IMG/VR virus record: IMGVR_UViG_3300011013_000055
Span: 1-29,932 of that record
Length of the DNA stretch: 29,932 nt
DNA from: a virus
Direction: 5' to 3' (one strand)
Part shown: positions 1 through 29,932 of the stretch, in pieces
How the letters are laid out: each line of letters begins with the position of its first letter
Position numbering within the stretch: position 1 is the stretch's first letter
The notes under the pieces: model-generated
Told to the model about the DNA's origin: nothing
Database searches by the model: none
Seen by the model: the letters and a program-made list of their open reading frames with translations, nothing else
Program-made: the position numbers and the translations under genes

Positions 1-74
1 CGCTGCCCGTGTTGCCAAGTTATGTATCCACCACCAAGGGCGAATACTACTAATCCTAAGATTATCTCAATCAT
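1..74 (-). CDS. Small membrane protein, truncated by the left window edge
   Basis: An ATG at 74-72 follows an AGGAG ribosome binding site that overlaps the stop of the gene before it. The 24 readable codons give MIEIILGLVVFALGGGYITW and a few more residues, a hydrophobic N-terminal segment that fits a transmembrane helix or signal anchor. The frame is open to the window edge, so the length and the rest of the protein are unknown. It is the last visible gene of the leftward recombination operon. The family is not recognised; a lysis-related or inner-membrane microprotein is possible but unsupported. Confidence 0.6.
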   Translation of the reverse strand, partial: MIEIILGLVVFALGGGYITWQHGQ

Positions 75-78
75 ATTA

Positions 79-252
79 TTACTCCTTTGTTATTCCTTCT
101 TCGAAAGCAACACGGTTAAACCCCAAGGTCTTTAGTATCCTTAAGGTTTCTAACCATGCTGCACAGTGATCCGTTGTTTCTGGGTCACATGTATGCATTA
201 CTACACGATAGCATTTCTCTATCGCTTCGTCAGTCTTTATTGTCTTCGTCAT
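79..252 (-). CDS. Hypothetical protein, 57 aa
   Basis: The frame is open further upstream to 285, but the ATG at 252 is preferred because GGAG lies 9 nt before it and it limits the overlap with the preceding RusA-like gene to 23 nt. The product begins MTKTIKTDEAIEKCYRVVMH and is a small soluble protein, largely helical in appearance, with two cysteines (HTCDPETTDHC) that could bind metal but form no complete motif. It sits behind the resolvase gene in the leftward replication/recombination operon. Function unknown. Confidence 0.6.
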   Translation of the reverse strand: MTKTIKTDEAIEKCYRVVMHTCDPETTDHCAAWLETLRILKTLGFNRVAFEEGITKE

Positions 253-643
253 TGTTGATTTCTCCAATGAGTTCAACAACAACATGATCTTCTACGTCTT
301 TACCACATTCACCAAAGTCAACAACGAAACCTCTTACGAAGTTAAAGTTGTCATCTTCTAGTTTGTCAGCCTCCACGATAGCATCCATTAGGAATTTGTG
401 TACTGGAAACCAGTAGTTATCTAAATCCTTAGGCCTGTTACCTTTAAAGAACAAAGTGTACTCTGGTCTAATCCAGTTGAACCTAGGAAGGGATTCAGTG
501 AAGCCCTCTACTAGTTCAGCATAGTCTTTCTTACACTTGGCTTGAGATCCCCAATGCATCTTTTTGAATATATTCTGTGATAGTTTTACAACCTTACCCC
601 TTCGAGTAAAAGTTGGGTATTCTAATATGGCGTTATATTTCAT
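230..643 (-). CDS. RusA-like Holliday junction resolvase
   Basis: A 137-residue protein of RusA-family length (E. coli RusA is about 120). The family signature is visible as PKDLDN at residues 71-76, a helix with K83 and MDAI at 86-89, and EDD at 96-98. In RusA the equivalent aspartates bind the metal that cleaves four-way junctions symmetrically. The role would be resolving branched replication or recombination intermediates before packaging. Its ATG overlaps the exonuclease stop as TAATG, with AGGAAGG upstream, so the two genes are translationally coupled. The call rests on motif spacing, not on an alignment. Confidence 0.75.
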   Translation of the reverse strand: MKYNAILEYPTFTRRGKVVKLSQNIFKKMHWGSQAKCKKDYAELVEGFTESLPRFNWIRPEYTLFFKGNRPKDLDNYWFPVHKFLMDAIVEADKLEDDNFNFVRGFVVDFGECGKDVEDHVVVELIGEINNDEDNKD

Positions 644-1455
644 TACTTAACCTTCCTAATCGACCATCCACCTGTCTGATTATTCTTAGTTACCTGAACT
701 TGATTTCCTTTGTACGAACGGCCATCACATAGATCTATTAGCTTCTGACGTAGTTCTTTCTGCTTTCTGGTAGCTTCATCTGCATCAGACTTAGCCATCT
801 TCCAAAGCATTGCTAATTTGCACCACTGATCATCATCCCTCACAATAACATCCTTATCCCCAGCTTCAGGTTTCCCTTTGAAATATTCAGCCCAACCATC
901 TACGATCTGTTGTTGAACTTGTTTATCTTGTTTTACAATTCTGTTCAAGCCAACCTTGTTCTTTCGATCATACACCCAGAAGTTACATTGGCTTTGTTTA
1001 GATAATAACATCTGTTGCTGCATTTGTAAAATGTAATGAATAGGAAGGTCTTCGTTAAGCTCCATGTTTGCCCATAGAGGCGAGCAGGATCCGTTTAGAG
1101 GGACTTTTATTTCTAAGATAGAGTTACCCTTGCCTCGCTCCATTCCGTCCAAGGAAGCCATTAATGGCAATCCATCAATTTCTTCAGTAATACAGACTGG
1201 TTCGTACTTCTTATCTGATAGTTTCTCAAATGCCTCTCTAGCTTCGTCCTCTGTTTCAGTTCCGATCTTCATAGCTTCGTTTAGTTTAATGTGAAGCTCT
1301 CCGTTCTTAACCTGCCATAGTTGTAATGGGGTCTTGGGAGTCCAAGGTGAAAGCTCTAGTACAGCTGCAACCTCTGATGCTGTTCCGTGTAGTTTTCTAA
1401 TGTTTAGCCATTCTTTACTACCTTGTGGCAGTTGTTCTTCTGAGTATATCTTCAT
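643..1455 (-). CDS. YqaJ-type (lambda Exo-like) recombination exonuclease
   Basis: A 270-residue protein with the layout of YqaJ viral recombinases in the PD-(D/E)xK nuclease superfamily. It has QGSKEWLNIRKLHGTASEVA at residues 11-30, then D103 in SLDG, E115 and K117 in LEIK, and a YILQMQQQM helix near 141-149. Family members degrade one strand of duplex DNA from 5 prime to 3 prime, leaving 3 prime tails for annealing; D103, E115 and K117 are the expected metal and catalytic residues. It overlaps the RusA-like gene and has a strong GGAG site. No obvious annealing partner (Beta/Erf/RecT) is visible; the nearby ssDNA-binding protein may do that job. Confidence 0.85.
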   Translation of the reverse strand: MKIYSEEQLPQGSKEWLNIRKLHGTASEVAAVLELSPWTPKTPLQLWQVKNGELHIKLNEAMKIGTETEDEAREAFEKLSDKKYEPVCITEEIDGLPLMASLDGMERGKGNSILEIKVPLNGSCSPLWANMELNEDLPIHYILQMQQQMLLSKQSQCNFWVYDRKNKVGLNRIVKQDKQVQQQIVDGWAEYFKGKPEAGDKDVIVRDDDQWCKLAMLWKMAKSDADEATRKQKELRQKLIDLCDGRSYKGNQVQVTKNNQTGGWSIRKVK

Positions 1456-1484
1456 GTTTTGCTCCTTTGTTGTTTAGTGTTTAG

Positions 1485-1898
1485 TTATGTGTTTGCGTTT
1501 AGTAACTTCCAATGACCTTGTGGGTCGTAAAACATTCTTGTTTTTATATTCCTCATCTTTAATGAGTTGTCTTCTGTCTTGGCTTCTTGTTTTAGAAATA
1601 CTATATCTGGATCTTTATGTTTGTTAAGTCTTTTTCTTGCCTGTGTTATGCTTATGTTTGCCTTATCTGCTACATCAATAGCAGTTACACTTTCTCCATT
1701 GTTTAACAAGTAATACTTAAGCTTCTTTTTCTTTGGCTCTGAAGCCTTGTTTGATTTTGTATTCTTAGGCATGAAAACATTCTTAGGGTCAATATATCTA
1801 GATAATCTAGATCTAGCTAATGCGTCCGAACATCCTATTTTATTTGCAACTTCTTTTGCAGTTACATAAGATCCATCAGTTAGTCGATATTTCTTCAT
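1485..1898 (-). CDS. Duplicated-domain DNA-binding-like protein, 137 aa
   Basis: Start chosen at the ATG at 1898 (MKKYRLTDGSYV), which has GAGGAG upstream; the frame is open to 1961 but no better start lies there. The protein contains the same module of about 43 residues twice. The first copy reads DGSYVTAKEVANKIGCSDAL then ARSRLSRYIDPKNVF; the second reads NGESVTAIDVADKANISITQ then ARKRLNKHKDPDIVF. Each looks like a helix-turn-helix unit, and a lysine-rich linker joins them. A short conserved-looking tail has RMFYDPQGHWKLL. Regulatory or DNA-binding roles are likely, but no target is known. It lies between the helicase and the exonuclease. Confidence 0.75.
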   Translation of the reverse strand: MKKYRLTDGSYVTAKEVANKIGCSDALARSRLSRYIDPKNVFMPKNTKSNKASEPKKKKLKYYLLNNGESVTAIDVADKANISITQARKRLNKHKDPDIVFLKQEAKTEDNSLKMRNIKTRMFYDPQGHWKLLNANT

Positions 1899-1976
1899 TA
1901 TGTCTCTCCTCTTATTTAATTGAATTTGGTGACCACCATGTATGATAAAGGATGTGGTCAAGCCTTCTAAACATTA

Positions 1977-2138
1977 CTTGTTAGCTATGAAAAGGGAAAC
2001 ATGAAAACCCCAAAGGAGACTAACAAGAAAGAGCCATACATTAGCTCTAAGGTAACTACTTGTGCATACGGCAGTAGTTGTACCGTCTTTATAACCTTAC
2101 TGAGGAGTCGTTATTTCCAGTAAGAGATGATGCACTCA
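1977..2138 (-). promoter_or_regulatory. Cluster of four stem-loops between helicase and HTH-repeat gene
   Basis: The gene-free gap of 1899-2139 holds four inverted repeats in a row: CTTGTTAG/CTAACAAG (8 bp, about 1977-2028), AGAGC/GCTCT (about 2031-2049), GGTA-a-CTACT pairing with AGTAG-ttg-TACC (about 2050-2084), and CTTACTG/CAGTAAG (7 bp, about 2097-2124). In leftward RNA they follow the helicase stop. None has the T-run of an intrinsic terminator, so RNA processing sites like the RNase III sites of T7, or a regulatory leader, are more likely. No open frame with a ribosome binding site was seen. Confidence 0.5.
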
Positions 2139-2139
2139 C

Positions 2140-3693
2140 CTAAATTAATGTTCCTTGTTTACTCTTCTTTGGAAACTTAGATGGAAGAAGCCCTGCGGCT
2201 TGTTTCCTCTTAACTTCCTTTATTTGTAAATGTTTAACGTATGATTTGGTTTCGGCTGTAGGCATTCTTGCTCTACAATTATCATGTTTAGGCCATTCCC
2301 CAAATCGTTCTTTATATTTATAAGCAGACCATCCTTTCTTATGACCTCTTGCTTCCCCTAGTCCCATTAGCTCTTCATAGAAGACCTTTCTGAAATCCTT
2401 AGCATACTTCTCTTTAGCTTCTATTATCCTAGTCTTCTTGTCAACTAATCCAAGTTGAGAATCTAAGAATGCTACGTATTCAGATTTGGTTTGATGTATC
2501 TTACCACATGTAGGGCAGATATTAGAACCAGAGTAAGTACGGAAGCAACCTTCACAAACAATGACAGCCTCTTCCCTTGTTCTTTCTTTACGTTCTGCCC
2601 TTTTTCTTAAGATGCCAGACCCTAAGTCCCATTGATGTTCATCATCAACAAACCCATTGATATATACAGCGCCAGAATGGTCGATTACCATAGCCTTGTC
2701 TTTGCTTTCATGTGGTCTAAGTACTCTTCCCACCATTTGTATATACAAACCTAGTGACTTTGTTGGTCTTGCTAGTACGCATACTTCAGCACAAGGAGCA
2801 TCGAAGCCCTCTGTGAGAACCATGCAGTTACATAAGACAGTTATCTTTCCAGAGTTGAAGTCCTTTAGGATTTGTTCTCTTTCTTCATTATCAGTATCCC
2901 CATCTAGGTGACCTGCTTTGATCCCATTATTCTTGAATGTTTCCATTAGATTCTGAGAATGCTTTACACCTGATGCAAACACTAATGTCTGCTTATTCTT
3001 AGCTAGATGCTTCCATGTTGCTACAATGTCTCCTACAAGTTTAGGCTGATCCATTCTATCATTCAATGACTTAGAGTTGAAGTCTCCTCCTATCACCCCG
3101 ATTCCTTTTAGATCTGGAACACTTGGTGAATAGTACGAGACATCTACCAAAGAACCGAGTTTAGTTAGTTCTTTAATGCTTGGAGCTGACACCATATGCT
3201 CATAAACACTTCCCAAACCTTCTCCGTTACCCCTTACTGGGGTAGCAGTTAACCCTATCAGTAGACTGTCTTTATATAAGTCTATTATCTTTAGGTAGGT
3301 ATTTGAAAGGGATCTATGGCATTCATCAATAAAGATGACATCTGCTGGTGGGAGCTTCATCTTCTTAGCATTGATAGCTCTTGCTCTTAGTGTATCTACA
3401 GAGGCTATTTGTACTTTATAGACATCATTGGCTCTATGATTAGCCATTATGATTCCATGTGATATATCAGAGGCTTCTAGCTTCTCTGATGCTTGTGTTA
3501 TTAACTCTCTTCTATGAGCTAAGAAGAGTACATTTAAGTCATTCTTAACGAAGTACTTGACTAAAGCAGCTGCCATTACTGTCTTTCCAGCTCCTGTAGC
3601 TGCTTGTAGTATTACTTTCTTCTTTCCCTGTTTATGAGACCTGACCAGTTTGTTCAGGACATCTTTCTGGTATTGTCTCAGTACAAAGCTCAT
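2140..3693 (-). CDS. Superfamily 2 DEAD/DEAH-type DNA/RNA helicase with zinc finger
   Basis: A 517-residue helicase with the SF2 motifs in order: Walker A AATGAGKT (31-38), motif II DECH (123-126), motif III-like LTATP (149-153), motif V TEGFDAP (295-301) and motif VI QMVGRVLRP (320-328). A C-terminal zinc site follows, C381-x2-C384 and C394-x2-C397, then a basic tail. Such proteins use ATP to unwind or remodel branched DNA; phage relatives act in replication, recombination or repair. Its AGGAG abuts the ATG with no spacer and the ATG overlaps the stop of a 23-residue peptide (ATGA), so translation probably depends on re-initiation. It is not a DnaB-type replicative helicase. Confidence 0.9.
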   Translation of the reverse strand: MSFVLRQYQKDVLNKLVRSHKQGKKKVILQAATGAGKTVMAAALVKYFVKNDLNVLFLAHRRELITQASEKLEASDISHGIIMANHRANDVYKVQIASVDTLRARAINAKKMKLPPADVIFIDECHRSLSNTYLKIIDLYKDSLLIGLTATPVRGNGEGLGSVYEHMVSAPSIKELTKLGSLVDVSYYSPSVPDLKGIGVIGGDFNSKSLNDRMDQPKLVGDIVATWKHLAKNKQTLVFASGVKHSQNLMETFKNNGIKAGHLDGDTDNEEREQILKDFNSGKITVLCNCMVLTEGFDAPCAEVCVLARPTKSLGLYIQMVGRVLRPHESKDKAMVIDHSGAVYINGFVDDEHQWDLGSGILRKRAERKERTREEAVIVCEGCFRTYSGSNICPTCGKIHQTKSEYVAFLDSQLGLVDKKTRIIEAKEKYAKDFRKVFYEELMGLGEARGHKKGWSAYKYKERFGEWPKHDNCRARMPTAETKSYVKHLQIKEVKRKQAAGLLPSKFPKKSKQGTLI

Positions 3694-3761
3694 CTCCTAA
3701 ATGTGTTGTACAGAGACACACTGACAAAGGCTGTGAAGTATAGTATTAGAAATATTTCCAT
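3690..3761 (-). CDS. 23-residue membrane microprotein coupled to the helicase
   Basis: ATG at 3761-3759 with AAGGAA upstream encodes MEIFLILYFTAFVSVSLYNT plus FRR and ends in TGA at 3690-3692, overlapping the helicase ATG as ATGA. The peptide is a single hydrophobic helix with a negatively charged N-end and a positively charged C-end, as expected of a one-pass membrane peptide. Because the helicase has no usable ribosome binding site of its own, this frame may serve as a leader cistron, as a functional membrane peptide, or both. Confidence 0.55.
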   Translation of the reverse strand: MEIFLILYFTAFVSVSLYNTFRR

Positions 3762-3795
3762 GTTGTTTCCTTATTGTTTGTTTAGTTTAATTAGG

Positions 3796-3821
3796 GTTGC
3801 ATTGTAAGTACGAAGTGCAAC
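3796..3821 (-). repeat. Stem-loop GTTGCA/TGCAAC upstream of helicase leader
   Basis: A perfect 6-bp inverted repeat with a 14-nt loop lies in the short gap (3762-3881) between the gp2.5-like gene and the helicase leader. A small GCTTCGGAGC hairpin follows on the plus strand. It could be a processing or attenuation site; there is no T-run. Confidence 0.35.
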
Positions 3822-3881
3822 AGCTTCGGAGCAGTTTATACAGTCGACTTACTCAACTGTTATCTATTGTGTATCTATAGA

Positions 3882-4436
3882 CTAGAACGGTACATCTTCG
3901 TCATCTAGATCTGCTGTTACTTCTGACAGAGATACCTTGTCTTGCTTCTTGAAGTCAAAGGTTGGAACGAATTCATCTCCACCATCAGCTGTGTATTCAA
4001 CTAACTCAAGGATTTGAACGGCTTCTAGACTAGCGGTTGAGCCAGTTGATGTAGCAGTCTTCCAATCGTGTACTGAACACTGGATGTTACATATAGTTCC
4101 ATTGCCTAGTAGACCCGTGTAAGGGTTTCCATAGGTATCAACAACAATTACAGGCTTCTTAGGTTGCCCCTTGTAGCCAAAGGTTGATGTCTTGCTTAGC
4201 TTAATAGTCTTAAGACCATCTTCTAGAACCAAGTCGTGATCACGGTCACGCTTGAACTTAGGGTACATTCCCTTCTCCTTCCAAGCATCAGCCTGTTTGT
4301 CATCTAAGACAGCGATAAGATTCCAGCTATCTGGCTTTGGCTTATCGTCATCTTGCATAAATGGGGGCTCTGGGTTATTTGGATCCAGCTTTGCCCACAT
4401 TACTTTTACATTGTTAAATTCATATGTTTTAGACAT
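3882..4436 (-). CDS. gp2.5-like single-stranded DNA-binding protein
   Basis: A 184-residue protein with a beta-rich core and a strongly acidic C-terminus ending DLDDEDVPF. An acidic tail with a terminal phenylalanine is the hallmark of phage ssDNA-binding proteins such as T7 gp2.5, where it contacts polymerase and helicase. The core has an aromatic pattern consistent with an OB fold (YEFNNVKVMWAKLDP near the start, KTSTFGYKGQPKKPVIVVDT in the middle). It is the first gene of the operon behind the candidate phage promoter at 4610-4657, ahead of helicase, exonuclease and resolvase, which suits a replication/recombination role. It is unlike the bacterial-type SSB at 16621-17040. Confidence 0.75.
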   Translation of the reverse strand: MSKTYEFNNVKVMWAKLDPNNPEPPFMQDDDKPKPDSWNLIAVLDDKQADAWKEKGMYPKFKRDRDHDLVLEDGLKTIKLSKTSTFGYKGQPKKPVIVVDTYGNPYTGLLGNGTICNIQCSVHDWKTATSTGSTASLEAVQILELVEYTADGGDEFVPTFDFKKQDKVSLSEVTADLDDEDVPF

Positions 4437-4609
4437 ATTTATTCTCCTTTATTATCGAGCTTAATTGCTCATTTGTTACCCTTTATAAACAACAAGGGCT
4501 GCATCGATACTCTAGTGTGTGGTAGGTAGAGTCCGATACAGCTATTTATTTCTATTGAATATCCCTACCACAAGATATTCAAAGATGATTTTGGGTTGCT
4601 CTCGCTTCC
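4437..4609 (-). promoter_or_regulatory. Structured leader of the gp2.5-like operon
   Basis: The RNA made from the promoter at 4610-4657 would begin with about 175 untranslated nt. These contain GAATATC/GATATTC (7 bp), a longer imperfect stem pairing TACTCTA with TAGAGT and its flanks (about 4501-4543), and a GAGC/GCTC hairpin close to the GGAG site. Structured 5 prime ends are typical of phage middle transcripts, where they protect or regulate the RNA. No open frame with a ribosome binding site was seen. Confidence 0.4.
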
Positions 4610-4657
4610 CTCTATAAGGGCACAATAGGAATTTCCCTTGCTACGTAAGGCCTGTAG
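4610..4657 (-). promoter_or_regulatory. Candidate phage RNA polymerase promoter, leftward copy
   Basis: Read on the minus strand, the core is ATTCCTATTGTGCCCTTATA then GAG, with a predicted +1 G at 4612. Seventeen bases ending in TATA directly before G is the geometry of T7-family promoters. The 48-nt block differs by only three bases from the one at 17721-17768, and its last 23 nt recur at 18227-18249 with one change. It begins 5 nt after the RNA polymerase stop codon and faces the gp2.5-like, helicase and exonuclease genes. Confidence 0.72.
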
Positions 4658-4661
4658 CCGT

Positions 4662-7091
4662 TTAGCAGAAGAAATATTGTGACTCCTTAATTTGCTCTAA
4701 ATCCAAACTTCCAGATCTAGGTTCTGACACATTGAAACCATCATCTGAATGCACAAACTGATCCTTCATATTTGCGAATATATCATTGTTATACATTCTG
4801 ATAAATACAGACTTAGTTATCTCCAATAGTTTATCAACATCGTCCGCATGGACAGAGAAGCTATCATGGATTGCCCCAAATGAGGTAATTCCTTCTTCGT
4901 TTAGTTCGTTGATTACTAAGGACATATGTGCTGCATCCATTGAATGAACGTAGTTGGGACTAATCCCAGATACTATTTCATGGATAGCAGGTTTGTCTGT
5001 TACTTCTCGATAGATGATATCGATGCGTTTCTTACAGAAGCTGACTACTGCCCTCTTCTTCTTTGTTGCCCATTTCTCAGACACAACTTCAAACCCACTT
5101 AGAGTCTCCCATTGTGCTGATTTATAGCCAAGTTCTTTAATCCTATACTTTGTTAGTGCTTGCAGGTAGTTCTTAACAGCCACTGGCCCTGAGCATAACG
5201 AGTTATAGGTTTCAACAAGGTCTTTAGCTAATTGATTAGCTACTGTTCTTGTTATGTTGTATTTAGCTGTCATTCCAGCGTCATAGCAATCCGTATAGAT
5301 GATATTAGCAATGCATCTAACTCCTGCATCATATGCTTTGGTCATTGTTCCTCGCTTACTAATACCCTTGCGAATCAACTTCATTGGAATCTTTGAAAGT
5401 AGTAAGCCTAGGTCATTACCAACATTGGCGTTGATTATTCCTTTAGCTACTACAATGTAGAAATCAATAGGCTTCTCTTGAGGCATTAGCCCTACCATAG
5501 ATCCTGCTATTTCATCTTTACTCATAGCTGCTAGATGCTGAGTTCCATTTACAGAACCATCTATAGCTATTGGTATTTGAGAGTAGTAATCTCCTTCTTC
5601 GGCTAAGTATTGAACAACTTCAAAGCATAAGGATAGAAATACCCAAGGCTTCTCAGCATTCATCCAAATCTCTTTAGCTTCTATCGGATCCATTGCTACT
5701 TCTAAGAATATATCTAAGTTATCTTCAGCCCAGTTAATCCTATCCTGTAATGTCATCTTATCTACAGACATGTCTGGCACACCATCAGATTCTAAATCTG
5801 TGATGTAATCGGATTCTGTCCATTTGATATTCTTAAGTTGTTCAACTTTGAAAGTCTCATTAAAGCTGTTGGCTATATGAACAAGTAAGTGTTTGTATCC
5901 TGTGTCTGTCATAAGCTTCTTCTCAGCAAACATCAAATGACCTCTTGCAAGGTCTGATGATTGATAAGAGAAGTATGGATCACGAGCATATACTCTTCCC
6001 CTAAAGTCCAGGAAGCTAGCTAAATAGAACTTATATCCTAACCATCCAGGAGCTTGTTCTGTTCCATGAATAGTATTCAATATAAACTCATCTCTATTTG
6101 TTTGAGATTGAGTCTTTAAACATAGTTGCTTAGCTTGCCATTGCCTATTCTTCTCTTCGTATACTTTTGAGCATTTCTGGATTTGTTTTATTAGTTTTCT
6201 CATCTGGGGACTGTTTGGTTGCAGTTTCTTCTTCTGTTTTTCATACTTAACCATCTGAGCCTCAATAACCTTAACTTGAGAAGAGCTACCTAAGTGAGGT
6301 TCGAATAAAACATCATTGAGATATAGCTCTACATCCTTATATTGTTTATTGTCATCTTCCCTTTTAATGTCACGAGCTTCAAATTTGACGATACAGCCAT
6401 CTTTTGTGTTTAGCCTAATGCTACTATCAATTAATGAAGAAGTAAGCGATTTGGACACTTCCGCTACCTTAGGATTGATTTCCCATTGAACTTGCTCGAT
6501 GTTATTCACAGCTTCCAGATATGGCTTTGTTTCTGATATCTTTGTAGCTCCTTTGATTAACCTATCTTCAACTCCAAGCACTACTCTCTTGTTAGAATCC
6601 CATTTAGGATACTTTCTAGAGGATATGCCTATCCTTTCCTTGACTAAGAACTTGATTCCTTTGAATTTTGATCCTATTTCAAGATGGTAAGGCTGAAACC
6701 TAATACCAACCTTTTTATCATTTTCGATAAGATGTTCATAGGACATGTATTCTTCTCTGTGTAATGAAACATAGTTGTTATCAATTAAGGATTCAACAAT
6801 CAAAGAGCCTAGTTGTATTGATTTGTTGGTTGCTATCTTCTTTAAACCAAGAGTCTTTGCCGTTATCTCTCCAATCTTAACAAGGGAGTTTGTTAAAGGG
6901 ACTTTGCCTTCATGTCTGCAGAAAGAGTAGGTTAGGAAGTTAAAGGTATCGGCTACTATTGAATATGATCTGAAATCATCTCTTAAGCATTTGGCATCCC
7001 TAAACACTTGGACTGCTATTCTTTTGTTGTTCTTATAATCAGTTACAGTTTCTTCAATAGCCCATACTATTTCTTGTATCTTGAATTCCAC
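4662..7091 (-). CDS. Single-subunit (T7-type) DNA-dependent RNA polymerase
   Basis: An 809-residue polymerase (T7 RNAP has 883). It has the DxxGR element as DFRGRVYA (362-369), motif A as AIDGSVNGTQHLAAMSKDE with catalytic D511, motif B as RKGISKRGTMTKAYDAG (574-590), ISPNYVHSMDAAH near 710-722, and motif C as AIHDSFS with catalytic D743. All residues needed for activity appear present. It starts at GTG (7091-7089) after GGGGAGG; the overlapping ATG is out of frame. It ends the early leftward gene run, and its presumed promoter lies directly behind it. Its role is to transcribe the middle and late phage genes. Confidence 0.97.
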   Translation of the reverse strand: MEFKIQEIVWAIEETVTDYKNNKRIAVQVFRDAKCLRDDFRSYSIVADTFNFLTYSFCRHEGKVPLTNSLVKIGEITAKTLGLKKIATNKSIQLGSLIVESLIDNNYVSLHREEYMSYEHLIENDKKVGIRFQPYHLEIGSKFKGIKFLVKERIGISSRKYPKWDSNKRVVLGVEDRLIKGATKISETKPYLEAVNNIEQVQWEINPKVAEVSKSLTSSLIDSSIRLNTKDGCIVKFEARDIKREDDNKQYKDVELYLNDVLFEPHLGSSSQVKVIEAQMVKYEKQKKKLQPNSPQMRKLIKQIQKCSKVYEEKNRQWQAKQLCLKTQSQTNRDEFILNTIHGTEQAPGWLGYKFYLASFLDFRGRVYARDPYFSYQSSDLARGHLMFAEKKLMTDTGYKHLLVHIANSFNETFKVEQLKNIKWTESDYITDLESDGVPDMSVDKMTLQDRINWAEDNLDIFLEVAMDPIEAKEIWMNAEKPWVFLSLCFEVVQYLAEEGDYYSQIPIAIDGSVNGTQHLAAMSKDEIAGSMVGLMPQEKPIDFYIVVAKGIINANVGNDLGLLLSKIPMKLIRKGISKRGTMTKAYDAGVRCIANIIYTDCYDAGMTAKYNITRTVANQLAKDLVETYNSLCSGPVAVKNYLQALTKYRIKELGYKSAQWETLSGFEVVSEKWATKKKRAVVSFCKKRIDIIYREVTDKPAIHEIVSGISPNYVHSMDAAHMSLVINELNEEGITSFGAIHDSFSVHADDVDKLLEITKSVFIRMYNNDIFANMKDQFVHSDDGFNVSEPRSGSLDLEQIKESQYFFC

Positions 7092-7103
7092 ACATCCTCC
7101 CCT

Positions 7104-8060
7104 TTAGTTAGTTTCTATACTTACAAATCCCTCGTCTTTCTCTGTATCCATTCCTGCCATTAGAATATCATTCTGATCTTGTCCTACTCTGTCTGGAATA
7201 AATACCCAAGCCTCAATTCCCTTAACCATTAGTCGCTTTCCTAGCTTGTATGCTGCAGCCTGACCTGTGAAGTTACGGTCATTATCAGCATATATCCATA
7301 CTTGATTAACACCTTCTGGCGGCACGAAGTTCTCTAGGCAACTAGCATTCATTGCAGCAAATGCAGGTAAGCCAGAGTCTTTGTGAGCAGCGTAAGCAGA
7401 TTCAATCCCTTCTGCTATACATATCTTATCTTCGAAGTCAGTATGAAGCCTAATTGCTGCACCAGATATTGTTCCTTTAGGGCTCATTATCTTTCGCGCT
7501 GGGTCTACGTCTGCCTTCTTACCATCTTTAGTATATGTCAAATGGTATGACACACCTTGACCCTTCCAATCTTGGATAAGAGCAACCAATACCTCGTACT
7601 CACCTTGACTCTTCATCTCTTTGTAGAATTTAAGGTTTGCTTGTTTGAGTCCATCAGGGTAAGTATCAAAGCCTCTAGACTCTAAGTATTTAGTAACCGA
7701 TGTGTAGCCCATTAGGTTAGTTGCTTTCTTAGCTACTGCCTTTAGAGCAGGTACTGGATTAAATTTAGGATTGTCTACTGCAATTCCTCCAGTTATTCCA
7801 AGTAGCTTTTTAACTTGTTTAGTTGCTGTTGAGAAACTAATGTCGAAGTATTTCTGAATGAGAGTCCAACCATCTCCATTACCACAACCTCTACAGATGT
7901 ATAAGCCATCGTTGTTATAGTCTGTGAATCTGTATCTATCTTTGCCACCGCATAGTGGACATGGCCCGTTCTTTCCGTTTAAGTACTGCTCTGGTAGTCC
8001 AAGCTGTTTAAGCACTTGAAACCATTTCCCTTTAACTTCTTCAGTTACGTCTTTTCTCAT
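7104..8060 (-). CDS. Zinc/TOPRIM primase (P4 alpha/T7 gp4A-like), no helicase domain
   Basis: Start chosen at the ATG at 8060 (MRKDVTEEV), which has GGGAG upstream; an in-frame TTG lies four codons earlier. The 318-residue product has an N-terminal zinc ribbon CPLCGGKDRYRF (C34, C37) with CRGC (C56, C59), then a TOPRIM domain with E217 in CIAEGIES and D259/D261 in YADNDRN. These are the metal-binding residues of DnaG-type primases, which make RNA primers for lagging-strand synthesis. Unlike T7 gp4, it has no C-terminal RecA-fold helicase. It is followed at 12 nt by the RNA polymerase gene. Confidence 0.88.
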   Translation of the reverse strand: MRKDVTEEVKGKWFQVLKQLGLPEQYLNGKNGPCPLCGGKDRYRFTDYNNDGLYICRGCGNGDGWTLIQKYFDISFSTATKQVKKLLGITGGIAVDNPKFNPVPALKAVAKKATNLMGYTSVTKYLESRGFDTYPDGLKQANLKFYKEMKSQGEYEVLVALIQDWKGQGVSYHLTYTKDGKKADVDPARKIMSPKGTISGAAIRLHTDFEDKICIAEGIESAYAAHKDSGLPAFAAMNASCLENFVPPEGVNQVWIYADNDRNFTGQAAAYKLGKRLMVKGIEAWVFIPDRVGQDQNDILMAGMDTEKDEGFVSIETN

Positions 8061-8091
8061 GTTTTCTCCCAAGTAAGTTTAAATTTTAACA

Positions 8092-8724
8092 TTAGTGCTT
8101 AAGGTACGTTATGTTTTTAATTGACGCATCCCAGCATTTAGTGCAACCCATACATTGACCATTAGTTTCAAATGCTCGGCAAGTTGCTTTGTCTGGATTT
8201 GTTGTGACTGTAGATGTGTGTTTGTACTTTGGTGGTATCCCATCAATCATACTGCCGCTCAAACGTATAATTAAATTCTTAGGAACCTTTCCTTTGAAGT
8301 TCTTGATTAACGAGGATTCCTTTGTTGGAAGCCAATGCTTGATCTCAGGTGTTTGTTTAGCTACTTCAACAATCTTCTTAAGATGATCCATATCTTGAAT
8401 GTCACCACTATCATGATGTCTGAAGAGTCCAGAGTTTACGATTCGTTTCTTGTTCTTTAATATGAATACCCATGCCTTTACCCAACTATCATCAGATATA
8501 AGCCTAGTTCTACGTTGTAGAGCCTTCTTAACATTAGAGAATCTGTAGTTACCTTTACGTGCATAACAATCGTAACAAACAGATCCTTTAATGGTTGATA
8601 GTTTACCTCCTGCCTTACAGTCGAATGCTGATAGGTTGCTACTACATGTGTCTAGTTTAGATGTCTTAGCTACGCCTCCAGTAATCTCTTCAGCTGTCTT
8701 TAATGTTGTTATTTCTATGTTCAT
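8092..8724 (-). CDS. Gp88-like phage protein, cysteine-rich
   Basis: A 210-residue protein I relate to the phage gene product 88 family, whose biochemical function is not established as far as I know. Features supporting this are SKLDTCSSNLSAFDC near the N-terminus, GSVCYDCYARKGNYRF, FRHHDSGDIQD, HWLPTKES, a RLSGSM segment and a C-terminal CRAFETNGQCMGCTKCWD. At least eight cysteines fall in paired or clustered positions, which suggests metal or Fe-S binding. It lies between a strong hairpin and the primase gene. It could be a nucleic-acid or host-takeover enzyme; no reaction can be assigned. Confidence 0.65.
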   Translation of the reverse strand: MNIEITTLKTAEEITGGVAKTSKLDTCSSNLSAFDCKAGGKLSTIKGSVCYDCYARKGNYRFSNVKKALQRRTRLISDDSWVKAWVFILKNKKRIVNSGLFRHHDSGDIQDMDHLKKIVEVAKQTPEIKHWLPTKESSLIKNFKGKVPKNLIIRLSGSMIDGIPPKYKHTSTVTTNPDKATCRAFETNGQCMGCTKCWDASIKNITYLKH

Positions 8725-8757
8725 GTTATTTCCTGTTAGTTATGTATAATGGAAATC

Positions 8758-8819
8758 GATGGATCGTCCCGTGTTCTCCCAAGAACTACTACTCTCCTCA
8801 AGAATAGATTCGATCCATC
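8758..8819 (-). repeat. Long stem-loop before the Gp88-like gene
   Basis: GATGGATCG (8758-8766) pairs perfectly with CGATCCATC (8811-8819), and inside it GTTCT/AGAAC forms a second stem. It fills the gap between the stop of the 63-residue gene and the Gp88-like start. There is no T-run, so it is more likely an RNA processing or leader structure than an intrinsic terminator. Confidence 0.5.
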
Positions 8820-8825
8820 ACCTAA

Positions 8826-9017
8826 TTAATGCAAGAACCCTTGTAGTTCTTCGTAGACAAATTGTGAATCATTATTCAATTCTTCTACTTCTTCTTCTGT
8901 TAACTTAACTCCAGTGTCTTTGAATTCAGCTTCAATTATGAAGGAATCTTCAAACTCTGGGTATTGGTCAGATTGCCAATCCATGTCAATTACCGTTATG
9001 TTATTAGTGTCAGTCAT
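8826..9017 (-). CDS. Acidic hypothetical protein, 63 aa
   Basis: The ATG at 9017 has GGA upstream and overlaps the end of the preceding 29-codon frame. The product is strongly acidic, with about a third of its residues D or E (for example TEEEVEELNNDSQ). Small acidic phage early proteins often bind and inhibit host nucleic-acid enzymes or mimic DNA, but nothing here identifies a target. A strong stem-loop follows its stop. Family not recognised. Confidence 0.65.
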   Translation of the reverse strand: MTDTNNITVIDMDWQSDQYPEFEDSFIIEAEFKDTGVKLTEEEVEELNNDSQFVYEELQGFLH

Positions 9018-9099
9018 TACTCATTCCTTTGTTTATTACTTTAAAACCTGGTTTAGACAGGTTATCCCATTTAATAACTGACGGTGTGATTAATTTCAT
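9010..9099 (-). CDS. Putative 29-residue microprotein
   Basis: ATG at 9099 preceded by GGAGGGTGAGT, one of the better ribosome binding sites in the window. It encodes MKLITPSVIKWDNLSKPGFK followed by VINKGMSND and stops at TGA 9010-9012, overlapping both the upstream 56-residue frame and the downstream 63-residue gene. The chained overlaps are the style of this operon. It is too short to judge by composition; it may be a real microprotein or a coupling leader. Confidence 0.4.
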   Translation of the reverse strand: MKLITPSVIKWDNLSKPGFKVINKGMSND

Positions 9100-9242
9100 A
9101 CTCACCCTCCAGTATCTTATTGGCTAACATCTCAACAACTTCAGTTAACTCCTCACTTAAGTAATCATCTAAGTCCATAACTACCTTACCTTCAATACGT
9201 AATAGGCACAGTAGCACTCTCATTATTTCTTGTTTATTCATT
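9072..9242 (-). CDS. Hypothetical protein, 56 aa
   Basis: ATG at 9242 with GGAG 8 nt upstream encodes MNKQEIMRVLLCLLRIEGKV and continues with an acidic helical stretch (VMDLDDYLSEELTEVVEMLA) to TAA at 9072-9074. It overlaps the end of the 42-residue gene upstream and the start of the 29-residue frame downstream. The composition, with a heptad-like leucine/valine pattern, looks like a small helical protein. Function unknown. Confidence 0.6.
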
Positions 9243-9362
9243 ATTTATTCTCCTTTTGCTAATACTTCTTGTTAATAAGAGTAGCCTAAAGAAATTTAGT
9301 ATAGGTCTACCGATAACACGTTCAACTGGGTATCCATATTTGTCTTTATACTCCAACTTCAT
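9234..9362 (-). CDS. Hypothetical protein, 42 aa
   Basis: ATG at 9362 follows AAGGAGAT. The product begins MKLEYKDKYGYPVERVIGRP, then has a hydrophobic run NFFRLLLL and a basic end (TRSISKRRINNE). Its stop overlaps the start of the 56-residue gene. The hydrophobic segment is too short for a confident membrane span; peripheral membrane association is possible. Family not recognised. Confidence 0.55.
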   Translation of the reverse strand: MKLEYKDKYGYPVERVIGRPILNFFRLLLLTRSISKRRINNE

Positions 9363-9372
9363 TTTTATCTCC

Positions 9373-9606
9373 TTAACAACAATTACATTTACAACAACCA
9401 CAGCTATCAGTTTGTTTAGGTTTAATCCTTAGATTGTTTGCTTTCCAGTTAGGGTTGTCTATATCTCTCCACGTGTACATTTGGCTACTAGCCGCATAAG
9501 AACACTCACAACCTATAACAGGATGCGCCCATTGTTCTTGTATCTTTGCTCCTTCTAACCAAGCTTGAAACATAAATATCCGTTCTCTTTTATCGTTATC
9601 ATTAAT
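9373..9606 (-). CDS. Cysteine-rich hypothetical protein with unusual start
   Basis: The conserved-looking part reads IFMFQAWLEGAKIQEQWAHP, followed by GCECSYAA and a C-terminal SCGCCKCNCC, so metal binding is plausible. The frame is open to 9669, but the part upstream of 9606 is simply the neighbour gene read in another frame. The only well-placed ribosome binding site (AGGAG, 7-nt spacer) points at an ATT codon at 9606-9604, one codon before the upstream gene ends. The next ATG, at 9573, has only a weak site. The start is therefore uncertain: ATT at 9606 or ATG at 9573. Confidence 0.6.
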   Translation of the reverse strand: MNDNDKRERIFMFQAWLEGAKIQEQWAHPVIGCECSYAASSQMYTWRDIDNPNWKANNLRIKPKQTDSCGCCKCNCC

Positions 9607-9823
9607 TTTTATTCTCCTCTGGTTCGTAATACCAGTATTTCTGATTGGTGTTGTAATGGAATGAGCCATAGAAGTTACCTACTAAAGTCTCTTCTCCTAC
9701 CTTCCATTTACCATAAGCGCCATCCATACCTAGGAAGTTCATAACAATAAACCCTCTATCATTATCTCTCATTACTACCTTATCCCCTTTAGGGATTTCA
9801 TGTTGTTTTATTGTCTCTTTCAT
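9602..9823 (-). CDS. Hypothetical protein, 73 aa, beta-rich
   Basis: ATG at 9823 with a purine-rich but weak site (AAAGAAAGATAAGA) and a 26-nt overlap with the zinc-binding gene upstream, so coupling is likely. The sequence (KGDKVVMRDNDRGFIVMNFL, GKWKVGEETLVGNFYGSFHY) alternates hydrophobic and charged residues like a small SH3-like beta barrel. It has no cysteines. Function unknown. Confidence 0.65.
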   Translation of the reverse strand: MKETIKQHEIPKGDKVVMRDNDRGFIVMNFLGMDGAYGKWKVGEETLVGNFYGSFHYNTNQKYWYYEPEENKN

Positions 9824-10046
9824 TCTTATCTTTCTTTGGCTTTAAGATCCAAGTCTTGCCTTTCTCATCATATACTTCTCCATCTGAATCATTCTCTACA
9901 TCCCATTCTGTGTAGAAACAAGTTTCTTCAAGAAATAACCATTCTATTAAGCAGTCTGCATTACAGAATGTATATGTTGATTCCCATAAATGACCAGTAT
10001 TCATACCACAATCACAGTTATGGCATTTCCTTGCGAATAGTTCCAT
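9798..10046 (-). CDS. Small zinc-finger protein, 82 aa
   Basis: The first third carries cysteines in a treble-clef-like arrangement: C8-x2-C11, C13 and C28-x3-C32 (FCNADC). An acidic middle and a lysine-rich tail follow. It starts at ATG 10046 after GGAGG, and the ATG overlaps the upstream stop as TAATG. A nucleic-acid or protein-binding zinc protein used early in infection is likely, but the partner is unknown. Confidence 0.65.
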   Translation of the reverse strand: MELFARKCHNCDCGMNTGHLWESTYTFCNADCLIEWLFLEETCFYTEWDVENDSDGEVYDEKGKTWILKPKKDKNERDNKTT

Positions 10047-10255
10047 TACCTACCTCCTTCAAACATTAACTTATCAGCCATCTCATCTAAAGATTCTCTA
10101 ACATATATAAACTGAGAGTTTATAAGATTAATCTGAGTCTCATTACCTGTTATTCTTAACCATTGGACTTGTTCAGGATTAATCCACATAGAGCCTAAAC
10201 CTCCTGATGCTACTCTGCCCTCGGTATGATCTACACTTTCTATCTTAACTAGCAT
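10046..10255 (-). CDS. Hypothetical protein, 69 aa
   Basis: ATG at 10255 with GGAG upstream; overlaps the previous gene by 11 nt and the next as TAATG. The protein (MLVKIESVDHTEGRVASGGL; SMWINPEQVQWLRI) looks like a small beta-sheet protein with a helical C-terminus (ESLDEMADKLMFEGG). No family recognised. Confidence 0.65.
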   Translation of the reverse strand: MLVKIESVDHTEGRVASGGLGSMWINPEQVQWLRITGNETQINLINSQFIYVRESLDEMADKLMFEGGR

Positions 10256-10445
10256 CTTCTTTACTCCTTATATAATTCAGCACGATCTCTTCCTTTTGTA
10301 ACTCTTCTAGGTGTCCAATCAAAGTTCTTAGAGCAAGTGATGCACCAAATGCCTCAGCACCCGAGTGACTATCATTAACATCTGCTTTGAAGTCATCTTT
10401 AATATCCTTTGCTATTCTCTTGAGTTGTTCAATAGTTATATTCAT
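10245..10445 (-). CDS. Hypothetical helical protein, 66 aa
   Basis: ATG at 10445 with AAGGAT upstream, overlapping the coiled-coil gene by 4 nt (ATGA-type junction). Mostly helical and charged (IEQLKRIAKDIKDDFKADVN; LRTLIGHLEELQKEEIVLNY). No cysteine or membrane segment. Function unknown. Confidence 0.65.
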   Translation of the reverse strand: MNITIEQLKRIAKDIKDDFKADVNDSHSGAEAFGASLALRTLIGHLEELQKEEIVLNYIRSKEDAS

Positions 10446-10987
10446 ATTTCATCCTTACAGATATTCTCAATCTTGTTTAATACACGTCTGAGCTTAATGT
10501 TGTTATTAATCAAATGGTTACATCCTTCACTCTCATTAATAAATCTATCCCAAATATCACCAGTAAATCCACTCGTAGCAATATCTCCTACATCAATATC
10601 GGTTAAGGTGCTGTTGTTGTACTTAATAAACCTTGCGAGGTTCTTGTTCTCGTAGGCTAACATATCACGTTCTGCTTTCAACTCTTTAGTTTTGTCCTCT
10701 GCTATATCTCTATTAAGGTAAGCACTATCACGTTCTTGTTTCAAATCATCATTATGACTTTCCAATACTCTAATTAACTCTCTAGACTCATAACACTCAT
10801 TATCGCCCTTAACACAAAAGCGTATACCATTAGGAGCTAGTGTTCTCATAAGTTCACTGACTGTCATATTAATAATCTCAGGTGCAGTCCAACCACTACC
10901 CACACCACCAGCTCTATTGACACTATCTATTAAACTAGCTTGCATCTCTAGTACGTTCTCTGTTAAATCTTGTCTTTGCTTATCCAT
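10442..10987 (-). CDS. Coiled-coil hypothetical protein, 181 aa
   Basis: Start chosen at ATG 10987 (MDKQRQDLTENVLEMQ) with GGAG upstream; 14 further codons open upstream lack a site and overlap the neighbour. The N-terminal part (residues 1-80) is a compact domain with GIRFCVKGDNECYESREL. Residues 75-125 are a charged coiled coil (SHNDDLKQERDSAYLNRDIA), followed by a helical C-terminus. One of the largest products of the early small-gene run; probably an oligomeric scaffold or regulator, but unrecognised. Confidence 0.7.
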   Translation of the reverse strand: MDKQRQDLTENVLEMQASLIDSVNRAGGVGSGWTAPEIINMTVSELMRTLAPNGIRFCVKGDNECYESRELIRVLESHNDDLKQERDSAYLNRDIAEDKTKELKAERDMLAYENKNLARFIKYNNSTLTDIDVGDIATSGFTGDIWDRFINESEGCNHLINNNIKLRRVLNKIENICKDEI

Positions 10988-11162
10988 AATATTTCTCCAA
11001 GTAATCAATAACATTGTCTTGCATATCAAGTAAGGTTCTTGAATCTAAGCCCACAGTAGATAATAATTCATCTACTGTTAACCATTTCTGCCTAGGGTTT
11101 TCTATCTCTAATAGTAGATCTCTTACAGAGAATGCATCGTTTAATATTTCATTCTTTTCCAT
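10980..11162 (-). CDS. Hypothetical protein, 60 aa
   Basis: ATG at 11162 with GGGAG 9 nt upstream, overlapping genes on both sides (14 and 8 nt). Helical throughout; the stretch WLTVDELLSTVGLDSRTLLD resembles a helix-turn-helix, but the protein is acidic overall, so this is weak. Function unknown. Confidence 0.6.
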   Translation of the reverse strand: MEKNEILNDAFSVRDLLLEIENPRQKWLTVDELLSTVGLDSRTLLDMQDNVIDYLEKYYG

Positions 11163-11328
11163 CTTCGTCTAGCTCCCTGGTTAATTGTTTAATTTCTTCT
11201 ATTAGTGGCTTAATATGTTTGAAATATTCGTCCGTTGAAAAGTCATCATTTAAATAAGCTTCTCGTAGTGGTTTCATATCTTCATATAGTTTATTCAATC
11301 GTCTTAATGGTTTAATCTTCTTTTCCAT
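11149..11328 (-). CDS. Hypothetical helical protein, 59 aa
   Basis: The frame is open to 11406, but the supported start is ATG 11328 (MEKKIKPLRRLNKLYEDMKP), placed 6 nt after GGAGAT; an ATG two codons earlier lies inside that site. The product is a highly charged two-helix protein ending in a short acidic tail (LTRELDEDGKE). It overlaps the upstream gene by 17 nt. Function unknown. Confidence 0.6.
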   Translation of the reverse strand: MEKKIKPLRRLNKLYEDMKPLREAYLNDDFSTDEYFKHIKPLIEEIKQLTRELDEDGKE

Positions 11329-11509
11329 TTTCATCTCCTGTAATCTCTTCAATTGTGTATATCTTAGCTCCACCATATCTAGCATTACAACCCCAAGTAT
11401 CTTCATATGCTTCTTGGTAGGCTAGCTCTGTAGCTTGTGCTTCATCACTAGCCTCAACTTCTACGGTTAGAACAGTCGTGACATCAACTTCTAATCTATA
11501 TTTGTTCAT
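11312..11509 (-). CDS. Small VEA-motif protein (DpnD/PcfM-like), 65 aa
   Basis: MNKYRLEVDVTTVLTVEVEA then SDEAQATELAYQEA is a beta-hairpin followed by a helix carrying the pattern VEA-x4-5-A. The same N-terminal arrangement occurs in the genes at 11512-11688 and 12187-12417. It resembles the small DpnD/PcfM-like proteins known from phages and conjugative elements, whose role is unclear. ATG at 11509 with AGGA upstream. Confidence 0.65.
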   Translation of the reverse strand: MNKYRLEVDVTTVLTVEVEASDEAQATELAYQEAYEDTWGCNARYGGAKIYTIEEITGDENGKED

Positions 11510-11511
11510 AG

Positions 11512-11688
11512 TTATTCCTTGTATTCTACTTTTTCTACATATCCAACACCTGCAGCTTGAACTTGTTGATGAAACTTATCAGGATTATTTTCAAACATTT
11601 GTTGAACCATTCCTATTGCTTCATCTTGATTTCTTGCTTCTACTTGAGTTTCCACACTACTAAAGTCGATTGTGACGTTGTATTTATC
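11512..11688 (-). CDS. Small VEA-motif protein, 58 aa
   Basis: Start chosen at ATG 11688 (MDKYNVTIDFSSVETQVEAR) because a full AGGAGG precedes it; the frame is open to 11736. After the VEA motif comes NQDEAIGMVQQMFENNPDKF, then VGYVEKVEYKE. It is a neighbour and a likely diverged relative of the 65-residue gene at 11312-11509, suggesting local duplication. Function unknown. Confidence 0.65.
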   Translation of the reverse strand, partial: DKYNVTIDFSSVETQVEARNQDEAIGMVQQMFENNPDKFHQQVQAAGVGYVEKVEYKE

Positions 11689-11914
11689 CATGGAGAGCCT
11701 CCTTTTCATCACTGTAATGCTTTGGTAGGCATACAAGGTTATCTTCGTAATGCTGGACGATGGTGTTGTACATTACATATACTGCTGTTGTAGCAAATAT
11801 TCTGTCCTCAGCTGGCAAGCCTTGGATGACCATATCTGCATATTGCATTGCTTCTTCGATGTTGTCTTTAGTTGCAAACAATCCATGTTTCTTTAGTTTC
11901 ATATCTTCCTTCAT
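11684..11914 (-). CDS. Hypothetical protein, 76 aa
   Basis: ATG at 11914 with AAGGAG upstream; its stop overlaps the next ATG (CATGGATAA). Largely helical: ATKDNIEEAMQYADMVIQGL and DRIFATTAVYVMYNTIVQHY. It has a single cysteine and no membrane span. Function unknown; part of the early leftward small-gene run. Confidence 0.65.
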   Translation of the reverse strand: MKEDMKLKKHGLFATKDNIEEAMQYADMVIQGLPAEDRIFATTAVYVMYNTIVQHYEDNLVCLPKHYSDEKEALHG

Positions 11915-11951
11915 GTTATTTCTCCTTGTTTAGATATAATGTTTTCCTTTG

Positions 11952-12173
11952 TTAATAGTATTGATTCATCTTAGCACCATGTACTTCAATGAACTTATCA
12001 CTGACATATCTATCTATATCAGTTAATTGGTTTTCCCAACTTCTCCCAAGATTAGCTACCTCTTCATCAACGAATGAGAACCCATCATATAATTTCTGGG
12101 TTAGTATCATTTTGGTTGGAGACTCTTCTACTAACTTGTCCATATAAGCTAATTGTTTCTTATTAAATTTCAT
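11952..12173 (-). CDS. Hypothetical protein, 73 aa
   Basis: ATG at 12173 with only a weak purine-rich site (AAGAAAGAAAT). The sequence KKQLAYMDKLVEESPTKMIL and VDEEVANLGRSWENQLTDID is helical and mildly acidic. No motif or family recognised. Confidence 0.6.
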   Translation of the reverse strand: MKFNKKQLAYMDKLVEESPTKMILTQKLYDGFSFVDEEVANLGRSWENQLTDIDRYVSDKFIEVHGAKMNQYY

Positions 12174-12186
12174 ATTTCTTTCTTGT

Positions 12187-12417
12187 TTAGTTAACGAATG
12201 TCATTGCATCAAACTCTTGTCTTATTGAATGATCCGATTCTGTCCAGTCCTCTATCCGCGCATTGGCATCTTGGAAGACATGCTTAGGTAACCCCTTGAT
12301 ATTAACTTTTGATACCCAGCCTTCAACTAGCGTTTTAGCCTCTTCGAGAGTTTCTGCTTCTACTCCCACCCAATCATGCAGTTGTATTTCATATCTAATT
12401 TCATACATCTTCTTCAT
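12187..12417 (-). CDS. Small VEA-motif protein, 76 aa
   Basis: MKKMYEIRYEIQLHDWVGVE then AETLEEAKTLVEGWV shares the beta-hairpin plus VEA-helix layout with the genes at 11312-11509 and 11512-11688, followed by an acidic C-terminal half (ARIEDWTESDHSIRQEF). ATG at 12417 with GGAG upstream. It is the first gene after one of three repeated leader hairpins (12453-12486), so it may begin a separately regulated transcript segment. Confidence 0.65.
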   Translation of the reverse strand: MKKMYEIRYEIQLHDWVGVEAETLEEAKTLVEGWVSKVNIKGLPKHVFQDANARIEDWTESDHSIRQEFDAMTFVN

Positions 12418-12439
12418 GTTATTACTCCTTTAATATTAA

Positions 12440-12486
12440 CAAAGAATCCAACAATGGACACAACGAGGAACGAGGCCGTGTCCATA
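12440..12486 (-). promoter_or_regulatory. Repeated leader hairpin, copy 1
   Basis: On the minus strand TATGGACACGGC and TTGTGTCCATTGTT flank a GAG-rich loop; ATGGACAC/GTGTCCAT forms a perfect 8-bp stem (12453-12486). Two more copies with the same arms and flanks lie at 17627-17673 and 18704-18742. Each lies 35-60 nt before a leftward gene. Confidence 0.6.
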
Positions 12487-12498
12487 GTGAATCACCTT

Positions 12499-12789
12499 TT
12501 ATTTCTTTAGTTTTAAGAATACAACTCTAGAGTCTTTTGATCCTTTAGTTGTTTCTATTAGATCTTTCTCTTTCAATTCTAGAACAGCTCTTTTAATAGT
12601 AGAGAATGACAAGTTCTTGAAATATGGATGCTCTATGATTTCATTGATATAAGCGTTGTCTGGCTTCCAACCAATGTATGCTAGGACTTTAAAAGCTGTA
12701 CCCGACAAATGATTGAGATTATTTATATCTTGGTAATGCTTAAGTAAGGTCATGTAGTTCCATGCTAGTTTCATATCTTTGTTCTTCAT
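12499..12789 (-). CDS. Winged helix-turn-helix DNA-binding protein, 96 aa
   Basis: The C-terminal half is a typical winged helix: NEIIEHPYFKNLSFSTIKRA then VLELKEKDLIETTKGSKDSR and the wing strand VVFLKLKK. The recognition helix would be SFSTIKRAVLELKEKDLI. The N-terminal helices probably dimerise. This is the clearest transcription-regulator candidate in the early region, comparable to MarR-like or replication-initiator winged helices. ATG at 12789 after GGAG; the repeated leader hairpin follows its stop. Confidence 0.75.
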   Translation of the reverse strand: MKNKDMKLAWNYMTLLKHYQDINNLNHLSGTAFKVLAYIGWKPDNAYINEIIEHPYFKNLSFSTIKRAVLELKEKDLIETTKGSKDSRVVFLKLKK

Positions 12790-12790
12790 T

Positions 12791-12919
12791 CTACTTCTCC
12801 TGTAACAGTTTGATTATTAACGATATTTCATGTGTTTCATCACTACCCAGCCTGTCTGACCAGCTAAGTAATGATGTTAGCTTTCTAATAGCTATATCTC
12901 TGTTAATGTCTTGTTTCAT
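12791..12919 (-). CDS. Hypothetical protein, 42 aa
   Basis: ATG at 12919 with GGAGAT upstream encodes MKQDINRDIAIRKLTSLLSW then SDRLGSDETHEISLIIKLLQ and stops 1 nt before the wHTH gene start. Helical, no cysteine. Its spacing and ribosome binding site support it as real; it may be coupled to the regulator. Function unknown. Confidence 0.55.
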   Translation of the reverse strand: MKQDINRDIAIRKLTSLLSWSDRLGSDETHEISLIIKLLQEK

Positions 12920-13013
12920 TGTTAATCTCCTTGTCGTTGTATTCCATAGATTCTGTTAGTTGATATGCCATCCATGCTGCGGCAATTGCCATGATTACTT
13001 CTACTACATCCAT
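12903..13013 (-). CDS. Small hydrophobic protein, 36 aa
   Basis: ATG at 13013 after AAAGGAGAAAAGAG encodes MDVVEVIMAIAAAWMAYQLT then ESMEYNDKEINNETRH. A hydrophobic N-terminal helix and a polar tail fit a one-pass membrane microprotein. It overlaps both neighbours (10 and 17 nt), like other genes here. Function unknown. Confidence 0.5.
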   Translation of the reverse strand: MDVVEVIMAIAAAWMAYQLTESMEYNDKEINNETRH

Positions 13014-13270
13014 TCTCTTTTCTCCTTTATTGTGTCTAATTTATCTTGTATTGAATCCCAGTAACCTTCCTTTGATTGAAAGTTAATAATTCCTTGAGCT
13101 TCGTCTGGGAATGCTTTAACTAGTCGTTTCTGATTGCTGGTGTCAGCATGTGCAATACAGTCGGCTAGTTTGCTCATAAAGCCCCCTAGTCTTCTGTATT
13201 GCCAATCAACTACGAATTGTTCGCTTTTATTTAGCTTTATTTCTTTGTTTAGTTCTATTACGTTAGTCAT
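13004..13270 (-). CDS. Conserved-type phage protein, 88 aa
   Basis: Contains EQFVVDWQYRRLGGFMSKLA followed by DCIAHADTSNQKRLVKAFPD, a pattern I recognise as recurring in phage hypothetical proteins, with no established function. Predominantly helical with two tryptophans. ATG at 13270 after GGGAG; overlaps the upstream gene by 8 nt. Confidence 0.7.
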   Translation of the reverse strand: MTNVIELNKEIKLNKSEQFVVDWQYRRLGGFMSKLADCIAHADTSNQKRLVKAFPDEAQGIINFQSKEGYWDSIQDKLDTIKEKREWM

Positions 13271-13592
13271 AGTTGTACTCCCTACTTGTTACTGTTAATG
13301 TTGAACAATCAATGACATACGTGCCATTGTTTCCGTTGTCGTAGTCCATTTGACCTACAATTCCTACACCAAGTGATAAGTTTCCTGGAATCTCATCGTT
13401 AATAACGCCAATCAGCCTTGCTTTGGCGTATTCTGAGTCTCCTTCCCTGCCTTTCATTACTTTTCGTGTTTTCTTTAAGTAATATTCTATGCTGCTTGGT
13501 GATCCGTTCCAATGTAAGTAAATACCCACTGCACATTCACTAAACTTCTGTGTAGGCAGTTCTCTTAAACATAATACTGCTCTGTTTCCCAT
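13263..13592 (-). CDS. Conserved-type phage protein, 109 aa
   Basis: Begins MGNRAVLCL, then VGIYLHWNGSPSSIEYYLKK, a segment EYAKARLIGVIN and LSLGVGIVGQMDYDNGNNGT. This GNRAV / YLHWNGS / SLGVG arrangement recurs in proteins from unrelated phages, again without known function. The beta-rich fold with glycine turns looks enzymatic or ligand-binding. ATG at 13592 after AAGGAG. Confidence 0.72.
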   Translation of the reverse strand: MGNRAVLCLRELPTQKFSECAVGIYLHWNGSPSSIEYYLKKTRKVMKGREGDSEYAKARLIGVINDEIPGNLSLGVGIVGQMDYDNGNNGTYVIDCSTLTVTSREYNYD

Positions 13593-13607
13593 GTTGTTTC
13601 TCCTTGT

Positions 13608-14000
13608 TTATAGTTCTGCCTCAAAGTAGCAATCAGTTTCAGGATTGTCCTTTAAGAATTTCTGAATCTGTTCTCCAAGTGCTAGTCTTGCATACCATTC
13701 AAGTTGTCTTCTAATAGCATCTTGGTTGATTACTTCATCAAACCTTTCTTTCCAGTGCTTGATTATCATTTCATCGTTATAACCGTTGTTTTCTTCAAAG
13801 AATTGATCAAGCCTCTCTTTCCAGTTGTTTAGTTCCTTAAGGCATTCTTTGATTCCTTCTTCTACGTTGTTATCGTCACGGTCTACCATGTAGTTAATGT
13901 AGTTGTTGTTTTCTAGAGCTCCAAAGAACTCTCCGTCTTGAGATGATTGAACACCAAACCAGAACTTTCCTTCGATGTCGCCATTGTAATATCTACCCAT
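13608..14000 (-). CDS. Conserved-type phage protein, 130 aa
   Basis: Start chosen at ATG 14000 (MGRYYNGDIEGKFWFGVQSS) because AAGGAG precedes it; nine further codons are open upstream. The MGRYYxGDIEGKFWFGVQ opening is a familiar one in phage hypothetical proteins. A helical acidic body follows (LKELNNWKERLDQFFEENNG), ending in DCYFEAEL. Function unknown. Confidence 0.72.
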   Translation of the reverse strand: MGRYYNGDIEGKFWFGVQSSQDGEFFGALENNNYINYMVDRDDNNVEEGIKECLKELNNWKERLDQFFEENNGYNDEMIIKHWKERFDEVINQDAIRRQLEWYARLALGEQIQKFLKDNPETDCYFEAEL

Positions 14001-14193
14001 GTTGTTTCTCCTTATTAACGTATTCATCTAGTTGGTCGAATACTGCTTGTTTACTTCCTTTAAATCCAAACTCTTTCTTTACTTGGGCATATACGCTTTG
14101 TTTAGAATGCTTCATACCCATTACTTCTAAGCCTAGTGCAGCTCTTAGTGCTATAAGTCTAAATAGATTTGTGTTTGTAATCATTGTTCCCAT
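13993..14193 (-). CDS. Hypothetical protein, 66 aa
   Basis: ATG at 14193 after AAAGGAG; overlaps the next gene by 8 nt. The sequence NLFRLIALRAALGLEVMGMK then SVYAQVKKEFGFKGSKQAVF is basic and helical, and reads like a small nucleic-acid-binding protein, a pattern seen in other phage hypotheticals. Not assigned. Confidence 0.65.
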   Translation of the reverse strand: MGTMITNTNLFRLIALRAALGLEVMGMKHSKQSVYAQVKKEFGFKGSKQAVFDQLDEYVNKEKQHG

Positions 14194-14209
14194 GTTATTA
14201 CTCCTTTAA

Positions 14210-14554
14210 TTAAAGACCTTCTGAGTCTCTTTCTCTATATTCAGTTTCCTTTGCAGAAAACTCCTTGTCTTCAGGCGAAAGACGATGGTCGCCTAAATAG
14301 AACTCCATCTTTGCTTCTTCAGCTATATCTCCTATATTGTCTCCCATTGAATCCCATAGGAAGTCAATTAGGGAATTAGTAATGAAATGATGGATATCAA
14401 CAATATCCTTTTCTTCTTCTAGAAGCTCAGGATCTAATCCCATGTGTTCATCTACATAGCCTTTAAGAGCTCTAGGCATTACAGATTTAAAGCGTCCATA
14501 GGTATTGTCTATCTGAGATTGTAGTTTGTTGATTAGCTCGTTATTTGTTTCCAT
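14210..14554 (-). CDS. Acidic hypothetical protein, 114 aa
   Basis: ATG at 14554 after GGAG. Contains helical DIVDIHHFITNSLIDFLWDS then GDIAEEAKMEFYLGDHRLSP. Strongly acidic and rich in D/E toward the end. Its last part resembles that of the adjacent 63-residue gene (AKMEFYLG here, AKLELMYG there), hinting at a shared motif. Function unknown. Confidence 0.65.
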   Translation of the reverse strand: METNNELINKLQSQIDNTYGRFKSVMPRALKGYVDEHMGLDPELLEEEKDIVDIHHFITNSLIDFLWDSMGDNIGDIAEEAKMEFYLGDHRLSPEDKEFSAKETEYRERDSEGL

Positions 14555-14732
14555 ACATTAACTCCAGTTTTGCATCCGTCATGTATCTATCTACATCTTG
14601 GATTAAGGTTTCATAATCTCTAAGCTGTTCTAACTTATCTTGAACATCTTGAGGTAGTTGATCCCATCCTAGATAGTCTTGAAAGTATCTATTCAGGATT
14701 TGCTTTTGAGGCTTACTTAGTTTTCTTGCCAT
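14541..14732 (-). CDS. Hypothetical protein, 63 aa
   Basis: ATG at 14732 after GGAG; overlaps the next gene by 14 nt and lies over the end of the membrane microprotein. Basic N-terminus (MARKLSKPQKQILNRYFQDY), then charged helices ending AKLELMYGNK. Function unknown. Confidence 0.65.
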   Translation of the reverse strand: MARKLSKPQKQILNRYFQDYLGWDQLPQDVQDKLEQLRDYETLIQDVDRYMTDAKLELMYGNK

Positions 14733-14826
14733 TACGTTTCTCCATGTCTATATGTGCATAAATAAGGAAGGCCAACCAAAGCATTGACCCTATTATTAAT
14801 AATTGAGCTATTAATTGTTTATCCAT
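14713..14826 (-). CDS. Membrane microprotein, 37 aa
   Basis: ATG at 14826, 2 nt after the TAG of the coiled-coil gene and without its own ribosome binding site, so it would be made by re-initiation. The peptide MDKQLIAQLLIIGSMLWLAF continues LIYAHIDMEKRNGKKTK: one transmembrane helix with a basic cytoplasmic-type tail. It overlaps the following gene by 20 nt. Function unknown. Confidence 0.5.
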   Translation of the reverse strand: MDKQLIAQLLIIGSMLWLAFLIYAHIDMEKRNGKKTK

Positions 14827-14828
14827 AG

Positions 14829-15227
14829 CTATAAGAGTCTTGAGACTATTGCTTGGATAACTTCATCGATAAGATCTTCTTTATCAATCTTAAATTCTTT
14901 TAGCTTTTCTTTAACTTCATCTTTCATCTCCTTTATTTCTTGTTTCATGTCGTATTCTAACTCTTCAATCTTGTCCTCTACCTGGTCATAGATAGTGTCG
15001 TCAATGTAGGATTTGTCAGGTGTATCTTGTGTTGCCTTATCAACCATATCTGCAATCATAGAATCTATAGTCTGATTCTCGTATATAGATTGTTTGTTTC
15101 TAAGAGAAGCAATTGTTTCATCTCTATGTTCGATGGTTTGTTCAAGTCTACGTACTTGATCTCTTAATAGATCTGCTTGAATTACTTCATTACCTAGGAT
15201 TGTTTCAATTTCTTTATTTGTTTCCAT
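14829..15227 (-). CDS. Coiled-coil protein, 132 aa
   Basis: ATG at 15227 after AAAGGAG. Two heptad-rich stretches are visible: residues 15-50 (DQVRRLEQTIEHRDETIASL) and 80-120 (EELEYDMKQEIKEMKDEVKE). Acidic, no cysteine. Oligomerisation or a long-rod structure is likely; its role in the early region is unknown. Confidence 0.7.
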   Translation of the reverse strand: METNKEIETILGNEVIQADLLRDQVRRLEQTIEHRDETIASLRNKQSIYENQTIDSMIADMVDKATQDTPDKSYIDDTIYDQVEDKIEELEYDMKQEIKEMKDEVKEKLKEFKIDKEDLIDEVIQAIVSRLL

Positions 15228-15239
15228 GTTATTACTCCT

Positions 15240-15437
15240 TTATATTGTTATGATTAGTATGATTAAAGCCCATACAATAGCGGTTACTGCCAAATAAGGT
15301 AGCTTGACGTTTCTATGAGCAGGGTTTAGTCCTATTCTGAAACATCTCACACCCCAAATACCTATTGATAGCATTACACCGACAAGAGCGGTTACTATTG
15401 TCCAATGAAAGCTCACGTATATATTTGCTAAATCCAT
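15240..15437 (-). CDS. Two-pass membrane protein, 65 aa
   Basis: Two hydrophobic segments are clear: IVTALVGVMLSIGIWGV (about 14-30) and YLAVTAIVWALIILIITI (about 48-65), separated by a basic loop (RCFRIGLNPAHRNVK). ATG at 15437 after AAGGAG. A small inner-membrane protein; it might alter the host membrane or exclude other phages, but the sequence shows only topology. Confidence 0.7.
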   Translation of the reverse strand: MDLANIYVSFHWTIVTALVGVMLSIGIWGVRCFRIGLNPAHRNVKLPYLAVTAIVWALIILIITI

Positions 15438-15440
15438 GCT

Positions 15441-15614
15441 TTATTTCTCCTTTGTTGTTGATTTACTGTCTAACCAGTCTAAGAATCTCCATATTGCCTC
15501 TTCTGAGGGCTCTGGTTTCTGTGCTGCTTGTTCTATATCATCTTGAGAAGGACTTCGGTCTTGTTCGATATTGTCCTCCTGCATTTCTATATCTAGGTTT
15601 GAAAAGTAACCCAT
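15441..15614 (-). CDS. Acidic hypothetical protein, 57 aa
   Basis: ATG at 15614 after AAAGGAG encodes MGYFSNLDIEMQEDNIEQDR, then an acidic, proline-containing linker and an amphipathic tail EEAIWRFLDWLDSKSTTKEK. It stops just upstream of the membrane-protein gene, whose ribosome binding site overlaps its end. Probably unstructured for most of its length. Function unknown. Confidence 0.62.
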   Translation of the reverse strand: MGYFSNLDIEMQEDNIEQDRSPSQDDIEQAAQKPEPSEEAIWRFLDWLDSKSTTKEK

Positions 15615-15615
15615 G

Positions 15616-15978
15616 TTATTTCTCCTTTAATTGTTCAGTTAGTTTTTCTAACTCAGTTTCTACCATTGGTTGTGTCCAAACAAGACCTTCAAGTTGATGC
15701 TTTGTGTAAAACTCTTTCAATGAGTCTTTTACTAAAGTGAGATCTACAGCGTCGCCACCATGAATACAATCAAATCCAATAAACCAGTCATCTTCGATTC
15801 TATCTGTGAATGTAACACCTCCATGAACTGTTATTGATTCAAATTGAGGATCTTCATAGTAAAGTTCATATAGATTATGGTCTTTAGGTATCTTTACGTA
15901 TCCACATCTATGTCCAGACTCAACTGCAACGACCATTGTTTCAAAGTCGTTGTACGTGTTGCTGCTTTCGATATTCAT
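15616..15978 (-). CDS. Conserved-type phage protein, 120 aa
   Basis: Contains GHRCGYVKIPKDHNLYELYY, then ITVHGGVTFTDRIEDDWFIG and FDCIHGGDAVDL. The GYV-IP-xxHP-like, VHGGVTF and FDC-HGGD blocks form a pattern I know from phage and bacterial hypothetical proteins; the histidines and aspartates could be a metal or active site. ATG at 15978 after AAAGGAG. No reaction assigned. Confidence 0.7.
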   Translation of the reverse strand: MNIESSNTYNDFETMVVAVESGHRCGYVKIPKDHNLYELYYEDPQFESITVHGGVTFTDRIEDDWFIGFDCIHGGDAVDLTLVKDSLKEFYTKHQLEGLVWTQPMVETELEKLTEQLKEK

Positions 15979-15990
15979 GTTATTTCTCCT

Positions 15991-16263
15991 TTAATTGTTT
16001 TCTAGATCCTTAACAATCGTGTCCCATATCCAGCATCTGAATTGAGAAGGTTTGTATTGGAATTCTAGGTTTGTTTCAAGTTCTTCTTGGAAGTCCCACA
16101 TAAGCATTTGCATGTCTGCATGGTTGTTATGTAGCCATTTAGTTACTTTGATTTGAATAGCTGTTCTTGTTTCTGCTTCATGCTTTGCCATGATATCTCC
16201 CAAGTTAATTGTATCGTTGATATGTGTTGTAGGTACTATTGTACCTGGTTTATTCTTAACCAT
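15991..16263 (-). CDS. Hypothetical protein, 90 aa
   Basis: Start chosen at ATG 16263 (MVKNKPGTIVPTTHINDTIN) after AAGGAG; the open frame to 16380 is the upstream gene read in another frame. Helical C-terminal half rich in aromatic residues (ADMQMLMWDFQEELETNLEF; FRCWIWDTIVKDLENN). Function unknown. Confidence 0.65.
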   Translation of the reverse strand: MVKNKPGTIVPTTHINDTINLGDIMAKHEAETRTAIQIKVTKWLHNNHADMQMLMWDFQEELETNLEFQYKPSQFRCWIWDTIVKDLENN

Positions 16264-16267
16264 GTTA

Positions 16268-16561
16268 TTACTCCTTGTTAAATGGTCTTGCTTCTTTGTT
16301 GATGCCTTTCCTATTGTTGTAGGTTCTGGCTCTACGTAATTCGCCTCCAGTCTTAAGGCAAGATGTTGTTCCTGCATCAAGTTCTCTTAGTGCGCTCATA
16401 GGTAGAACTATGGAATCATCTCCCACAATTTCTACATCATCATTGATTGTTGCAACTAGGCAAACATCTCCCCAATAATGTAAGTTAAACGTTTCTCCAT
16501 CCCAGTTAGCATTTGCTACTAGTTCGGTAGATCCGTCTTCCATTTGTACTGTAAACAGCAT
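16268..16561 (-). CDS. Hypothetical protein, 97 aa
   Basis: ATG at 16561 after AAGGAG. The first half is beta-rich and acidic (MLFTVQMEDGSTELVANANW; YWGDVCLVATINDDVEIVGD), the second basic (GELRRARTYNNRKGINKEAR). It is directly downstream of the SSB gene, with a short GCAA-loop hairpin between them. Function unknown. Confidence 0.65.
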   Translation of the reverse strand: MLFTVQMEDGSTELVANANWDGETFNLHYWGDVCLVATINDDVEIVGDDSIVLPMSALRELDAGTTSCLKTGGELRRARTYNNRKGINKEARPFNKE

Positions 16562-16583
16562 AATATTCTCCTTAAAGTCCTAA

Positions 16584-16606
16584 ACAGACATTCTTGCGAA
16601 TGCCTG
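16584..16606 (-). repeat. Small GNRA-loop hairpin after SSB
   Basis: On the minus strand CATTC-GCAA-GAATG forms a 5-bp stem with a stable GCAA tetraloop, between the SSB stop and the next gene. There is no T-run; it may protect or process the RNA. Confidence 0.3.
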
Positions 16607-16620
16607 CTATGAAAGGATAT

Positions 16621-17040
16621 TTAGAACGGCATATCCACAACAGGCTGTTGAGATTGTCCTGAAGCTTGCTCTTGATTGTTATCTTGAGCTTGCTGTACAG
16701 GAGCTTTATCTAACATTTGTAAGATGCCTTGATAACCTGCAACAACAACTTCAGTCACGTATTGTGTGATGTTGTCCTTGTTTACAAAGCTACGATGGTT
16801 GAGTTTGCCTTCTACATACACTTTAGAGCCTTTCTTAAGGTAAGTGTTAGCAATATTAGCAACATTACCTCTGAATACTACTCGGTGTACTTGATGAGCT
16901 TCAACCTTGTTTCCTTGTGTGTCTTTGTAAGATTCATCTGTGTAGATGCTTACGTTTGTTAATGAACCGCCATCCTGGAATACTTTGATTTCTGGATCTG
17001 CGCCTAAATTACCTACTAGAGTTACTTTATTAATTGACAT
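16621..17040 (-). CDS. ssb: Bacterial-type single-stranded DNA-binding protein
   Basis: A 139-residue OB-fold SSB: MSINKVTLVGNLGADPEIKV opening, VHRVVFRGNVANIANTYLKK GSKVYVEGKL in the core, then a glutamine-rich linker and the tail VVDMPF. The tail matches the bacterial DDIPF tip that recruits replication proteins, and the length is that of a normal SSB. It would coat ssDNA at the origin nearby and could engage host partners through the tail. A strong inverted repeat just upstream (17060-17104) may control it. The phage also has a gp2.5-like protein, so it carries two ssDNA-binding proteins. Confidence 0.93.
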   Translation of the reverse strand: MSINKVTLVGNLGADPEIKVFQDGGSLTNVSIYTDESYKDTQGNKVEAHQVHRVVFRGNVANIANTYLKKGSKVYVEGKLNHRSFVNKDNITQYVTEVVVAGYQGILQMLDKAPVQQAQDNNQEQASGQSQQPVVDMPF

Positions 17041-17059
17041 GTTAGTCTCCTAATTGATT

Positions 17060-17104
17060 GCAATATGCACACTGTCGAGGCTATCCTCTCTCGATACATA
17101 TTGC
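17060..17104 (-). promoter_or_regulatory. Inverted repeat upstream of ssb
   Basis: GCAATATG (17060-17067) pairs perfectly with CATATTGC (17097-17104), with an inner stem TCGAG/CTCGA (17075-17079/17090-17094). It ends 20 nt before the ssb ATG and 10 nt before its TTAGGAG site, where an RNA hairpin or protein-bound operator could control SSB synthesis. Confidence 0.5.
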
Positions 17105-17425
17105 TGGTTATAAAGATGAAGCGTGATTGCTTCGTAATACACACTGGTTTAGACAATGCATATTAGGAAGGAAAAGCAGTTTGGGTACTTAATGTACAGT
17201 CATGCTTAGGACTAGTGGGACAGTCTGCGTGAGCCTTTCGGTCTCTATGTCATCTGTGTGACAGAGGCAGTCCCTGTAGAGGAGGCAGTTTTAATTCATA
17301 CCTAGGAATATCAGAGTGTCGGCTATTGATTCACTAAAGGATTCGCCACATCCACCAGTCACTATTTAAGATGCATAATGCGGAACTGTGTGAATTACAC
17401 TATGCAAATGATTGGCACTACTAAC
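17105..17425. other. Gene-free structured stretch
   Basis: No open frame with a ribosome binding site is seen on either strand. The stretch holds GAAGC/GCTTC (17118-17133), and a bulged hairpin CTCT-at-GTCA / TGACAGAG (17243-17266) with outer pairing of CTGC (17225-17228) to GCAG (17267-17270). GAGGCAGT/GAGGCAGTT is repeated nearby (about 17264-17290). It may be an untranslated leader of the early leftward transcript or a non-coding RNA. Confidence 0.4.
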
Positions 17426-17593
17426 TTACTCGTTGCCTATTAATGTATTTAGACATATGATTGTTGCTTGTTTATCGTTAGTATGGAATAGTTCCTCATG
17501 CAAACGAAACAAAGGAGAGTCTTCATGATCTCCAAGTTTGATTAGTTTGTAGTAACAAAGTTTATAAGATATTTTAGATAATAGTTTGTACAC
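17426..17593 (-). CDS. Early hypothetical protein, 55 aa, GTG start
   Basis: The supported start is GTG at 17593 (reading M-YKLLSKISYKLCYYKLIKL), 6 nt after AAGGAG; an in-frame GTG at 17626 has no site. Basic, tyrosine/leucine-rich N-terminal half, then FRLHEELFHTNDKQATIICL. It is preceded by copy 2 of the repeated leader hairpin and is one of the first leftward genes beyond the origin region. Function unknown. Confidence 0.55.
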   Translation of the reverse strand: MYKLLSKISYKLCYYKLIKLGDHEDSPLFRLHEELFHTNDKQATIICLNTLIGNE

Positions 17594-17626
17594 GATAATA
17601 CTCCTTGGTTTAGTTAAAGAATTCAC

Positions 17627-17673
17627 ACATTGGACACAATCGAGCTCGCTCTTTAGCTCGTGCCGTGTCCATA
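17627..17673 (-). promoter_or_regulatory. Repeated leader hairpin, copy 2
   Basis: TGGACAC/GTGTCCA arms enclose a second stem CGAGCT/AGCTCG. On the minus strand the flanks read TATGGACACGGC before and TTGTGTCCAATGTGTGAATT after, closely matching copies at 12440-12486 and 18704-18742. It lies between the DnaA boxes and the 55-residue early gene. Confidence 0.6.
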
Positions 17674-17719
17674 GTTATCCACATAGTTATCCACAGGTTT
17701 TACAGAGTTGTGGATAACT
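17673..17719. other. Three DnaA boxes, candidate replication origin
   Basis: The 11-mer AGTTATCCACA occurs three times without mismatch: 17673-17683 and 17685-17695 on the plus strand, 12 bp apart, and 17709-17719 on the minus strand. TTATCCACA is the strong consensus box for the bacterial initiator DnaA. Together with the iterons at 18103-18162 and the gene divergence here, this marks a likely origin that recruits host DnaA. Confidence 0.75.
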
Positions 17720-17720
17720 C

Positions 17721-17768
17721 CTACAGCCCTTACGTACCAAGGGAAATTCCTATTGTGTCCTTATAGAG
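17721..17768 (+). promoter_or_regulatory. Candidate phage RNA polymerase promoter, rightward copy 1
   Basis: The core reads CCTATTGTGTCCTTATA then GAGAGA, predicted +1 at 17766. The 48-nt block from CTACAG onward matches the leftward copy at 4610-4657 with three differences. It fires rightward from beside the DnaA boxes, through the structured region and the iterons, toward the terminase genes. Such a transcript could also prime or melt the origin, as T7 phi1.1 promoters do. Confidence 0.72.
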
Positions 17769-17782
17769 AGAAATAAGGACGG

Positions 17783-17844
17783 ACTATGACGAGCTGAGAT
17801 GGGCACAGCTTCGAGTCCCTAATGCCCACATTAGAGATCATAGT
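17783..17844 (+). ncRNA. Candidate structured RNA behind the promoter
   Basis: Seventeen nt past the predicted +1, ACTATGA (17783-17789) pairs perfectly with TCATAGT (17838-17844). Inside, TGGGCA/TGCCCA forms a second stem, and CGA-GCTG with CAGC-TTCG offers an alternative fold. The 62-nt element has no ribosome binding site or reading frame. It may be a small RNA, a primer RNA or a protein-binding DNA cruciform. Confidence 0.4.
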
Positions 17845-17875
17845 AGAATCAGTAGAGATGCTATGGTGAGCTTAA

Positions 17876-17990
17876 TGCTAACTAAGTAGATTTCGATTAC
17901 GACCCACATAAGACTCAGAGATGAGTTAAGTGAATCATAGAGGGAAAGTATAGAATCTGTGAAGATTCAATATAGTCTGCTTAGTTAGCA
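17876..17990. repeat. Long-range 15-bp inverted repeat
   Basis: TGCTAACTAAGTAGA (17876-17890) pairs with TCTGCTTAGTTAGCA (17976-17990): 14 Watson-Crick pairs and one G-T wobble. A smaller stem GAATC/GATTC (17953-17968) sits inside. It lies between the DnaA boxes and the iterons and is part of the putative origin structure. Confidence 0.55.
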
Positions 17991-18102
17991 ATGAGCTTAC
18001 CTAAGTGAATATAGTTGGTAGGATTCAATGAGACCAGTGATGTATCTATGATGGTCAATGATGAATCTATAGTGATGCTTCGAGTGCTACATCTAGTGCC
18101 AC

Positions 18103-18162
18103 TAAATGTGACAAATAGCTTATAAATGTGACAAATAGCTTATAAATGTGACAAATAGCTTA
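18103..18162. repeat. Three tandem 20-bp iterons
   Basis: The unit TAAATGTGACAAATAGCTTA is repeated three times head to tail without a mismatch or spacer. About two helical turns per unit is the classic iteron spacing for a replication initiator or other origin-binding protein. A downstream AT-rich element was not obvious. Confidence 0.75.
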
Positions 18163-18226
18163 ATACCACTCTGACACCCCTAAGATGCTCTCTAGAACAC
18201 TACAGGAACAGCTAGCTTGCTTAATA

Positions 18227-18249
18227 ATTCCTATTGTGTCCTTATAGAG
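18227..18249 (+). promoter_or_regulatory. Candidate phage RNA polymerase promoter, rightward copy 2
   Basis: All 23 core bases (ATTCCTATTGTGTCCTTATA then GAG) match the copy at 17746-17768; the conserved upstream 25 nt of the other two copies is absent. Predicted +1 at 18247. It fires toward the terminase operon, but first across the leftward gene 18356-18661 in antisense. Confidence 0.7.
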
Positions 18250-18307
18250 GACAGTAATGTGCCCCTAGAAGCCCCCAGATTGTCGATTCTGGACGACTTT
18301 ATGCTCA

Positions 18308-18327
18308 AGCCATACCAATGGTAGGCT
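18308..18327. repeat. Bulged 8-bp hairpin
   Basis: AGCC-a-TACC-aat-GGTA-GGCT is a compact stem with one bulge, between the second rightward promoter and the end of the gene at 18356-18661. In leftward RNA it follows that gene's stop, so it could help end or process that transcript. No T-run on either strand. Confidence 0.4.
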
Positions 18328-18355
18328 AAGACACAAAGATGCCCTTATTCGGCAC

Positions 18356-18661
18356 TTAGTCAGAGTCTAACTGAAGTATTAACTCTGAGTCCTTCCAAGA
18401 GATGACGAATGCAAACCTGTCAGACTCTAGCATGTATACACCAGAGCTCAGCTTAGACCACCACTTAGACACTTGAACGTGCTCGGCTAATGATCTCATT
18501 AGTCTTCGGTGTTCGTTGGTGTGCAGCGTGACCTCTGTGGTCTTGCCTTGCTTGCGGTTACGGATGAACTTACCGATAGCTCGCTGAGCCAAGTTGCCTC
18601 TGTTAGGTTCGATGTGATACTTAAGTCCCTCTACCCATAAGATTGTTGTGTTGATGTCCAT
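18356..18661 (-). CDS. Early hypothetical protein, 101 aa
   Basis: ATG at 18661 after ACAGGAG. Basic middle (QRAIGKFIRNRKQGKTTEVT; NEHRRLMRSLAEHVQVSKWW) and an acidic end (SWKDSELILQLDSD); about four positive charges per ten residues in the middle suggest nucleic-acid binding. It is the leftward gene nearest the divergent control region and so probably the earliest expressed, and it lies beside the iterons. A phage origin-binding or host-takeover role is possible but unproven. Rightward promoter copy 2 reads across it in antisense. Confidence 0.65.
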   Translation of the reverse strand: MDINTTILWVEGLKYHIEPNRGNLAQRAIGKFIRNRKQGKTTEVTLHTNEHRRLMRSLAEHVQVSKWWSKLSSGVYMLESDRFAFVISWKDSELILQLDSD

Positions 18662-18703
18662 GATGTTACTCCTGTGTTATTAAAAGATGAGTCAGTGTAG
18701 AAC

Positions 18704-18742
18704 TCACACAATGGACACAAGAGCTTGCTCGCCGTGTACATC
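18704..18742 (-). promoter_or_regulatory. Repeated leader hairpin, copy 3
   Basis: ATGGACAC pairs with GTGTaCAT with one mismatch, around an inner GAGC/GCTC stem. On the minus strand the right flank TTGTGTCCATTGTGTGAGTT matches copy 2 closely. It is in the leader of the 101-residue early gene. Confidence 0.58.
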
Positions 18743-18761
18743 TTGGACTCTCAAGGATTAA

Positions 18762-18806
18762 GGGGGGTGTCAGAATATATCGGGGGGTGACTATAATATA
18801 TATAAC
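18762..18806. promoter_or_regulatory. G-tract repeats and early promoter region
   Basis: GGGGGGTG occurs twice exactly 20 bp apart (18762-18769, 18782-18789), each followed by an AT-rich run (AGAATATAT; CTATAATATAT). A TATAAT at 18792-18797 could be a host sigma-70 -10 box for rightward transcription. The minus strand offers TATATATTATAG toward the leftward early genes. No convincing -35 box was found for either direction, so an activator or unusual sigma contact may be needed. Confidence 0.45.
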
Positions 18807-18810
18807 CCAT

Positions 18811-18875
18811 AGACGATGCACAGATATAATTCTAAGATTAGTACACAGACGATGCACAGATATAATTCTAAGATT
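18811..18875 (+). repeat. Perfect 29-bp direct repeat containing TATAAT
   Basis: The same 29 bases, starting AGACGATGCACAGATATAAT, occur at 18811-18839 and 18847-18875, with a 36-bp period. Each copy has a TATAAT; the second has TTAGTA 17 bp upstream. They end just before the small terminase ribosome binding site, so they are tandem promoters or regulator sites for the rightward operon. Confidence 0.65.
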
Positions 18876-18892
18876 TAACTAAGGAGAAACAT

Positions 18893-19309
18893 ATGCCAAG
18901 AAAGAAGGCCACTATTGAAGCAAGACTGAAAGCCGCAAGGGACGGTGGAGAGAGACTTAAGGAAGCTGGGAAGCCCTATAGATTCAAGAAGGGAGTATCA
19001 GGGAATCCTGGGGGAAGAAAAGCTGGATCCAAGAACAAGATGAAAGAGGTTCCTTCAATTGAACAAGCTATGAAGCTTATGATGATGGAGGATGGTAGTA
19101 TTGCTCCTTCTACGTATCTCATGATGCTGCTACAAAGGAACGTGGCTCAGAACACTTCAGCAGGTGATAAGATGGCTCTGGATTGCATTAGAGAGATTAA
19201 TAAGTATACTGAAGCATCTAAGGATGCCAAGGAAGCGAATAAGAACAATGTTGAGGATTTGACTAATAGGGAAATCGAAGAAAGATTGTTTAAGATTGTT
19301 AATGACTAA
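18893..19309 (+). CDS. DUF5681-type small terminase subunit candidate
   Basis: A 138-residue basic protein with FKKGVSGNPGGRKAGSKNK at residues 31-49, the signature of the DUF5681 domain that is common in phage genes placed before terminases. The position directly upstream of the large terminase supports a DNA-recognition role in packaging. The rest is helical, ending in an acidic stretch (EDLTNREIEERLFKIVND). ATG after AAGGAG. The assignment to the small terminase is by domain and position; the family as a whole is not experimentally defined. Confidence 0.75.
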   Translation: MPRKKATIEARLKAARDGGERLKEAGKPYRFKKGVSGNPGGRKAGSKNKMKEVPSIEQAMKLMMMEDGSIAPSTYLMMLLQRNVAQNTSAGDKMALDCIREINKYTEASKDAKEANKNNVEDLTNREIEERLFKIVND

Positions 19310-19321
19310 GGAGGTGAGAAA

Positions 19322-19474
19322 ATGCAAAAGCTGATTGATTTGTTGAGAGATATCATTGCATGGTTTAAGAAGATTTGGAATGAAACAGGGGAATGGACTC
19401 CTTCTGTTGTTGAAACCAAAGAAGTTAAGAAAGGTAGAGGGCGACCTAAAGGCTCTAAGAATAAGAAGAAGTAA
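19322..19474 (+). CDS. AT-hook microprotein, 50 aa
   Basis: ATG at 19322 with a full AAGGAGGT, stop TAA overlapping the large terminase ATG as TAATG. It begins MQKLIDLLRDIIAWFKKIWN, an amphipathic helix, and ends with VKKGRGRPKGSKNKKK, which contains the AT-hook core GRP flanked by basic residues. The AT-hook binds the minor groove of AT-rich DNA. Its tail also resembles the GRKAGSKNK segment of the preceding gene. A DNA-binding packaging accessory is likely. Confidence 0.65.
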   Translation: MQKLIDLLRDIIAWFKKIWNETGEWTPSVVETKEVKKGRGRPKGSKNKKK

Positions 19475-21108
19475 TGGTTGCGAATAGAGAAGCATCAGAG
19501 CTACTTGCTGAGTTAGAGAAGCGTAAGATATGGAAGCGTTGGAAGAATGATCCAAAGGCTTTCATAGAAGAAGCTTTGATGATATATCCTAAGGATGCCG
19601 ACAAAGGTTTAATATCTTTGAGAATTAATAAGGCTCAGGAAGTAGTAGTTGATGAGTACAACAGGCAGATGAAAGAAATCGGCTATGTCCGAATGATTAT
19701 CTCCAAGTACAGACAGGCAGGATTCTCAACCATTAGTTCTGCTTTAATATTCCATAGAACATTGTTTTATAAGAATACTAGGGCGGTAATTATTAGTTTG
19801 GACAAGCCCACTACTGAGAGTATCTTTAGTATGTCTAAGACATTCTGGGATAACCTTCCAGATAATATTAAGCCAGAGTTAGGGGTATCGAATAAGCGAG
19901 AGATGGTCTTTAAGGAGAATGATTCTAAATTTAGACTATTTACAGCTGGTGCAGATAACCCAGGACGTGGTACTACTAACACAGCATTGTTGTGTGACGA
20001 AACGGCTTTCTTCCAGAATGCTGATAAGGTGATGGCAGGACTGTTTCAGTCCGTGGCATTGACTAAAGGTAGTATTATTATTATCAATAGTACGTCTAAT
20101 GGTGCACAAGGTGTGTATTACGATTTGTGGAACAAGGCAGAGAAAGGGGAAAGCAACTTCACACCTTTGTTTGTACCTTGGTATCTACAAGATGAGTATA
20201 GGTTACAATGTCCAGATAACCTAGAGTTAACGAATGACGAAGAAGGGTTAAAGGAAAGATGGGGCTTAGATAATGAGCAGATCTTTTGGAGACGGATTAA
20301 GATTGCAGAGACATCCACAGCGATGTTTAAGCAGGAATATCCGTTTACAGCTGAAGAGAGCTTCCTACAAAGTGGTAGCTCAGTATTCAGTAAGGAAGTC
20401 TTGGATAGGTATGTTCCTTGTGACCCTGAGAGCATCAGAGAGTATAACGATGATTATTCAGCTTTTGACGAATCAGGGGAAGGGAATCTTTCTATTTGGC
20501 AGGCCCCACAAAAGGATTACAAATATTTAATCGGGGCAGATGTCGCGTTAGGTGTAAAGGGAGATTACTCTGTAGCAACAGTAATGAATTCTGATAGGGA
20601 AGTGGTTGCAATTTATAGAAGCAATAGTACAGACCCTGTTAGATACGGAAAGATATTGTTTTATTTAGGTAGATGGTATAACAACTCGTTGATTTGCCCT
20701 GAGGCAAACTCAATTGGTATTGCCACAGTGCAGCAATTGTTTGGTATGAATTATCCAAATTTATATCAACAAAGAAAGACAGCTAATACAACTCCAGATA
20801 GTATTAATCATCTAGGGTTTAAGACAACATCGGCAACCAGAGCACCAATCATCTCTAATTTAAGGAGATTGATTGAAGATGAAGATATAGCAATTCCAAG
20901 TGTGTTAGTAATAGAAGAATTAAGAAACTTCATTATTACTCCAAGTGGAAAGGCAGAGGCTTCAGTAGGGCATCATGATGATATGGTGATGAGTTTAGCA
21001 ATTACTTGCGAGGCTTATCGAACACATGGGCATGCATTAACAAACCAAACCTTTAGTTGGGGAGAGATTAATTCTCAATATCAAGCCCCAAATACTAAGT
21101 GGTTATAA
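19474..21108 (+). CDS. Terminase large subunit
   Basis: A 544-residue packaging motor with an N-terminal ATPase and a C-terminal RNase H-fold nuclease. Seen: a Walker A-like SKYRQAGFST (77-86) with K/R-Q in place of GK, Walker B ALLCDETAFF (D175, E176), a coupling segment NSTSNG (205-210), and nuclease acids D356 in IGADVALG, D364, E410 in CPEANS and D502/D503 in HHDD. It cuts concatemeric DNA and pumps it into the prohead. It is translationally coupled to the AT-hook microprotein. Confidence 0.95.
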   Translation: MVANREASELLAELEKRKIWKRWKNDPKAFIEEALMIYPKDADKGLISLRINKAQEVVVDEYNRQMKEIGYVRMIISKYRQAGFSTISSALIFHRTLFYKNTRAVIISLDKPTTESIFSMSKTFWDNLPDNIKPELGVSNKREMVFKENDSKFRLFTAGADNPGRGTTNTALLCDETAFFQNADKVMAGLFQSVALTKGSIIIINSTSNGAQGVYYDLWNKAEKGESNFTPLFVPWYLQDEYRLQCPDNLELTNDEEGLKERWGLDNEQIFWRRIKIAETSTAMFKQEYPFTAEESFLQSGSSVFSKEVLDRYVPCDPESIREYNDDYSAFDESGEGNLSIWQAPQKDYKYLIGADVALGVKGDYSVATVMNSDREVVAIYRSNSTDPVRYGKILFYLGRWYNNSLICPEANSIGIATVQQLFGMNYPNLYQQRKTANTTPDSINHLGFKTTSATRAPIISNLRRLIEDEDIAIPSVLVIEELRNFIITPSGKAEASVGHHDDMVMSLAITCEAYRTHGHALTNQTFSWGEINSQYQAPNTKWL

Positions 21109-21120
21109 GCGAGAGAGCGA

Positions 21121-23373
21121 ATGAGCAAACATAAGATAGAGAAAGTAGATGACGACATGTTGATCGATTCGATCGATAGAAACATCCGTAACGCCACAGG
21201 CGGTTACACAGGATCGTCAGATGCAGCAAAAAGAAGAGAGAATTCAATTTACGAAATGAGTTTAGAGCCCAAGGGAGATTTAGAACCCCAAGGTGTATCT
21301 AAGATTGTTTCATCAGATTCAGCAGAGATTGCTGAAGGTTACACCGCACTGTTAACTAAGTTACTACTTGATAACAATAAGTTAGCATTATTCACTCCGT
21401 ATAGCAATGAAGTGGCCTCAATTAAGGCCTCCCAGATTGCTTCGGATGTAGTGAACTACTGCCTATTCAATTCTAATCCAAATGGCTGGACTAAGCTAGA
21501 AACATGGATTAAGTCTGCAGTTGTATTCGGTAACAGTGCGCTAACCTGGGGATGGGAAGAGAGATTTGATTATGAAGTTGAAGAGTACGATACAATTCAA
21601 CAAGAAGTATTAGATCAAATCCTTTCTGATTCAAATGTTGAGATCGTTGGAGATCTTAATATCCAAGAAAGTGAATTCGTCAACTTGGAGCTCGGTGACA
21701 CGGTCATCTACGAAGATGTTAGATTAAGACGTAAGATTGACAAGTCTGGAGTTAAGATAACTAATATTCCTCCTGAATCATTTATGATTGATAAAGGGGC
21801 GGAAACAGTTTCTGAAGCTAGGTTTGTTGGTTTGGTTACTGACATGACTCGTTCTGAGATCAGAATTAACTGGCCAGACTTTACTGGCGATCTGTCTGAG
21901 ATGGGCGAAGAAGCTTCGTTTAGAGACTCAGAATGGTCATTAGAGTCTTATGCTCGTAAGCAATCAGCAGGTGTTGATAACTGGAGTAATGTAGATGACG
22001 CGGAAGATGAAGCTAATATTTCTATTACTGTTGTTGAATGCTGGATTCGCTCTGACCGTGATGGTGATGGTATTGCTGAATTAAAGCATGTTATTAAGGC
22101 AGGTAATACAATCCTTGAAGAAGAAGACTGCTCTTATATCCCAATCGCAATACTTAACCCGATTGAGATTCCACATGAGTTCTATGGTTTGTCATTGTTA
22201 GATATGGCTCGCCCACAAACTCAAGCTACTACAGCTATTATGCGTGGATTCGTTGAGAATGTGTACTTCGGTAATTATGGCCGTACATTGGCAGACCCTA
22301 ATGCTGTTGACTTCGCTGCGTTACAAAACCCGTTACCTAAGCAGATTATTGCGACTAACGGATCTCCAGCTAACGCTATTCAACAACTCACACCTGAGCA
22401 AGTAAGCCCTGGTACAGCTGGAATGCTAGAGTTCTTAGGTTTACAGAAAGAGCAATCTACTGGTCTTACTAAGACGGCAATGGGATTAAATGATACATTG
22501 TTTGTTTCAGGCAACTCTGAACAGAAGATGGGTAATGCTCAAAGCTCTGCTCAGATTCGTGTTGAACACATTGCTAGACGATTTGTTGAAAGTGGCATTA
22601 AAGACTTATGTCGTGGTGTATTGAGAGAGATGAAGGCAAACTTAAAGAATCCTATGCGCTATAAGACGGATAGAGGTTATGCTTCGTTGTCAGTGGAAGA
22701 TTTACAGATGATGCCTTCAAATATGGATCTTGAGATTCAAGCCAACCTTGGTGAGAATTCAAACCAGAATATGGGTAATAAGTTGAATCAAATCGCTCAA
22801 TTACTTCCTATGATGGCAGCAGATCCAACTGCATCTCCTTATATCAATTCAAAGGCTGCGTTTAACTTGGCTACAGATATACTGGCTAATATGGGTTTAG
22901 ATCCTACAAGATTCTTGTTAGATCCTTCTGATGAAGAGGCTCAGCAGCAAGTTGAGCAGAAGCAACAAGAAGCTCAGCAGCAGCAAGAGCAGATTAAGCA
23001 AGCAGAAATTGAGAAGGCTCAACTTGATTCTCAAACATCTATTGCTAATATTAGTTACTTGAAGGCTGAGGTTGATAATAAGAAGATTGATAACAAGCGT
23101 CAGTTGTTAACCGCTCAAGACGAGTCAAATCGTAAATGGGCTGAGATAGCTGTTAAAGCTCAAGGAACAGAAGGAGCTAAAGTTCCTAGTCAAGTTCCTG
23201 TAAACTTTGAGGAATTATATCAAGACACAGAGGAGCAAGAAAAAGAGCAGGCTGAAATTCAACAGCAAGGTGAACAGTTAGCTCAGGCTACAATGGAAAA
23301 CCCAGAGCAAGCTATGCAAATGGCACAGCAAGCTGGATTAGATCCATCACAACTGATGGGACAACAACAATAG
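21121..23373 (+). CDS. Portal protein
   Basis: A 750-residue protein in the portal position, of the large podoviral portal type. The core has RDGDGIAELKHVIKAG, PHEFYGLSLLDMARPQTQAT, GRTLADPNAVDFAALQNPLP and the stem/crown segments QEQIKQAEIEKAQLDSQTSI. Residues about 600-750 are a glutamine-rich coiled coil ending in QQQ, like the barrel extension of P22-type portals. Twelve copies would form the ring through which DNA enters. The ribosome binding site is weak (GAGAG). Confidence 0.88.
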   Translation: MSKHKIEKVDDDMLIDSIDRNIRNATGGYTGSSDAAKRRENSIYEMSLEPKGDLEPQGVSKIVSSDSAEIAEGYTALLTKLLLDNNKLALFTPYSNEVASIKASQIASDVVNYCLFNSNPNGWTKLETWIKSAVVFGNSALTWGWEERFDYEVEEYDTIQQEVLDQILSDSNVEIVGDLNIQESEFVNLELGDTVIYEDVRLRRKIDKSGVKITNIPPESFMIDKGAETVSEARFVGLVTDMTRSEIRINWPDFTGDLSEMGEEASFRDSEWSLESYARKQSAGVDNWSNVDDAEDEANISITVVECWIRSDRDGDGIAELKHVIKAGNTILEEEDCSYIPIAILNPIEIPHEFYGLSLLDMARPQTQATTAIMRGFVENVYFGNYGRTLADPNAVDFAALQNPLPKQIIATNGSPANAIQQLTPEQVSPGTAGMLEFLGLQKEQSTGLTKTAMGLNDTLFVSGNSEQKMGNAQSSAQIRVEHIARRFVESGIKDLCRGVLREMKANLKNPMRYKTDRGYASLSVEDLQMMPSNMDLEIQANLGENSNQNMGNKLNQIAQLLPMMAADPTASPYINSKAAFNLATDILANMGLDPTRFLLDPSDEEAQQQVEQKQQEAQQQQEQIKQAEIEKAQLDSQTSIANISYLKAEVDNKKIDNKRQLLTAQDESNRKWAEIAVKAQGTEGAKVPSQVPVNFEELYQDTEEQEKEQAEIQQQGEQLAQATMENPEQAMQMAQQAGLDPSQLMGQQQ

Positions 23374-23384
23374 ATGAGAGATAG

Positions 23385-23702
23385 ATGACACAGAAATATA
23401 ATAGACATCAGGGTTATAAGAAAGACTCTGATGGTAAACCAAAAAAGGTATCGGTTTATGATGATGCACAAAGAACCTTGACTAAAGGCTATCAATGTGA
23501 TGAAATAAAAGATACCATGACTATGGTAACCGAGGATATTCTCAATCAACTGTTTGTGCAATGGTTAGAAACTAAGCATTTCGAAACAGAATCAAGAGAA
23601 TTCCTTTATAAGTTGGCTATTAGTCAAGGAGCAGTGATGAAGAACATCGAGCGCTCTATTACTGCTAAAAACAACAAAGCTCGTGAGAAAGAGGATGGAT
23701 GA
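23385..23702 (+). CDS. Hypothetical virion-region protein, 105 aa
   Basis: ATG 12 nt after the portal stop, with a weak site. The N-terminus is basic and polar (YNRHQGYKKDSDGKPKKVSV), followed by helices NQLFVQWLETKHFETESREF and a basic end (SITAKNNKAREKEDG). Lies between portal and scaffold, where head-completion or maturation factors are often encoded. Family not recognised. It ends in ATGA overlap with the next gene. Confidence 0.65.
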   Translation: MTQKYNRHQGYKKDSDGKPKKVSVYDDAQRTLTKGYQCDEIKDTMTMVTEDILNQLFVQWLETKHFETESREFLYKLAISQGAVMKNIERSITAKNNKAREKEDG

Positions 23703-23992
23703 TGAATGATGTAGAGAGTAAAGCTCTAGCTAGAATTGAATCTAGCATAAAAGCAACATTAAGTACAATAGCTTTAGGGCGTGGGCTAGGTGCTCAGGCA
23801 GCTGAACTTAATGACTTGGTGAAAGCGAAAGAAAATATTCTTGCAATGCAGAAGCCTAAGGTTAAAGCAAAGCCAGCTAAGAAAGAGGCTGTGCAAGAAG
23901 GTACACTTACATGTGAACATTGTGGTGCTACTGGGTTAACTAAGTTAACTTATGGTAGATGGCATGGTGATAAATGTAAGGATAAGAAGTAA
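23702..23992 (+). CDS. Zinc-knuckle protein, 96 aa
   Basis: Two ATGs lie side by side (23699 and 23702); either gives the same product give or take one methionine. The C-terminus has C72-x2-C75, H89 and C93 counting from the first methionine (CEHCGATGLTKLTYGRWHGD then KC), a zinc finger found in phage and HNH-type proteins. An alanine/lysine-rich linker (QKPKVKAKPAKKEAVQEG) precedes it. DNA binding during packaging or head assembly is plausible. Confidence 0.68.
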   Translation: MNDVESKALARIESSIKATLSTIALGRGLGAQAAELNDLVKAKENILAMQKPKVKAKPAKKEAVQEGTLTCEHCGATGLTKLTYGRWHGDKCKDKK

Positions 23993-24027
23993 GAGGTTCT
24001 ATTTAAGAACTAATGATGATTGATTGA

Positions 24028-24054
24028 GAGGGTTTAGATTTTAAATAGACCCTC
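24028..24054 (+). terminator. Stem-loop upstream of scaffold gene
   Basis: GAGGGTTTA (24028-24036) pairs with TAGACCCTC (24046-24054) around a 9-nt AT-rich loop: 8 pairs and one wobble. Only a weak T-content follows, so it may be an RNA processing site separating the portal and capsid messages rather than a terminator. Confidence 0.4.
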
Positions 24055-24075
24055 CTACGAATAATAGGAGACTAT

Positions 24076-25137
24076 ATGTCAGAAATAAATAGCGAAGCTA
24101 CCCAAACGGATGAGTCGCAAGTTTCGGACTTTGACTTTGACGCTTTGGCGGATGAAGTGCTCGGTACAGACGAGCCTGCTACCCAAGAAAGTGAAGAGGC
24201 CACAGAAGAACTCATAGACGATGATCCCATCGTTGACGAGGACGCTGATGAAGTTGATGAAGTTGAGGAAGATGGTGAAGAGGAAGAAGTAGAAGATGAG
24301 GATGAGTCTGAGGACGCTACCCAAGAAGAATCTACTGAAGAATCGGAAGAAGACGAAGGTGAGATCGATATGGACTTTGCAGTCCCAGTCAAGATTGATG
24401 GGGAAGAAAGTGAAGTAACTATGGAAGAACTTATCGCCAACTATCAGACTAAGCAACATCAGTCAAAGAAAGGGGATGAACTTGCGAAACAGGCAAAAGA
24501 GTTAGATGCTTATAAAGCAGACGCTCAGGTATTTGCCCAAATTAACGCACAATTACTACAAGATCAAGATGACAAAGACAGACGAATCTTAGCAGGCCTT
24601 GAAAAGAAGGTTGATGAGGCTTACGCTGATGATGACTATGATGCTTCTAAGTTTGAAAGACAACTTAATAAAGCAACAAAGGAATACAATCAACGTAAAT
24701 CTAACAGAGATTCAATGTTAGACAATATGGGAAGAAAGGTTCAGGAACAGCAAGCTGAGTTCTTTAACAAACAAGTTGAAGAATTTCATCAAGCTATTCC
24801 TGAGTTTATCCCAGATTGGTCAGACGATGTGGCTCAAGCCAATAGAGATTTCGCTTTAAAGAGTGGATTACCTGAACAGCTTGTTGACCACATGGTTGAT
24901 CCAGCAGTTGTAGCGTTTGTGGATAAATACCGAAGACTAGCTGAGACTACTTCTAAGGGAGCTGTTAAACGAAAGAAAGCTCCAGTTAAGAGAGTCGCAA
25001 CTAAAAAGCCTGTTTCTAAAACGACTAAAAAATCAAACAGAGTCGATCAAGCAAGACAAAGAATTGGAAAAGGCAAAGGATCAGAGAATGATAGTAAGGT
25101 TCTCTTTGATAATGTCATTGACAATATGTTTAGCTGA
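24076..25137 (+). CDS. Capsid scaffolding protein
   Basis: A 353-residue protein with a very acidic N-terminal third (DEVDEVEEDGEEEEVEDEDE), a charged coiled-coil middle (QLNKATKEYNQRKSNRDSML), and a basic C-terminus (KRKKAPVKRVATKKPVSKTT then KKSNRVDQARQRIGKGKG). This acidic-to-basic layout directly before the major capsid gene is the usual form of podoviral scaffolds, whose basic end contacts the capsid protein. ATG after TAGGAG. Confidence 0.85.
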   Translation: MSEINSEATQTDESQVSDFDFDALADEVLGTDEPATQESEEATEELIDDDPIVDEDADEVDEVEEDGEEEEVEDEDESEDATQEESTEESEEDEGEIDMDFAVPVKIDGEESEVTMEELIANYQTKQHQSKKGDELAKQAKELDAYKADAQVFAQINAQLLQDQDDKDRRILAGLEKKVDEAYADDDYDASKFERQLNKATKEYNQRKSNRDSMLDNMGRKVQEQQAEFFNKQVEEFHQAIPEFIPDWSDDVAQANRDFALKSGLPEQLVDHMVDPAVVAFVDKYRRLAETTSKGAVKRKKAPVKRVATKKPVSKTTKKSNRVDQARQRIGKGKGSENDSKVLFDNVIDNMFS

Positions 25138-25166
25138 TAGGCCTGTAATAATATAAGGATAGCAAA

Positions 25167-26183
25167 ATGGCTACTAAATTTGGTACTTCAACCATATCGG
25201 GCAGTTTTACTGCTCAAGGTTCTCAGAAAGAGGATCTAGCAAACTACATCTCTAACATCTCTAGAGATATGACTCCATTCATGTCTTCAATCGGTAAGAA
25301 CAAAGCTTCTGCGATTACTCACGAATGGTCAACTGATACTTTAGCTGCAGCTTCATTGCAAGCGGCAGTTGAAGGCTCAAGCTTCGCTGAATCAGACGGT
25401 CCAGTTGTACAGAAGATTGATAACAAAGCACAGATCTTTACTAAAGGTATCCGTGTTTCAGGTTCTCTTGAAGCTGTAGATAAGGCAGGACGTAAGTCTG
25501 AATTCAAATACCAGACTGAGAAGCGTGGTAAAGAAATCATGCGTGACATTGAGAAGACATTAGTTTCTTCTCAAGTTAAAGGTACGCAAGGTTCTTCAGC
25601 TTCAGGCAACATCCAAGCTTACGCACGTAAGATGGGTGGTTACCAGTCATACGCTGGTGTAGCAGAATCTGTTGCATCTGTAACATCTGGTTCATTAACA
25701 GTAACACAAGCTGCTGGTGATGGCTCTAATGTTGCATCTTCTTCAGGTACTGGTAAGGCTGCTGAGCCGTTTACTTTAGCAAGCATCAATGAAGTTCTTC
25801 GTGAAATCAACGGTGAAACTTCTGCTGCTCCATCTAAAGTAATGATGTCAACAGCTAACAAAGTAAACTTCTCTAACTTAGTTAATACTTCTTCAATGAA
25901 TACTCGTAGAAATATTGATGAGAAAGGTAAGTTACGTCAATCAGTTGACTTATACGAGTCTGACTTTGGCGATGTTGAGTTAGTGCATAACTACTTGATG
26001 GATGACACTGAAGTGTTCGTTTACGATCCTTCGCTATTGTCAGTTTCTACTCTTCGTCCGATTCAGTTCCGTGACATCAACGAAGATGGTGACTCTTTAC
26101 GTTCTTACATGGTACACGAATGTACTTTGGAAGCTAAGAGCCCAAGTGGTAACGGCATCATCATCGATGTTTCTTTAACTTAA
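25167..26183 (+). CDS. Major capsid protein (DUF5309/SU10 type)
   Basis: A 338-residue HK97-fold-type capsid protein. It opens with ISRDMTPFMSSIGKNKASAI and THEWSTDTLAAASLQAAVEG, then TEKRGKEIMRDIEKTLVSSQ, and later DLYESDFGDVELVHNYLMDD; this pattern fits the DUF5309 family that includes the capsid of phage SU10. The alanine/serine-rich insertion around 165-200 may be a surface loop. Its position after the scaffold and its smooth codon use, typical of a highly expressed gene, support the call. Confidence 0.85.
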   Translation: MATKFGTSTISGSFTAQGSQKEDLANYISNISRDMTPFMSSIGKNKASAITHEWSTDTLAAASLQAAVEGSSFAESDGPVVQKIDNKAQIFTKGIRVSGSLEAVDKAGRKSEFKYQTEKRGKEIMRDIEKTLVSSQVKGTQGSSASGNIQAYARKMGGYQSYAGVAESVASVTSGSLTVTQAAGDGSNVASSSGTGKAAEPFTLASINEVLREINGETSAAPSKVMMSTANKVNFSNLVNTSSMNTRRNIDEKGKLRQSVDLYESDFGDVELVHNYLMDDTEVFVYDPSLLSVSTLRPIQFRDINEDGDSLRSYMVHECTLEAKSPSGNGIIIDVSLT

Positions 26184-26205
26184 TAGGCTAAAGCAAAGTT
26201 GAATT

Positions 26206-26274
26206 AATCCCTGCTTTCGGGTGGGGGTTATTCTTACCAAGATGGATTCTATGAGTCTGTGTTGATAAGAATAA
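26206..26274 (+). terminator. Paired stem-loops after the major capsid gene
   Basis: First stem: AATCCCTGC pairs with GTGGGGGTT (26206-26229; 9 pairs, three wobbles). Second: TTATTCTTA (26228-26236) pairs perfectly with TAAGAATAA (26266-26274). The first is GC-rich enough to stop or slow polymerase and would keep capsid mRNA above that of downstream genes; a short T-containing run follows. Confidence 0.55.
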
Positions 26275-26289
26275 TAATGAGATGAAAAG

Positions 26290-26592
26290 ATGAGAGAAAC
26301 AAAAGAACAATTATTCCCAGGGTACGAGGTTCACCAAGATGCTAGTGGCATTGGGATTGTACAAGACATTGAGCCTCATTTAGAATGGGCTAAAGAGCAA
26401 AGAGAGTTTAGTAAGAAACAAAAAAGGATTGATTCTGGTTTCAAGCCTTTTTGTAATGTTCCCGACACAGTAGCTTTAGACATTATGACGAAATACAACA
26501 TCAATATACACGATAAGAATATTCAACCAGAGGATATGAGAAAATTTAAGAGGATTATGAAAACAGAGTATCCTCATTTAATGTATTACTAA
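26290..26592 (+). CDS. Conserved-type head-region protein, 100 aa
   Basis: A small soluble protein with GYEVHQDASGIGIVQDIEPH and FCNVPDTVALDIMTKYNINI, ending RKFKRIMKTEYPHLMYY. I recall the F-x2-IPD-x-V-x2-DI pattern from small genes between the capsid and adaptor genes of podoviruses, without an assigned function. Weak ribosome binding site (GAGATGAAAAG). Confidence 0.68.
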   Translation: MRETKEQLFPGYEVHQDASGIGIVQDIEPHLEWAKEQREFSKKQKRIDSGFKPFCNVPDTVALDIMTKYNINIHDKNIQPEDMRKFKRIMKTEYPHLMYY

Positions 26593-26606
26593 TTTAGGAG
26601 ACCTAT

Positions 26607-27332
26607 ATGGCCATTACTAACCAAGCTACATTACGCACAGCGGTTGCGGATTGGCTAAATAGATCAGACTTAACTACTGCCCAGATTGATTTATTTATTG
26701 AGATGGGAGAAGCTAGAGTCTACGAGTTGCTTAGAGTACCTCCTTTAGAGAAGTTAGAAGGGTTTTCAGTGGCTGCTAGTAATTCTAGTATTACTATCCC
26801 TTCAGGCTTCTTAGAGTTAATTGAATTAAGATATGTTCAGTCAGGAACTTGTTCGGTATCTCCAACTACTAACACTACTAGAGCTTTATGTTCTGCAGCA
26901 AGCGGTACTTGGACTGATAGTGATAAGAATGATGATGTCTCTTATCGTAGAGTAGATGGAAAAGCTTTTCATAACAACAAGATGAACTATGCTTTCACTA
27001 GAGAGCTAACAAGCTTCCTATTAACTGATAAAGAAGGCAATCAAAGCGCTGAAGGTGAATTTGTTCTTAAGTACTATAAGGCGGATAGCCCTATTGGCAC
27101 AACTACTGGTTCACCAGCTGTTGAAGTAGTTCCTTGGATACTATCTAGTGAATACGAAACAATCTTATTTTCTGCCTTAGCTGCAGGTTCTGCCTTCTTA
27201 GGTGATATTGAGTCAGCAGATAGATTTGGAGCATTATTCCAAAATAAGATTGACACATTAAACAATAAGGCTAAAGAAGCAGAACTTACAGGAGCTACAT
27301 TCACTCAAGTGTATTCTGCAAGCCTAATTTAA
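26607..27332 (+). CDS. Head-tail adaptor (connector) protein
   Basis: A 241-residue protein beginning with an adaptor-type helical start: TLRTAVADWLNRSDLTTAQI then DLFIEMGEARVYELLRVPPL. A beta-rich middle (SITIPSGFLELIELRYV) and a helical C-terminus (DTLNNKAKEAELTGATFTQV) follow. The layout matches podoviral adaptors that ring the portal and dock the tail. Its place after the capsid genes fits. Two cysteines sit in a central loop (SGTCSVSPTTNTTRALC). ATG after AGGAG. Confidence 0.75.
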   Translation: MAITNQATLRTAVADWLNRSDLTTAQIDLFIEMGEARVYELLRVPPLEKLEGFSVAASNSSITIPSGFLELIELRYVQSGTCSVSPTTNTTRALCSAASGTWTDSDKNDDVSYRRVDGKAFHNNKMNYAFTRELTSFLLTDKEGNQSAEGEFVLKYYKADSPIGTTTGSPAVEVVPWILSSEYETILFSALAAGSAFLGDIESADRFGALFQNKIDTLNNKAKEAELTGATFTQVYSASLI

Positions 27333-27341
27333 GGAGATATT

Positions 27342-29663
27342 ATGCCTAGAAATTCATTCTATGATGGTAATGCAGGCGATGATGTTACTATTGATAATTC
27401 AGTAGCACAAGCAAAGACCTCAGAAACAAACGCTGCTAACTCAGCTACAGCTGCGGCTTCTTCAGCATCAGGTGCTGCTACTAGCGCAACTAATGCAGCA
27501 GCTTCATACGATTCATTTGACGATAGATATTTAGGGGCTAAGGCTTCTAATCCCTCTACTGACAATGATGGAGATACTTTGCTTGATGGTGCTCTATATT
27601 GGAACACTACAACTAACCAAATGTTCGTTTATGATTTGGGAGCTACGACTTGGGATATTCTAAAACCAACAACTAGTGAACAAACCAATATCAACACTGT
27701 TGCTGGAATCTCTAGTAATGTAACTACAGTGGCTGGAATCAGTGCTAATACAACTACAGTCGCTGGTATTGCTAGTGATGTGACCGCTGTTGCTGGAAAG
27801 GCTACAGAAGTGGGTAGACTAGGTACAGCTGCCGCTGTAGCAGATATGGCTATCTTAGGAACAACAGATGTTGTTGCGGATCTAAATACTTTAGCTACAG
27901 CAGATGTTGTGGCAGACTTAAATACCTTAGGTACTGCAGATGTAGTAGCTGACCTTAATACCTTAGGTACAGCTGATGTTGTATCAGATATGAATACCTT
28001 AGGTACTGCTGATGTAGTATCTGATATGAATACACTAGGTACTTCGGCTAATGTAACTAATATGAATACCTTAGCTGGTATTTCAGCTAACGTTACTACA
28101 GTAGCTGGTATCTCCTCTAATGTTACAACAGTAGCTGGAAAAGCCACTGAGATTGGTCGCTTAGGCACTGCTGATGCAGTAGCTGATATGAACATTCTAG
28201 GTACTGCAGATGTAGTGTCTGATATGAATACCCTGGGTACTGCTGATATAGTATCAGATATGAATACATTAGCAGTCGCTGATGTTATTTCAGATATGAA
28301 TACCTTAGCTACAGCAGATGTTGTGGCTGACCTTAATACTTTAGGTACAGCAGACGTTGTATCAGATATGAATACTTTAGGTACAGCTGCTAATGTAACA
28401 GCAATGGATACTTGTGCTAGTAATATCACTGGTATTAATTCATTTGCTGATAGATACAGGATTGCAGCATCAGCTCCTACAACTTCTAAAGATGAAGGTG
28501 ACTTATACTTTAATACAACTGACAATACATTAAACCACTACAATGGCTCGTCATGGTCTCCGATCATTTCTTATTCAGCTGGTACTGGTATTAGTATTGC
28601 AAGTGGTGTTATCTCAGCTAGCTCTATAGCTTTAACAACAGTTCAAACAGCAGCTACTCAAGTGGCTATGTTAGCTCTTACAACACAAGAAGGCGATGTA
28701 GTAGTTAGAACTGATGAGAATAAGACTTATGTCAAGAACGCTGGCACTGCTGGAACAATGGCAGACTTCACGTTACTTGAAACTCCAACTGATGCTGTAT
28801 CAAGCGTTAATGGCCAAACAGGAACAGTAGTAATTAATACAGCTACTACTTCAGCTAACGGCTTAATGTCATCAGGTGATAAGACTAAGCTTAACGGTAT
28901 TGAAACTGGTGCTACCGCAGATCAGACTAATGCTGAGATTAAGACAGCTTATGAAGCTAATGCTGATACCAATGAGTTCAGTGATGTTGAACAGACCAAG
29001 TTAAGTGGTATTGCTACGAGCGCTAATAACTATTCATTGCCTACCGCAAGTGCTTCAACACTTGGTGGTATTAAAGTAGGAACAAACCTAAGTATTGCTT
29101 CAGGAGTGTTATCATCTACTGATACAAATACTACTTATACAAGTTCAGATTTTACACACGATGATTTAACGGGCTTTGTAGCGAACGAGCATATTGATTG
29201 GACAGCAGACCAAGGTGCAACTAATGTTCATTCAGGTAACTACACAAATACAACATATAGTGTAGGTGATGGTGGTTTAACAACTAACGACTTTACTGAT
29301 GCTGATCATACAAAACTAAATGGTATTGCTACGAGTGCAAACAATTACTCTCACCCTACTGGTGCTGGTGATAAACATATACCTACAGGTGGCGCTACTG
29401 GACAGTTCTTAAAATACTCTGCATCTGGTACAGCTGTATGGGCAGCAGATAATGATACTACATACTCGGTAGGTGATGGTGGTTTAACAACTAAAGACTT
29501 TACAACTACGTTAAAGAGCAAACTAGATGGCATTGCTGCTTCTGCAAATAATTACACACACCCTGCTACTCACACTATTAGTGAAGTGTCAGGCTTACAA
29601 ACAGCTTTAGATGCTAAAGAGACAGCAGGTGACGCAGTTGCTATGGCGATCGCATTAGGATAG
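27342..29663 (+). CDS. Repeat-rich tail fibre protein
   Basis: A 773-residue fibre. The N-terminal Ala/Ser coiled coil (ETNAANSATAAASSASGAAT) precedes DGALYWNTTTNQMFVYD, a common virion-attachment segment. Residues about 120-360 are short repeats: 10-residue VAGISSNVTT units, then 12-residue NTLGTADVVSDM units. The C-terminal part has GDKTKLNGIETGA and SKLDGIAASANNYTHP units typical of fibre shafts. It ends at ALDAKETAGDAVAMAIALG without a distinct receptor-binding knob, so a second protein may provide host recognition. The antisense reading frame across the repeats is an artefact of composition. Confidence 0.85.
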   Translation: MPRNSFYDGNAGDDVTIDNSVAQAKTSETNAANSATAAASSASGAATSATNAAASYDSFDDRYLGAKASNPSTDNDGDTLLDGALYWNTTTNQMFVYDLGATTWDILKPTTSEQTNINTVAGISSNVTTVAGISANTTTVAGIASDVTAVAGKATEVGRLGTAAAVADMAILGTTDVVADLNTLATADVVADLNTLGTADVVADLNTLGTADVVSDMNTLGTADVVSDMNTLGTSANVTNMNTLAGISANVTTVAGISSNVTTVAGKATEIGRLGTADAVADMNILGTADVVSDMNTLGTADIVSDMNTLAVADVISDMNTLATADVVADLNTLGTADVVSDMNTLGTAANVTAMDTCASNITGINSFADRYRIAASAPTTSKDEGDLYFNTTDNTLNHYNGSSWSPIISYSAGTGISIASGVISASSIALTTVQTAATQVAMLALTTQEGDVVVRTDENKTYVKNAGTAGTMADFTLLETPTDAVSSVNGQTGTVVINTATTSANGLMSSGDKTKLNGIETGATADQTNAEIKTAYEANADTNEFSDVEQTKLSGIATSANNYSLPTASASTLGGIKVGTNLSIASGVLSSTDTNTTYTSSDFTHDDLTGFVANEHIDWTADQGATNVHSGNYTNTTYSVGDGGLTTNDFTDADHTKLNGIATSANNYSHPTGAGDKHIPTGGATGQFLKYSASGTAVWAADNDTTYSVGDGGLTTKDFTTTLKSKLDGIAASANNYTHPATHTISEVSGLQTALDAKETAGDAVAMAIALG

Positions 29664-29671
29664 GAACATAA

Positions 29672-29932
29672 ATGGCAAATACATTTCAAAGAGCGGTAAA
29701 CGCTAACATAGGTACAACCTTAGAGGCGGTACACACAGCTACTACTAAGACAGTAGTCATTGGTTTAACATTATCTAATGTAACAGGTGGCTCAATCACA
29801 GCAAGTGTGCAACTAGCTACATCAGGTGAAGACCCGTACATCATTAAGAACATTCCTATCCCATCAGGCTCATCAGTTGAGGTTATGGCAGGTAATAAGA
29901 TTGTGATGAACAGTGGAGATATTATTAAGGTA
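29672..29932 (+). CDS. Small virion beta-protein, truncated by the right window edge
   Basis: ATG at 29672 after AGGA, open for 87 codons to the window end. It reads MANTFQRAVNANIGTTLEAV, then KTVVIGLTLSNVTGGSITAS and YIIKNIPIPSGSSVEVMAGN. This TVIGL / PIPxGSS / GxKIVxxxGDxI pattern recurs in short structural proteins of podoviruses and looks like a beta sandwich. It follows the fibre gene by 8 nt. Its exact place in the virion is unknown. Confidence 0.72.
   Translation, partial: MANTFQRAVNANIGTTLEAVHTATTKTVVIGLTLSNVTGGSITASVQLATSGEDPYIIKNIPIPSGSSVEVMAGNKIVMNSGDIIKV

Follow-up and report, generated by a model that had tools for sequence, protein, structure and literature searches.

Putative T7-type promoters and their proposed polymerase in an uncultivated marine phage group

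Which RNA polymerase (RNAP) would read a short sequence that occurs three times in a viral genome, twice ahead of virion genes and once behind a polymerase gene? The sequence lies in IMG/VR record IMGVR_UViG_3300011013_000055; the window is the whole stretch of 29,932 nt analysed (positions 1 to 29,932 of the record). The consensus, ATTCCTATTGTG[T/C]CCTTATA followed by GAG, is found at 4610-4632 on the minus strand (P1) and at 17746-17768 and 18227-18249 on the plus strand (P2 and P3).

Three copies and their variants in related contigs

The 23-mer ATTCCTATTGTGTCCTTATAGAG is identical at P2 (ATTCCTATTGTGTCCTTATA followed by GAG) and P3, and the P1 copy, ATTCCTATTGTGCCCTTATAGAG (ATTCCTATTGTGCCCTTATA followed by GAG), has a single change relative to the other two, at -8. 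The sites extend from -17 to +3, with TATA directly before the G; their 17-mers occupy 4629-4613, 17749-17765 and 18230-18246, and the predicted +1 G falls at 4612, 17766 and 18247, respectively. A preliminary description had reported the three-copy core, the one change in P1 and the same +1 bases, all of which proved exact. No further 23-mer site was found in a scan of the window with up to three mismatches, and 100 dinucleotide shuffles of the window produced 0 sites. The same three sites, and no others at up to two mismatches, are present in a near-identical 50 kb contig (G001; RNAP 99.75% identical); the one extra site that appears there at three mismatches looks like chance, as a reversed control pattern also gave one match. 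The exact 17-mer had no match in the literature searched.

P1, located 50 nt past the stop of the RNAP gene, faces an operon on the minus strand (643-4436) with genes for a gp2.5-like ssDNA-binding protein (3882-4436), a DEAD-type helicase (2140-3693) and a YqaJ/RecE exonuclease (643-1455). P2 and P3 point toward the late (virion) operon on the plus strand (18893-27332), recognized by SU10 portal and major capsid protein (MCP) Pfam matches and by TerL and structural PHROGs; its genes are a small late gene (18893-19309), TerL (19474-21108), portal (21121-23373), a scaffold-like gene (24076-25137), MCP (25167-26183) and a tail-related gene (26607-27332). The earlier placement of P1, behind the polymerase gene and facing replication genes, stands; the view of P2 and P3 as simply two virion-operon promoters does not. 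P2 is 1.1 kb ahead of the first virion gene, and a conserved structured RNA comes first in its predicted transcript. A sigma70 reading was rejected: the 16.5-19.0 kb region has four sigma70-like sites versus 6.8 expected from shuffles, none of them at P2 or P3.

For comparison we used 13 related IMG/VR contigs with a 19-mer (-18 to +1) near the end of the RNAP gene. In these contigs a copy matching the 19-mer at 18-19 of 19 positions precedes the virion operon, and the same contig has no other; the next best own-contig match (13-15 of 19) is at background, and in non-cognate genomes whose variant is clearly different the best match reaches 14-17 of 19 positions at most. Each genome seems to have no more than two or three promoters in all, and a second late site (P3 type) was seen only in clades A and B. 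Gene order behind the P1-equivalent site is the same in the relatives as in the window. The first site lies 19-55 nt past the RNAP stop in most lineages and 700-800 nt behind the RNAP gene in two lineages (G012 and G026); this distance, like the difference of P1 from P2 and P3 at -8, counts against a promoter reading.

The sequence itself differs by lineage, with about ten paired variants and several unpaired ones. Within one genome the copies are identical from -18 to +3 (the exceptions are -8 in the window clade and one base in G040); all copies in each related genome have changed in concert. Positions -17 to -8 turn over between lineages, TATA and the following G (-4 to +1) are invariant across all variants, and flanks are at background level from -23 outward and from +4 on. 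Dispersed copies of ∼20 nt that end in TATA before G and point at operons are the arrangement of a promoter set for a T7-type single-subunit RNAP (ssRNAP).

The 809-aa polymerase as predicted reader

The gene at 4662-7091 (minus strand) encodes a T7-like single-subunit RNAP of 809 aa (Pfam RNA_pol, 4e-69; PHROG 414, 9e-112), the proposed reader of P1-P3. Across 22 RNAPs of the group, the equivalents of T7 residues D537, K631, Y639, H784 and D812 do not vary; the genome encodes a catalytically intact enzyme of the T7 superfamily. The specificity loop follows the promoter, being conserved between RNAPs with agreeing promoters and divergent between those with differing ones: between the window and G002, with matching promoters, loop identity is 88% versus 82% for the rest of the protein, and between the window and G005, with differing promoters, it is 50% versus 67%. 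Turnover of the recognition block together with the loop is a correlation from which shared ancestry is not fully removed (partial Mantel r 0.29; 0 of 2000 permutations). In a predicted structure of poor overall quality (mean pLDDT 62.6), residues 674-701 form a long beta-hairpin; the model matches the T7 RNAP-promoter complex 1cez (E 5e-15). A residue-by-residue match of the loop to T7 positions 746, 748, 756 and 758 was dropped, as two alignments place the residues differently.

The preliminary description had also proposed a T7-family layout with the phage RNAP as reader, a proposal that gains support from the layout, the concerted change of the copies, the catalytic residues and the loop variation. 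We conclude that P1-P3 are very probably T7-type promoters for the 809-aa RNAP, and we classify them as a candidate new promoter family of T7 type. As for initiation at these bases, the contacts and the timing, the sequences suggest a scheme in which the specificity loop, with the upstream-recognition part, would read -17 to -8, TATA at -4 to -1 would melt and synthesis would start at the G. Transcription from P1 would cover the ssDNA-binding protein, helicase and exonuclease genes; the same enzyme would transcribe the late region from P2 and P3, giving a leader of 0.6-1.1 kb and then the terminase, portal and capsid genes, with the structured leader RNA coming first in the P2 transcript.

With about ten naturally occurring pairs of polymerase and promoter variants in one phage group, loop and promoter changes could be compared side by side. 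Such a series makes directly testable the question of how ssRNAP specificity shifts without loss of function, supplies candidate orthogonal polymerase-promoter pairs and may account for the transcription layout in an uncultivated marine phage group; it also draws attention to a second polymerase and, behind the late promoter, to a new structured phage RNA.

Other readings of the sites and a second polymerase

A further point against the 809-aa enzyme as reader is the presence in the same genomes of a second, very divergent single-subunit RNAP, whose gene closes the virion operon outside the window (1039 aa in G001; about 1000-1700 aa overall). Across 14 contigs it retains the T7-superfamily catalytic motifs (A, TEIDGxxNG; B, RxxxKxPxMIFxYG; C, FDG) together with a THSxD-like motif, and it resembles the N4 virion RNAP (PHROG 2206, 1e-8). 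That P1-P3 are promoters of this enzyme is improbable in our estimate. It is present group-wide and also diverges by lineage. In most lineages, however, it is the 809-aa gene that P1 directly follows; the sites are laid out like T7 promoters, and the 809-aa loop tracks the promoter. Moreover, identity of the second RNAP between clades A and B, whose promoters differ at 3 of 17 positions, is only about 28%, and the N4 virion RNAP that it resembles uses hairpins as promoters (PMC4496689).

Instead of starting transcription, the repeat might bind a phage regulator or a replication initiator, or form an element of an origin. P2 has three perfect DnaA boxes, TTATCCACA, close by on its upstream side (17675-17717), 50-90 nt ahead of its start; in T7, early phage promoters have a role at the replication origin as well. 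DnaA boxes are absent near the P2-equivalent in clades B, C and D, though the promoter sites persist there, and an operator would not predict the TATA-before-G core, the fixed orientation toward operons or covariation with the RNAP loop; we consider this reading quite unlikely. Least credible, to the point of being nearly negligible, is that the copies arose by recent duplication or gene conversion and have no promoter function. P1 and P2 do have 57 nt in common (at 89%) in the window, but P3 shares 25 nt only, and other lineages have identical cores in random flanks, with the cores changed in concert.

The second RNAP could plausibly be an N4-like enzyme that is packaged and serves early transcription. 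A hairpin motif, ATGGACAC..GTGTCCAATGTGTGAATTC, at 17619-17672 on the minus strand, is a candidate early promoter before a 66-aa early ORF; further minus-strand copies lie at 18700-18741, before a 101-aa minus gene (18356-18661), and, with five mismatches, at 12443-12485, before a 76-aa ORF (12187-12417). One copy in G001 is TGGACAC-GTT-GTGTCCA, with a 3-base loop; other copies have longer loops. A scan of all clades for such hairpins gave suggestive results for G005, G020 and the clade of the window, with no clean consensus elsewhere.

The late leader and relation to known systems

The structured leader RNA downstream of P2 (17867-18000, plus strand) has a closing stem of 20 bp or more (17867-17890 pairing with 17976-18000), two inner hairpins and the motifs CCCA (17903-17906) and GGGAAAG (17942-17948). 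Compensatory changes are seen in 16 of 23 consensus pairs, and the RNA is found in most late leaders of the group. Rfam gave no family above the gathering threshold, only sub-threshold matches to miRNA or sRNA hairpins; blastn against isolates yielded nothing convincing, and a covariance model found no copy in Roseobacter phage CRP-7. A tRNA or tmRNA at the T-arm-like GCTTCGAGTCCC was rejected, ARAGORN finding none. The 5′ end of the predicted P2 transcript also has a GGGCA...TGCCC hairpin (17801-17827, plus strand), kept in clades A and B; the GGGCAC hairpin pattern, searched in all viral contigs, matched mostly in other contigs.

We tentatively put forward a wider scheme, which we rate as less likely than not: the group would rely on two phage ssRNAPs and need host RNAP little if at all. 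One of the two, packaged and hairpin-reading, would serve early genes; the other, the T7-like enzyme, would transcribe replication and virion genes from only two or three promoters. In this scheme the RNA made first from the late promoter would be a structured RNA of a kind not described before (a CCCA ... GGGAAAG junction within a stem of 20-30 bp), with a function of its own, e.g. packaging or late control. Phage N4 (vRNAP plus RNAPII) likewise has two T7-superfamily polymerases, one encoded with virion genes, and hairpins before early genes. In N4, the middle genes are transcribed by RNAPII, a heterodimer, and the late genes by the host sigma70 RNAP (PMC4496689), whereas here one T7-like enzyme seems, from sequence, to serve both replication and virion genes.

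With T7, T3 and SP6 promoters (Autographiviridae and relatives) the sites share a phage-encoded reader, the -17 to +6 layout with a TATA-before-G melting and start block, a variable specificity block at about -12 to -8 and a first promoter that closely follows the RNAP gene; T7 phi1.1A is 26 nt behind gene 1, like the spacing in most lineages here. The recognition sequence is different, and there are 2-3 copies per genome, whereas the T7 genome has many copies of the phage promoter. The sites are distinct from the T7 promoter proper (TAATACGACTCACTATAGGG), with TGTGT (TGTGC at P1) in place of CGACT at -12 to -8, and the phages fall outside Autographiviridae: portal and MCP are of SU10 type, not T7 type, and the best isolate RNAP match is 32%. 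Precedents for such a find are EM1 RNAP (PMC9596486) and KpnP, Ro45Iw and CD23823 (PMC12272871), metagenome or database ssRNAPs whose promoters were spotted as repeated motifs and then proved functional in vitro. The precedents are individual enzymes, of which some have T7-like promoters; here about ten paired variants, predicted from sequence, occur across a whole group. The closest isolate is CRP-7 (MK613349, PMC6918029), with 27-32% identity in RNAP, 44% in portal, 38% in MCP and 43% in TerL. Promoters are not mentioned in the CRP-7 paper (PMC6918029). The CRP-7 genome has none of promoter variants A-D but carries its own 5-copy intergenic motif, TATAGTCCMYTATTAAAAGG.

Probable paired promoter sites and their divergence among relatives

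The three-copy motif reported in the preliminary description was confirmed by a scan of the window, itself a 29,932-base virus record, with no match in shuffled window sequence even when three mismatches were allowed. The motif, ATTCCTATTGTG[T/C]CCTTATA followed by GAG, lies at 4610-4632 on the minus strand (P1, +1 G at 4612) and on the plus strand at 17746-17768 (P2, +1 G at 17766) and 18227-18249 (P3, +1 G at 18247). The same three sites are present in G001, a near-identical IMG/VR contig of 50 kb with an RNAP 99.75% identical. A fourth, divergent and early-facing copy (CCTGTTGTGTTCTTATA followed by GAG) was seen in one species, at L062:1684 (minus) and L065:6738 (minus); it is degenerate in the window.

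The minus strand of the window carries many small early genes together with SSB (16621-17040), a GP88-type gene, primase (7104-8072) and the 809-aa RNAP (4662-7091). Behind P1 follow in turn, on the minus strand, genes for a gp2.5-like protein, a DEAD-type helicase and a YqaJ/RecE exonuclease; plus-strand late genes downstream of P2 and P3 include TerL and SU10-type portal and MCP. In most lineages the +1 position follows 19-55 nt after the RNAP stop, and in G026 and G012 700-800 nt after it; in T7, phi1.1A follows gene 1 at a distance of 26 nt. A 773-aa gene downstream of a tail-related gene contains ∼10 repeats with a 36-nt period (27771-28488).

Relatives were gathered via RNAP and TerL, and whole contigs were examined where possible. 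The RNAP-end site reappears at the late leader in nearly every contig covering both ends, with a lineage-specific sequence. From −17 to −1 it reads CCTATTGTGTCCTTATA in the window clade (clade A), CCTATGTTGCCCTTATA in clade B (G005, G020), CCTAAGAGCTCCTTATA in G022, TCGACCACTCCCTTATA in clade C (G007, G014), TCGTCCTACGGGTTATA in G024, TTGATTGACCCCCTATA in G026, TTGTTCCCAACCCTATA in G012, TCGACCATCACCCTATA in G037, TCTAAGTAGCCCTTATA in G040 and TCTAAGCCACCCTTATA in G036. Eight further contigs (G021, G009, G025, G034, G035, G038, G030 and G031) contain the RNAP-side site only and gave unpaired variants. G029 spans RNAP and the first late gene, but no TATAG pair was detected in it; possible reasons are a truncated late leader or a site that deviates from TATAG.

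Copies within a genome are identical from −18 to +3, apart from a single difference at −8 in the window clade; G001 and G002 have a common variant except for one base. The flanks agree no better than background from −23 on the upstream side and from +4 on the downstream side. AT-richness at −22 to −19 is partly retained. When 13 contigs were scanned with cognate and non-cognate variants, the own-genome late leader matched at 18-19 of 19 positions, the next best own-genome match at 13-15 of 19 and genomes with a clearly different variant at 14-17 of 19 at most. Each of these contigs appears to have a full promoter set of two sites, with a third in clades A and B.

The polymerase and the proposed class of promoter

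Residues equivalent to T7 D537, K631, Y639, H784 and D812 were found in all 22 RNAPs examined. In a predicted structure of the 809-aa enzyme, a model of only modest quality with a mean pLDDT of 62.6, the counterpart of the T7 specificity loop is modelled as a long beta-hairpin (674-701); fold matches are to T7 and mitochondrial RNAPs. With the rest-of-protein distance removed, loop distance correlated with promoter distance (partial r 0.29; 0 of 2000 permutations), a correlative result in which shared ancestry partly remains.

Concerted divergence, the kept catalytic residues and the position behind RNAP support the earlier proposal of a T7-type promoter layout for the phage RNAP. We have high confidence that the sites would work like T7-type promoters, and on sequence grounds they would belong with T7-type promoter sets, all computable features of which were found. 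They are not a T7 promoter itself, and membership in Autographiviridae was rejected on head genes. Finding ssRNAP promoters by this route has precedents (PMC9596486, PMC12272871); the exact promoter sequence was absent from the literature examined.

Among isolates, Roseobacter phage CRP-7 comes closest (protein identity 27-44%). An intergenic motif, TATAGTCCMYTATTAAAAGG, occurs there in five copies (L066:2025, 7146 and 14763, plus strand; 38281, minus strand; and L067, record position 57231, minus strand), one of them immediately upstream of the RNAP gene; it is possibly CRP-7's own promoter family.

A structured RNA in the late leader

Less expected than the promoters were the leader RNA and a second polymerase. 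The P2-P3 interval, which has no ORF of at least 60 aa on either strand, contains a conserved structured RNA at 17867-18000 (plus strand), found also in L157, L149, L182, L289, L281 and others. Its closing stem of 23-31 bp keeps its pairing while the sequence is wholly different between clades; in the consensus of 23 pairs, 16 show compensatory changes. Closing-stem scores of intact leaders were 23-28, and none of 200 shuffles scored above 16 (at one locus cut by the contig end, 13 vs 12). The plus strand is taken to be the RNA because G-U pairs are frequent in that orientation. Inner parts comprise a small hairpin, a CCC-GGG pairing that encloses a second hairpin plus an A-rich stretch, and a third hairpin; CCCA and GGGAAAG are invariant inside the long covarying stem.

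Searching 70 sources with a covariance model yielded 36 matches, some of them in genomes outside the training set (G037, G026, G020, G022 and G024), and did not detect the RNA in G036, G040, G033 or CRP-7; an Rfam search returned nothing above threshold. Where the promoter is known, the RNA starts ∼100-700 nt downstream of it, and in clade C it directly precedes the first late gene. With low confidence, it may be a late-leader control or packaging-linked RNA.

Other features lie nearby. A conserved 101-aa gene inside the late leader (18356-18661, minus strand), antisense to P2/P3 transcripts, had no PHROG match. The window also has a tandem 3 × 20 nt repeat of TAAATGTGACAAATAGCTTA (18103-18162) and a 32-nt duplication ahead of the first late gene (18808-18875). 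Upstream of P2 lie three perfect DnaA boxes (17675-17717), kept in clade A relatives covering the place and absent near P2 in other clades; this stretch is a possible origin.

A second polymerase and early hairpins

A second single-subunit RNAP gene, outside the window, occupies the distal end of the virion operon (G001:32109-35225; L029:12106-15225; minus strand). Its 1039-aa product matches RNAP and N4 virion RNAP profiles. The protein is very divergent and conserved in the group: homologues in 14 aligned contigs are roughly 1000-1700 aa long and keep motifs A (TEIDGxxNG), B (RxxxKxPxMIFxYG) and C (FDG) as well as a THSxD-like motif. No tblastn match to any isolate was found among 50,697 phage records.

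An inverted repeat, ATGGACAC...GTGTCCAwTGTGTGAATTC, is confined to the early strand, with 3-4 copies per genome in the window clade, most of them immediately preceding a ribosome-binding site and start codon; one G001 copy has a 7-bp stem and a 3-nt loop. In the window this hairpin motif occurs before early genes at 12443-12485, 17619-17672 and 18700-18741 (minus strand). Hairpins with a 3-base loop ahead of early genes are recognition sites of N4 vRNAP (PMC4496689), and the early hairpins are candidate promoters of the second RNAP. An early programme run by a packaged RNAP is therefore a plausible hypothesis; it would fit with the missing sigma70-like enrichment at the early start. The early hairpin motif and the clade A T7-type promoter have TTGTGTCC in common.
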